Shown here: in pieces, positions 1-64,000 of the stretch
How the letters are laid out: the number at the start of each line of letters is the position of its first letter
Position numbering within the stretch: position 1 is the stretch's first letter
Source of the DNA: Dicyema japonicum
Lineage: Eukaryota > Dicyemida > Rhombozoa > Dicyemidae
NCBI GenBank assembly: GCA_011109175.1
Contig: RDEW01000001.1
Coordinates: 322,395-386,394 of the forward strand
Length of the DNA: 64,000 nucleotides
Reading direction: 5' to 3'
The notes under the pieces: model-generated
What the model was told of the DNA's origin: nothing
Seen by the model: the letters and a program-made list of their open reading frames with translations, nothing else
Database searches by the model: none
Program-made: the position numbers and the translations under genes

Positions 1-1293
1 CGTCTTCTGACTAAGCAGAAATCTCACAACCACGACACGTCAATTTGACGTCATTGACAGAAATCCAATGGTTTTCTCTGGTGGTTTCATTTTAATGACG
101 CGGTCTCCCACAATGTCATCTACTGTATAAAAATCCTTTGTGCGGGCAACACGTTAGATATGCCTGGTTTATAACATAATCGTCGTGATGAGGTGGTGCA
201 CATAAAATTAATGGACGAATTTGCATCTTGGCTTTTCTCCAGCTTATTCGCATGTTATTTCAGCACGCTAAATTGAGAAACCTAAACTTATCACTGATAC
301 GTGGGCCACGACGCTTTTCTTTCTAGCAGAATTTTAGAGACGTGGATTTCTTTCTTAATTTACCATATTCACTATTCCGGATTGCAGATTTGTCAAGCAG
401 GGAGGAAAAAATGAGTGAGAGGTTTGTTAGATGGACAATTTTCATTCTTAGAGAATTTATGCTATCGTAACTAATTCCTGTGGGTACTTTTGTTTCTACG
501 GCAGCTGGTTAAATATGAACTCTCCAGCAACACATTCGTGAATTCATATTATTCTGCACATTAAACTTTTGTTATAAGTACAAACAGAATTCATATATAA
601 TGTTCCCACGGGTTATGTACGGCATATTTGTTTTTTTTATTCGAGTTATTGTGTTAATGCTCGCTTCATATTTTTCAGGAGTAGTCGAGCAATTTCAACT
701 TTTTTTTCGTAACTAAAGCTCATAATGATTTAGTGTGACAGTTTTTTTATTTAAAAATAATTAATTTTTTAACGACTAGAAATAAAAAATAGTAATAAAT
801 TCAGTTCCAAATCGAAGTTTTCGACATTTTTGGCTGAGATCCGATAAAGTGTTCCAAAAACTAAGGTTGTTCCAAAAACTGAAGTGTTCCAGCCCCGAGG
901 TCCGTTTCAAATCGACGTCGGACTGTATTTAATAATAATTAAATAAAAAAATTAATTAATAATTTAAATAAAATAAAAATTGACCTAATAAAATTTAGAT
1001 TAAATGAACAGAACTATTCATTTTGTCATATTTATTCTGTTAAGCAAAATCGTCAAAATAAACTGCAGAAAGAGATATATCTTAATTGATTCATATATAA
1101 ATTATAAGAATCCTTCTAATGTATATATTTCGATAACTTTAGCAATATCCTTTATTTCAGTTAACTAAGTATCTAACTATAGATGGTATTAATGGTGAGT
1201 ATATTTATCTGATAAAAATATAAGTTTAAATTTATTCTACACTTTCACAATGAGTTTTATACTATTGACTTTATAACAGAAATTGTTTATGGT

Positions 1294-2270
1294 ATGTTTT
1301 TCGTTGTACTTAAGGTGGTAAGCATTATACTAATATCACAACGATTCCTAAAACCAAATTTGGGGATTACTACCGATGTGGTTATACTCATATTAGTTTT
1401 TCGGATAATATATCTGTTACATTTTATTCAAACAAGTTGCAATATCAAGATAAAAGTAGTTTGTTTTATTTTACTGGAAAAGGTTTTTATTAAAATTTAT
1501 TTAGCTAATGACTGTAACCCAAATAATGACCCAAATACGCCGATTTGGTTTTTTTTTAACAAAAATAAAATCCGAGCAGTAATCAGTGGAATTATCAAAA
1601 TATCATATATTGACAATAACAAAATTGTACACGTTTGCATTGATTCTTAGATAACAGATGAGCATTTCGATGAACATCACTATAATATTTTAACACGTTC
1701 TGTTTATCGAAACAATAAATACATGTTGAATGGTGCACATTCTAAAATATTTATTACGGCGGATAAACTAGATGGAGGAAAATATATTATTTATAACTTT
1801 TATGTTTGTGTTGGGAATAAAAATCTAAATGCGTTTTTCTTGAAAAGCAATTTAAACAAATTAAAATTGGAGGATATTATCAATGTGGATTCATCTCACA
1901 AAACTATCAAAATGTGACTATCGAAATTTCATCTCTTAAATTACAATGTTTCCGCAATGATCTGAGTTTTGAATTTATTGGAGATGGTAAATAAATCCGG
2001 CTGAATTTTAGATAAAGGATGCTTTGAAGAACAAATATCGAATCATCGTAATGCTGTAAAACCGACTAAATTTTAGATGGAATAAGTTTTGAAAATCTAA
2101 TATCGTCTGAAAGTAAACCCGTAAAAAAATTGACGAAACATCAAATAATTGGAATCGTGTGTGGAGTTGTTGCAATAATATTTACGTGTGTCGTTGTCCT
2201 TTTTTATTTCAAACAGAAATCACATGTTGAAATACAGGAAACCATTCCATTAAACTTTGTAACTAACTGA
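1294..2270 (+). pseudogene. Single-pass membrane protein of the repeat-domain family, left-arm copy (frameshifted)
   Basis: This is a diverged relative of the genes at 28 kb, 36 kb, 46 kb and 53 kb. The shared pattern is Pro-Ile-Trp, then Gly-Ile-hydrophobic-x-hydrophobic-x-Tyr-x-Asp-x-Asn-Lys. The stop at 1648-1650 disappears if 1627-1650 (24 nt, gtacac...cttag) is an intron. Further candidate introns are 1987-2011 (25 nt) and 2048-2076 (29 nt). Removing them joins the ectodomain to a transmembrane helix rich in Ile, Val and Gly and a short basic tail, ending TGA at 2268-2270. Compared with the right-arm copy, this one has one-base indels around 1815-1850 that shift the frame, so it is probably inactive. 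The first exons are unresolved: a 19-nt segment at about 1379-1397 could be another intron. The function is unknown; the architecture suggests a surface protein. Confidence 0.55.
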
Positions 2271-3817
2271 TATTAATTTGTCAAACGGTCTTCAATTTAT
2301 TTGAATTTATATAATTATTAATTATTTGAATTACAGTCGACATTCTAAAATCTAACAAAATTTTTAATTTTTCAATTTTAACGAAAGTATACCAAAAATC
2401 CCTGATGTTTTCGAAATTATGACTAAAATGCTCCTAAAAAGCCCCCCTCAAGTGGATACGGACTAGCCTTGGATACTATGCCGCTGTTCATTCAATTAGA
2501 ATATTCCAAAACAAAAATCTACAATCGTAAACTTTCAAAGAAAGTATTCACAAGTTGTGTCATCGATCGAGGAATTTACTGCCAGGACATCATGTGCTTT
2601 TATAAGAGAACAACAATCAAAGTCAACGTTCACATGACAGAGAATGTTGGACTCATGAACGTCCTCCTTTTTCTGAAAGTGCACTGACAACGTCTAAATT
2701 GAACTAAGTACTTTGTGGTGAACCATTTTCCTGAGAATACTAAAGTTCTAGTCAATAAATTCACTTTTCCATTATCCTACCTAACGTCTTGTCAACGTCA
2801 AGTTTGACGATTAAGAATAGATCCAGGTCACCCTAACTGTTCCTTCAGACGTTTTGGAATTCATTCCTCGAAAATATAGCCCCGTAAGGCATCTCTTTGT
2901 CCAGTTTTAACGTTTCGTGAAGTGGCCTAATGTTGGCAGTTAAAGCATTTCGCTTGTAGATTTCTGGCTCATTCTCATGTTATTTCAGACGGAAAATTGA
3001 GAAAACTTAACTAATCACTAATAAGTGTGCCACGACGCTCCTCTTTCCGCAGAAATTGAAGAGACTTGAGGTTTTATCTTAATTTACGCGTTCCAACAGA
3101 TTCTTGAGATAATGGATTCTGCACCAAAAAAGGAGGAAACCATATTCATTATTTCAAATTGCACATTGTTCATTGAGGGACAATTTTCCTTTTTAGTTAA
3201 TTTATGGTATCGTAACTAAGACTGAGATTCAGGTATACTCCACTATATTCTAAATTTTTGTCTAACTTTCCTTCAATGGCGATCTACTACTCCAGATGGT
3301 TTCGATGCGTCTCCTGTTCAATTGTAAAATTCAAAAAACTCAAAGTGTGGACTTGTATTGATTACTGGTTTTGACTTACGTGTTGTTGTAGACCGCCTAC
3401 AATGAGAGTCTTGTATTCTGGTGCTTGAGAACGCTTATGCATGTGAGACCAACGATGAGTTAACGAATCCTGTGCAACCCACAATAACCTAATCGAAACT
3501 AGAAATCAGACAGCAATCGACAAGGGTCAATTCCTATTCTATCTCCACCATGACGAAGATGATCCATGATTTTGTATCAACTAGAGTCATTCGTTACGGA
3601 AGTCATCCACAACCAATAGATGATTTGAAAAATCCCTCGATAGAGATTCCAAAAAAATCTTATCGCAAATCCACTCCGGACATTTCAGCCCCTAGGATTG
3701 ATCTGAGTATTGGTTTTCTTCAAATGACCTGTTTGGTGTGATTATCAATCAAATTCATTCCTGATAACTAGGGCGAAATTAATAGGACATTTTTTAGGAC
3801 ATTTTAAAAGCAAAATA

Positions 3818-4562
3818 CCGTATTTGCCGGTGTATAAGTCGACCCCCCCTACTATTTACTATGTAACCCTGTGATATTAAGCGCCGAGAGAGACCAACAA
3901 CAATGAACACTCTTAGAAATTGATTTATTTTTAGTTAGGAAACTTTTGAAAAAGAGTTATCTTTTCCTCTAAATCTTCAGACAGTTTCTGAGCAAGTTTA
4001 GTTTTTTTGTAGCACAAAGTCATTTCTCTTTAAAAATCGTGAACACCAACTTAAGATCCTTTGAACACCAACTTAAGACAAATCATATTTTTTGTGACAA
4101 CAAACCCACACTTTCGTAGCTCCTCGACCCAGCATGCAAGTTCTTGTTCAAGTGCTGGCACTGCAGCTTTTCCCTCTATTAGCACATTTGTTTCTTGGCA
4201 TCACTGCTAGCTGTGTTGCATTGCGTTTCCAGTCTCTTACTAGTTTCTCATTTACTCCAAACTTTCTCGAAGCAGCACAGTCGTTAGTTTATTCGGCAAA
4301 TTTATAACTTGCAGTTTAAACTTGGCAGAGTATTTCATTTGTTTAGACATGGGTAATGAATGAATGTTTATGTAGTTATCATTTTATACCATTCACTTCT
4401 ATAATTAGATTGATCTTTGCAAGAATTTTTTTTGAAGTGTGTAGTAATTACCATCACATTTGAAGCGATGAATACGAAGTTGAATTTCATGACTCGGTGC
4501 ATAAGTCGAGGTCGATTTTTAGGTAGATTTTTGATCTAACAAGGTAGACTTATACACGGTAG
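3818..4562 (-). mobile_element. pogo-like transposon fragment with TIRs, left-arm copy
   Basis: The ends are inverted repeats of the form taccg...tgtataagtcgacc and ggtagacttatacacggta. The inside, read on the minus strand, encodes the start of a CENP-B/pogo-type DNA-binding domain (YSAKFKLQV, then KFGVNEKLVRDWKR, then ALEQELACWVEELRK). No DDE catalytic core is present, so this is an internally deleted, non-autonomous copy. It is the mirror image of 8352-9102 and was therefore in place before the palindrome formed. The reading frame contains stops and frame changes. Confidence 0.65.
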
Positions 4563-4926
4563 TACAATTAGGACATTTAAGGACAAAAGAGTTCATATTG
4601 AACATTTACATTTAATATTACTTTCCCGTTAATGTTACATTCATCTATAATTTAATAGAATGTAGAGAATTTATGCTATCGTAACTAATTCCTGTGGGTC
4701 CTTTTTTTGACCCTACTGACTCAAAGCCAAACAGAATAAAATCTTACTGATAATTCCTAATTTTTGTCCTTTTAGCAGTTAGTTTAGGCATTCTTATAAT
4801 CTAAAAAGATAGATTTTCAAAAAATTGTGTACTAAATATACCGCGGGAAAATAAGTAAGTAGGAAATATTTGAATAGGTTTACTTTATTTAACATACAAT
4901 AATAATCAACAACCTTCCTCGCCTGC

Positions 4927-5711
4927 CTGTTCGCCAGCCTCTTTAGACAAGTTCGATTCTGGTTGCTGAAACAACTCCGAGAGCGCCTTGTCCAATTGAA
5001 CCCTCTGCCTCCTATACTCCAGTGTCAGGCTCTCTAGGGTCCGCTTTAACACAGTGGACTGTAGATAGGCCTAAAGCTTCCTATCTACCCCCAACTGCTT
5101 CAGATAACCCTTGTGGTACTTTGTTGCAATTTCTTCCCACATCATTACTATAGGAATAACGAGGACCTTTCAACCATGCATCTGCACCATCTGAGACATG
5201 ATGCCAACCTCTATGATAAGGACTTGGGCAGACTCCTTATCGTGTACCACAATGTCCGGTTTATTGAGCTTGACTACCACCGAGGTACGGATAACACTGT
5301 CTACCTTAATTTGGACCCTGGTGTTCTCTACTACAGAATGCACCTTATGAGTCCGCAACTTTCTGGGGTGGCGAATACCATACTATTGCATAGTAGAAGA
5401 TGAAGACTCCTTAGTACCTCGTTATGCCTCCACACATAGTCGTGGCAGAGCATGGATCCAGATCGAGTGGCTAAATGACCGTATTTTAGCCATATTGTCG
5501 ACTACTTAAGGTTGACATGTGGGTTGTCCAATGCTCTAAAGAGGACCTTATAAGGCTTTTTAAGGTGATCTTTTCCATCAAATTATTATATTGTAATTCG
5601 ATCAACGCCTTCACATTTACTACCCCACCATCATCAAAACCATACTTAGCAGAAAAAAAGGTCTGATAGTGCCTAGGTGGGTTGCCCGTGTTTTCTCGGT
5701 CGTTATTATTT
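4927..5711 (-). pseudogene. R2-like retrotransposon 3' end: restriction-like endonuclease remnant, left-arm copy
   Basis: This mirrors 7202-7986 and encodes the same C-terminal part of an R2-type Pol on the minus strand. Recognisable pieces are the HLATRC end of the zinc knuckle, the nuclease motif NKPDIVVHDKE...IIEVG, and the tail VLKRTLESLTLEYRRQ. It is broken by stops and by an internal deletion after the IEVG motif. No RT domain remains, so only the last few hundred residues inserted or survived. Plus-strand ORFs here, such as 5113-5403, are shadows of this coding strand. Confidence 0.65.
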
Positions 5712-5977
5712 TAATAATAATAAAGCCTTTTCACGAGAGCCATAATATTTATAGCTCCGCATAGGCAGGACACACACTTTATTTAAGTAAAGAACAGTTA
5801 ATTTTAACTAATCGTAGAACCAAGGAATGATCTTCACTTCTTTTTTTCTTTTTTATTGTGTGTGAGTCCTTTCTAGACAATCCAGTTCCGCAGTGAGTAT
5901 CCACTGATGATGGCGTCACTCGTCAAACCCCTTCTGCATCGTGCGGCCCTTAAAGGGAAATGAGTTCGACACCCCTG
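5705..5977 (-). repeat. Dispersed repeat with hAT-type end and TTA-rich tail, left-arm copy
   Basis: Read on the minus strand, the repeat begins caggggtgtcgaactcattt, a typical hAT terminal motif, runs about 270 bp, and finishes with gctctcgtgaaaaggctttatt and a TTA-rich stretch. Copies or parts recur at 6934-7202, 31885-32000, 39050-39190, 49545-49823 and 55275-55452. No partner TIR is visible, so it may be a truncated hAT element or a short interspersed repeat that captured a hAT end. Confidence 0.6.
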
Positions 5978-6264
5978 ACTTAATGGATACTTTTTCTCTT
6001 AGTTACATTGATGATTTTTGCTACTTCAATTCAAATTGTGTGTTTAAGCTGTGTCTCGTCAAATTGTTAGTTTTCTTACGTTCTGTTCGTTGTATAACTT
6101 CAATATATATCTCTAAGTTTTCCTAACTCTAATGATATTATAAATGATCTCAACGTGATATTATAAATGATCAAAATAATAATAACTGATTTTATTAGAA
6201 AAAAAATTAAAAAATTTATATTGTAAAATTATTCTAGCTTTGCTAAATCTCTGCTATTTTCTTT

Positions 6265-6650
6265 TACAAAATTATTAAACATTTTGACTAAGTTATTAAA
6301 TTTTATGACAAAATTATTAAACATTTTGACAAGTTATTAAATTTTATGACAAATTTATTAAATATTTTGACAAAGTTATTAAATTTTATGACAAAGTTAT
6401 TAAATAAATAGGAAAACCCTGTAAAATATTTAAAATAATTTAATTAAATTAATAAAATATATGCGAACATTTAAAAAAAATTAATTTAATTTACAGGGTT
6501 TTCCTATTTATTTAATAACTTTGTCATAAAATTAATAACTTTGTCAAAATATCTAATAACTTTGTCATAAAATTTAATAACTTTGTCAAAATTTAATAAA
6601 TTTGTCAAAATGTTTAATAACTTAGTCAAAATGTTTAATAATTTTTGTAA
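6265..6650. repeat. AT-rich minisatellite around the palindrome centre
   Basis: Both inner arm ends hold tandem units of roughly 21 bp alternating attaaattttatgacaaagtt and attaaacattttgacaaagtt, in opposite orientation on the two sides. The arms stop at 6425 and 6490, leaving a 64-bp spacer of almost pure A and T with one gcg. Such a centre can form a hairpin and is a plausible origin of the inverted duplication. No gene is present. Confidence 0.75.
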
Positions 6651-6933
6651 AGAAATAGCAGAGATTTAGCAAAGCTAGAATAATTTTACAATATAAATTT
6701 TTAATTTTTTTTCTAATAAAATCAGTTATTATTATTTTGATCATTTATAATATCACGTTGAGATCATTTATAATATCATTAGAGTTAGGAAAACTTAGAG
6801 ATATATATTGAAGTTATACAACGAACAGAACGTAAGAAAACTAACAATTTGACTAGACACAGCTGAAACACACAATTTGAATTGAAGTAGCAAAAATCAT
6901 CAATGTAACTAAGAGAAAAAGTATCCATTAAGT

Positions 6934-7202
6934 CAGGGGTGTCGAACTCATTTCCCTTTGAGGGCCGCACGATGCAGAAGGGGTTTGACGAGTGACGCCG
7001 TCATCAGTGGATACTCACTGCGGAACTGGATTGTCTAGAAAGGACTCACACACAATACAAAAAGGAAAAAAGAAGTGAAGATCATTCCTTGGTTCTACGA
7101 TTAGTTAAAATTAACTGTTCTTTACTTAAATAAAGTGTGTGTCCTGCCTATGCGGAGCTATAAATATTATGGCTCTCGTGAAAAGGCTTTATTATTATTA
7201 TT
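6934..7202 (+). repeat. Dispersed repeat with hAT-type end and TTA-rich tail, right-arm copy
   Basis: This starts caggggtgtcgaactcattt at 6934 and ends in ttattattattcaaataata near 7205. It is the most complete copy in the window and the mirror of 5705-5977. The R2-like fragment begins immediately downstream. In other copies only the part after the cgatgcagaagg boundary is present. Confidence 0.6.
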
Positions 7203-7986
7203 CAAATAATAACGACCGAGAAAACACCGGCAACCCACCTAGGAACTATCAGACCTTTTTTTCTGCTAAGTATGGTGTTGATGATGGTGGGGTAGTAAAT
7301 GTGAAGGCGTTGATCGAATTACAATATAATAATTTGATGGAAAATCACCTTAAAAAGCCTTATAAGGTCCTCTTTAGAGCATTGGACAACCCACATGTCA
7401 ACCTTAAGTAGTCGACAATATGGCTAAAATACGGTCATTTAGCCACTCGATGTGGATCCATGCTCTGCCACGACTATGTGTGGAGGCATAACAAGGTAGT
7501 AAGGAGTCTTCATCTTCTACTATGCAATAGTATGGTATTCGCCACCCCAGAAAGTTGCGGACTCATAAGGTGCATTCTGTAGTAGAGAACACCAGGGTCC
7601 AAATTAAGGTAGACAGTGTTATCCGTACCTCGGTGGTAGTCAAGCTCAATAAACCGGACATTGTGGTACACGATAAGGAGTCTGCCCAAGTCCTTATCAT
7701 AGAGGTTGGCATCACGTCTCAGATGGGGCAGATGCATGGTTGAAAGGTCCTCGTTATTCCTATAGTAATGATGTGGGAAGAAATTGCAACAAAGTACCAC
7801 AAGGGTTATCTGAAGCAGTTGGGGGTAGATAGGAAGCTCCAGGCCTATCTACAGTCCACTGTGTTAAAGCGGACCCTAGAGAGCCTGACACTGGAGTATA
7901 GGAGGCAGAGGGTTCAATTGGACAAGGCGCTCTCGGAGTTGTTTCAGCAACCAGAATCGAACTTGTCTAAAGAGGCTGGCGAATAG
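7202..7986 (+). pseudogene. R2-like retrotransposon 3' end: restriction-like endonuclease remnant, right-arm copy
   Basis: The order on the plus strand is: a region ending KPYKVLFRALDNP, then STIWLKYG, HLATRCGSMLCHDYVWRHN (end of a CCHC knuckle), a basic segment RKLRTHKVHS, the nuclease motif LNKPDIVVHDKE...IIEVGITS, and a C-terminal helix region KRTLESLTLEYRRQRVQ ending at TAG 7984-7986. Against the copy at 22870-23852, the first cysteines of the knuckle and about 40 residues after IEVG are missing. There is an in-frame TAG near 7410 and a frame change near 7535. KPD followed by IEV is the PD-(D/E)XK-type active site of R2-clade elements. It is inactive and lacks RT. Confidence 0.7.
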
Positions 7987-8351
7987 GTAGGCGAGGAAGG
8001 TTGTTGATTATTATTGTTTGTTAAATAAAGTAAACCAATTCAAATATTTCCTACTTACTTATTTTCCCGCGGTATATTTAGTACACAATTTTTTGAAAAT
8101 CTATCTTTTTAGATTATAAGAATGCCTAAACTAACTGCTAAAATGACAAAAATTAGGAATTATCAGTAAGATTTTATTCTGTTTGGCTTTGAGTCAGTAG
8201 GCTCAAAAAAAAGGACCCACAGGAATTAGTTACGATAGCATAAATTCTCTACATTCTATTAAATTATAGATGAATGTAACATTAACGGGAAAGTAATATT
8301 AAATGTAAATGTTCAATATGAACTCTTTTGTCCTTAAATGTCCTAATTGTA

Positions 8352-9102
8352 CTACCGTGTACAAGTCGACCTTGATCGATCAAAATCTACCTAAAAATCG
8401 ATTTCGACTTATACACCGAGTCATGAAATTCAACTTCGTATTCATCGATTCTAATGTGATAATAATTACTACACTTTTCACAAAAAATTCTTGCAAAGAT
8501 CAATCTAAATATAGAAGTGAATGGTTTAAAATGATAGCTACGTAAACATTCAATCATTACCCATGTCTAAACGAATGAAATACTCTGCCAAGTTTAAACT
8601 GCAAGTTGTAAACTTTGCCGAATAAACTAACGACTGTGCTGCTTCGAGAAAGTTTGGAGTAAATGAGAAACTAGTAAGAGACTGGAAACGCAATGCAACA
8701 CAGCTAGCAGTGATGCCAAGAAACAAATGTGCTAATAGAGGGAAAAGCTGCCAGTCGCCAGCACTTGAACAAGAACTTGCATGCTGGGTCGAGGAGCTAC
8801 GAAAGTGTGGGTTCGTTGTCACAAAAAATATGATTTGTCTTAAGTTGGTATTCAAAGGATCTTAAGTTGGTGTTCACGATTTTTAAAGAGAAATGACTTT
8901 GTGCTACAACAAAAAACTAAACTTGCTCAGAAACTGTCTGAAGATTTAGAGGAAAAGATAACTCTTTTTCAAAAGTTTCCTAACTAAAAATAAATCAATT
9001 TCTAAGATTGTTAATTGTTGTTGGTCTCTCTCGGCGCTTAATATCACAGGGTTACATAGTAAATAGTAGGGGGGGTCGACTTATACACCGGCAAATACGG
9101 TA
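8352..9102 (+). mobile_element. pogo-like transposon fragment with TIRs, right-arm copy
   Basis: The TIR-like ends are ctaccgtgtacaagtcgacc at 8352 and ggtcgacttatacaccggcaaatacggta ending at about 9102, next to TA dinucleotides. Starting at ATG 8563, the frame reads MSKRMKYSAKFKLQVVNF, one TAA, then CAASRKFGVNEKLVRDWKR and a CENP-B-type helix region with ELACWVEELRKCGFVVTKN. That is the N-terminal DNA-binding part of a pogo/Tigger-type transposase. The DDE core is absent. Other ORFs here (8309-8545, 8550-8855) are shadows. Confidence 0.7.
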
Positions 9103-10648
9103 TTTTGCTTTTAAAATGTCCTAAAAAATGTCCTATTAATTTCGCCCTAGTTATCAGGAATGAATTTGATTGATAATCACACCAAACTGGTCATTTGAAG
9201 AAAACCAATACTCAGATCAATCCTAGGGGTTGAAATGTCCGGAGTGGATTTGCGATAGATTCTTTTGGAATCTCTATCGAGGGATTCTTCAAATCATCTA
9301 TTGGTTGTGGATGACTTCCGTAACGAATGACTCTAGTTGATACAAGATCATAGATCATCTTCGTCATGGTTTAGAAAGAAGAGTAATTGAACCTTGTCGA
9401 TTGCTCTTTGATTTCTAGTTTCGATTAGGTTATTGTGGGTTGCACCGGATTTGTTAACTCATTGTAAGTCTCACATGCATAAGCGTTCTCCAGTACCAGA
9501 ATCAAGATTCTCATTGTAGGCGGTCTACAGCTGCACGTGGGTTACAACCAGTAATCAATACAAGCCCACACTTTGAGTTTTTTGAATTTTACATTTGAAC
9601 AGAAGACGCATCGAAACCAGCTGGAGTAGTAGATCGCCATTGGAGGAAAGTTTGACAAAAATTTAGTATATGGTGGATTATACCTGAATCTCAGTCTTAG
9701 TTACGATACAATAAAGTCTCTAAGAAGGAAAATTGTCCCTCATTGAACAATCTGCAATTTGGAATAGTGAATGTAATTTCCTCATCTCCCTTTTTCGTGT
9801 AGAATCCATTATAGAATCTGTTGGAACGCGTAAATTAAGATAGAACCCCACGTCTCTTCAAATTCTGCTGAAAGAGGAGCGTCATGGCCCACTTATCAGT
9901 GATAAGTTTAGGTTTCTCAATTTGCTGTACTGAAATAACATGAGAATGAGCCAGAAAGCTACTAACAAAATGCTTTAACTGCCAACATTCGGCCACTTCA
10001 CGAAACGTTAGAACTAGACAAAGAGATGCCTTACGGGGCTATATCTTTGAGGAACAAATTCCAAAACGTCTGAAGGACATTTAGGGTGCCCTGGATTTAT
10101 TCTTGATCGTCGAACTTGACGTTGACAAAACGTTAGGTAGAATAACGGAAAAGTGAATTTATTGACTAGAACTATAGTATTCTCAGGAAAATGGATCGCC
10201 ACCAAGTACGTAGTTCAGTTTACATGCTGTCAGTGCACTTTCAGAAAGAAGAGGACGTTTGTGAATCTAACATTTACTGTCATGTGAACATTGACTTTGA
10301 TTGTTGATCTCTTATAAAATCACATGATGTCACGGCAGTGAATTCCTCGATGGATGACACAACTTTTGAATACTTTCTTCTGAAAGTCCACGATTGTAGA
10401 TTTCTGTTTTGGAATATTTTAATTGAATGAACAACGGCATAATATCCAAGGCTACTCCGAATCCACTTGAAGAGGGTTTTTTAGGAGCATCTTAGTCATA
10501 ATTTCGAAAACATCAGGGATTTTTGGTATACTTTCGTTGAAATTGAAAAAATTAAAAATTTTGTTAGATTTTAGAATATCGACAGTAATTCAAATAATTA
10601 ATAATTATATAAATTCAAATAAATTGAAGACGGTTTGACAAATTAATA

Positions 10649-11626
10649 TTAGTTAGTTACAAAGCTTAATGGAATGCTTTCCTGTATTTCAACATGTGAT
10701 TTCGGTTTGATAAAAATAGGGACAATGACACACGTGAATATTATTGCAACAACTCCACACACGATTCCAATTATTTGATGTTTCGTCAATTTTTTTACGG
10801 CTTTACTTCCAGACGAAATTAGTTCTTCAAAACTTATTTTATCTAAAATTTAGTCGGTTTTACAGCATTACGATGATTCGATATTTGTTCTTCAAAGCAT
10901 CCTTTATCTAAAATTCAGCCGGATTTATTTACCATCTCCAATAAATTCAAAATTCAGATCATTGCGGAAACATTGTAATTTAAGAGATGAAATTTCGATA
11001 GTCACATTTTGATAGTTTTGTGAGATGAATCCACATTGATAATATTCTCCAATTTTAATTTGTTTAAATTGCTTTACAAGAAAAACGCATTTAGATTTTT
11101 CATTCCCAACACAAACATAAAAGTTATAAATAAGATATTTTCCTTCATCTAGTTTATCCGCCGTAATAAATATTTTAGAATTTGCACCATTCAACATGTA
11201 TTTATTGTTTCGATAAACAGAACGTGTTAAAATATTATAGTGATGTTCATCGAAATGCTCATTTGTTATCTAAGAATCAATGAAAACGTTTACAATTTTG
11301 TTATTGTCAATATATGATATTTTGATAATTCCACTGATTACTGCTCGGATTTTATTTTTGCTAAATAAAAACCAAATCGGCGTATTTGGGTCATTGTTTG
11401 GGTTACAGTCATTAGCTAAATAAATTTTAATAAAAACCTTTTCCAGTAAAATAAAACAAACTACTTTTATCTTGATATTGCAACTTGTTTGAATAAATTG
11501 TGACAGATAAATGATTCGAAAAATTAATATGAGTATAACCACATCGGTAGTAATCCCCAAATTTGGTTTTAGGAATCGTTGTGATATTAGTATAACGCTT
11601 ACCACCTTAAGTACAACGAAAAACAT
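10649..11626 (-). CDS. Single-pass membrane protein of the repeat-domain family, right-arm copy with ultrashort introns
   Basis: This is the better-preserved palindrome copy. The ORF from 11626 contains the family pattern PIW...GIIKISYIDNNKI and then an in-frame TAG. Removing 11270-11293 (24 nt, gtaaac...cttag) joins ITNEHFDEHHYN and an uninterrupted ectodomain with four cysteines (YVCVGN, SKCVFL, YYQCGF, LQCFRN). Removing 10908-10932 (25 nt) and 10843-10871 (29 nt) then leads to SKAVKKLTKHQIIGI, a hydrophobic helix GVVAIIFTCVIVPIF and a tail ending LSFVTN, stop at 10649-10651. The first intron sits at the same place as intron 1 of the 28-53 kb genes. The N-terminal exon structure is uncertain, since a possible 19-nt intron has lost its AG in this copy. 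This looks like a type I membrane protein; its role is unknown. Confidence 0.55.
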
Positions 11627-12988
11627 ACCATAAACAATTTCTGTTATAAGTCAATAGTATAAAACTCATTGTAAAGGTGTAGAATAAATTTAAAGTTATA
11701 TTTCTATCAGATAAATATGCTCACCATAAATGCCATTTATACTTTGATCCTTAGTAAAGCGAAAAAAAGGTTCTTCTAAAGTTATCAAAATATATACATT
11801 AGAAGGATTCTTATAAATCATAGATAATCAATTAAGATATATTTCTCACTGCATTTTATTTTGACGATTTTGCTTAACAGAATAAATATGACAAAATGAA
11901 TAGTTCTGTTCATTTAATCTAAATTTTATTAGGTCAATTTTTATTTTATTTAAATTATTAATTAATTTTTTTATTTAATTATTATTAAATACAGTCCGAC
12001 GTCTATTTGAAACGGACCTCGGGGCTGGAACACTTCCGTTTTTGGAACAACCTCAGTTTTTGGAACGCTTTTTCTGATCTCAGCCAAAAATGTTGAAAAC
12101 TTCCATCTGAAACTGAATTTGTTACTATTTTTTATTTCTAGTCGTTATAAAAATTAATTATTTTTAAATAAAAAAACACACTAAATCATTATGAGTCTTA
12201 GTTGCGAAAAAAAGTTGAAATTGCTCGACTACTCCTGAAACATGAAGCGAGCATTGGCACAATAACTTGAATAAAAAAACAAATATGCCGTACATATCCC
12301 GTGGGAACATTATATATGAATTCTGTTTGAACTTATAACAAAAGTTTAATGTGCAGAATACTATGAATTCACGAATGTGTTGCTGGAGAGTTCATATTGA
12401 ACCAGCTGCCGTAGAAACAAAAGGACCCACAGGAATTAGTTACGATAGCATAAATCCTCTAAAAATAAAAATTGTCCATCTAACAAACCTCTCACTCATT
12501 TTTTCCTCCCTGCTTGACAAATCTGCAATCCGGAATAGTGAATATGGTAAATTAAGAAAGAAATCCACGTCTCTAAAATTCTGCTGAAAGAAAAGCGTCG
12601 TGGCCCACGTATCAGTGATAAGTTTAGGTTTCTCAATTTAGCGTGCTGAAATAACATGCTAATAAGCTGGAGAAAAGCCAAGATGCAAATTCGTCCATTA
12701 ATTTTATGTGCACCACCTCATCACGACGATTATGTTATAAACCAGGCATATCTAACGTGTTGCCCGCACAAAGGATTTTTATACAGTAAATGACATTGTG
12801 GGAGACCGCGTCATTAAAATGAAACCACCAGAGAAAACCATTGGATTTCTGTCAATGACGTCAAATTGACGTGTCGTGGTTGTGAGATTTCTGCTTAGTC
12901 AGAAGACGTTAATAAGCTTAAACTTTTTTTTAACTTTAGCAAATTTTATTATTAAAGGAATGTAAAGAATGTATTATTTTGAGGTTTC

Positions 12989-13640
12989 TTACCACAAGAC
13001 CTGCAATAGCTTGGACTCTCCTACTGCGACCTTAACCCCTCTATGGTTCATTCCGTTTGGTACATACGAGTCAATGATGCCATCCCGTTTCGGTAGTTTG
13101 CCATCCTTTTCTCTGTTACTTCTCAATAGCAAATCTTCGTCATCATATAAAGTCTCATAAGCCGTTTGTGACAATCTTGATACCTGTAATCCTCGTTTTT
13201 CAAGAAGGAGATAAAACACTCCTTGCATGCAGTGTAATAGCACTCTTCAAGTCCATAGAGAAGTGATAGAATGACCGTAGGTGAAAAAATAAACGAAAAC
13301 ATCCGCTTCGAGCCTGATGTGCTTTTTTCCTGATGAGTTTAAAGTTTTATAAAGCAGTTCCAGTTTTTCAAAAGCTGTTCCGAGATACTTCAAGCATTGC
13401 ATACCATCGGTTCCACATAGAAAGCCTTGCTGATTCCCTTTCCATTTCCGCTGAAGAATCTTGCATTAGATTTTTTCTGACAACTTTTCCTTGGAGACCA
13501 AACGAGACTCATATCTCTTCCACATTTACATTGCCTCATTTCCCCGAAGTCACACCAATCTCGACACATCAGACAGTAGTAATTTGTCTACTTATATTAG
13601 AGATTTCGTACTTAATGACATCGGAGACTGGAAACTAGCC
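12989..13640 (-). pseudogene. Decayed or intron-split coding sequence, unidentified
   Basis: Minus-strand frames in succession look coding: SFGLQGKVVRKNLMQD...MERESARLSMWNRWYAML, then FEKLELLYKTLNSSGKKH, then LYGLEECYYTACKECFISF, then LYDDEDLLLRSNREKDGKL...SYVPNGMNHRGVKVAVGESK, ending in a stop near 12989. The frame changes at least three times. I tried GT...AG segments of 19-61 nt and could not connect all pieces, so it is either a decayed gene or has introns I cannot place. It lies just outside the palindrome. I recognise no family. Confidence 0.35.
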
Positions 13641-15036
13641 ATTAGAACGTTAAAAATAGATGTTTCAAAATTGATTCCTGATGCGTCCATGTAGAACCAC
13701 CATAATAGTTAAAAGACGTCAATTCCTTGCAGTTGTGGAAATCTATCCAGTGGAGTGATGAAGAACAAATGATCCTTTTTAGTGCCAGCTTGGCACGGGC
13801 GTTACCCGACAGGTAGATGACATGATGTCACTCTAGTAAGAAGTCAAGAGTCGTTCTTGAGAACTAATTTCAATAAGTAAAATTTCATTCTTTACCTTAT
13901 CGTGGAGGTCTATTAAACCTGACATGAGTATCTGTCTTTATGGATGTGTCTAGCCGGATATCGACTATGAATATTGATTATAGAATTGACAGAATACGTC
14001 TTCAGTCTCTGACTTCATGATGTCGTACATTCTGCTTTGTTCAAATGTATGCACCTCCTTGGAGGAGACAATATCTTGTTTCTACTCACTGACTAAACCA
14101 CTCAGAGGATCCAACAACATCAATATTTTCATCTTCGCAACAATTATAAAGTATTGACTTTCTGATACTATCCGTCGGGGATTTCTGTCGATATTCTTTA
14201 ATTGCGCTAAGGCTTACATTGGTAGAGTCCATCTTATCCTTGAAAGCAAGAAATCAACGATTTGGTCATGTATGTTTTCTTAGCTTTTAGGACCCGAAAG
14301 ACCCGCATGCTTCCATTTTTTCTAAGACAAATTATAGACTTTTTTTGCAAATCACCAGGCATTGAAACAACATACACTCAATTTTACGAAAAATTGAAAT
14401 AAACATCTCTCCCAAGTTTAACAAGATAAATACAATCTTCCGTTAAAATACCATTTCAAAATCAATAGACTCGATCGGTTCAATTTCAATTAACCTTCAT
14501 GATGCTGCTGGGACGATCCTCTAAACTCCGAGGTAGCGATAGCTTTCATTTCCATCCGGAGATTTTACATCCTTCATTCCAGATAAGAGGCAGACTTCTC
14601 AGAACTCCTTGTAAGCCCAACAACACTGAGCTACTCATAGATCTCATTTATCATTTTCATCGTTGTATCTTCCAGTAAATATTTTTAAACCATCAATAAA
14701 AATTAAGAGATTGGTTGTATACGTCATCAATGATGAATTACTTTGGGATATAGATAATTTTGGAAATTTATTGTTTAGACTTATGCAAAAAACCAATGAC
14801 TAACACAAAAAGCTGCAGAAGCAACGAATCTCATCGCAATGTACCACGATTTAATTTAACCATCCTAATACTTTCTCTTTTGAAATTTAGAGTAACTTTA
14901 AATAGGCTTATCAGGCTCTTCACAAACCTTCCAATCGACATTGGGAGGCCTGAACAATTAAAGCATAGCAGAGAAAACCATGGTCCACAGAGACTTACTC
15001 CTTCTCTACATCAATCCACGAAACGAATAGTTTGTT

Positions 15037-15819
15037 TCAATAATGACTGTTTATGCACTGATTTATCAAGGCTTGCTCTTTCGCCTCTTGAAACATCATC
15101 TTTACCCCCAATTTAATATCAGAAATAATTTCGAACACTACCAAATAATCTGTAAATTTTGAGTTATCACATTGTGTAACCGATTTATGCAACCAGTCCT
15201 CAGTCACAATCCGCTCAAGGACGGACCTGATCTCATCCAGAGAACGGTTCACCTCAACATCTTCCTCACATAGGGGTCTTTTCCAAAGTCGGTGTTTAGT
15301 GGAGCTCATATGCTGAACCAACCGCCTAGCCTGAAACTAACCAAGAGGCATACACTATCGGTGTATTTTGAGTACCTCTCCTACAGAGACCGCAATCTGG
15401 CCACCTCGTTCTGCATCTTCCTGGCACGTTCAACGTCTATACCTTTACTACTGCTCTCGTGGTCCGTTAGACTGAAGGCAGACTTTACAATGTCTTCGTT
15501 CATTTCGAGGAATGCTTTGATGTCCCTCTCCATTTGGATTTTCGTACTAATCTCACAATCGAACCAGACCTTCATTAAATTATGAATATTATCCCGCATT
15601 CTCTGCTTGGAGATGTGCTCGAGTGGGGAGCACAGTTGCTCAGCCAACGATTACAGAACAAGCGACATTTTTGTTAATGTCTACTGTGGAAAACCACTGT
15701 CCGACCTCGTCTTGAGCTATTCTGGAAAGAGCTTGACGTTCGATCTGCCATTAGAAAAAATCGAACCCTTTTCAGTTGATCTGACGGAATCTCGGGATCA
15801 CTGGTTTTGTGAAAGGTAA
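15037..15819 (-). CDS. Unidentified coiled-coil-like protein with candidate ultrashort introns
   Basis: Two minus-strand open stretches, 15381-15647 (LCSPLEHISKQRMRDN...ERARKMQNEVARLR) and 15037-15321 (MSSTKHRLWKRPLCEED...LERIVTEDW...EIISDIKLGVKM), are both highly charged and helical. Removing 15331-15353 (23 nt, gtatgc...ttcag) joins them in frame as KYTDS to ARRLVQHMSST, leaving one in-frame TAG at about 15377. Upstream, MADRTSSSFQNSSRR may connect through a 25-nt segment at 15681-15705, followed by a 16- or 21-nt segment ending at 15639. The start is not settled. Composition suggests an intracellular structural protein. It could be a live gene with one sequence error or a young pseudogene. 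No family is recognised. Confidence 0.4.
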
Positions 15820-16073
15820 TTAGCTAAGTAACTTAACGTTTTGCCTTACTTTTGTTGGAGATAAGGTCAGTGACATACATTATGCTTTGTAAAAATAACA
15901 ATGATCTCAAAACCGATTAATTCCATGTTATCAGAGATTTCCATCCTGTTCTTTCCATTGATGAGTGATCTGGGATTATTCGTAAAGTTAATTAAAATCA
16001 GTGTAATTTCCAAGTTTAAGTTGTTTAAGCATGTATGAATGCTCAGATGGATTAAAATCAGTCTAGAATACAT

Positions 16074-17320
16074 TTTTTTCGTTACATCATCAGGAATAAC
16101 ATCCCGAAGTATTTCATAGTCTTCCTGAATATTAGAAATCAGTCTACTTACCGGTTAAAAATAAACTGTTAAAAATTACTCATCTTAGATATCAACAAAA
16201 AATAACGTTAAATTTAAATACTTTTGTATTTTTTATTATTATGAAATAAAACAAATAATTAAAATAAATTAAATAATTACAATTTTAATGTGGTTGGAAC
16301 ATTGTCAGATCACCTCCACTGGAAAACCAACATTCTCCCAGCAGTGGATCACATTTGTATGAGGAACCTCCAATTCTTAAATTTAACCATTGAACCAGAC
16401 CACCCTTGTCATTTCCAGACTCACGCGAAGAACTAAAGTAAACTAATCCCTACTATAACGCACCTGTTGTTTTGTAAATTGGCAAAAATTCCTCAGCCAC
16501 CTCCTGACAAAACCATTTCAAAGAAATTACAATTACTCTACTAAAGGCATCGGAGGAGTGGTTTGGACGATGTACTGGATACTCTTCCCTCAATGATGAT
16601 GATTCGGAGAGGACCTTTTGACAGAAAAACAAGGTGGACGCTAGGATGATTAATATCTGGGCAATTAATTCTAATAGACGTATTGTGCTCTTGGCTTGCT
16701 CCACCGATTAATTATACTGATTCTACAAGATGCTCTCTCCTGCCCTGGAACTACTGTGAACATCAGAGACCTCAGACTAACAGCATCTGGGAAAGCTAGC
16801 CTCTTACAAGGTAGGGAGATCGGGTTAATAACTAATTAATAAACGATATTCAACATCAGAAGAATTTCCTCTTCAATACGAAGAACACAGTTGACAGAGG
16901 ACCTCAATCGTTATGGAGTTTCAGTTGCTTGCTTGATTTTTTTCAGTGTAACACGGCACTCAAACTTCGGGCGAGACATGTGACTACTTGGGAGGGACAA
17001 AGGAAAAATCAGAATGAGGAGACAGTTCCCATCTACAATCAAATAGATTACATAATCACTGCGCCGTAATCTTAATGTACATTAAGGGACAGTGGAACAC
17101 TTCCATTTAGTGACAATAAAGTTGTTGTCTCTAGATTTAAACTACACTTAACCTAAAAATTAAGAGGCAGATCGAGAACATGCGATAATTCTCTTTGAAC
17201 ATATAATCGGGAGTTATTTTCAACGTTGTAAACACACAGTAACCCTACAGATCCAATAAGTTAGAGATTTAACCCAGAGTTTTTCAGAATTTCAAATTAA
17301 ACGAATCATTTGGTGATTTC
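16074..17320. other. No supportable gene
   Basis: This is AT-rich intergenic sequence. A minus-strand ORF at 16453-16704 has one hydrophobic stretch (LLELIAQILIILASTLFF), but nothing else supports it: there is no homologous copy in the window and no clear start. The motif ccagtggatcacat and variants recur here and at 29.1, 24.5 and 41.0 kb, which may reflect an old dispersed repeat. Confidence 0.4.
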
Positions 17321-17324
17321 CTTC

Positions 17325-17870
17325 AATTTTTAATTGATGCAAGTCTTCATGGCATTATTATATCGCACAAATGCAGTTTCCAAAGGAGTTCCACAAGGTT
17401 CAATTCCATCGCTTTTACTATTTAACTTATTCTTGATTGATATCCCTCAACCAAATTTGAATAACTTTCTTCCAATATCTTATGCAGATGATTTAATATT
17501 TGCAGCAAAAAAAGTGAAAAAAACTTGTGTTAAATCAATGTACGTTAACAAACTATAAGATTGGCCGTCCTACAATATATTGAAGATAACTCCATCAACA
17601 GTCACACTCCTCATCCAATAAAAAACAATCCAAAATTTACCAAAAACTTCTCATTTTAGAAACCCTCTCCCACCATCAAATCTTTAAAAATTCAAGGTAC
17701 AGTATTGGACACCACATGTATTTCTCTAAACATATAAAGAATATATAAATAAACTAAAACCTCTTTGGTAGAATGGGCTCTACTATGCCCCGAACATAAA
17801 AAAAAGTGCAGAAAATTCAATACACCGCCTTACGGATTTGATCTGTCACGAAAAGAAATCTATTGACCAC
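17325..17870 (+). pseudogene. Reverse transcriptase fragment of a Jockey/CR1-like non-LTR retrotransposon
   Basis: The frame 17334-17558 contains GVPQGSIPSLLLFNLFLID and, 15 residues later, SYADDLIFAA. These are RT motifs 4 and 5 (domains B and C), including the catalytic YADD. Downstream, frames with ITPSTVTLL and LKIQGTVLDTT resemble the thumb region (the usual ITP.KS.T.F and LGV..D patterns) but are shifted. The palm upstream and the endonuclease are missing. The best-preserved relative in the window is the element at 61.5-64 kb. Confidence 0.75.
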
Positions 17871-19845
17871 ATTCATGCAAAATGTTATCTATCTCCGATT
17901 CCCTTGAAATGTTGTCAATAAAATAGACAACGCAAGATTTAGTCACCTGCCAAGGGTCTCCTTTTATCTAGACCCTCGCGTCTGGAAAACCTATGGGAGA
18001 ATCAGTTAATAGTTGCTAATTTTCATGGGTTCATCTAGTTCTTAGGAAAGCCGTGACAATTCGAGGATGAATAATAACAATAGTATCCAACGAATTCAAT
18101 AAACTGGCTGCATCCGTAGTTTAATGCCTGGGGGAGATTTATGAGGCACCAACCTTTATCAAAAATTGTTTTTCGACAAACCCCAATTTGGAAAGAATTT
18201 TTTGAGAATCTATACCGACTATTTTGTAATCAAAAACATTAGCTTAACGATGTTGTTGTTAAAGTATCCAAAACAGCTTAGATAACTTTAAACTTGGTCA
18301 TTCAACTTTATTATACATATGAAAGGTCCTTAAGAGAATTGGTGGGCGAATGGAAATAAGAACCAATAACTCTTCCTAAACATCGATCTCGAGGTTTTGT
18401 GCGGTAATTCTGAAATGGATCACGGCAACACTATAATAATCACTCACGTGATCCAGGCACTATTCTGTAGATGATCTTCCCTTAATCCCACGCATACACA
18501 TATGGGTGGAAAACTGGGTGTCCATAGTTGAACTATCCCAAACCTCGGTTCACAAAAAGTAAAGATTCCATAGGCGTTAGAGAGGAGTTTTCTTCACAAG
18601 TCCACCATTTTGTAACTTTGAATGGCCTTTTCTGAGTAAATTCGATTTATGACATTTGTCTTTGAAAAAAGTGGACCCTCTAGGACAATGTTTAAGAGAT
18701 GCATGGTTCAATGCACTGCTTGTAGACAGCTTCTATGATAGGGTTTTTTTCCGATCCTCCATAATCCATTATTCCATGTTTATAAAAAACAAAATCTAAA
18801 TTAAAAATAGTTAAAATTTCTGAACCATTTTAAACAAGTTTCACGGCTCAACCATCGAACAGTATAAATAAATCTCCAGAGCCAGCAACATATCTCCAAG
18901 AAATTGCTTGAAATTACGATTATCGAGAGCATGCGCCTGAATTTCGAAAAAGAAGATTTTTTTCCTCCCATTCGGGGTTAAATGCACGATTTCTTGAATA
19001 AACTTTATACTTCTTTTGAAGCGTTTTTTCTGATATCACTAGGAATATTAATGATATTAATTAATTTAAATTAAATTCAAAAAATATTTAACATAAAAAC
19101 AATAGTTAAAATATATAATATTTTTATAATTTATTATATTCGTATTCCTTACAACTGGTATGCGATCTAACCAACTATGACGTCTTTTGCTGTTGTCGAC
19201 TAAAAACAAAAAACGACCGTACAGTACTGTTTGGAAAATTCCATTTTTTTATACTCCCGTCGGCCTGCCTACATTATGGTTTCGGATTTGCAGTCCATCA
19301 GGATTTGACTCACTACGTTACAAGAGTGTGGACATTGTCTGATATTCTAATGGAAATGGCAGACGACCTGGACTACCTAAGAGATCTAGTTGGCAACAAA
19401 GATCATGGTCAAAGCTAACGAAGAGGATGGTTAGGAATACGGCACAAGGGAAACTTAAGTCATTTTATGTTTTCTTGGGAGTTTTTTTTAATAACAATTT
19501 TATAATTTTATGCGGGGACAGCACATGGACCGCCGTTGAAAACCACTGGTTTATACCATCGTGCATTGACGAATATATGAAAAGAGGAAGTACCACTGCA
19601 TCATAGACCGTTATTTTAAAAAAATTTGTTTGAATTTAAAAAAAATAAAAAAAGTTTATATTTCCTGTCTCCCATTTTGAAATCTCACTTCCCATGAGTA
19701 AATTTAACTATTTTTCTTTTAAGTATTTATGTCGTTTACAAGTAGTTTTGTTGGAGAATGCAATAATAAAAAAATGTAATCCTTGAAACTGATGAATTTT
19801 TGTAAAAATTTGAATACCAGACTTGATTCGACACAAAGTCTAATA
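17871..19845. other. No supportable gene
   Basis: Frames on both strands are short and full of stops, with A/T-rich tracts at 18780-18850 and 19020-19150. I see no TIR pair, tandem array or family resemblance. It may be old transposon sequence decayed beyond recognition. Confidence 0.4.
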
Positions 19846-21149
19846 CAGTAAACTCTCTCAAATATGCCATTCTTAAATTTGCCAATTCAGAAATTTGCCA
19901 TTTTTATCGATTTTTTCTATTTTTCAATGATATTTACCAATTCTGAAATTTGCCAACATTTTTAAAAATTATTTTTATTTTTTTTAAATATTTTTTAAAT
20001 TTTTAAAATAATTTAAAGCAAGCATGGTTTGGAATATTCTTGTTGGAGGCTACACCAGAATTTCAATTGCTGAAAAAGTGGAAATATTGCGGTATAAAGA
20101 AACCAATAAATCAGCTCCATGTCAGACTATATGCAACAGATTTTCTTCTATTTTTATAAAGAGAATCTCAAGAAGGATAGTCATTTCTATGTTAATGAAT
20201 GTAGAATGTTTTTATTTCAGTCCAAGAACAGATATCCTAAACTAAAAACTTGTAAAAAATTAAAATATCCAGAGCTTGATGAAAATCTACTAGATTAGAT
20301 TGACTCAATGGAATCAAAAGGTACACTATTTACTCTAACATTTAAGGAGTTTCATTGAACGGTTTTCTAATATTACATAAGGAATAATTTTTCGCTAAAG
20401 AACTTTAGCTAACAAATTTTAAAAATTCTTATGGGTTTTTGAATAAATTAAAGAAAAGACATTGATTTCGAATACGTAAATTACACGGCGACTGAAAATC
20501 ATGTGGATATTGATGGCTTTTTAAAAGAATTTGAAGTTTCAAAAAAGATACTCGTCTGAAAATATTTATAATTTGGATGAGACGGGAATATTTTATAAAT
20601 CGATTCCTTCTCGAAGTATTTGCAAATCACCTTTCGGCGGATATAAAAATTTCAAGGATTGAGTATGTCATGCTTTGCGACAATATGTCAGGGACACATA
20701 AGTTAAAACCACTATTGATCGGAAAACCAAAGATGCCCCGATGTTAAAGAGATTAAAATTCCTTAGTTTCTTGTTACAATTCTTAAAGGGCATGGATGAC
20801 TTTATCATTTTTTACGACTTGGATTACGAATTTTGACAATCTATTGAAAATTGAAAAAAGATCTATTTTCTTATTAATCCATTGCCCACCTCATATAGAA
20901 AATATCAAATTTATGTTTATTCCAAAGTACAGGACTTATTCTACCTGTGGATCTGGGAATCATCAAAATTTCAAAATTCATTTTACAAGGCACAATTTAC
21001 TATATTAAACGGATATATTGGAATGCGAGAAGAGCTAAGTATATGAATCAAATAAGAAGTTAAATCTTAGGGATACTGTACTGTTTGTAAAAATGTCATA
21101 GGGAGATGTGAACTCTCAAACAATTTCAAACTGTTTGAAACTTCTAGAA

Positions 21150-22412
21150 CAGAGGTTGTCAAACGGTGTGCCGCGAGACAATTTCTAGTGTGCCGTCTGC
21201 CAAATACAAATTTGAATAAATTTATATACATTTTTTGACCTAATTAATTTAAAAGAATAAACAAATTAAAATAATTACTAAAATTAAAATAATCATTTTT
21301 ATTATATATTAAATGACATTTACATTGGTTACCATTATTTTATTAATTTTTTAATAACGTGCGCATCAACGTGCTTATGGGTAAATCAGTTCGTCGTTTT
21401 TATAAAGATTCTTATTTGCCATTTGGATTTATATGCAAAGATAAAAATAAACTACCTCAATGTCTAATTTGCATGGAAGTCTTGGCAAATGATGCTATGG
21501 TATCTAGCAAACTAAAGAGACATAAGCATTAACGAAGGTTTTTGAATTAAAGGACGAAATGTGTGAGTTTTTTTTTAAATTGGAAGGGCATTCTGAATTT
21601 GTTGAAAAAATTCAGTGCAAGTATGCAAGGAGTTCTGACACTATTTTATCGTCGACGGACAAATTAAATTTTTTGAAAATGAAAATCAGTTTTTTGGAGA
21701 AAAAGGGTTTTAGATGTCGATTATACTATGTTTCCTAATACGAATGGTTTATTTTATATTTTAATTATAATAAAGACATAATGGTGAATCGATACAGGGA
21801 CTGATTAATGAACATTTAATAATTTTGGGAAACAAAATGGATGCTTATTTTCCAGACTTAGAAATTGAAAAATTCGATTGGGTTATTATTTTTTAAATAT
21901 TTTTTAGATACGAAATCCTTTTCTTGTGTCAGAAAAACACTTATCTGTTAAAGAAAATGAAGAACTTATTGCACTGTTTAATGATCGATCCTTAAAATTA
22001 ATGATGACGGAGTTAGACATTGGAGAATTCTGGATATATCTTCGAAACATATATCCCAGTTTATCAAAACAAGCACTGACCATAATTTTACAGTTTTCAA
22101 CGACCTATTTATGCGAAACAGGTTTTTCTACGCTGCATAATATGAAATATAACAAATTTGAAATTTTGAGAAACATTGATGCTGAAATGCGGGTGGCTTT
22201 GTTAACCATTCGACCTGATGTTGATGATTTATGCAAAAACAATAATAATTAAGATTTTATTTTTTTATTAATAAAAATGTGGGCATTAAATTAACAATTT
22301 TTGTACTTAGTTTTACACATCTTAAAAATTTAATTTTTTATATTTTAATGTGTGCAGTGGATTAATTTTTTACGATTAGTGTGCCGCGATAATTATTTTT
22401 TGAAATGCTCTG
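21150..22412 (+). mobile_element. hAT-family transposon (ZBED/SCAND3-like), internally deleted, nested in the Tigger element
   Basis: The left end cagaggttgtcaaacggtg is a typical hAT TIR; the right end finishes in gctctg. The flanking 8-bp target duplication is ttctagaa (21142-21149) and gtctagaa (22413-22420), one mismatch. Near-terminal gtgtgccgcgag and gtgtgccgcgat are in direct rather than inverted orientation. At 1263 bp, it lacks most of the catalytic core. Confidence 0.85.
21377..22252 (+). pseudogene. hAT transposase: BED-like finger plus C-terminal dimerisation domain, core deleted
   Basis: The start is ATG 21377, reading MGKSVRRFYKDSYLPFGFIC then PQCLICMEVLANDAMVSSKL then KRHKH, the BED-type finger seen in animal ZBED/SCAND3-like hAT transposases. 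The middle is mostly deleted. From 21838, KMDAYFPDLEIEKFDW continues to IRNPFLVSEKHLSVKENEE only if 21882-21907 (26 nt, gttatt...tttag) is removed as an intron. The last domain, FWIYLRNIYPSLSKQALTI then FSTTYLCETGFSTLHNMKY, is the hAT dimerisation domain with its conserved tail, ending at TAA 22250-22252. It cannot be active. Confidence 0.8.
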
Positions 22413-22865
22413 GTCTAGAAGGTGCGGAATGCGAATCAGAACTTACTAACATAAATGTGACCGATGAAATCGTATCCACAACAGATATTTATAATCCTAT
22501 TGAATTAGAAGAATTTATTTCAATTGACTACAATGAGGCAATTGATGAAGAGGTGAAATTAATTGATATTGAGGAACAAGAAGAATCCTGTAGTGTAGAA
22601 GTACATGAGTCATTAAATAAGGCTGAAATGCTTAAAATTAAGAAAGATTGAAAATTATCTTCTAGAAAACATTGAAAATGACAATGATGCAGAGTTCATT
22701 AATTCAATAAGAAGATATAAGAAAATATTAAAATTTCTTATAAGGGGAATTGGGAATTGAGTATTACTCTAATAAAATAAAATTAATTTTTGTTTCCTTG
22801 TTTAAAAATATTGTTTTCCTTAAAAATAAAATTTATTAATAAATAAAATAATAATAACGAGTAAA

Positions 22866-23870
22866 TTAACTAATTAAGCGTATTTTGATCCAGATTGTTG
22901 GTAATCCCTCTTCTTTTCTTAGAAGAGTGTGCCATAACCTCCCTGTTACTCGCATCTCCACATCAGATTCAGTCAAAATATCTCCGTTAGAGTCAAGTGG
23001 GCTGTCCTCACGGCATGCCAGTTCCACAAGTTGGGGGGTAGCAGAGGCGTACTCTTCATCGTATACCTTCATCCCATGCTTATGTTCAATGAGCATACTT
23101 TCGAGCGTTCTCTTCGATTGTAAGTCCTCGTTGATTCTTCAATAGATGATTTATCCATATGATTCTTGAAGCATCTTGAGACAACTCCATCCCATGTCAA
23201 AACCACTGGAATAATCTTCACTTGGCATTCATAGAGCAGCGAAAGTTCATTTGCTAGCAAGTCATATTTGTGAAGTTTCTCAACTTCAACTTGCTTTAGT
23301 CGGTCTTGTGAGGTAGTCCCCACTTCAATTAAAATTACTTCCTTCTTTTATTTTGTCATACACGAAAATATCGGGTTTATTGTATTGGACTTTTGTTTCT
23401 GTCAAAATCGTCGTGTCAACTCTAATTTCGACATTTTGATTCGTCAATATTGACTGAACCGAATGTCCTTTCAATTTCCTGCTTCTTTTGATTCCATAAA
23501 TTCGACAAAGATGAAGATGGATGCACTTTACCACTTCATTATGTCTTCGGAGATAATCACTATTTAGCATTTTACCACACTGAGTGGCCAAATGATCAAC
23601 AGTTTTCTTGCTTTTTTTACAATGGTTGCATAATGACCCTGTGTGTGCAAAAAACAAATTCCTATCTTGCAAAAGACAGTACAATGCTTCGCTCCGTGGG
23701 CCGTTATTTCCTTTGGATAACCATTCTGAGGAAGTATATAGGTCGACATTTGTTTCATCAATACATTTGAACATAATTGAGTGTAGTGTTCTGCAATAAA
23801 TTTTATTTAATAAATATTTTTTCTGAGTGTCCTTGAGGGACTTAATATCCATGCTTTCCTTGTCGGCAAT
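22866..23870 (-). pseudogene. R2-like retrotransposon 3' end: CCHC knuckle and restriction-like endonuclease
   Basis: This is the best-preserved copy of this family here. In the frame 23852-23325: SSEWLSKGNNGPRSEALYCL, then CNHCKKSKKTVDHLATQC, a C-x2-C-x8-H-x4-C knuckle exactly as in R2-clade elements, then RRHNEVVKCIHLHLCRIYG, then the nuclease motif YNKPDIFVYDK. After a one-base frame change, VILIEVGTTS gives the second acidic residue, followed by VEKLHKYDLLANELSLLYEC and PVVLTWDGVVSRCFK. The order knuckle, KPD, IEV matches the R2 Pol C-terminus. The RT is absent, and a second frame change affects the tail. It inserted into the Tigger element in reverse orientation. Confidence 0.8.
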
Positions 23871-24784
23871 TGCATATTTAAATTTATTAATAATTATCTT
23901 TAAATAAATGAATTAAAACTTCAAATAAAATTTTATTCTGAAATCTGCCAATTCTCAAATTTCCACAATTTCGCTGGAACCAAAAATGGCAAATTTGAGA
24001 GAGTTTACTGTATCAATTAATTTGCTCACTTCTCAATAATTAAGTGATATGAAGTGATATTACTGTATCACTTCTCAACAAGATATGAAGTTGGAAACTA
24101 CAAGATTTTCTGAAAGATCGAATTACACAAATTTGGAAACTTTTCATTAATTTTTGAATTGTTCCAAAACTGATAAATTAGAATTTCTTATAGTTTATTT
24201 AATAAGATGTATTTTTTGTACTTCTTGAATGGATCAATCTTCCATAAAGAATATCAAAATTTAGCAAATCTGAAAACGCAAAAGAGTGATGATGTATAAA
24301 TTTCAAAATTCATCCTCTTGCGACTTTTTCGAATTCAGTAACAAATTTCATTTTCTTGGAAATAATAATACAAGTCGATTTCTATAAAAATTAAAAAAAT
24401 CAATAATTAAAAATCCCAAAGCCCAATTTGGCAATAGGTTGAGAACCACTGGTTCATACTTTATAATTGTATAAAGTAAACTGAATAGTTCTTGCAGTTG
24501 TAGTTACCCCTCCAGTGGAATGGGGAGACCACATGATCATTTTAATAATAATTTTCGCGTCACCCTGGCAATAGGCGCCAGATGAGGGAAGTGGATTAAA
24601 TGGGACTATTCCCATAAAGCTGAATAAGTGAAAGAACAGAGGAAAAGAAAAGAAATCTGAACAAATTGCCAATGGAAAAAATCTAATCAACAGATTATTT
24701 TTAATGATGACATCGAAAGTACTAACTGACAAACAAACTCAGCTTTATTTACTAGAAAAATAATTTATTTAAAAACCTAGTATT

Positions 24785-25990
24785 ACCGAAAAAATTTATT
24801 TATTTAACAACCCAAGACCACGGTAAACCAAACTAATTATCACGTGATCCAATGCATTCCAACAGCGACCTCATCTTTAGCCTGTTCGTTTCCTCGTGCC
24901 GCGCAAGACCGTTCAGGATGGCTGATGATTCAGTCGCATAAGGGTCTCCAGAGGCGTCGGTCTGGTAGATGATTTCCACAAATCAACGCTCAGCAAATCT
25001 GAAAGTTTTCTTTTGCATTTCCTCGATATCCTCATATAAGACATGGACGATCCTTACGATGCGAATGAGAAGCGTGTATCTCTGTACTGTTTGTACACGT
25101 TTATCATGACCGGGTGAATACCAATCTTCCACGTAGCCGATAATATTTTTACTACGTTCAGTTTCTTTTCGAATTTCGAAGAATTTTTATACGTGTGGTG
25201 TCAGACACAGATTCACATCAAGTGTCACAACCAAGATCATTTGACATCAGTTGAAATGGATGTCGACCTTATTTAACTTCAAGGTGAATGTCTTCTTTCC
25301 TAATCTTTTGTCAGAGGTAAAAAGGGACTTTTTGCGATTTACCAATAGCCGGTTTTCCATTATCCATGCGTTTTGCCGGGCCAGGTTAATCTGTATTCTT
25401 TATGGAGCCTTATCAATGTCCCAATCTCGCAAAGCCAAAACAATATTATCCGCATAAGAGAGTAGAACGTTACTATTAGGTTCCAGAATCGGGAGATCGG
25501 CCAGAATGAAGTTAAACATAGCAGGGGATTTTTAAATGTCTCGGTATTTTTTGCAAATCCGAGTGGAATGATGTCGGTCAATATTTTAACTATGAGATCT
25601 CTCATTTTTGAATCACCGGCAAAATAATTATTATTGACCCCAGGCTTACAATCTTTAGTAAGCTCAGCAGAAACAATCATAAATGATTAGTCCAAAGAGG
25701 GAATCCAAATGAGAACGTCTGCTTTTCCGACCAAATCCATTTTCCAATACTCCATCACAGGATTCTGCTTCCTAAGAGAGGTGAGAAGTAGGTCCACCCT
25801 CTTCCTACCGTCGCGACATCACTTCACTCTTCGGCGGAATAGTTTTCGTAATGTAATCTTCATTAGAGGATTTGTTCAGAAAGAATGCAGGAAGATCCCT
25901 TTCAACTACTGTATCATGGCAGAAAGACTCATCGCCAAGCGCATTTCCTCGCAAATCGTCAAGGGAAATGCTCTCAATTATGATGGGAAC
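24785..25990 (-). pseudogene. Decayed non-LTR retrotransposon reverse transcriptase
   Basis: On the minus strand, PAMFNFILADLPILEPNS is followed by LLSYADNIVLALRDW, matching RT motifs 4-5 with the catalytic YADD changed to YADN. Downstream, NLARQNAWIMENRLLVNRKK and FTLKLNKVDIHFN fit the thumb region. The stretch 25360-25680 upstream includes LIVKILTDIIPLGFAKN, in a shifted frame. The 3' end near 24785 has a run of ttatttaac plus ccacggta that is shared with 32020-32050, so the two share an end sequence. Multiple stops and shifts. Confidence 0.6.
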
Positions 25991-26286
25991 CAGTAGTTGT
26001 TAACTTAGTTTCTTGCATTAAATAAATGCGTTATATGGTAAAACAATAATACATCAATATATAATGATGATAATGAGAGCAAAAATAAAGGTGATGATAT
26101 TCTTACTTCTGAAAAATATTTTGAAAGGATGGAAAAATCAAATTTTATCGCTGAGAAAATTGAATTGGGATTTTGTCATCCTCTGAAAGACTTTAGTGCG
26201 TATCAGAAATATAAAAAAATAGATTTTACTTTTTGAATATAATTTTAGTTTTAAATAATTAATTAACTCAGCCATCCATCCAAAGT

Positions 26287-26390
26287 GGACTCAGCCGACA
26301 ATATCGATATCACGACAGAGATCAACTGGAGAAGCCACCGGGTCTCACGTGTGCCGTGGCTTCTCAGTGTAGCTAGGCGTTTTTATCTTT
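26287..26390. repeat. Short dispersed fragment, inverted copy near 42.75-42.86 kb
   Basis: The sequence around gagatcaactggagaagccaccgg and the following ccgtggcttct...gtgtagctaggcg is present as its reverse complement at about 42745-42860. Both encode a matching reading, EINWRSHR followed by SR. The parent element is not recognised. The surrounding 25997-27300 has no gene I can support; the 78-codon ORF at 26850-27086 has no recognisable motif. Confidence 0.45.
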
Positions 26391-27301
26391 TGCAAGAAAT
26401 GCTAAAGGTTGTAGTACAGTAAAACAATTTCGAGATTACAACAAATAATCTTTTACCGAAGATAGACACTATTTTGAAAGATTCTAAAAAAGTATCAATC
26501 GTCTTTTAAAGCTGCACATAAACGATAATTTCCAAAGCTTGAAAAGAAGTTGGTAGAATTGATGGAGGTAGTAGAGTCTTAGGGTAGATATCAAAAAATC
26601 AAATTTCTATGAAGTTTTCTGAAAAATTTGTATCTTCCTAAAAATAGTACAGGTTTATTTAAATCCATGGATATTGGAATTATAAAATTTTCGAGAATAC
26701 TCCGGCTACTCTATCTGAAAGAATTGTTGGAAAATGTCTTTTTTTACAATATTTCGGTATAAAACTCTCACAAGAAATTGAATTTAAAAGATACGGCCTT
26801 AATTACAAAAAATGGCTTGTGAAGACATATTCGAAGAGACGATCAGGAAATGTTTCAACTTTTAATTAACTCAAATAACGAAAATCTTCAAATTGATATT
26901 AATAATACAGCATTCAGAAGAACATACATTTACGATCCTCTAAAGAGCCTATATCAAGGCTACTCCAAATTGGAAGGATCGGGAGAGGAAGAAAATTGGC
27001 TTATGAGATCTCCAAGGGTCGGACACGACTTAATTTGGATAACATTTTTAAACATGAATACACGGACGTTGAAACATTTAATATAAATGAAAATTCTTTA
27101 GATTAAGAAAATAGTGAACAAGAATTGGAAAAAAAGTAAGACCTGTACACAAAATGGATATTCCAGTTAGATTAACTGCGAGAGGGAACTTTTTGCCAAT
27201 GTTTCGAATGAACATAAAATATATCTAATTTCTTTAATAAGAAAATACAAAGTTAGTATTGTTGAAGCAAAAAAAACATATATAAATTTCATTTTAATAT
27301 A

Positions 27302-27793
27302 GGGTTTCCCGACCATTAACGTAACTTTACAAATCGATGACGTCACGTTACTGATCAATGGCGTCACTTTCTAATCAACAGCATGGGATAAGGGTAAATT
27401 TATTTTTTGATAAAAAAACATCTTAGAACACATTATAAGGTTGGATTTTTAGTATCCTAGAGACCAAGTGCTATTTTAGGATCTTCTAACTATATTCTTG
27501 TAGGGACCATCAGAACCTGAAATTGCATCAATGACTAATTTTCCTGTTATGAAGACGGAATTGAAGACCCAATATCTTTGATAATGCCTGTATTTATTAT
27601 TTTACGGACAATCTCCATTTTCCATTACCCTTACTCGCCATTTCTCAGTCCAATTGAGAATTTATTCAGCATGTGGGAAAAATATATGTTTCCAGAGCAG
27701 GTGTTGAAAATTAAAAAATTAAAATTTGTTTTTACCCTTAAAAAGTTTAGTTACGTTATTGGTGGGAAAAGTGACGCAAATGGTCGGGAAACT
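27302..27793 (+). mobile_element. Small TIR element carrying the end of an IS630/Tc1-like DDE transposase
   Basis: A 14-base perfect inverted repeat, gtttcccgaccatt (27304-27317) and aatggtcgggaaac (27779-27792), defines an element of about 490 bp flanked by TA on both sides (27300-27301, 27794-27795). Inner sequences acgtaactt / aagtttagttacgt extend the inverted similarity. The frame 27578-27796 contains YSPFLSPIENLFSMWEKYMF, the C-terminal signature of IS630/Tc1-type DDE transposases, so this is a deletion derivative of an autonomous element. Confidence 0.7.
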
Positions 27794-28107
27794 TAATAAT
27801 TTAAATCGCATCTATAAAATTTTCAAACTTTGAAAAATTTTTATGTAAGAAAACTACATTCTGATGTCCAATCCTCTGTTTAAAATCACCCCAATTAGAC
27901 AGGTCACTCAGTGTACATTTTCAACATAATCTTTACTGTTAATGATTATTTTAGATATTTTAATTTTCATTTAAATTTATAAAAAATTTAAATATCATAA
28001 TTATATGAAATAAATAATTTTTATTAAATTTAAACAAAATTATAAAAATCAAATTTTACTTATTTAAACATAAAATATAATAAATATAAAAGATTAAGTT
28101 ATTATCA

Positions 28108-28929
28108 ATGAAACTAATGACAAGTTATAGCCAAATTATAGTGATTCTGATATATATAATATTCTCTACAAAAATGAGTACTGAAGTCACCGGATATAAA
28201 AAAAGCGATTGCCCTGTCCCTACATGGCTAGTTCCAATAAAGTCTAATGATCAGACCTTCTCCGTCTTATTTCAGGGAATTGTAAATTTGACTTATTCTG
28301 ATCCAAATAAAGGAGTATTAAATGTTATAAACCAAGTTGCGTGAAATTAATTTGAATGATTCTACGATTATATCTGGGAAGAATATCGACTTTCCGCATT
28401 ATTATATATCTTTATTATCAGGCAAAAACGGAATTGAATTAGAATTCAATTTTATTAATGGGGTGTCATTATAAAATATTTTGCGATCATTATCGATAGT
28501 AATATGATATTTTGAGCTAAGATAATTTGGATTCCTGATATTAATCATTATTATAATATAGCATTGAAGAATACTCATTTTAACTGTCCTAACTTGTTGA
28601 TAAAATTTGGCCCGGATTATAAAGCGAAAATTTATCATATGAAGTTTCAAATTTTTGATGGAAAAAATGGCACAAGTTTTTATGGAAGAAGTTAAATTTA
28701 TTAATAATCATTAGAATCAACGTGTGATCCCTCGATACCTATAAATAAAGTAGTTTATCCACTGAATGGTAAAATTATAATTTATTTTATAGAAACTGAT
28801 TGTACAAATAAAACTATAGTTAAAAGTAAATATAATTTTATTTCTATAGGTCCTAATGTTGATAGTTCTATAAAACGTACAATATTGGGTAAATTAATGA
28901 TTTTCCTTGTGGGAATATTAGCTATATAA
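28108..28929 (+). CDS. Repeat-domain secreted/membrane protein, single-unit member with five 22-24 nt introns
   Basis: ATG 28108 opens SYSQIIVILIYIIFS, a signal-peptide-like hydrophobic segment, then EVTGYKKSDCPVPTWLVPIK and SNDQTFSVLFQGIVNLTY. Candidate introns, all GT...AG, are 28315-28336 (22 nt), 28499-28521 (23), 28691-28714 (24), 28769-28792 (24) and 28826-28849 (24). With them removed, the frame runs through DSTIISGKNIDFPHYYISLL, NTHFNCPNLLIKFG, KIYHMKFQIFDGKNGTSFY, STCDPSIP and a hydrophobic end LGKLMIFLVGILAI, stop 28927-28929. One in-frame TAA remains at 28472-28474, so this copy may be a pseudogene or have a sequence error. Three conserved Cys may pair. A further hydrophobic reading lies one frame over downstream, so the true C-terminus is open. 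Function unknown. Confidence 0.6.
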
Positions 28930-29685
28930 TTATAATTTGGGCTTCTATTATATTTGGACTTTTGTTATTATTTGATTTTTTACTTATTATTTACACAACC
29001 TCATACAATAAGTGATCGGTAAGGACAAGTTGGTTTCGAAAATATGAACAGAAAATTATCAGACTATGTTGAAATCAACTGAGAACACTAAGAATGTGTC
29101 AAGGAGCTACAGAAAGGTAATACTTAACCAGTGGATCAACCAGCAGAACAGGAATAGTTTGGCCACTCTGTGGGTAGACGTTTAAAAGCCTTTGGTTCAA
29201 TGGATCACATGACTTTTTGTATCGGATACTCGATAACTCTAGATTCCCTTACTGGATTGTAGATTTCGTAACAAACTTTAAAGAAATATTTAAAATCTGC
29301 CACTAATTTGCTCCCCCTGTGATCTGAACTAACTTGCTCGACGTAATAGATATAGATATCAAGATGTGTTAGACTTTGGGAACCACTATGTTAGAGGATA
29401 AAAAAAGCTATGTCTTAAATATCGAAGCGTTGAAGTTAATATTTGGTGGGGTTAAATAGAGGATCGAGAGCCTGGAAAAAACAAGATTAATTTCGAATGC
29501 TTCTACAATTCTTCAGAGAACTGGAGAAGTCGAATTTTGTTTGAGGAAAGTGGGGATTCTGCGGGTGATAAAATGGAAGAAAACATTTACCGCAATCGTA
29601 GGTATAAAGATCCCCCTGTTATGCATCTGGACTTAAAGAGCTCCATGAGAAATCTTTAATAGGACAAAAACGAAGGAAGCAATTA
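28930..29685. other. No supportable gene
   Basis: The first ~70 bases contain a hydrophobic frame (IIIWASIIFGLLLLFDF) that could be a shifted C-terminal membrane helix of the gene just upstream. The rest is AT-rich, with only short frames on both strands. Confidence 0.35.
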
Positions 29686-29689
29686 CATG

Positions 29690-29897
29690 GAACTCCTTTC
29701 GAATGTTTAGGAGATATCAACGTCGACGTCAGCGAATCATCTCAGTGGTTATCACATGGGAACAATTTTCCAAGATCCAAAGGAAGACCGTAATTTGTTC
29801 TTCAACTGTGCTGGAGAAAAGTGCAACAAATTTAACTCTTCCAGGAAAAGCGTCGAGCATTTGGCAACAAGGTATGGAAAAATTAAGATTGAGTTGA
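29690..29897 (+). pseudogene. R2-like zinc-knuckle remnant
   Basis: One frame reads GDINVDVSESSQWLSHGNNF, matching SSEWLSKGNN of the copy at 23.8 kb; the next reads EDRNLFFNCAGEKCNKFNSS and SRKSVEHLATRYGK, matching the knuckle region of that copy. Two of the knuckle cysteines are replaced (CNKF for CNHC, TRY for TQC), so the metal site is lost. Only about 70 residues survive. Confidence 0.55.
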
Positions 29898-30889
29898 AAT
29901 AGAATGAAACAATAGTGACTAATGTAAATTGATGTGCTCAACGATAATTCGTCTCCTCTTGTTAAAGTGCTGTGAGAGAGGAGACTGACGACATGATTTT
30001 TGCCACTGCATTTCATCAGTTCTATTTAATGATGGCATCGGTTTTGACAGATAAGACAATAAAGACGATATCCAAGGCGAAGAGTAATGGGCCGAGGGGT
30101 TCTCCTTGTACTCCAGTAATCAACTTGAAGCTGTGTTGACAGAAAATCAATGTTCAGTGATCACCATAATGAAGGTTTACATAAGATCTCGATATACTAC
30201 AAAAGAGTGCGAAGAGAAAAGCTTCATAAAGAAAACTGGTACAACGAGTAGAAAGAGCACAGCAAAAGCGAAACTCTAAGTATTCATGTGCTCATGGGTA
30301 ACGTTGGATTGCTTTAAAAACCATCAAACATTCTAATTGATGCTATAAGTAATATAAACTCAGTTTAGATTAGTTGGTAATTCAATTCCTTTTGCTAATT
30401 ACTTAATCAGATCCAGCTTACTAGGAGACGCTCAACCCTGGTCGGAATTTAAAAAATTCATATGAGAGACTATTTGTTCACTAAAATCTGGGATTGTTCA
30501 CAGCCTTCTGGAATATTTTCTCAAATCACTGTGCTTGGATGAGGCTACTAGAATGAGTCAGGATCAACAAATTAGTCAGTTTGGTTTTACCATGTCATTT
30601 AAAATTTATTAGTATTATTAATAGAGAGATTTTTTTGTTAATTCGCTGTTGAGACGTCTAATTCTTTTGCGCCTGCAACGATGGAATTCTTGAGTCGTCC
30701 AGAGAATCTGATTTCTACACGATCAGAAGACCCTAGAGAGCGCTGTTCGTTATTTGAGTGAATCTCGCTCGCCATCCTGAATGGGAATAGCAGGACAGAT
30801 GCTATTAGACCATTTGCTAACTTTTTTTCCTATATGTTTTATTACATTGGCACATTTTATATGGAGAGATTGTTAAATACGAATTAACT

Positions 30890-31115
30890 TTCCCTCCTAT
30901 AGCCGGTATCAGCAAATTATATCTCCAAGTTATTGCGCCGACGATTAAATATGCCTGTTCTCCCTGGAGATTCGTTGTTCCTTGTAAGAGGGTGGAGCGT
31001 ATGAACTCGCTCAGACAAAATATCATGAGGAATATTCAATCAGACTTTACATCCATCCCCAGTCTCTTTTCAGAAATGGCCAGGGCTTCCTACGCATGTG
31101 CAAACTAGAAAACCA
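30890..31115 (+). pseudogene. C-terminal fragment of a Jockey-like reverse transcriptase
   Basis: The frame reads ISKLYLQVIAPTIKYACSPW, then RVERMNSLRQNIMRNIQ. It aligns with STLYQQTIAPAIEYASVAW and QRINSIYRKTISML of the element at 61.5-64 kb (thumb/connection region). The minus-strand ORF 30817-31026 is a shadow. The catalytic domains are not adjacent. Confidence 0.6.
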
Positions 31116-31439
31116 TGTCAGAAAGAGGGTGTTTCATACGGAGCAATTCAAATAGGCATTTAAAAAAGTGGACTCCGATAGAATTTCTCTACAGAAATAA
31201 AAGAAGACACTTCAGAAACGCTGTTGGTTCACTGGCTGAGCATTCGAAGAGAATTCGAAAGATGTCGGAGGCTGGGAGAAATTATTAAATACGAATTAAC
31301 TTTACTGATGATTAATATAATCCTAAATTAAAAAAATAGCAAATAAAAAAATTAATTAATTTTAATTTAAAAAAACAACTAAATCTCAATGAACACTTGG
31401 AACCGTCCGAAGGAATTCCCAGAGACTCGAATCAAAGCA

Positions 31440-31884
31440 TCACGCATTACTAAGTTATTTCATCCTTGGGTAAACTCAAGAATGGCAGAGCTTCTGGACG
31501 GGACAAAGTGTGTGCAGAATTATTGAAATACACGCCAGAAAGGGTGGCTTAGTTAATCTGCACAATCCTGAACAGGACGTTCAAATGTCACAGTCCATTT
31601 GATGCGGGGAATGGCACCTTGATCCCAATTCAGAAACCTGGAAGAAAAGAGGAAATCTAAAATGGTAGCGACCTTACCCGTTAGCTTGGGTGGACTGGGA
31701 ATCCTTTCACCAAAAAATTTGGTTTGCTCCGCGATTCCGTCCTCCTTGTGCCCCATCCGATTGATGATCAGGATGATTTTCCAACTTTAAACAGAATCCT
31801 CTGAAATCACAGATGTGGAGCAATTGAAAAGGATAATGCCTGAGCAGAAAGACCGTCACAGGACAATCTGAGAGATTTCTTAAC
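31440..31884 (+). pseudogene. Reverse transcriptase fragment of another non-LTR family
   Basis: The frame LKNGRASGRDKVCAELLKYTPERV, then ILNRTFKCHSPFDAGNGTLI, then PIQKPGRKE, matches the pre-palm region of the widespread animal non-LTR type with LKNGKAPG.D...ELLKYAPE and L.PLQKPGK. A shifted frame further on reads FGLLRDSVLLVPHPIDDQDD, probably a later part of the same protein after deletion. It ends against the dispersed TTA-tailed repeat at 31885. Confidence 0.6.
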
Positions 31885-32000
31885 CAATCAAACTAACTGT
31901 TCTTTACTTAAATAAAGTGTGTGTCCTGCCTATGCGGAGCTATAAAATACTATGGCTCTCGTGAAAAGGCTTTATTATTATTATTATTATTATGACCTAG
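31885..32000 (+). repeat. 3' part of the dispersed TTA-tailed repeat
   Basis: This has taactgttctttacttaaat, tgtcctgcctatgcggagct and gctctcgtgaaaaggctt, followed by a (TTA)n run at 31971-31993, the longest tail of any copy. It is in the same orientation as the palindrome right-arm copy. The tail suggests a retroposed 3' end. Confidence 0.65.
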
Positions 32001-32553
32001 TGTTACATTTGAGACATTTTTATTTATTTAACACCAAAGACCACGGTAAAACCAAAACTAAAAGTTTCCTCACTTCCGAAGTAATGTCTCTGCATTTCAG
32101 GTTCTTTTTGAATAGAGTAAGTAGTCCACCCCCTCTTCTTTTTTTTACGGTCTATCCTGATTGCTTCGTATCCAGGGAATGAAGGAGTGGAATCATGCAT
32201 GCGGAGTTTAGTTCTTGAATCATGGCCACGTCAATCTTCTGATTTGCCAGGATTGAACGGAGTTCCCTGACCTTGCCTTTAATTCCGTTGATGTTCAAAT
32301 GGAGAGCAGTAAATTTCCTTTCTTGGGCTGAGGGTTTTCGCCGGGAATGGGACTTTTTTGAAGCACATCGCTGGGGGTCGATAATGACCCCCGGGGGGAA
32401 GGAGTCTAATGGTCTTTTTTGGGAGGGCATTAGAAGCCCTCTGGACGTGGCCAAATCCTTTTGAATTTTTTGAATTGGTGGACCACATAACGCCACGCTA
32501 CAAGAGACATGGTATTGATATGCTACAATACTTCGATTTAAAAAAGAGAGCAA
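31995..32553 (-). pseudogene. AP endonuclease N-terminal fragment of a Jockey-like retrotransposon
   Basis: The minus-strand frame 32553-32152 ends with the opening strands of an AP-type endonuclease: ALHLNINGIKGKVRELRSIL, then IDVAMIQELN (the catalytic Asn and Glu of the family are in LNINGI and IQE). A stop follows, and GGGLLTLFKKNLKCRDI continues the domain to about 32000. The plus-strand ORFs 32273-32464 and 32409-32594 overlap it and are shadows. Upstream Pro/Lys/Arg-rich sequence may be the end of ORF1 or a leader. Confidence 0.6.
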
Positions 32554-32594
32554 TTAAAAGATGTATTCGGAACTGGCATCCAATCAATTTTTAA

Positions 32595-32786
32595 CGTCTA
32601 CAGGGTGTAAATTGTATTTTTGCCTCTTTATTTCCCCCAATACCATCAAAAAGAAAAATTGAAAGAACTTTGAGGAGTACATATGCAATCCTGAGCATCG
32701 GGAAAATCCCATCAGACGTGTGCAATAATTTGTATAGCCACATGCGGAGTTATTTAGTCAAAGCATTGGCTAAAGAAGTTTTTTAA
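32595..32786 (+). CDS. Unidentified coding segment (possible exon)
   Basis: An uninterrupted 63-codon frame with protein-like composition: GVNCIFASLFPPIPSKRKIE, RTLRSTYAILSIGKIPSDVC, NNLYSHMRSYLVKALAKEVF, then TAA. It begins just after a stop, and an AG at 32602-32603 could be an acceptor. It is followed 51 bases later by another open frame on the same strand, so it may be one exon of a gene reaching 33.7 kb. No family recognised. Confidence 0.35.
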   Translation, partial: RLQGVNCIFASLFPPIPSKRKIERTLRSTYAILSIGKIPSDVCNNLYSHMRSYLVKALAKEVF

Positions 32787-32837
32787 TTTTGTTTTTTTCT
32801 GTTAATTATAAAAATTGTTTTTTTTTAATTTGAAATT

Positions 32838-33239
32838 ATGCAAAAATTATTAAACATTTTGACAAAGTTAGTAGACAAATCGAAAAACCCCCTAAAGTTA
32901 AATTTATTTCTTGTGGTGATGAATACATTTGTTTCTGCTAATCCGAGTGGGATTATCACGGACCTACCTGCGAATAAGCGGAATGTTAAAAACAATGATA
33001 ACCAGGTTAATTGGTCCAAGTGTTGTTCGGAATACAAAAAACTGATGAATGAGTTCATAATCCACTTTCTTAACCAGAGCCAGGAAAATATCATATCTCT
33101 CCAGGCGATTATCGACCAAGTGAATAAGGAAGACAAAGATGAGTGGGTATCGGAAGTTTCCCGAGTATTTGAAACAAGATTTGAAAGACTATTTCGAGGT
33201 GGAAAGTACCGTAACAACTTCTTAGAAAGGAGATTGTAA
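32838..33239 (+). CDS. Unidentified 133-residue protein or exon
   Basis: The frame from ATG 32838 starts MQKLLNILTKLVDKSKNPLK, followed by a hydrophobic stretch LNLFLVVMNTFVSA that could be a signal sequence if translation starts later, then a charged helical part (CCSEYKKLMNEFIIHFL, IIDQVNKEDKDEWVSEVSRV) and a basic end. Charge pattern favours this strand over the overlapping minus-strand ORF 32825-33217. After the TAA, another frame (CNWYLLPINYYINSF, IVDIVYDGQRAYDVLSQNV) continues at once, so the stop may lie in an intron; I could not fix its ends. The first 28 bases closely resemble the palindrome minisatellite unit. Confidence 0.4.
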   Translation: MQKLLNILTKLVDKSKNPLKLNLFLVVMNTFVSANPSGIITDLPANKRNVKNNDNQVNWSKCCSEYKKLMNEFIIHFLNQSQENIISLQAIIDQVNKEDKDEWVSEVSRVFETRFERLFRGGKYRNNFLERRL

Positions 33240-33715
33240 TTGGTATCTGCTTCCTATCAATTATTATATAAATTCATTTACAACAACGAATATAAACGAT
33301 ATTGTGGATATTGTTTATGATGGACAGCGGGCGTATGACGTTCTCTCCCAGAACGTAACCGAAAGAATAAGAATTAGATCCACCATATGTAACCAAACTT
33401 ACAAAACTGAAGAAACAGCTTGAATGAATAACAGAGCTTACCGGACAGAGAGGAAATCAAAGATATGACGATGAAACGAGGAATGTGCTTTCCCAATTTG
33501 GATATCCAAGATGGGTGAATTCGGCACAACTGGTGCTTGTATTCAGGATGACATAAAGATTTTGGTGAAGTAGTACGAATCCATGAATCTTTTAAGGAAT
33601 TCAGAAAACATAATTGGTGTTTTGAACTTAATTGAAGATACAAAAACCAGATGATTGAGGGGCCTCCACTTTCACCAGGTTTTTGTACAGGCAGTGTAAC
33701 CCCGTTGAAAAGCTA
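33240..33715 (+). pseudogene. Continuation of the unidentified gene at 32.8 kb, frame-broken
   Basis: Consecutive plus-strand frames look coding but do not connect: DCNWYLLPINYYINSFTTTN...YDGQRAYDVLSQNVTERIRI to 33420; then GNQRYDDETRNVLSQFGYPR or, one frame over, LPDREEIKDMTMKRGMCFPN; then HKDFGEVVRIHESFKEFRKH. This is what unresolved introns or several indels would produce. YDVLSQNV and TRNVLSQFG may be two copies of one short repeat. No family recognised. Confidence 0.3.
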
Positions 33716-33929
33716 ATCAAACAATCTTGGATACTTCCTTGAACATAAATGAACGAGGCTCTTTTTCGGACTGTAAAAGAGGTAAGATGTCATTCCCTAT
33801 TAAACCCGTAGAATTTTATTCCTCAATTTTTTAGATCAGCATTCCGTTCAGGGTTACAGGTATCGGTTCTAAGCCCAATATTCCGTTGATGATTGACTTT
33901 AGAGTATTAAGCACCTGTTTATTTTTTTA

Positions 33930-34350
33930 TATTGCAAAGGACTCACCGTTTCCTCGGCGACCGATACTATACCTCGAGCGATTCTCTCCCATTACCCCTG
34001 GACATTGCCCACGTGGATGAATCATATAATAGGACTTGTTTAACAAAGGCGTTGTATAGCCTCGATTGTCTTCCGTCAATTCAGTTTTTTTTAACTATGT
34101 TCAGCGCAGCTGTATTCGTCGAACGATGTCCTTAGTGTCTCCAAATAAGATCTTGGTTTTTTTTTTTCCATGGTTCATTTTTCATCCTTCTGATATCCAC
34201 TACTTCCGTTTTGTAAATATTCATCTTAACACTTTTTAAGTTCATTAGGAGCTGCTTCCAAGTAAATGAGAACTGGTCTTATTTATTAGCCACAATTTTT
34301 AATTTAATTTTTCTGGACAGAAATAAGACAAAGCAGACGATCTATCCATA
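33930..34350 (-). pseudogene. Reverse transcriptase thumb fragment
   Basis: The minus strand reads LKSVKMNIYKTEVVDIRRMK, like the LK.N..KTE thumb motif that follows the catalytic YADD in RTs. The same stretch recurs, better preserved, inside repeats B (51.2-51.75 kb) and C (57.0-57.4 kb), where the DD-containing motif is still visible. Confidence 0.45.
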
Positions 34351-34675
34351 AGATTGGGTCAATGATCCAGTGGTCACCAAGGATCCATGTGAGACAAGAT
34401 GGCTTAGAGAGCTTTTGTAAGAGGAAACAGTCTGGCGATTCACGGTCCCTAAATTTAGTGCTCTTTTAACTGCTTAATTATAATAATCTAATAAATTACC
34501 AAAAATGAGAATTTTATTAACACGTGATTTACTTTTCATGAAAAAACTAAATTGTAAATTATAAAAAAAATAATGCTATTTTTGTCAACTCAGCTGATAG
34601 ATTCTCGCACTTGTTTCATAAGACGATATCGAGAAAAACATGAAATAATCTTTTACTGAAGAAAGTTTTTTTGCT

Positions 34676-34865
34676 GACTTTAGAGATCATTGACGCAAAA
34701 GATCTTAGAAAAGAGACCGTCTTGGCCCCGAAAACTCTACTCGTCTCGACAACGATGGGCTGAACTTGGTGACTTTAGAGATAATTGACCCAAACGATCT
34801 TAGAAAAGAGACCGTCTTGGCCACGAAGACTCCACTTGTCTCGACAACAATGTGCTGAACTTGGA
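34676..34865 (+). repeat. Two-copy tandem duplication, 95-bp period
   Basis: gactttagagat...attgac at 34676 repeats at 34771 with a few substitutions. On the plus strand both copies encode a similar 29-residue unit, LTLEIIDAKDLRKETVLAPK and VTLEIIDPNDLRKETVLATK, but a stop ends each unit, so it is not an open gene now. Confidence 0.7.
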
Positions 34866-35771
34866 TTCTTGTTGAGAGGCTGTCGTATTTTTTATCTTGA
34901 AAATTTCGAAAGTCCAAGCAGTTAAAAACTAAATATTAAATTTTTTCCATTAATTACTTTAATAGAGAAGGAACTCTTATCTAATGTTGAGAATGAAGTT
35001 TTGTCCATTTCTTCAATAAGAAAGTTCAAAACGTAGCTATCGAAATACGCTCTATAAATCATCCAGTCACACGTGGGTTATTGGTGGCCCTTTAGATCAT
35101 TGAGCTAATCTAACGGAGTTGATCGTCAGCTTGTAGTCCAAGGATTCCTGACGTCTCAATGAGACAAACAAGTGATCTTCCTAAATGTTTCGATACTTCC
35201 TTCTCTTAAGACCCTCGGTTTGAACAGAAGCATGACCTGGCCAAATAATTCTATGGAAGTTGGAAGAGAGAACTGATAAGTACTGCAGCAAAACCAAAAA
35301 GTTGGGCACCTTCTTAGGGGACCACAAAGATAGTCAATAGAAAACACTTGCAAATGCAACTTTACAAAAGTTTACAATGTAAAACATATATGTTAATGAT
35401 TGAATAACTAATATTTTGGAAAAAATATCCGATTTGTAAAATCGGATTAGAATTTTAAAACGTATCAAAAAATTTCAAACTATGAGACATTTTTGTTGGA
35501 AGAAACTAAAGTCTTATGTTTAATACTCTGTTTAAAATCACCCCAATTCGACAGGTAACACAGAGTATATTATCAATGTAATATTTAGTATTACGATTAT
35601 ATTAAATATTTAAATTTTCATATAAATTCATTAAAAAAGTTTAAATATCATAATTATATGAGAAAAAAATTAATTTTTATTAAATTTAAACAAAATTGTA
35701 AAAACCAAATTTTATTAATTTAAACATAAATATAATAAATATAAAAGATTAAGTTATTATCAATAAAATTA

Positions 35772-38025
35772 ATGACAAGTTATAGCCAAATTATAGTGAT
35801 TTTGATATATACAAAAATGAGTAATGAAGTCACCGGATATAAAAAGAGCGATTACTCCGTCCCAACATGGCTAGTTCCAATAAAATCTAATGATCAGACC
35901 TTTTCTATCTTATTTCAGGGAATCATAAATTTGACATATTTTGATCGAAATCAAAACGTATTAAATATTATAAACAAAGTTTCGTGAAGTTAATCTGAAT
36001 GATTCTACGATTCAATTTGGGAAGAATACTGACTCTCCACAATATTATATATATTTGTTATCAAGAGGAAACGGAATTGAATTAGATTTCGATGTTATTA
36101 ATGGAGAAGTTAATATAATAAAATTCGTGATCATTAACTATAGTAAAATGATAATTTAATCTAAGATGTGGGGTTTAATGATATTAATAAGTATTCGAAT
36201 AAAGCATTGAAGAATACTTACTTGGACTGTCCTAACTTGTTGATACAATCTGGCACAAAATATAAGGCGAAAATTTATCATATGAAATTTCAAATTTTTA
36301 ATGGAAAAAATGGCACAAGTTTTTATGGAAAAAGTTAAATTTATTATAAAAATTAGAATCAACGTGTGATCCCACGATACCTGAAAATGAAAAAGTTAAT
36401 CGACTGAATGGTAAAATTATAATTCATTTTTTAGAAAATGATCGTACAACTAAAACTACAAGTAAAATATAATTTTATTCCTTTATATCCTAATGCTGAC
36501 AGTTCTAAGGAAATAAGTATAGAAGTCACCGGATATAAAAAAAGCGATTACCCCGTACCAACATGGCTAGTTCCAATAAAATCTAATGATCAGACCTTTT
36601 CTGTTTTATTTCAAGGAATCGTAAATTTGACATATTTTGATTCAAATCAAAACGTATTAAATATTATAAACAAAGTTTCGTGAAGTTAATCTGAATGATT
36701 CTACGATTCAATTTGGGAAGAATACTGACTCTCCACAATATTATATATATTTGTTATCAAGAGGAAACGGAATTGAATTAGATTTCGATGTTATAAATGG
36801 AGAAGTTAATATAATAAAATTCGTGATCATTAACTATTGTAAAATGATAATTTAATCTAAGATATTGGGTTTAATGATACTAATAAGTATTCGAATAAAG
36901 CATTAAAGAATAGTTACTTGGACTGTCCTAACTTGTTGATACAATCTGGCACGCATAAGGCGAAAATTTATTATATGAAATTTCAAATTTTTAATGGAAA
37001 AAATGGCACAAGTTTTTATGGAAAAAGTTAAATTTATCATAAAAATTAGAATCAACGTGTGATCCCTCGATACCTAAAATGAAAAAGTTAATCGACCGAA
37101 TGGTAAAATTATAATTCATTTTTAGAAAATGATGGTATAACTAAAACTACAAGTAAAATATAATTTTATTCCTTTAGGTCCTAATGCTGACAGTTCTAAG
37201 GAAATAAGTATAAAAGTCACCGGATATAAAAAAAGCGATAACCCCGTACCAACATGGCTAGTTCCAATAAAATCTAATGATCAGACCTTTTCTATCTTAT
37301 TTCAGGGAATCATAAATTTGACATATTTTGATTCGAATCAAAACGTATTAAATATTATAAACAAAGTTTCGTGAAGTTAATCTGAATGATTCTACGATTC
37401 AATTTGGGAAGAATACTGACTCTCCACAATATTATATATATTTGTTATCAAGAGGAAACGGAATTGAATTAGATTTCGATGTTATTAATGGAGAAGTTAA
37501 TATAATAAAATTCGTGATCATTAACTATAGTAAAATGATAATTTAATCTAAGATATTGGGTTTAATGATACTAATAAGTATTCGAATAAAGCATTAAAGA
37601 ATAGTTACTTGGACTGTCCTAACTTGTTGATACAATCTGGCACGCATAAGGCGAAAATTTATCATATGAAATTTCAAATTTTTAATGGAAAAAATGGCAC
37701 AAGTTTTTCTGGAAAAAGTTAAATTTATTATAAAAATTAGAATCAACGTGTGATCCCACGATACCTAAAAATGAAAAAGTTAATCCACTGAATGGTAAAA
37801 TATAATTCATTTTATAGAAAATGATCGTACAACAAAACTACAAGTCAAAGTAAAAAATAATTTTATTTTTTTGGTCCTAATGTTCATAGTTCTAATGGAC
37901 AAAATATTGGTATTTCTGAAGAACCAAATGTTGATAGTTTAAAGAGGCTAAAGGTTGATAGTTCTTTAAAACGTACAATTTCGAGTAAATTAATGATTTT
38001 CCTGCTGGGAATATTAGTTATTTAA
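35772..38025 (+). CDS. Repeat-domain secreted/membrane protein, three-unit member with 22-25 nt introns
   Basis: ATG 35772 opens TSYSQIIVILIYTKMS, then three copies of a unit beginning EVTGYKKSDY.VPTWLVPIK (third copy KVTGYKKSDN). Unit 1 introns: 35958-35979 (22 nt), 36143-36165 (23), 36334-36356 (23), 36411-36434 (24). Unit 2: 36654-36675, 36839-36861, 37027-37049, 37103-37125, 37153-37177 (25). Unit 3: 37345-37366, 37530-37552, 37718-37740, 37795-37817. Each removal restores the family frame. Lesions: the intron 5 acceptor of unit 1 is AT instead of AG at 36485-36486; unit 2 lost one A near 37078; unit 3 has a one-base loss near 37833 and a doubtful intron 5 acceptor. The C-terminus is SKLMIFLLGILVI. 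It may be a pseudogene or carry sequence errors. Likely secreted or surface-anchored; role unknown. Confidence 0.55.
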
Positions 38026-39049
38026 TTATAATTTGGGATTCTGTTATTTTTTGGAGTTGTTATTTTATTTGTTATTTACTATTTACACAACAGACTAGAT
38101 ATCTCAATCCATCTAAACATCTAGATCGATTCTCTTCAAGAATTACCAAAAATGAGTGCATTCCTTCATGAATCAATTCACTAATCATTGATGACGAATA
38201 TTAAAGCAGGGAATAGTTACCAGAGCTCTGGAATGCTCTTGACTTCTTTTTTCTAATGTTAGGTGTTATATACCATCCGGATCCAATGACAAGTAATCAC
38301 TGATGAGGCGTAACTCATAGATGGAACCTTCAGCCGGGATCTACAGCAGCGACATTCGATCAGGGGCCATCAGTCATTTGCCCCGCTCTTATGACAATGC
38401 ACGATATTATTATGTCGCGTCTCACCCGGGCTACCCATCACATGTTACTCGTCAATAAATCTGATTCCTGTCATTCATCAATATTAAAAAGTTTCTAATC
38501 AATTATCGTTTCGCTAAAAAATAAATTTATTTTTTTATGTTTATATTTTTACTTAATTTATGTTGATTATTCTGAATTATCTTAATCTGTTACAATCTGT
38601 TCAGCTTTAGCAATGGATTAAACCAATAATTTTTTAAAACTCGTACCTCAAATTATTCACAAAAAATAGCTCATTCCCAATTAAAAAATCATATTTGATT
38701 GATGAACATTTTTTTTGATCATCCGCTTAAAATATGTTGAATAAATTCAGTTCAAAATGATCTGCATATTAGTTTTCTAGAATACTTAATTAAAAATTAC
38801 CTAAAGCATTTGAAATTTGTTCCAATATTCTGTAATGTTAGTGGAAAACATCATCCGAAGTCTCTTTTATGAAATATATAAACTTTTATACTCATGAATG
38901 ACTGTGTTTATCCCAGAAACTCTTCTTAGTTTATAAAAGGTGTTTCATTCGTAGAGGAATGAATAGAGCTTCGTTTAAAATTTGTTTCAGTTTTTAATGT
39001 ATTCCTCAGCCATTAAATTTGAAAGATAAATTTTAATTAAACCTTTATA
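38026..39049. other. Conserved non-coding 3' flank of repeat A
   Basis: About 1 kb with no sustained frame, matched closely by 48522-49544 (B) and 54165-55274 (C, with a small insertion near 54735-54835). Conservation follows from the shared duplication and is not evidence of function. An early hydrophobic frame (VIFWSCYFICYLLF) may be a shifted remnant of the gene's membrane anchor. Confidence 0.6.
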
Positions 39050-39190
39050 TAATAATAACAGTCTTTTCACGAGAGCCATAATATTTATAGCTCTGCATAG
39101 GCAGGACACACAATTTATTTAAGTAACGAACAGTTAATTTTAACTAATCGTAGAACCAAGGAATGACCTTCATTTCTTTTTTTCTTACGG
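39050..39190 (-). repeat. Dispersed TTA-tailed repeat, copy at end of repeat A
   Basis: Minus-strand copy with gctctcgtgaaaagac next to the aataataa tail and tgtcctgcctatgcagagct. Truncated at the A boundary. Equivalent copies end the conserved parts of B and C. Confidence 0.65.
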
Positions 39191-39499
39191 ACAATGGATA
39201 ACTCGTCATGCAGAAAGTTAGCATTTATAATCTTCTGCATATTTACTTACAACCTGAGACTTGAAAAGTAAGGGGGAGATAACGATTTACAGAGTGTCGA
39301 AAATAGAGGAGTCTCCCTGATCGTCCCATATTCTAGGTATCATATACAGTTCAACTGCCCAATAGAAAAGCGCCCAAAATATAGAGATTAAAATAATTTA
39401 TCCATTTTTTCAATACTATTTTTTAGTAATTTATTAAACAACATGTTAATAAATAAAAAAGCCATTTGATTTATTAATTAAAATAAAACAGGTTCAAGA

Positions 39500-39900
39500 T
39501 ATCTTACGTTTTCTAACCGGATTTTCTTGGGAAAAAGTCTTCGACCAAGCTCGTCGCGAATGGTGTGCCGAAGGGCTGCATCCGGTTTCGTGCAAAAAGA
39601 GTGAGAACAGAGCACCCCGCTACGTTGTTATGAACAACATTGTCATGCGTGCTCTTGAAGCTGCAGACTTCCCGGTAGTGCTGGAGCCCGTAGGTTTGGA
39701 CGGCGGAGACGGGGAAAGACCAAATGGGCTAACAATCTTTCCGTTCACTGAAAGAAAATCGCTATTATGTGACTGCACTGTTGTGGGTTCTTTTTCCAAC
39801 TTGATGATGCTCAGCTCGTTGCAGTCTGCTGGATCGGCAGCCGATTTGGCCAAGAAAACCAAGATTAAAAATATGGCGTAATTGGAGATCGCTTTCGATT
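39500..39900 (+). pseudogene. C-terminal fragment of a non-LTR retrotransposon-type protein
   Basis: The plus-strand frame reads EWCAEGLHPVSCKKSENRAP, MRALEAADFPVVLEPVGLDG, GDGERPNGLTIFPFTERKSL, CDCTVVGSFSNLMM, ADLAKKTKIKNMA. The LEPVGL.R.DGKRPDG...FPF pattern followed by a W/C-D-T segment is, as I recall, a common conserved block after the RT in many animal non-LTR elements. The minus-strand ORF 39620-39985 is a shadow. The RT itself is missing. Related minus-strand fragments begin repeats B and C. Confidence 0.6.
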
Positions 39901-40074
39901 TATACCGGTGGTAACCGAAACGTCTAATGCTGCGGGAAGTATTACAGCCTTTTTCGTGAAGTAAATTGGTGTGAAATTGGCCCATTGTAAGAACCGTTAA
40001 ACAGCTATATAATATCTAAGAAATTTTCTATCCAGAAGACAATCCCACTTCCGCAGTGATGAACACAGATGACA

Positions 40075-40752
40075 GGGTTACCCGTTAACCTCAAAGCATC
40101 TTGGAATTTTCAACCGAACTCGAGACCTCCGGAACTTATTACACCGTGCAACTCTTAAACACTATATCTGGAAAATACGGAATTCACGTGCTAGACTTCT
40201 CTCTCTTAATGTTCTATGTCAGGATGTTCTCTAGTCGGGATACTTGACATCATAGAACCACTTCAGGTTGCAAGATGTTCCCCACAAATGTGACCACTGA
40301 AGACTACTTTGTTCGGACGCTCGACGTTTCCCTGGTAAATAAGAACAACAAACCGACTGACCTTGAAAAACAATTTTAAGAAATTGGAGTCGCCTCAGGG
40401 ACAGGTCACTAAAATCTTTGTTGAATCCGAAATTGCCTTGCATGAGGAAGACCTTACAAGACTTTTTGAGGGAATCTGATATTTTCTTACTTCCCCTACA
40501 CTCACCGGTAAAGTGAAGAAAGTTTATGCCGAAGACAACTTGAAAGAACTACTGCCCAAGGTTTTACTTAAATTGACTATAAAACTGAAAAATTGTGTTT
40601 TGAATGACGAAATCGATATTCAAGGACCAAGACAAAGAGAAAAATTTTAATTAAACCGTGAATCCACTCGAATTGATTCTATCAGAAACGGAAGTTGGCT
40701 TGATGCTGTCGATTATTATTTTAAAAATTTTATTGAAGTAAAGAGATAATTT
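40075..40752 (+). pseudogene. Decayed protein-coding sequence, unidentified
   Basis: The plus-strand frames LEFSTELETSGTYYTVQLLN...GKYGIHVLDFS, then FPTNVTTEDYFVRTLDVSLV, then KLESPQGQVTKIFVESEIAL...EEDLTRLFEGI, TSPTLTGKVKKVYAEDNLKE, IKLKNCVLNDEIDIQGPRQR and SWLDAVDYYFKNFIEV look like one protein. The last ~150 codons share a frame with two stops. A 46-nt GT...AG segment near 40335-40380 would join the second and third pieces in phase; a one-base indel in an A run would do it as well. No relative elsewhere in the window. Family not recognised. Confidence 0.35.
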
Positions 40753-40930
40753 TGATAAATATGGAATTTTAATCAAGTCCGTCAGAATACGGACAAGTTT
40801 ATCAGCGATATTGTACAATATTAGCAGGAGAAATCCAGTCACCATGAAAGACGCTAAAATAGATTCCAAAATGATATTTCAGTAACGATTTATTGGAATC
40901 AAGCAAATCCATCCAGAACCAGCATAAAAG

Positions 40931-41900
40931 GTAAAAGACGTCCATTCCTTGCAGTTGTAGGAACCTTACTAGTTGAGTGAGGGAAAATAAATGATGCTAT
41001 GTGTGCCATCCTGCCACTGGGGGACACTTGAGATAGGTGGATCACATGACTCCTCTCTATTAAAAAGGGAAGAGAAGAGTAGAACGAAAAAACAGAAATC
41101 TTCAATCAACTAGGCACATGACACTACACTAACGTCAGCACCACGGAGATTTATCCTTCAACAATTGATTTTGTAAGGGAAAAGGTATTCGAAAAAGTGG
41201 CTGTTCCTTTTGAGAAATTTTAAATTTGAAAACGTTTTTATTTTTTTATTTTAATAATATTTTTATTTCTTCTTAATATTATTTAAAAGTCTTCCTACTT
41301 ATGAGGTACGATTCATTTTGCTTAATAACCGTAACCTGATCAACAGATATTGGTTAGCATACATGCGACGAGCAGTACATGCGAGATTCACAAAATACAA
41401 AAAAATTTTCTTAATAAAACTTTAATTGGAAAAAATTATTAATAATATTAAAATTACATATAGTACATATTTTTATTTAAAATATTAATTATAAAACATG
41501 TATCTAGTGAATCCCACACGTGATACCTTGGAAAAATTAGGATCTACTGTGCTACTGGTAAGATCGATAATTGCCCTGACTAGAGAGAAGGAGTTAAAGT
41601 TAAAATAAAAGAATTCATTTTAAAAGATTTGAAACCTTACATATAAAAATGGTATAGAACTGAGATACTTTGTGTTCATATTCAGGCATCAAATACAGTA
41701 ATTTTAGTCAACACGATTGCTTGCAACTAAACCTGAAATTACACCAATGATTGCTTATGCTCCAAGAGATCGGTAAATAGTAAATCTTGTTGATTTACGT
41801 AGATATTCTTCTCAAAATGAAAACTATTCTTGGGTAATTTGTTTGCAATATTTTTATCAGCAAGAGTTATGCGATAAATTTGCCATTTCGCATGTTACAT
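40931..41900. other. No supportable gene; possible old dispersed repeat at its start
   Basis: 40931-41060 (ccattccttgcagttgtagg...tgccatcctgccactggggg...ggtggatcacatgac) resembles 13720-13840 and more weakly 24490-24600 and 43970-44040. It could be an old short interspersed repeat; I see no clear tRNA-type promoter boxes. The remainder is AT-rich with short frames. Confidence 0.3.
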
Positions 41901-42450
41901 GACGTCCACGAGATCATTGGATACAAAGACAAGTACACCGGTTTTCGCTTTTTTTATCAATAGATTTAACCAATCAATTAAAAGATGGGATTCTTCCACG
42001 AGTTCATCCAAGGGAAATTTCAAAGACATTGTACGGATTATAAAGACCTTCATACAACAAGACAGCGGCCTTTTGAGATTTTTTACAACGTCAATCTGGA
42101 GAAAAAATGGATCAGGAAAAAATAGAATCGTTGATAAATTTTGCCGGTAGGGTGAAAGAGCCAATAGAATTTTCATCCTTGAATAATTTAGAAGAAAAAC
42201 GAAAAATTGCTCTTGAAAATATAAAGTCAGGTGAAAAGGTAAAAAAACGCCGAAGATTGAAATACGATGAACTCAATTCAGGAGACGAAATTTTATTACG
42301 TCATGATGGGGGTGCCAATGAGGGTAATAGGCGCTATATGACGATGATTCTGCAAACAAGTACCAAGATGTAAGAAAGGAGAACTGATAACTATTGTTGA
42401 CCAGGACGAAGAAAATAATGAACATAACACTGTTCATATTAGTGGAGTAT
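41900..42450 (+). pseudogene. Retroviral-type integrase remnant (LTR retrotransposon or Ginger-like)
   Basis: A plus-strand frame reads DYKDLHTTRQRPFEIFYNVN and continues into LEKKWIRKKIESLINFAG; another (42107-42373) reads LEEKRKIALENIKSGEKVKK, KYDELNSGDEILLRHDGG and NEGNRR. H.T...RPFE.FY is the usual end of the DDE integrase core, and the basic stretch followed by G-D-E-I-L-L-R-H is typical of the C-terminal beta-barrel. Upstream pieces (VHEIIGYKDKYTGFRFFY) fit the core's first strands, with a large deletion. It has stops and frame changes and is inactive. Confidence 0.45.
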
Positions 42451-42699
42451 AAAAATTGTGACCCTTGAAATTTTTTACGATGTGTGCTTTTTAAATTGGA
42501 TCACTTTTTTTGATTACTAACATTACCTGGGATAGGGCTAGAGTTAGGGTTGATTTAAAATAGATTAGCTTGACAGATTGTAATTTTAAATCTTTATGTT
42601 AGAAATTAAAAAAATGATTAAATTTTTGAGATAAAATTAGTATGGCTAACTAATACGAAGCACTACGCGACCGATTCGCGTTTTATCCGATTGTGGTCG

Positions 42700-42870
42700 A
42701 GACAACTGGAGGAATAAGTGGAAAATCGCTTCGCTACCTAAAAAACTTGGACGCTTAGCTACATTAAAAAGCCACGACGCACGTGAGATCCGGTGGCTTC
42801 TCCAGTTGATCTCTGTTGCAATCGTGAGGGTCAACGCAACGTCGATAATGTTGGCGAGGTTAACTTTGGA
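42700..42870 (-). repeat. Inverted copy of the short fragment at 26.29-26.39 kb
   Basis: The minus strand encodes TIATEINWRSHRISRASWLF, matching the 26.3 kb reading EINWRSHRVSRVPWLL. The minus ORF 42646-42834 extends past it but cannot be assigned. 42870-44200 holds only AT-rich sequence with short frames; I do not support the plus ORF 43701-43949 as a gene. Confidence 0.45.
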
Positions 42871-44231
42871 TAGCAGTGTTAAATGAAAAAATAAATTTAT
42901 GTTGGTTAAATAAAGTTTGGTTATTGTAATAAAATTTGCAAAAATTAGTTATTTATTTTAATTTGTAGGTAATTCCCATTCGATTGTAGAGAGTGAGAGC
43001 TATTCGCCCGTGTTTAGATTCAGGCGTTCACGAAATTTTACAAAAAGCTAATTCAAATATACTGGATTTTTATTTGAAATGGACTTTTTTTAAAATTGAA
43101 TGAAGTTTCATAGGCATTACAAAAAGGATTATATTAATTAATTTAATTGATTGTCAAAGAATTATTAATACGCTCATTAAAAAAGTTGAATTTTTTTTTC
43201 AATTTAGCTCGGAACCAACAAGTCTCTCGCAGATCGTTGCTCACAGCTTGAATCATGGAGCCGATTATTTTTCATAAAAGATTTAGCTTGATAAAAAAAT
43301 TTGGACTCTAGATTTTTATGATGATACTTTTGATGACAACAATTCAAAAATTTACCAATTTCACTTAAAATCTTTGGCCCGAGATTTTAAAAAAATGAAT
43401 AATTACCCCCAATTCATTGTATATTTCGGTTACAAATTTTGGGGTAACTCCATTATTCTACACAAATAATAAAAATAAACATCAATCTGATTACTTCATA
43501 AGTCCCCTTATGTGATTACTTCAGAAATTCATTAGGTTACACCTACCTCAATTAGAAGTTGTCAATCTGGAGTAAATATCCCCTATGACCATAAGTAAAT
43601 TTAATTAACCCCCACCAATACAACTTTAATAGCGTTGCATATGATCCTTTACATCACAAACCATCGGGTTAATTTTATCATCCTTTACAGCTACTAGCGT
43701 ATGGTGGAAACCTTGGGTGAACATCGGATTCCTACTACACCTCCGAAGGAACCAAAAAGCAACAAGATCACGTGGATCTCGATATCAATCACTAAAATTC
43801 AATATTTTGAATCGCCTCACATTCATGAATCCCACCAGAATCGTTCAATAACTCGATATAGCCTTGGGTTAGATTTCCCCCACTGGCTTCTTTGTCAGGG
43901 TTTCTCTACCTTTCTTTGTGTCTTCTCTTTCCTTGTTCATATAGAGTAGAGTGATGAGATCTATAATTCTCTGGTGGCGCCCAGTGCCAGGGTAGCACGA
44001 CAATTGATCATTTGCTTGGGTTCACACGACTGCAAAAACTGAACACCACCTTCCCTTCCTCTCTTCTGGATAGAGTTGTGTGTGATCCTTATATACCAGT
44101 TTGTGAAGTCTACGATGTAGCATGCATGTACCTTTTGTGCTTACGGAATTTCAATTTAAGATTCAACAGGATAAATTCCTAAGAACAAAAATCGTCCTCA
44201 TAACCAATTCTCTGTTCAGTTTTCCCTCCCA

Positions 44232-44868
44232 TTACTCGACAACGCGGCAATCCGGAGTAATCGTTCCGGCTTCATCACTTTTTGTGGCTTTATGTCTGTC
44301 GCTTCTACCAATCAGCGATAGAAGCGTACAATTAAATTTGGTAAAAAAACTCACACCTTTCCAAATTCTCATGAAAGAGGAACGTCGTAGATTCAGGAAA
44401 GCTATGGGTACTGGAGGAGCACAGCGCAAAAAGTCACTTACTTCCATCTCCAGTCGCTCCTTTGCTGTCAATAAAAGTCTGTACCACAGCTCTTTCACCT
44501 TGTCAGGAATTTTTTTTCAATGATGATCAAAAATAAACCTGATGGGCTCTGATTTGACATCAAAGACCTCAAACATGTTTTTTACTGTTTTAACTTTGAA
44601 AAAAACGTTCACAACTAACAATTGAGTAGCCAACTGTGAGTTATGAACGAATGCAAAGTTGGAAAAACATTTTAGCCAGTTCAACTTTTGAAGCCATAAA
44701 ATCCTTCGCAATTCTGTTTCTACTTCGGAAAAGAGAGTCAACGATTTCTTCGTAGAAAATAGATGAGTTCATGTCAGTCTCAAAATAACTACCAAAATTC
44801 TGACATTTTCGGTTCAAGGTTTCCAAATGTTCCTTGTTTTCAACATCAATTGAATCCAGCCTTAACAA
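44232..44868 (-). CDS. Unidentified minus-strand coding region, possibly intron-split
   Basis: Three overlapping minus-strand frames are charged and protein-like: LDSIDVENKEHLETLNRKCQ...NRIAKDFMASKVELAKMF; FVHNSQLATQLLVVNVFFKV...NMFEVFDVKSEPIRF; KELWYRLLLTAKERLEMEV. Removing a 52-nt GT...AG segment (about 44632-44683) would join MASK to LATQLL in frame; the overlap could equally be a decayed gene. The third piece ends GGAGATGGAAGTAAGTGAC, which looks like a strong donor and also recurs as an inverted 25-bp copy at 44987. No family recognised. Confidence 0.3.
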
Positions 44869-45011
44869 AACGAAAGCTTGTCAGGGAACCTACGAACCCG
44901 GAATGTGCGTTCTAAAAGTTAGACCTTCAGTCTGTGTCCGAATTTAATTTATTAAGAAAAAAAGAGAGTGAATGGTCAATAGCGGCCGACTGGAGATGGA
45001 AGTAAGTGACT
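44432..45011. repeat. 25-bp perfect inverted repeat pair
   Basis: The sequence cgactggagatggaagtaag plus tgact occurs on the plus strand at 44987-45011 and as its reverse complement at 44432-44456. The spacing is about 530 bp. No TIR-type ends or target duplication were found around the pair. Confidence 0.6.
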
Positions 45012-45179
45012 GCGTGGCTATTTCCCCTCAAGAGATTCGCTCAAATAACCAGGAGCGCTCATGGGTGTCTCCTGATCGTGTAGAAATTCGATTCCTGAGA
45101 CGACTCAAGAATTCCAGCGTCGCAGGCTTAAGGGAACCAGATGTCTTAAGGGAGTGTAACGAACAAAAAATAATTGGGT

Positions 45180-45481
45180 AGGGCCGCGTACTTTACCCTT
45201 TCAATCCCTCGGCCTTCTCAGCGGCAGAACAGGCTCCAGAGGCATTCTGTAGTAAGTTGTCGATGGAGGTGACGTCAAGAGGATTTCCGGCTTCAAAAGG
45301 AAAGGTTATCATTCCAATCTGGTCGTTTTCCGTCACGCCTACAAAGACAGACTGGTTCGAGCATGGAGCGGTATCCGACGGCGTCCAAAGATAACCTAAC
45401 GACTTTGTTCATGGTCATGTGACTGAAAAATCTGCTTGCACTCTTCAGTCTTAATGAGGTCCTCAGATTTAAGGTCAATAA
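45180..45481 (-). pseudogene. Non-LTR retrotransposon C-terminal fragment at start of repeat B
   Basis: The minus strand encodes MNKVVRLSLDAVGYRSMLEP, then CLCRRDGKRPDW and, one frame over, FPFEAGNPLDVTSIDNLLQN. It is the same LEP..L.R.DGKRPDG...FPF block as at 39.5 kb, in the opposite orientation. One-base frame break at the DGKRPDW point. C carries the same fragment with that break repaired. Confidence 0.55.
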
Positions 45482-46269
45482 TTCTATCGAGCCTATCTAA
45501 AACTAAATATTAACTTTTTTTCATTAATTACTTCAATAGAGAGGGAACTCTTATCTAATGTTGAGAATGAAGTTTTGTATATTTCTTCAATAAGAAAGTT
45601 CAAAACGTAGCTATCGAAATACGCTCTATAAATCATCCAGTCACACGTGGATTATTGGTGGCCCTTTAGATCATTGAGCTAATCTAACGGAGTTGATCGT
45701 CAGCTTGTAGTCCAAGGATTTCTGACGTCTCAATGAGACAAACAAGTGATCTTCCTAAATGTTTCGATACTTCCTTCTCTTAAGACCCTCGGTTTGAACA
45801 GAAGCATGACCTGGCCAAATAATTCTATGGAAGTTGGAAGAGAGAACTGATAAGTACTGCAGCAAAACCAAATTGTTGGGCACCTTCTTAGGGGACCACA
45901 AAGATAGTAAATAGAAAACAATTGCAAATGCAACTTTACAAAAGTTTACAATGTAAAACATATATGTTAATGATTGAATAACTAATATTTTGGGAAAATT
46001 ATCGGATTTGTTAAATCGGATTAGAATTTTTAAAATCACCCCAATTCGATAGGTAACACAATGTATATTATCAATGTAATATTTAGTATTACGATTATTT
46101 TGAATATTTTAATTTTCATATAAATTCATTAAAAAGTTTAAATATCATAATTATATGAGAAAAAAATTAATTTTTATTAAATTTAAACAAAATTGTAAAA
46201 ACCAAATTTTACTAATTGAAACATAAAATATAATAAATATAAAAGATTAAGTTATTATCAATAAAATTA

Positions 46270-48521
46270 ATGACAAGTTATAGCCAAATTATAGTGATTT
46301 TGATATATACAAAAATGAGTAAAGAAGTCACCGGATATAAAAAGAGCGATTACTCCGTCCCAACATGGCTAGTTCCAATAAAATCTAATGATCAGACCTT
46401 TTCTATCTTATTTCAGGGAATCGTAAATTTGACATATTTTGATTCAAATCAAAACGTATTAAATATTATAAACAAAGTTTCGTGAAGTTAATCTGAATGA
46501 TTCTACGATTCATTATGGGAAGAAAACTGACTCTCCACAATATTATATATATTTGTTATCAAGAGGAAACGGAATTGAATTAGATTTCGATGTTATAAAT
46601 GGAGAAGTTAATATAATAAAATTCGTGATAATTAACTATTGTAAAATGATAATTTAATCTAAGATATGGGGTTTAATGATATTAATAAGTATTCGAATAA
46701 AGCATTGAAGAATACTTACTTGGACTGTCCTAACTTGTTGATACAATCTGGCACAAAATATAAAGCGAAAATTTATCATATGCAATTTCAAATTTTTAAT
46801 GGAAAAAATGGCACAAGTTTTTATGGAAAAAGTTAAATTTATCATAAAAATAGAATCAACGTGTGATCCCACGATACCTAAAATGAAATAGTTAATCGAC
46901 CGAATGGTAAAATTATAATTCATTTTTAGAAAATGATGGTATAACTAAAACTACAAGTAAAATATAATTTTATTCCTTTAGTCCTAATGCTGACAGTTCT
47001 AAGGAAATAAGTATAGAAGTCACCGGATATAAAAAAAGCGATTGCCCAGTACCAACATGGCTAGTTCCAATAAAATCTAATGATCAGACCTTTTCTGTTT
47101 TATTTCAAGGAATCGTAAATTTGACATATTTTGATTCAAATCAAAACGTATTAAATATTATAAACAAAGTTTCATGAAGTTAATCTAAATGATTCTACGA
47201 TTCAATTTGGGAAGAATACTGACTCTCCACAATATTATATATATTTGTTATCAAGAGGAAACGGAATTGAATTAGATTTCGATGTTATAAATGGAGAAGT
47301 TAATATAATAAAATTCGTGATCATTAACTATAGTAAAATGATAATTTAATCTAAGATATTGGGTTTAATGATACTAATAAGTATTCGAATAAAGCATTAA
47401 AGAATAGTTACTTGGACTGTCCTAACTTGTTGATACAATCTGGCACGCATAAGGCGAAAATTTATCATATGAAATTTCAAATTTTTAATGGAAAAAATGG
47501 CACAAGTTTTTCTGGAAAAAGTTAAATTTATCATAAAAATTAGAATCAACGTGTGATCCCACGATACCTAAAAATGAAAAAGTTAATCGACTGAATGGTA
47601 AAATATAATTCATTTTTTAGAAAATGATCGTACAACTAAAACTACAAGTAAAATATAATTTTATTCCTTTAGATCCTAATGCTGACAGTTCTAAGGAAAT
47701 AAGTATAGAAGTCACCGGATATAAAAAAAGCGATTACCCCGTACCAACATGGCTAGTTCCAATAAAATCTAATGATCAGACCTTTTCTGTTTTATTTCAA
47801 GGAATAGTAAATTTGACATATTTTGATTCAAATCAAAACGTATTAAATATTATAAACAAAGTTTCGTGAAGTTAATCTGAATGATTCTACGATTCAATTT
47901 GGGAAGAATACTGACTCTCCACAATATTATATATATTTGTTATCAAGAGGAAACGGAATTGAATTAGATTTCGATGTTATTAATGGAGAAGTTAATATAA
48001 TAAAATTCGTGATCATTAACTATAGTAAAATTATAATTTAATCTAAGATATTGGGTTTAATGATACTAATAAGTATTCGAATAAAGCATTAAAGAATAGT
48101 TACTTGGACTGTCCTAACTTGTTGATACAATCTGGCACGCATAAGGCGAAAATTTATCATATGAAATTTCAAATTTTTAATGGAAAAAATGGCACAAGTT
48201 TTTATGGAAAAAGTTAAATTTATTATAAAAATTAGAATCAACGTGTGATCCCTCGATACCTAAAAATGAAAAAGTTAATCCACTGAATGGTAAAATATAA
48301 TTCATTTTATAGAAAATGATCGTACAACTAAAACTACAAGTCAAAGTAAAAAATAATTTTATTTTTTTGGTCCTAATGTTCATAGTTCTAATGGACAAAA
48401 TATTGGTATTTCTGAAGAACCAAATGTTGATAGTTTAAAGAGGCTAAAGGTTGATAGTTCTTTAAAACGTACAATTTTGGGTAAATTAATGATTTTCCTG
48501 CTGGGAATATTAGTTATTTAA
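46270..48521 (+). CDS. Repeat-domain secreted/membrane protein, three-unit member in repeat B
   Basis: Same start and three-unit design as the gene in repeat A. Unit 1 introns: 46456-46477 (22 nt), 46641-46663 (23), 46832-46853 (22, one base shorter than in other copies without disturbing the exon frame), 46907-46929 (23), 46957-46981 (25). Units 2 and 3 have equivalents throughout 47140-48300. Lesions: unit 1 lost one A near 46880 and reads AAA-TAG there, and one base is missing just after its intron 5 (tttag then tcctaat instead of gtcctaat). The unit 3 intron 5 acceptor is doubtful near 48370. Ends GKLMIFLLGILVI. Probably paralogous to a functional secreted or anchored repeat protein; whether this copy works is unclear. 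Confidence 0.55.
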
Positions 48522-49544
48522 TTATAATTTGGGATTCTGTTATTTTTTGGAGTTGTTTTCTGATTTGTTATTTATTATTTACACTACAGACTGGAAATCT
48601 CAATCCATCTAAACATTTAGATCGATTCTCTGTAAGAATTACCAAAAATGAGTGCATTCATTCATGAATCAATTCATTAATCATTGATGACCAATATTAA
48701 GGCAGGGAATATTTACCAGAGTTCTGGAATGCTCTTGACTTCTTTTTTCTAATGTTAGGTGTTATATACCATCCGGATCCAATGACAAGTAATTACTGAT
48801 GAGGCGTCACTCATAGATGGAACCTTCAGCCGAGATCTACAGCAGCGACATTCCATCAGAGACCATCAGTCATTTGACCCGCTCTTATGTCAATGTACGA
48901 TATAATTATGTCGCGTCTCACCTGCGCTACCAATCATATTTTACTCGTCAATAAATCTGATACCTTCATTCATCAATATTAATAAGTTTCTAATCAAAAA
49001 TCGTTTCGATAAAAAATAAATTTATTTTTTTATGTTTTTATTTTTACTTAATTTATGTTGATTATTTTGAATTATCTTAATCTGTTACAATCTGTTCAGC
49101 TTTAGCAATGGATTAAACCCATAATTTTTTAAAACTCGTACCTTAAATTATTCACAAAAAATAGCTCATTCCCAATTGAAAAATCATATTTGATTGATGA
49201 ACATTTTTTTTGTTCATCTGCTTAAAATATGTTGAATAAATTCAGTTCAAAATGATCTGCATATTAGTTTTCTAGAATACTTAATCAAAAATTACCTGAA
49301 GCATTTGAAATTTGTTCCAATATCCTGTAATGTTAGTGGAAAACATCATCCGAAGTCTCTTTTATGAAATATATAAACTTTTATACTCATGAATGACTGT
49401 GATTATCCCAGAAACTCCTCTTAGTTTATAAAGGGTGTTTCATTCGTAGAGGAATGAATAGAGCTTCGTTTAAAATTTGTTTCAGTTTTTAGTGGATTCA
49501 TCAGCCATTAAATTTGAAAGATAAAGTTTGATTAAACCTTTATA

Positions 49545-49823
49545 AAATAATAACGGCCTTTTCACGAGAGCCATAATATTTATAGCTCCGCATAGGCAGG
49601 ACACACAATTTATTTAAGACAACTCGCAGGACACACAACTCGCATAGGCAGGACACACATTTTATTTAAGTAAAGAACAGTTAATTTTAACTAATCGTAG
49701 AACCAAGGAATGACCTTCACTTCTTTTTTTCTTTTTTTTGAGTGTGGTCTTTTCTAGAAAAATGAGTTCCGCAGTGAGTATCCACTGATGACGGCGTCAC
49801 TCGTCAAATTCCTTCTGCATCGT
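49545..49823 (-). repeat. Dispersed TTA-tailed repeat in repeat B, with internal duplication
   Basis: Minus-strand copy ending at the cgatgcagaagg boundary. The segment gcataggcaggacacacattttattt (49634-49660) partly repeats 49589-49615, an insertion of about 40 bp not present in the C copy, probably by slippage. Confidence 0.6.
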
Positions 49824-50364
49824 AGATGCGTGGAACTTTCTACCAAGTGAAGTGCAGCGAGAATCGAAATTGTAACTATGATACTAGGTTTATCTAAATA
49901 AACTTTTACATGATCCTCTGAAAAAATAAAATATAATTTCATTACTTCTGATTGCGGATGATCTGATCTTTACAAATATGTCTGATTGATTTTTCACAGA
50001 ATGGGATAAGGTATTTAGTTTTAAACTCTTTTCCTTTTTCTGTTTTGATCTCACAAAAGCCGATTACAAAACAAGTTGTTTCGAATACTTTGCAAATATT
50101 TATTTCACTTAAGGTCTGCATGGATTGTTTATTAGGTTTTTTGGCAATCACGTGGTATTTAGAATCGGAAACACGTCAATCCAAGAATTCTAAAATCACT
50201 ACGAGAATAGAATAGTCAATTCTAAAAATCTAGGCTAAAATTGATCACATTACTCGTTACGTGACCACGTCGCTCAATATATTTTATGTCTTCACAGTTA
50301 TCGCTAATTTTGTATTTTTGTAATGTTGGAGAATCTTACAAATGAAATAGAAGGTATCACTAAC

Positions 50365-50610
50365 ATGGTTTTCAACAACAATGGTTATCAAACATATCGC
50401 TAAAAATCTTGATGTTCCACTAAAAACAGTCTATCGGATGATAGCGGAATTCAATAATATGGAAAAATTTATAAAAACCTGAAGAAAACGCAAAAAACAT
50501 ATACGACGAAAATTCTCTTTATAAGAGAAAGGTTGAATGAAGAATACGATATTTCATGTTCGAGACTTTCTAATGAAATATTTCAAAATGGAAAAAAATA
50601 AGGGATTTAA
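50365..50610 (+). pseudogene. IS630/Tc1-like transposase N-terminus in repeat B
   Basis: The frame reads MVIKHIAKNLDVPLKTVYRM then IAEFNNMEKF, a helix-turn-helix typical of this family. One frame over, PEENAKNIYDE and RERLNEEYDIS follow. No DDE core is present here; the small TIR element at 27.3-27.8 kb carries a C-terminus of the same general type. More intact in repeat C. Confidence 0.5.
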
Positions 50611-51179
50611 TGATGCGAGTCTCCAAACAATTGAAGTGTTGACTATGAATCGTTTAATATTAAAAAGATTAATGGAATCGGTAAATTAATTTATTTTTTT
50701 CTCAAATATGGTGTTAGGTTGTTTTTTGAAAATTTCTGGATAATCTGATAGATTCTCTCTTTAGTGTTGAAATTTCGGATTGATGTGATGAAGTGATGTA
50801 AAAGTGTTCTTAATTAGACTTGAACACCCGTATATGCCCGATACGAGTACAGACTATAAAAACCACATTAAACAGGTCATCAGGCACCTAATCACCTCAT
50901 AAAAATGATTGATTGACAGGTGACATGTAGCCTATTAAAGTAGTCAAAATGTTTTCCAAATTTCATTTTTTTTTGATGTACTTGAGATCAGCATCAAGTA
51001 TCCATGTAAATGTGATCCTTGGTTGATCCAGTCCAACAAAGTACTCCTCCATCGCTATATACGCTGGGGTATCCAATTCCGATCTCAATATATGTCCAGA
51101 AAGCCTTCATCTAAAATCAGTGATCGAAGAGTCAAAGGATCAGTGGAAGCAAACATTACATAAATTTTTTTTGTCTATT

Positions 51180-51760
51180 TTCTTAGGCTAATTCAGTCCA
51201 CCATTGTCCTGAGCAGCCTTCAATGAATCTATCCCATGTTACTCAGCCCTGGACATTGTCCACGTTGATGAATTATTTTTAACATTTTTTTCAGCGCAGC
51301 AGTAGCAGGGGTATTTCCGAGCGATATCCTCACTTTCTCTAGGACCCAAGTTTATTGGTCTTCTTCCATGGTTCATCCGATCTTTTTTCTGTTTATATGA
51401 TATCAACTGCTTCCGTTTTGTAAACATTCATTGTTAGGTGAATGAAAACTGATCTATCCCTCGATATGAAGTCGACGTCGTCATCATAAATGGATCCTCC
51501 TAATTCCCCTTCATAACATTTTCGAAGGTGACGTAGCGCCGTCTCCATGTATATGACAAACATCAAAAGGAAAGAGGGAGTCTCCTTGAGGAGAAACTTT
51601 TTTTCACTTTTGGAGTTACAAGAAGTGGTCTATAGAGAGAAAGAACATGACGCCAACACCCTTGGAGATCCTAATAGGAAAGAAAACAGAGGAGACCGAC
51701 AACAACAAACTTGTGTAGAATCAGCGGAGGAATACACTAAGCCAAGCTGAGGGCATGGAG
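51180..51760 (-). pseudogene. Reverse transcriptase fragment in repeat B
   Basis: The minus strand reads IYDDDVDFISRDRSVFI, then MNVYKTEAVDII, then EPWKKTNKLG. This matches the catalytic DD motif of a non-LTR RT (YADD.DFIS) and the thumb motif L.MNV.KTE that follows. Frames are broken. The homologous stretch in C is at 56990-57410 and a more diverged one is at 33.9-34.35 kb. Confidence 0.5.
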
Positions 51761-52173
51761 TAAATTTGTCAGCATCACTTAGTTTATTTATTTCGGTTTA
51801 ATGGTGGTCTTTGAACTGTTTCTCCCTTATTTTCAGTTTTCATTAATGCCTTTAAATTTATGTTTTTACTCATTAAAACTTTCAACCCTCTCACCAAAGC
51901 ATGTCGTTACAAGGCAGTATAACATAGGTAGACCAACGGTGATGAATCTAGCGATTTGCATTCCATGGATACTTCTCCAGAAATCGTACCCTACAACAGA
52001 TACAACTACTAACTGCATCTGATGATTGGTTTTATCGATTATTAGAAATTATCGTTCATTCTATGATCAGTGTATTTTAATACTTTAAACAACTGACTAA
52101 ATTTTCTATTTTGGAGGGACGAGGAACCAGTTGACCTATCAGTACTTGCGTGGAATTGGTAGGGCCGCGTACT

Positions 52174-52488
52174 TTACCCTTTCAATCCCTCGGCCTTCTC
52201 AGCGGCAGAACAGGCTCCAGAGGCATTCTGTAGTAAGTTGTCGATGGAGGTGACGTCAAGAGGTTTTCCGGCTTCAAAAGGAAAGGTTATCATCCAATCT
52301 GGTCGTTTTCTGTCACGCCTACAAAGACCGACTGGTTCGAGCATGGAGCGGTATCCGACGGCGTCCAAAGATAACCTAACGACTTTGTTCATGGTCATGT
52401 GATTGAAAAATCTGCTTGCACTCTTCAGGTAGAAGTGAATTCTGCTTGCACTCTTCAGTCTTAATGAGGTCCTCAGATTTAAGGTCAA
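52174..52488 (-). pseudogene. Non-LTR retrotransposon C-terminal fragment at start of repeat C
   Basis: An open minus-strand frame: MNKVVRLSLDAVGYRSMLEP, VGLCRRDRKRPDWMITFPFE, AGKPLDVTSIDNLLQNASGA. The conserved block is intact in frame here, so the ancestral insertion was probably less decayed than B's copy. No RT nearby. Confidence 0.6.
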
Positions 52489-53296
52489 TAATTCTATCGA
52501 GCCTATCTAAAACTAAATATTAACTTTTTTTCATTAATTACTTCAATAGAGAGGGAACTCTTATCTAATGTTGAGAATGAATTTTTGTATATTTCTTCAA
52601 TAAATAGATCAAAACATAGTTATCGAAATACGCTATCTAAATCATCCAGTCAAACGTGGATTATTTGTGGCCCTTTAGATCTTTGAGCAAATCTAACGGA
52701 GTTGATCGTCAGCTTGTAGTCCAAGGATTCCTGACGTCTAATGAGACAAACAAATGATCTTCCTAAATGTTTCGATACTTCCTTCTCTTAAGACCCTCGG
52801 TTTGAACAGAAGCATGACCTGGCCAAATAATTCTATGGAAGTTGAAAAAGAGAACTGATAAGTACTGCAGCAAAACCAAATTGTTGGGCACCTTCTTAGG
52901 GGACCACAAAGATAGTCAATAGAAAACACTTGCAAATGCAACTTTACAAAAGTGTAATGTAAAACATATATGTTAATGATTGAATAACTAATATTTTGGG
53001 AAAAAAATACCGGATTTGTTAAATCGGATTAGAATTTTAAATCGTCCAATGCTCTGTTTAAAATCACCCCAATTCGATAGGTAACACAATGTATATTATC
53101 AATGTAATATTTAGTATTACGATTATTTTGAATATTTTAATTTTCATATAAATTCATTAAAAAGTTTAAATATCATAATTATATGAGAAAAAATTAATTT
53201 TTATTAAATTTAAACAAAATTGTAAAAACCAAATTTTACTAATTGAAACATAAAATATAATAAATATAAAAGATTAAGTTATTATCAATAAAATTA

Positions 53297-54164
53297 ATGA
53301 CAATTTATAGCCAAATTATAGTGATTTTGATATATACAAAAATGAGTAAAGAAGTCACCGGATATAAAAAGAGCGATTACTCCGTCCCAACATGGCTAGT
53401 TCCAATAAAATCTACTGATCAGACCTTTTCTGTCTTATTTCAGGGAATCGTAAATTTGACATATTTTGATCCAAATCAAAATGTATTAAATATTATAAAC
53501 AAAGTTTCGTGAAGTTAATCTGAATGATTCTACGATTCATTATGGGAAGAAAATTGACTCTCCACAATATTATATATATTTGTTTTCAAGAGGAATCGGA
53601 ATTGAATTAGATTTCGATGTTATTAATGGAGAAGTAAATATAATAAAATTCGTGATCATTAACTATAGTAAAATGATAATTTAATCTAAGATGATGTGTT
53701 TCCTGATACTAATAAGTATTCGAATAAAGCATCGAAGAATACTTACTTGGACTGTCCTAACTTGTTGAATACAATCTGGCACAAAATATAAGGCGAAAAT
53801 TTATCATATGAAATTTCAAATTTTTAATGGAAAAAATGGCACTAGTTTTTATGGAAAAAGTTAAATTTATTATAAAAAGTAGAATCAACGTGTGATCCCA
53901 CGATACCTAAAAATGAAAAAGTTAATCCACTGAATGGTAAAATTATAATTCATTTTATAGAAAATGATCGTACAACTAAAACTACAAGTAAAATATAATT
54001 TTATTTCTTTAGGTCCTAATGTTCATAGTTCTAATGGACAAAATATTGGTATTTCTGAAAGACAAAATGTTGATTGTTTTAAGAGGCTAAAGGTTGATAG
54101 TTCTTTAAAACGTACAATTTCGGGTAAATTAATGATTTTCCTGCTGGGAATATTAGTTATTTAA
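53297..54164 (+). CDS. Repeat-domain secreted/membrane protein, single-unit member in repeat C
   Basis: ATG 53297 opens TIYSQIIVILIYTKMS, then EVTGYKKSDYSVPTWLVPIK. Candidate introns: 53483-53504 (22 nt), 53670-53692 (23), 53860-53882 (23), 53937-53960 (24), 53988-54012 (25), all GT...AG at the same places as in the other members. After intron 5 the tail runs SPNVHSSNGQNIGISERQNV, SSLKRTISGKLMIFLLGILV, stop 54162-54164. One lesion: an extra A near 53769 (ttgaatacaatc) shifts exon 3. Apart from that, every intron has intact ends, so C is the cleanest reference for the family's exon pattern. Confidence 0.6.
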
Positions 54165-55274
54165 TTATAATTTGGGATTCTGTTATTTTTTGGAGTTGTT
54201 ATTTGATTTGTTATTTATTATTTACACAACAGACTGGATATCTCAATCCATCTAAACATCTAGATCGATTCTCTTTAAGAATTACCGAAAAATGAGTGCG
54301 ATTCCTTCATGAATCAATTCACTAATCATTGATGACGAATATTAAGGCAGGAAAAGTTACCAGAGTTCTGGAATGCTCTTGACTTCTTTTTTCTAATGTT
54401 AGGTGTTATATACCATCCGGATCCAATGACAAGTAATCACTGATGAGGCGTCACTCATAGATGGAACCTTCAGCCGGGATCTACAGCAGCGACATTCGAT
54501 CAGGGGCCATCAGTCATTTGCCCCGCTCTTATGACAATGCACGATATTATTATGTCGCGTCTCGCCCGCGCTACCCATCACATGTTACTCGTCAATGAAT
54601 CTGATTCCTTTCATTCATCAATATTAATAATTTCTAATCAATAATCGTTTCGATAAAAAATAAATTTATTTTTTTAAGTTTTTATTTTTTACATAATTTA
54701 TGTTGATTATTTTAAATTATCTTAATCTGTTACAACAATACAATATTAAATCCTAGTCGATTGTTCGACAAAATTTGAGTAATTTCACTTGGTTCTTCAT
54801 ACTCTAACGAGATGGTTGCAAGAGATTCAAATCTGTTCAGCTTAAGCAATGGATTAGACCCATATTTTTTTAAAACTCGTACCTTAAATTATTCACAAAA
54901 AAATAAATAAAAATCATATTTGATTGATGAACATTCTTTTTTTGTTCATCCGTTTAAAATATGTTGAATAAATTCAGTTCAAAATGATCTGCATATTAAT
55001 TTTTTAGAATACTTAATTAAAAATTACCTAAAGCATTTGAAATATGTTCCAATATCCTGTGATGTTAGTGGAAAACATCATCCGAAGTCTCTTTTATGAA
55101 ATATATAAACTTTTATACTCATGAATGACTGTGTTTATCCCAGAAACTCCTCTTATTTTATAAAGCGTGTTTCATTCGTAGAGGAATGAATAGAGCTTCG
55201 TTTAAAATTTTTTTTCAGTTTTAGTGGATTCATCAGCCATTAAATTTGAAAGATAAAGTTTGATTAAACCTTTA

Positions 55275-55452
55275 TATAATAATAACGGCCTTTTCACGAG
55301 AGCCATAATATTTATAGCTCCGCATAGGAAGGACACACAATTATATAAGTAAAGAACAGTTAATTTTAACTAATCGTAGAACCAAGGAATGACCTTCACT
55401 TCTTTTTTTCTTGTGTGTGGTCTTTTCTAGACAATCCAGTTCCGCAGTGAGG
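55275..55452 (-). repeat. Dispersed TTA-tailed repeat in repeat C
   Basis: Minus-strand copy with gctctcgtgaaaaggccg next to aataataa and tgtccttcctatgcggagct. Ends at gttccgcagtgag, shorter than the B copy. Confidence 0.6.
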
Positions 55453-56124
55453 CGTAAAACCTTCCACCAAATGAACTGCAACGAGAATCAAAATTGTAAC
55501 TATGATACTAGGTTTATATAAATAAACTTTTGCATGATCCTCTGAAAAAATAAAATATTATTTCATTACTTCTGATTGAGGATGATCTGATCTTTACAAA
55601 TATGTCTGATTGATTTTTCACAGAATGGGTTAAGGTATTTAGTTTTAGTTTTAAACTCTGTTCCTTTTTCTGTTTTGATCTCACAAAAGCGATTTCAAAA
55701 CAAATTGTTTCGCATGCTTTACAAATATCTAATTCACTTGAAGTCTGCTTGGATTGTTTATTAGGTTTTTGGCAATCACGTGGATTTAGAATCGGAAACC
55801 TATAAGTTATCGATGTTTTTTACAAAGCCTATTATTAAATAGAGAGATAAACATTTTAGATAGCACGTGTCGAATATTTAAAAACAACGCTAAAAATATT
55901 CAAGACTCTGAGAAATGCGTCAGGTCAATCCAAGAATTCTTACATCACTGCGAGGATAGTCACATCATTCCGAGAAATTCTAAAATCGAGGCTAAATTGA
56001 TCACATTACTTGTCACGTGACGTCGCTCAATATATTATATATCTTACAGTTATCGCTAATTTGTTTATTTTTGTAATGTTGGAGAATCTTACAAATGAAA
56101 TAGAAGGTATCACTAACATGGTTT

Positions 56125-56365
56125 TCAACAACAATGGTTATCAAACATATCGCTAAAAATCTTGATGTTCCACTAAAAACAGTCTATCGGATCATAGCGG
56201 AATTCATTAATATGGAAAAATTTCTAAAAACCTGAAGAAAATGCAAAAAACATATACGACGAAATTTCTGACTTTATAAGAGAAAGGTTGAATGAAGAAT
56301 ACGATATTTCACGTTCGAGACCTTCTAATGAAATATTTCAAAATGGAAAAAAATAAGGGATTTAA
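56125..56365 (+). pseudogene. IS630/Tc1-like transposase N-terminus in repeat C
   Basis: MVIKHIAKNLDVPLKTVYRI then IAEFINMEKFLK forms the helix-turn-helix. One frame over, PEENAKNIYDEISDFIRERL, NEEYDISRSRPSNEIFQNG gives the second helix-turn-helix half seen in IS630-type proteins. One-base frame break between them; nothing of the DDE core follows. Confidence 0.55.
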
Positions 56366-56989
56366 TGATGCGAGTCTCCAAACAATTGGAAGTGTTGACT
56401 ATGAATCGTTTAATATTAAAAAGATTAATGGAATCGGTAAATTAATTTATTTTTTTCTCAAAAGTATAGCGTTGTTTTTTTGAAAATTTCTGGATTAATG
56501 TGATAGATTCTCTCTTGTTGAGTGTTGAAATTTTCGGATTGATGTGATGAAGTGATGTGAAAGTGTTCTCAATTAGACTTGAACACCCGTATATACCCGA
56601 TACGAGTACAGACTATAAAAACTTCATTAAACAGGTCATCAGGCACCTAATCACCTCATAACAATGATTGATTGACAGGTGACATGTAGCCTATTCAAGT
56701 CGTCCAAATGTTTCAAATTTCATTTTTCTTTTGATGTACTTGAGATCAGCATCAAATATCCATGTAAACGTGATCCTTGGTTGATCCAGTCCAACAAAGT
56801 ACTCCTCCATCGCTATATACTATGGGGTATCCAATTCCGATCTCAATATATGTCCAGAAAGCCTTCATCTAAAATCAGTGATCGGGAGAGTCAAGGGATC
56901 AGTAAAGCAAACATTACATAAATTTTTTTTGTCTATTTTCTTAGGCTAATTCAGTCCACCATTGTCCTGAGCTTCCTTCAATGAATCTA

Positions 56990-57410
56990 TCCCCTGTTAC
57001 TCAGCCCTGGACATTGTCCACGTTGGTGAATTATTTTTAACATTTTTTTCAGCGCAGCAGTAGCAGGGGTAATTCTCCGAGCGATATCATGGTTCATCCG
57101 ATTTTTTTTCCGTTTATATGATATCAACTGCTTTCGTTTTGTAAACATTCATTGTTAGGTGAATAAAACTGACCTATCCCTCGATATGAAGTAGACGTCG
57201 TCATCATAAATGGATCCTCATAATTTCCCTTCATAACATTTTCGAAGGTGACGTAGAGCCATTTCCATGTATATGACAAACATCACAGGAAAGAGGGAGT
57301 CACCTTGAGGAGAAACTTTTGGAGTTACAAGAAGTGGTCTATAGAGAGAAAGAGCATGACGTCAACACCCTTGGAGATCCTAATAGGAAAGAAAACCGAC
57401 AACAACAAAC
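56990..57410 (-). pseudogene. Reverse transcriptase fragment in repeat C
   Basis: C-copy of the 51.2-51.75 kb fragment, with the thumb motif around 57130-57150 (MNVYKTKAVDII) and further small deletions. Inactive. Confidence 0.45.
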
Positions 57411-58092
57411 TTGTATAGAATCACCGGAGGAACACTAAGCCAAGCTGAGGGCATGGAGTAAATTTGTCAGCATCACTTAGTTTATTTATTTCGGTTTAAT
57501 GGTGGTCTTTGAACTGTTTCCCCCTTTTTTCAGTTTTCACATTAATGCCTTTGAAAATTATGTTTTTACTCATTAAAACTTTTAACCCTCTCACCAAAGC
57601 ATGTCGTTACAAGGTAGTATAACATAGGTAGACTCAACAGGTGATGAATCTAGCGATTTGCATTCCATGGATACTTCTCCAGAAATCCTCCCCTTCAACA
57701 GATACAACTACTAACTGCATCTGATGATTGGTTTTATCGATTATTAGAAATTATCGTTTATTCTATGATCAGTGTATTTTAATACTTTAAACAACTGACT
57801 AAATGTTCTATTTTGGAGGGACGAGGAACCAGTTGACCTATCCGTACTTGCGTGGACTCGAAGGAGGATCATCGTGCCAAGTTGAAGTCGCTACCGGGAT
57901 CACGTGATTAGTTTATTTTGTCTTCCAAGGTCTTGGAAATTTTATTTATTTTTTGGAGGCTAAAGTAACGCTCATCCGGCATGCATACTCCGCAGGTATA
58001 TCAATAGGGCGGAAATAATATAACATTTTTTAGGACATTTTATAGACAAAATAAAACAAGAAATCGTTAAAACAAAACAAACAATAGTCATA

Positions 58093-58690
58093 TCATCTAA
58101 CTAATGTATCAACTTCTGGTCTCTCCGACCAGGCCAGCACCCACCGGGACTCTCTTGGTAGTATCTCCGCTTCCTTCCTATTTTCTGGATCATCCAACTC
58201 TTTATCAGTGTCGCGTCGCCTCTTTCCCAAATTGCATCCAGTAAGAGGATTCTTCATCATTTCCCAATTATTGTTAATCGCCATCGTTATTTGTTCAAAC
58301 CCGTGTTTATATTCTACAAGCATGCTCTCTAAAGTCTTCTTCAGCGCAATCGTTTGGATGTACGCTCGGGTGATGGTCGTAATTCCAATGATGTCCATGT
58401 ATGATTTGAAATACCTGGAGACAATTCCATCCCAGGTAAGAACAATTGGGAGTATCTTTACTTTGGCTTTGTAAATGATCTCTAGTTCACTCGCAAGAAT
58501 GTCGTATTTATGTAGTTTTTCGACTTCAACAGCCTTAAGATTGTCCATTGATGTTACTCCAACTTCAATTAGCCATATTTGGTTCATTTCTTATCATACA
58601 AGAAAATGTCAGGCTTGTTATATTGGACTTTGGACTCCGTTGGAATGGTCGTATCAACTCGGATCTCGGCATGCTGACAAAATAATACAA
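58093..58690 (-). pseudogene. R2-like restriction-like endonuclease C-terminus
   Basis: At 58690-58590 the minus strand reads AEIRVDTTIPTESKVQYNKP then DIFLYDKK, and after a one-base change the frame 58587-58093 reads NQIWLIEVGVTSMDNLKAVE, VEKLHKYDILASELEII, KVKILPIVLTWDGIVSRYFK, AYIQTIALKKTLESMLVEYK and an acidic-basic tail RRRDTDKELDDPENRKE. This 164-codon open frame is the longest intact tail of the family here. The knuckle and everything upstream are missing. The flank gacattttttaggacatttt resembles sequence next to the pogo-like elements in the palindrome. Confidence 0.75.
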
Positions 58691-59679
58691 ATACATCTTA
58701 AGAAAAAATAGGACAATTTTATTATTTTTCTAATTATTTTGTATTTTCGCTTTTCTTTTCAAACGGGAGAAGGATTGTTCCACCTCAATTGAAGTTTTTA
58801 AAAAGGTTTTAATATGTCATTGGATATTGATTTGGTTGTCATTTCAACAACATCCATTAAAATCATTATTATACCTTTCAATAAAATTATTTTCAATATT
58901 CCACTTTACAGAAATAGAACTAATCTTTTCAAAATCTGCATAACTTTCTTCGATTAAATACCGTGAGTTTTGCAATTTTTCCAAATTAGATTTTAGCATT
59001 TATATCTCGTAATTTAAAGTTCATGAAACAAATTTCGATTCATTATTGATAGCTCACATTCGCCACAATAATCCCGTCGTCTTCAAACTTGTTTACTATG
59101 TCTATTATTGCAACAAGATTTTAGAAATAATAGAATACCGCTTTCAGGAAACTCCGCCATCTTGTGAAAATTACATCTGGGGGTAATTTAATCTCATCAA
59201 AGCTCTGCGCTTTATTGATTTCGATCTAGAAATTCCAATTAAGTCGTTAACTTTTGCCATAATTTTTTTAATAAAGATCCGAATTTTAATAAAGAATTTT
59301 AATAAGGATTTATCAAAACATCTCTAATTTTTTGAATTACAGCATTACAATGTACTGAATTAATAGAATTGTTTTTTATACAACTATTCCCTTATGTGTG
59401 AAGTGTAATGCTCTAACCAAAAAGATATCCAATTTTTCTTCGTTATACTTAGTAAGAAAAAGTTGAGTGGTCTCTATACTTTAGCATTAAGTTTAATGTA
59501 TTTTTCCATCGAATCATGAAATTCAACTTCGTATTTATAGCTTCAAATTCGATGGTACTTACTACACTCTTCACAAAACGTTATTAGCCAGTAAGAGCAG
59601 AATAATGTGGTTGCCCTTACAAGGGCAGATATTGTGCTCACTGCCCTTAAAAAGACACATTATGCGTTCTCGTGCGTGG

Positions 59680-59995
59680 AAGTTGCTCAGTATTCGTGTG
59701 ATCTCCGTTTGCATCGATGATGGCTCAAACTCTTCTTGAGTTCCAAAAATGTTGCGAATCGATCTGCAAGCAGAATCACTCGTCGATCGGCCCTGGAACT
59801 GGTAGCTCTTGGATGACCAGTCACGCTGAGTCGATCCAGACATCCATACTTCAGGAACTTTCTCGCACAGAAGCCGACAGTCGCCCTTGGCACTCCAAGA
59901 AAGTCAGCAATGGCGTTTCAGCTCAGGCCAACAACTTATCACATCCCGATGGCTCGGTAATCAAGGCCGTTTCTCATGCATTTTATTGTGCATGG
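59680..59995 (-). pseudogene. Tc1/mariner transposase N-terminus
   Basis: The minus strand reads ADFLGVPRATVGFCARKFLK then YGCLDRLSVTGHPRATSSRA then DRRVILLADRFATFLELKKS. This is the paired helix-turn-helix region of Tc1 transposases with the linker GHPR...R.DRR (AT-hook-like GRPR position). Frame changes precede and follow it; no DDE core is seen. Overlapping plus-strand ORFs are shadows. 58712-59680 contains no gene I can support; 59510-59580 resembles the sequence beside the pogo-like fragments (about 4440-4500 and 8410-8490). Confidence 0.6.
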
Positions 59996-60104
59996 GTGTG
60001 AGTCCCTCAAGCTCCTTAAACAGCGAGAAACTGAAACACTATAAAGCGTTGACACGGACCCTCACCAACAATTTCAAATATTTTATCAAGAAACGGAATT
60101 GAAT

Positions 60105-60121
60105 AACCCTAACCTAACCCA
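60105..60121 (+). repeat. Short telomere-like motif
   Basis: aaccctaacctaaccc, about two and a half units of a CCCTAA/CCTAA type. It is too short to call an interstitial telomere. Confidence 0.4.
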
Positions 60122-60899
60122 TTTCAAATATTTTCGCATTTTTATTTTTGATTCTTACTTCTATCTGTTTATCACCAACATTGCACTACATTCTGTAGGG
60201 GGTTTCAGTTCTTCAAATTCTGCAATTCAATAATCGTTTCAACCAGATTGATCGGGCACTTTCCTCATCTGAGGTGTTTTCTGGAGTAGTCTTAATTCCT
60301 TTTGCTCTTTTCTAAGTTTTGGTACATTGGGCCAAGTTTTGTCTTTGTGCGTAGTGCTGGAGTCAGTGTCATTATCGTCTCATCAGGCGTAAAGAAAATT
60401 CCGTCTTGAACGACAGTCCAAAGCCCTTCAAAGAAGAGTTCTTTCTCAATGTTGCCGATAATCTCAATTGAAATTGATACTTTTCCCTCTTCTGTGTGAT
60501 GAATATAGCTGTTCAGTCTTGTATCTTCTGGCCTCTGTCACGATCTCTCCCGGAAAGTTTTCATAAGAAAAAGAGTGAGACTATTTTATGATCATTGTCA
60601 GTTTCCGTTCCTCCATACGATCTCGAAGACTGTAGGAGCCATTTTTCTTCTCAGTGGCATAGATGTACTCTATTTGATTAATAACGTTGATTATTCTCCC
60701 CATGGAACAAATTCCACGTAGTTTTTTGACGAGCCGGGTGTTGAAACAGGTCTTGTATAAATAGACTAAATACTTGGCAGAGTTGACCAGTGTTGATCCA
60801 GGTAAATTTCTGATTCCTCTTCCATGGTGACCGATAAAGACTCATCTTCTTTCTGGACTCCGACCTTCGAATTCTAGTCTCCTGCAACGGGCAACCGAT

Positions 60900-61110
60900 G
60901 GGAAAATCAAAATTTCGTCATTGTTCTCCCCAATTCCTCTTAGAACTGGTCAAGTTCTTCAGGATGTGTGGAGCATAGACATTTATGATCGTAGTAAGCA
61001 TCTTTGATTCTTTGTTAGGTTCTATTTTTAGTTGTATTAGAGAGATCCTGTCAAAAACTTTCCTGTATCCGTACAAAACCTGGGGCAATGCCCTTAAGTA
61101 TAGCAATCCT
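60900..61110 (-). pseudogene. AP endonuclease fragment of an RTE/L1-like non-LTR retrotransposon
   Basis: The minus frame 61106-60918 includes KVFDRISLIQLKIEPNKESK then MLTTIINVYAPHI, the beta-strand IIN.YAP that precedes the active-site region of AP-type endonucleases, in the form typical of RTE/L1-like elements. Broken downstream; 60130-60900 on the same strand may be decayed continuation. Confidence 0.45.
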
Positions 61111-61499
61111 TGACAGAATCATCAATACCATATAGTTTCCATGCTCCTTGTACGATCCTGCCATCTTTGTTTCCTGCATGCAGAATACCGATCTACCATA
61201 TTGTTGAATATCCGAACACATAGTGTCTCTTTGTCGAATCTTTAAATCCTCTGGTATTGTAGGTAAGAAATGTTAATTCTTTTTGATGTCACAGATTCCT
61301 TTGAGTGTGCAATAGAGACAAATCACCACCTCAACCAAAAACTGCGTCACATTTTAGAAAAATAAACCAAAAAATTATATAATTAAAAAATAATTAAATA
61401 TAAATTAATAAATTATTTAAAGTTATTTGTGATTATCACGTGACTTATCAAATAATGACTATATTAGGCATTACTTCCTTTATTTATTTTATTTATTTA

Positions 61500-64000
61500 T
61501 TTTAATAACCCCGGGAACACCGAGAAAGAAAGACAAAAGAGTCAGACAGTTAGGTGATCCCAGTCCTCGCAATCACTTGTGCCATTCGACGTCTGTGATC
61601 CTCCATCGTCCCCACTACTTTCCGGAAGAGCCTTCTCTCGGTCTTGCAGAGGAATCCGATCGGGGAGGGGAATTTCTTATCCAATCGGTTTTCTCTTGCC
61701 ATGGGAAGGATTAGGCGAAGCGGATTTCCATCTTCCTCACAGAGGCGAAGAAATCCGGAGCCACGACTACGGATCTCAGCTTCCATGAGTAGTGGGTCGA
61801 CTGTTGATCCATTACGTGGGGAAAGCATACTGATTGTTTTCCGGTATATCGAGTTGATTCTTTGGACCAAAGACTCCGATAGCCCGAATCTCCATGCAAC
61901 GGAGGCATACTCAATGGCAGGCGCGATTGTTTGTTGGTAGAGTGTAGAAACGGAAAAGTCCATGTTCCTCGTGGTCCTCCGAACAAGGGCGCGTATAACG
62001 TTAACTTTCTGGAGGCCCCTGGTGATCATGTCTGTTGCGTGGGAGTTGAATTTGAGAAGGCTGTCGTACTTGACTCCAAGGACAATGGGGGACTTTGTCA
62101 CTGGAATCCTAGTGGGACCAATGAAAAGACTCGGTTCATCCTTGGAACGACGGTCCGACGTGAATGTGGAACAGATAGACTTGGTTGCAGAAATCGTTAG
62201 TCGATTGCCAGCAATCCAATCGTGGAGAATGTTCAATTTTGTCTGAGTTTTAAGGGATGCGACTTGAGTCGAGCGGTTCCGTATTGCAATGACTACGTCG
62301 TCTGCGTAGGATAATAACAGGGAATCTTCGTCTCCATCATTAGGTAGGTCGTGTAGGAAAAGGTTGAATAGAATTGGTGAAAGTGGAGACCCCTGGGGTA
62401 CCCCGTTCGGTAGTAATCGTGATCTAGATCTGAGATCACCACTGACTACTCTTCCACGTCTTCCAGACAAAAAGTTGGCCAGCCATAATTTCACATTCGG
62501 ACGAATATTAGTAGAAAAATTTTTCCAACCAAGATTTTCCTCGAAACAGTGTCAAAGGCTTTGTTGATGTCAATAGAAACCAAGATTGTGCGTTTGTGAG
62601 GCGGAGGATGGGTGTTAAAACCGTCGGCAATGAACTGCGATAAAGTTGCCAAGTATGTAGCGGTGGACCTACCGCGGAGGAAACCATGTTGAAATATAGG
62701 ACGCGGAAGATACGGAATAATGACTGATAATACAAGTTTCTCCATAATTTTTGACAGTGTGCTGGTAACGGAAATAGGCCTGTAGGATGCAGGTTCTGTC
62801 TCTGGTTTCCCAGCCTTCAATATCGGTCTGATGATAGAATTCTTCCAAATCTTAGGAATAATATTATAGTTAATGGACAGATTGTATATATGCGTGAGGT
62901 AGCCAATTGCGTAGTGGCTTAGGTGTTTTAGGTGAATAGAAGATACTTTGTCAGGCCCGCACGCCCGTGAGCTCTTTAATCTGGTGATCACATCCAAGAC
63001 TTGGTCATCTGTGAATAGTTCGTGATAAGGTTCCTTCTTCGGTTTATGGGCACGCACCTTAATGTCCAGGTGTTTCGAGAATGGTTTGAAGCTAATTCCA
63101 GCGTAATGTTTCATAAGGATGTTAGGATGTAGGTGGCATAAGTGTTCAGGAGAAGACTTTCCGGTTCCGTCTGCATCATCCAGCTCCGACTTGACTTGTT
63201 TAAGAGTTTTCCAGAAGTGTCGGGATGTACTTTTCCTGTCGAGGTGGTTAACTAGATGCTGCCATCTCTTGTCCTTGTGTTCTTTTATGCTCTGACAGAT
63301 TCTTTTATTCAGTTGTCTGAGGGCTGTCAAAGACTTCATGTCCAACAGATGGCATCTCTTCAGCCGGTCTCTTTGTTTTATAAGACTTATTGTATAAGAG
63401 CTGAGGGTAGGAATAAACTTCTTGTATGACGATATAGGAATAAAAATATGGTCAGCTTTCTGAATGGCAGCGCTGATAATTTCTGCGGCCTCGTCAATAG
63501 AGCGTATTGGGAAGGATAATCTCCCGGCCAAGAATTTATCCACAAGGTTACTGAAACCAGACCAGTCAACCTTCGTATAATCCTTGAATCTTTTTGATTC
63601 CGCCGACCGTCTCCTGTATCGTCGAAGACCTCTCAATTTTAGAAGGATTGGATTGTGGTCACTGGGAAGCCGTAAAAGACGTTCCAGGAAATGAGTCCAG
63701 CCAGAGAAGGTGAGCATAATGTTAAGTCGGGGGATGTGCAGCTATCAGTCATCCTTAATGGGGTCCTCGTATGTGAGTTAGGGTTGTTCAGTATAATCAG
63801 GTCAGGAAGATAATTTGCAATGAGTTCTCCTCGGTTATCAGAGGATTGGGAAGTGAGCCAAACTGGATGTCGTGCATTAAGATCCCCACATAACAGTAGA
63901 TTTTTCAATGTTGAAATGCGTGATAAATCAGGGGTGTAAGATGACGGACACGATCCTTGTGGAGGAATATATATATTAGCCAAATGGATCCAAAAGGATG
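61500..64000 (-). mobile_element. Jockey-like non-LTR retrotransposon, nearly intact, 5' end outside window
   Basis: The element reads right to left from the window edge to an A/T-rich 3' end (ttatttattttatttattt around 61480-61505). It encodes, in order, the second half of an AP endonuclease, the RT and a C-terminal region. It is the least decayed element in the window, with two apparent one-base frame changes, each next to a short T or A run. The fragments at 17.3, 30.9 and 32.0-32.5 kb belong to similar families. Confidence 0.85.
61550..63983 (-). CDS. Pol protein: AP endonuclease and reverse transcriptase (two frame changes)
   Basis: Endonuclease part (63983-63639): NIYIPPQGSCPSSY, LLLCGDLNARHPVW, TDSCTSPDLTLCS; after a frame change near 63680 it ends with the catalytic LPSDHNPILLKL. 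RT part (63700-62491): LKSSRACGPDKVSSIHLKHL, IIRPILKAGKPE, SYRPISVTSTLSKIMEKLV, QHGFLRGRSTATYL, VSIDINKAFDTVSRK. A second frame change near 62510, in an A5T5 run, leads to LWLANFLSGRR, PNGVPQGSPLSPILFNLFLH, LLSYADDVVIAIRN (catalytic YADD), TLYQQTIAPAIEYASVAW and the tail HRRRMAQVIARTGIT, stop at 61550. RT motifs 1-7 are all present with catalytic residues intact. Either a recently dead copy or an active one with sequence errors. Confidence 0.85.

Follow-up and report, generated by a model that had tools for sequence, protein, structure and literature searches.

The window, by which we mean the whole 64,000-nt stretch of Dicyema japonicum DNA that was analysed, contains eight homologous units of about 690 nt, which blastn placed at four loci (Table 1): one unit each at loci A and D, and three units in tandem at each of loci B and C. 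Locus B has a single start region ahead of its first unit and a single hydrophobic tail past its third, and locus C is a segmental duplicate of B, the duplicated segments being 95.3% alike across 3.7 kb.

Table 1. Positions of family members and their features, in window coordinates unless a contig is named.
Feature	Position	Strand	Remarks
Conserved 5' flank of locus A	27796..28107	+	common to B, C, D and relatives on contig C170
Locus A, one unit	28108..28929	+	GT..AG 5/5
Candidate 18-nt intron, signal-peptide stretch of locus A	28124..28141	+	16 nt past ATG, phase 1
Locus A, introns 1-5	28315-28336, 28499-28521, 28691-28714, 28769-28792, 28826-28849	+
Locus B, three tandem units	35772..38025	+	GT 15/15, AG 13/15
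Locus B, units 1-3	35755-36510, 36511-37201, 37202-38025	+
Locus C, three tandem units	46270..48521	+	GT 15/15, AG 13/15 (14 with C1 intron 5 one base longer)
Locus C, units 1-3	46253-47004, 47005-47696, 47697-48521	+
Locus D, one unit	53297..54164	+	GT..AG 5/5
Locus D, introns 1-5	53483-53504, 53668-53690, 53860-53882, 53937-53960, 53988-54012	+
Intact window-type gene	C170:232 kb	-
Intact window-type gene	C1:677 kb
Intact window-type gene	C1:684 kb
Intact gene of the family	C47:35.8 kb

Homology with the related loci L009 and L010 begins at 27796 in A, 35256 in B and 52838 in D, and the conserved flank of locus A is possibly promoter and leader. The DNA common to window-type loci varies; it covers 0.3-0.5 kb upstream and, downstream of A, pieces as far as about 0.85 kb. 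The copies are located amid duplications and repeats; a Pfam search of ten window ORFs returned two reverse-transcriptase pieces and nothing else, and the window end, used as query in a near-match plasmid search, gave no useful match.

Segments of 22-25 nt in every unit

Each unit carries five homologous segments. All 40 start with GT, and under a strict reading of the alignment column 36 end with AG, or 37 with intron 5 of C1 taken as one base longer. Intron 1 measures 22 nt and intron 2 23 nt in all eight units, while introns 3, 4 and 5 span 22-24, 23-24 and 24-25 nt, respectively. The sequence-only reading had described five GT...AG segments per unit with such lengths, as well as unspliced first exons of 60-80 codons, and both descriptions hold: reading the unspliced DNA from the first ATG gives 71-78 codons. 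Of the two exon joins that it had proposed in locus D, 53482 to 53505 is correct for intron 1, and 53669 to 53693 lies 2 nt off for intron 2.

Three intact relatives of the window type are found elsewhere in the genome, and they encode proteins of 232, 227 and 227 amino acids once 5, 4 and 4 segments, respectively, are removed; across the family the segments measure 21-27 nt. Frames are open after segment removal in copies E, G and H and in five sister genes (see below). With as many as five GT-AG segments of 20-28 nt taken out, the longest ORFs in the three intact relatives were 240, 227 and 235 codons. None of 200 dinucleotide shuffles of each relative reached the real ORF (maximum 117 codons), and neither did any of 300 shuffles each in which the first 200 nt were kept (maximum 176 codons), so chance ORFs in AT-rich DNA were rejected as their origin.

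Conserved intron positions in a sister subfamily

A sister subfamily, 20-25% identical in amino-acid sequence to the window type, has two introns at identical place and phase: with window-type proteins as query, the positions and phases of introns 1 and 3 agree. An intron-1 homologue was called in all 16 fetched sister loci, in 15 of them at the same residue in phase 0 and in L066 three residues on, and an intron-3 homologue, in phase 1, in 14 of the 16. A further 13 intron calls of 20-70 nt in these loci are read as aligner artefacts or decay. Full-length sister genes were obtained from five of the six loci taken. The subfamily is large: its 131 matches, fragments among them, fall into at least 63 loci on 32 contigs.

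Exon 2 has a length of 1 modulo 3 in 12 of the 13 sister copies compared (L066, L072 and L074 of the 16 loci were left out), with four different lengths among the twelve, and the lengths of both introns take all three residues modulo 3. Divergence was computed for 12 of the 13, leaving aside the frame-broken L069. Exon 2 has a mean dN of 0.36 and dS of 0.39, and since dN/dS is thus weakly below 1, coding constraint is modest. The sister introns diverge less than synonymous sites (0.135 versus 0.30).

The signal-peptide stretch of the sister type holds another GT..AG segment, of 24 nt, in all 14 copies examined, namely those of the 16 loci with a start in the aligned stretch. In five of the 14 it contains an in-frame stop that splicing would remove; apart from this stop, three of the five copies are full length. 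The window type has a candidate intron of 18 nt at the corresponding place and in the same phase, with GT..AG in six of eight start-bearing copies (A, B1, C1, E, G and H); it is lost in D, where the GT is gone, and in F. To our knowledge, 18 nt is at or below the size of the smallest spliceosomal introns in animals.

Tiny introns elsewhere in the genome

Homeodomain matches number 67 in this genome against none in any of 14 control genomes, and PAX matches occur at four places (one of the 14 controls, under the cut-off), hence we regard it as an animal genome. The actin genes of the same assembly were used for comparison, with nine of 15 loci taken; L017 and L019 did not align, and L013 was the source of the query. 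At three recurrent positions in seven loci, 16 of 18 actin introns are 22-27 nt long, the other two being 78 nt and 34 nt (the latter probably misplaced); calls of 17, 25 and 32 nt off these positions were set aside as frame-break artefacts. The actin locus L016 looks frame-broken in this assembly. With introns of 22-27 nt in most of these actin positions and of 21-27 nt in the family, this genome, as judged from its sequence, commonly has tiny introns.

Such sizes, all in a narrow range near 26 nt, are already known for dicyemids, with a published mean of 26.2 nt in 16 introns (Aruga 2007, PMC2222250), a median of 27 bp (Zverkov 2019, PMC6543705) and a mean of 38 bp (Lu 2019, PMC6736024); the published genome size of D. 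japonicum is 67.5 Mb (64.67 Mb in the assembly used here). The published mini-introns resemble ours in being GT-AG, 22-27 nt long and present in ordinary as well as lineage-specific genes, and actin is multicopy in both. In contrast, the family described here is an orphan, expanded and partly decayed, its introns are predicted from genomic DNA, and their sizes extend down to 21 nt, with the 18-nt candidate in addition. PMC2222250 cites the same size class for Paramecium (20-35 bp) and for the nucleomorph of Bigelowiella natans (18-21 bp), although these lineages are unrelated to this animal genome; weak sequence signals are reported for the introns of both and of dicyemids (PMC2483917).

An orphan family of predicted surface proteins

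The family proteins have a hydrophobic N-terminus and a hydrophobic C-terminal end, with 3-9 N-glycosylation motifs in each of eight full-length proteins and two cysteines invariant across both types. The N-terminal hydrophobic peaks of the sister type are modest, and the middle of the proteins lacks a strongly hydrophilic character (0.9-1.6 as the best mean over 19 residues). Intact members are predicted to be secreted or membrane-anchored.

The outer domain had no Pfam match over the cut-off, and PDB profile searches returned no relative of it. Both subfamilies were also run against 5.8 billion proteins, with nothing at E 10 and 1; such a search finds relatives that share short exact words, and distant or unsequenced dicyemid relatives would escape it. 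Among the dicyemid papers that literature searches listed, with subscription papers poorly covered, no title or abstract opening names such a family. What is new thus appears to be the family itself and not the size of its introns.

Membership of TMEM154 was rejected on a score below its cut-off, and so was membership of RIFIN (PF02009), which matched two of eight members with 24.5 and 17.4 bits (cut-off 32) in the C-terminal part, where the membrane helix lies. The RIFINs of Plasmodium are an example of the large, variable surface-protein families of parasites. The likeness to such families lies in the many copies, a predicted signal peptide, a diverging outer part, a membrane anchor, a short basic tail and many decayed copies; the difference is that, with scores under the cut-off, the present family does not belong to RIFIN.

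Probable decay of the window copies

Single-base breaks of the exon frame occur in five of the eight units (A, B2, B3, C1 and D). The frame of locus A is broken in exon 2 and regained in exon 3 past a stop; the breaks of locus B lie in exon 4 of unit 2 and exon 5 of unit 3, that of locus C in exon 4 of unit 1, identical with the break in B2, and that of locus D in exon 3. In addition, B1, B3 and C3 have lost the acceptor of intron 5. The earlier statement that the exons of every copy join into one continuous protein unit therefore fails. As a consequence of the breaks and lost acceptors, none of the four loci yields a full protein: along any path of GT-AG removals of 20-28 nt from the first ATG, the longest products are 114 (A), 210 (B), 184 (C) and 149 codons (D). 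Working genes in the window, as assumed in the sequence-only reading, are thus unsupported, and the copies are likely pseudogenes. Frame breaks, lost splice sites and retained introns mark them as unprocessed; processed or retroposed copies were rejected, with the segments kept in all eight window units and the intron-1 homologue in all 16 sister loci. In exon 1, synonymous exceeds nonsynonymous change per site in four of six within-window pairs, a hint of constraint on the copies that lasted at least until recent times; the pairs B1-D and B1-C1 have no such excess.

Discussion

Taken together, we find it probable that the window copies are likely pseudogenes of an orphan surface-protein family with five spliceosomal GT...AG introns of 22-25 nt per unit. 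That the segments are spliceosomal introns is very likely, as the first reading of this DNA had proposed when it called them real introns of dicyemid-like size. It is scarcely credible that they are instead insertions in a repeat family that is old and wholly without function. The many decayed copies, their setting among duplications and repeats and the three lost intron-5 acceptors would suit such a family, but the open frames in E, G, H and the five sister genes, positions and phases conserved at 20-25% identity, the shuffles and the equally small actin introns all argue against it. A spread as cargo of a mobile element, for instance as an accessory membrane protein gene, would agree with the dispersal over at least 32 contigs, the type I membrane layout, the decayed copies and the nearby repeats. 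We hold this to be quite improbable, given that the introns are kept, which means that the spread did not go through RNA, and that the shared DNA of window-type loci varies with no fixed ends seen.

It also seems unlikely that the window loci are working genes, with breaks that are due to assembly errors or are circumvented through skipped exons or alternative splice sites, and with three-domain proteins made from B and C. Removal of the five segments leaves B1, C2 and C3 without an internal frame break; six of the eight units have an exon 4 of 54 nt, the skipping of which would keep the frame; and the actin locus L016 and the synonymous excess in four exon-1 pairs point the same way. Assembly errors could indeed account for part of the frame breaks. 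However, an identical break in B2 and C1 is not a random error, five units are broken and three acceptors lost, two exon-1 pairs have no synonymous excess, and the GT-AG paths that we followed give no full product.

In the history that we propose for the preferred reading, decayed copies of a surface-protein family, the spliceosome would remove the 22-25 nt segments, tiny introns being normal in this genome. An N-terminal signal peptide would direct the protein into the secretory route, and its outer domain would be disulfide-bearing and N-glycosylated. The window type may be anchored by its hydrophobic C-terminal end (GPI-like or a membrane tail), and the sister type by a transmembrane helix with a short basic tail. 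On the surface of the parasite, facing the host fluid, the proteins would serve as variable molecules for binding or uptake. DNA duplication would have spread the copies, introns included, with divergence in the middle part and continued similarity at the ends. At loci B and C, tandem triplication of the outer-domain unit would have left a single start region ahead of the three units and a single tail behind them, followed by decay. More tentatively, the dicyemid may have a large, fast-changing surface-protein family in which the tiny introns change less than the exons and one of them, ancestral in its position, has been reduced to 18 nt, a possibility to which we give somewhat less than even weight.

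The gene number of dicyemids is low, with 5,012 predicted genes reported for D. japonicum (PMC6736024), and in dicyemids cell-surface receptors such as GPCRs are described as greatly reduced (PMC6854800). For gene finding in this genome, the minimum intron size has to be set to about 15-20 nt, and splicing first is the sole way to tell intact from decayed copies. Introns less diverged than synonymous sites would allow a test of what share of a 24-nt intron serves as splicing signal. Such an orphan family, large and with products predicted to lie at the surface, would be among the main candidates for the contact of dicyemids with the host kidney.

Probable tiny introns in the window units

Comparison of unit D with the window by blastn located eight units of the gene family in four loci, A to D (Table). 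All 40 segments in the alignment of the eight units start with GT, and 36 end with AG, or 37 if intron 5 of unit C1 is extended by one base, the others that lack AG being intron 5 of B1, of B3 and of C3. The intron sizes listed in the sequence-only reading were reproduced, with aligned lengths of 22 nt for intron 1, 23 nt for intron 2, 22-24 nt for intron 3, 23-24 nt for intron 4 and 24-25 nt for intron 5. Of its two proposed joins in unit D the first was correct and the second was off by 2 nt.

The 3.7-kb segments holding loci B and C are 95.3% alike. In both, the start region is found solely ahead of the first unit and the C-terminal tail solely behind the last, and the repeated piece is thus the outer-domain unit (the part between signal peptide and C-terminal end) including its five introns. 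Besides the gene units, the window contains further large segmental duplications (within 45172-57856), a palindrome, a short repeat and a pair of adjoining open frames that we take as a putative LINE-like element in two pieces.

Table. Positions of family members and other features.
Feature	Position	Structure	Frame break
Locus A	window 28.1 kb	one unit	single base in exon 2; frame restored in exon 3 after a stop
Locus B	window 35.8-38.0 kb	three tandem units	B2, single base in exon 4 (identical in unit C1); B3, single base in exon 5
Locus C	window 46.3-48.5 kb	three tandem units	unit C1, single base in exon 4 (identical in B2)
Locus D	window 53.3 kb	one unit	single base in exon 3
Intron at second join in D	window 53668-53690
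Copy E	contig C170, 232 kb	232 aa after removal of 5 segments
Copy F	contig C170, 168 kb	broken copy of E
Copy G	window-bearing contig, 677 kb	227 aa after removal of 4 segments
Copy H	window-bearing contig, 684 kb	227 aa after removal of 4 segments
Paired segments	window 50172-52154 and 55921-57856	91% alike
Paired segments	window 45172-47002 and 52154-54034	94% alike
Palindrome, 12.9 kb	window 1-12908	arms of 6.44 kb, opposite orientation, 95.0% alike; spacer of ~36 nt; 21-nt tandem repeats near center
ORF pair	window 61550-63717 (-)	314 and 408 aa, each with partial reverse-transcriptase domain (RVT_1, E 2e-15 and 2.8e-9)
95-bp unit, present twice	window 34671-34864	89% matches
Weak match to family N-terminus	G000:C41:15031-15135	35 residues, E 3.6e-4, inside 3,989-aa open frame

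Intact copies and tiny introns elsewhere in the genome

The window covers positions 322395-386394 of its contig, and the assembly (64,672,829 bases, 191 contigs) carries at least four further window-type copies, E to H. The segments removed in E, G and H are 21-27 nt long. As a control, the longest ORF that the removal of at most five GT-AG segments (20-28 nt each) could yield was determined; it was 240, 227 and 235 codons for E, G and H, lengths matched by none of 200 dinucleotide shuffles of each (maximum 117 codons) and by none of 300 each when the first 200 nt were left unshuffled (maximum 176 codons). The intact E (L009) and the broken F (L010) sit in inverted 3.6-kb duplicates that are 96.7% alike, with 60 gap positions.

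The actin protein from one locus (L013) was spliced-aligned to nine of the fifteen actin loci cut out, and seven alignments, that of L013 among them, were good; the other two loci did not align. Residues 41-46, 113-117 and 191 held 18 introns: 16 measure 22-27 nt, one 78 nt and one, probably misplaced, 34 nt. Three further calls (17, 25 and 32 nt) within coding stretches look like frame-break artefacts and were rejected. In a CCT gene on contig C181, two neighboring exon gaps each imply about 23 nt (17 nt together with a profile overlap of two positions). Homeodomains give 67 matches in the genome and PAX is matched at four places, so this is the genome of an animal. Actin is multicopy on many contigs (76 exon matches, some weak), and at least one copy (L016) looks frame-broken; this agrees with PMC6736024, which counts actin among the multicopy clusters found in D. 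japonicum.

Introns this small are usual in this genome. Dicyemid introns average 26.2 nt according to PMC2222250, and PMC6543705 puts their median at 27 bp, with 57 bp for the orthonectid Intoshia linei; for D. japonicum, PMC6736024 gives a 67.5-Mb genome and a mean intron of 38.2 bp. Dicyemids fit the present genome best. The segments are very likely real introns of a size class already known, and the earlier observation was largely right.

Probable decay of the window copies

The further claim that the exons of every copy form one continuous protein unit failed for the window. When all copies were spliced alike, single-base frame breaks appeared within exons (Table), and a search of every route from the first ATG, with GT-AG segments of 20-28 nt removed, gave longest products of 114 (A), 210 (B), 184 (C) and 149 (D) codons, against 78, 71, 71 and 71 codons unspliced. 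Individual breaks may be assembly errors, although one is common to B2 and unit C1. Given the breaks and the short best products, all four loci appear to be unprocessed pseudogenes. Within the window the exon-1 signal is mixed: per-site synonymous change exceeds nonsynonymous change in four of six pairs and does not in the unit pairs B1-D and B1-C1.

The first outer-domain cysteine, present in A, E, G and H, is replaced in six of the seven units of B, C and D (C2 keeps it), and all seven lack the late cysteine that A, E and H have; perhaps a disulfide pair was lost.

A sister subfamily and the divergence of introns

The H protein as query (E up to 1) gave 36 matches, including weak ones on other contigs, and a second search, with a sister protein from contig C47, gave 131 exon matches, corresponding to at least 63 loci on at least 32 contigs, fragments included. 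Four sister loci from the former and twelve from the latter were fetched. The first of five full-length sister proteins shares 20-25% identity with the window-type proteins. Sister introns of 23-25 and 24-26 nt match window-type introns 1 and 3 in residue and phase. Dividing the exon-2 length by 3 leaves 1 in 12 of 13 copies, which show four lengths between them, and sister intron lengths cover all residues mod 3.

In all 14 sister copies whose start was examined, a further 24-nt GT..AG segment lies 16 nt past the ATG. In five it contains an in-frame stop that splicing removes, as an intron would predict; three of these (L061, L071, L073) are otherwise full length. At the same position (phase 1, and in A and E 16 nt past the ATG), A, B1, unit C1, E, G and H have an 18-nt GT..AG segment, whose GT is missing in D and F. 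With the 18 nt kept, the aligned signal peptide exceeds the sister type by six residues in E and five in G and H; with them removed, the lengths are equal within one residue. Since the segment is in frame and stop-free, sequence alone is indecisive, and the chances that it is an intron are about even.

Among 66 sister pairs from 12 copies, which are not independent, exon 2 had a mean pN of 0.282 and pS of 0.300, and introns diverged by 0.135; pN exceeded intron divergence in 64 pairs and pS in 25. Introns 1-4 of the window type diverged less than exons 1-4 in every one of 14 pairs, and in all 10 pairs measured the 170 nt ahead of the mature protein, made up of ~100 nt of 5' flank and the signal-peptide stretch, also diverged less than the exons. 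Between E and G, pN and pS were 0.23 and 0.55 in exon 1, and 0.48 and 0.57 in the middle part. We take these patterns to mean that the tiny introns are constrained, that the ends undergo exchange or are constrained, and that the middle changes fast, short of proof of positive selection.

Predicted proteins

The N-termini of E, G and H have 9-residue Kyte-Doolittle peaks of 3.4-3.7, and their last 13 residues average 2.6-2.7 with no residues beyond, which would fit a signal peptide at one end and, at the other, an anchor of GPI or end-membrane type. In the five full-length sister proteins the N-terminal peak is 2.0-2.8 and the C-terminal 13-residue peak 2.9-3.7, the latter followed by a basic, conserved stretch of 18-24 residues. 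Sister C-terminal tails have a short conserved basic end, often with YYPL or FYPL, which we presume could be a tyrosine-type uptake signal. Between the two ends the highest mean over 19 residues is 0.9-1.6. In the alignment of eight proteins, two cysteines and 17 further residues never vary.

None of the eight proteins had a Pfam match over a cut-off, no PDB match was found for the family (two chains, with E of 0.41 and 1, were dismissed as meaningless), and a search of 5.8 billion proteins, which requires shared short words, found no relative. With the hydropathy layout, this points to predicted surface proteins without known kin, in what appears to be a new gene family. According to PMC6736024, the outer cells of dicyemids obtain nutrients from the host's urine through endocytosis. 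Tentatively, and with the balance somewhat against it, the family may be surface proteins that face the host fluid, for binding or uptake, and are varied by duplication.
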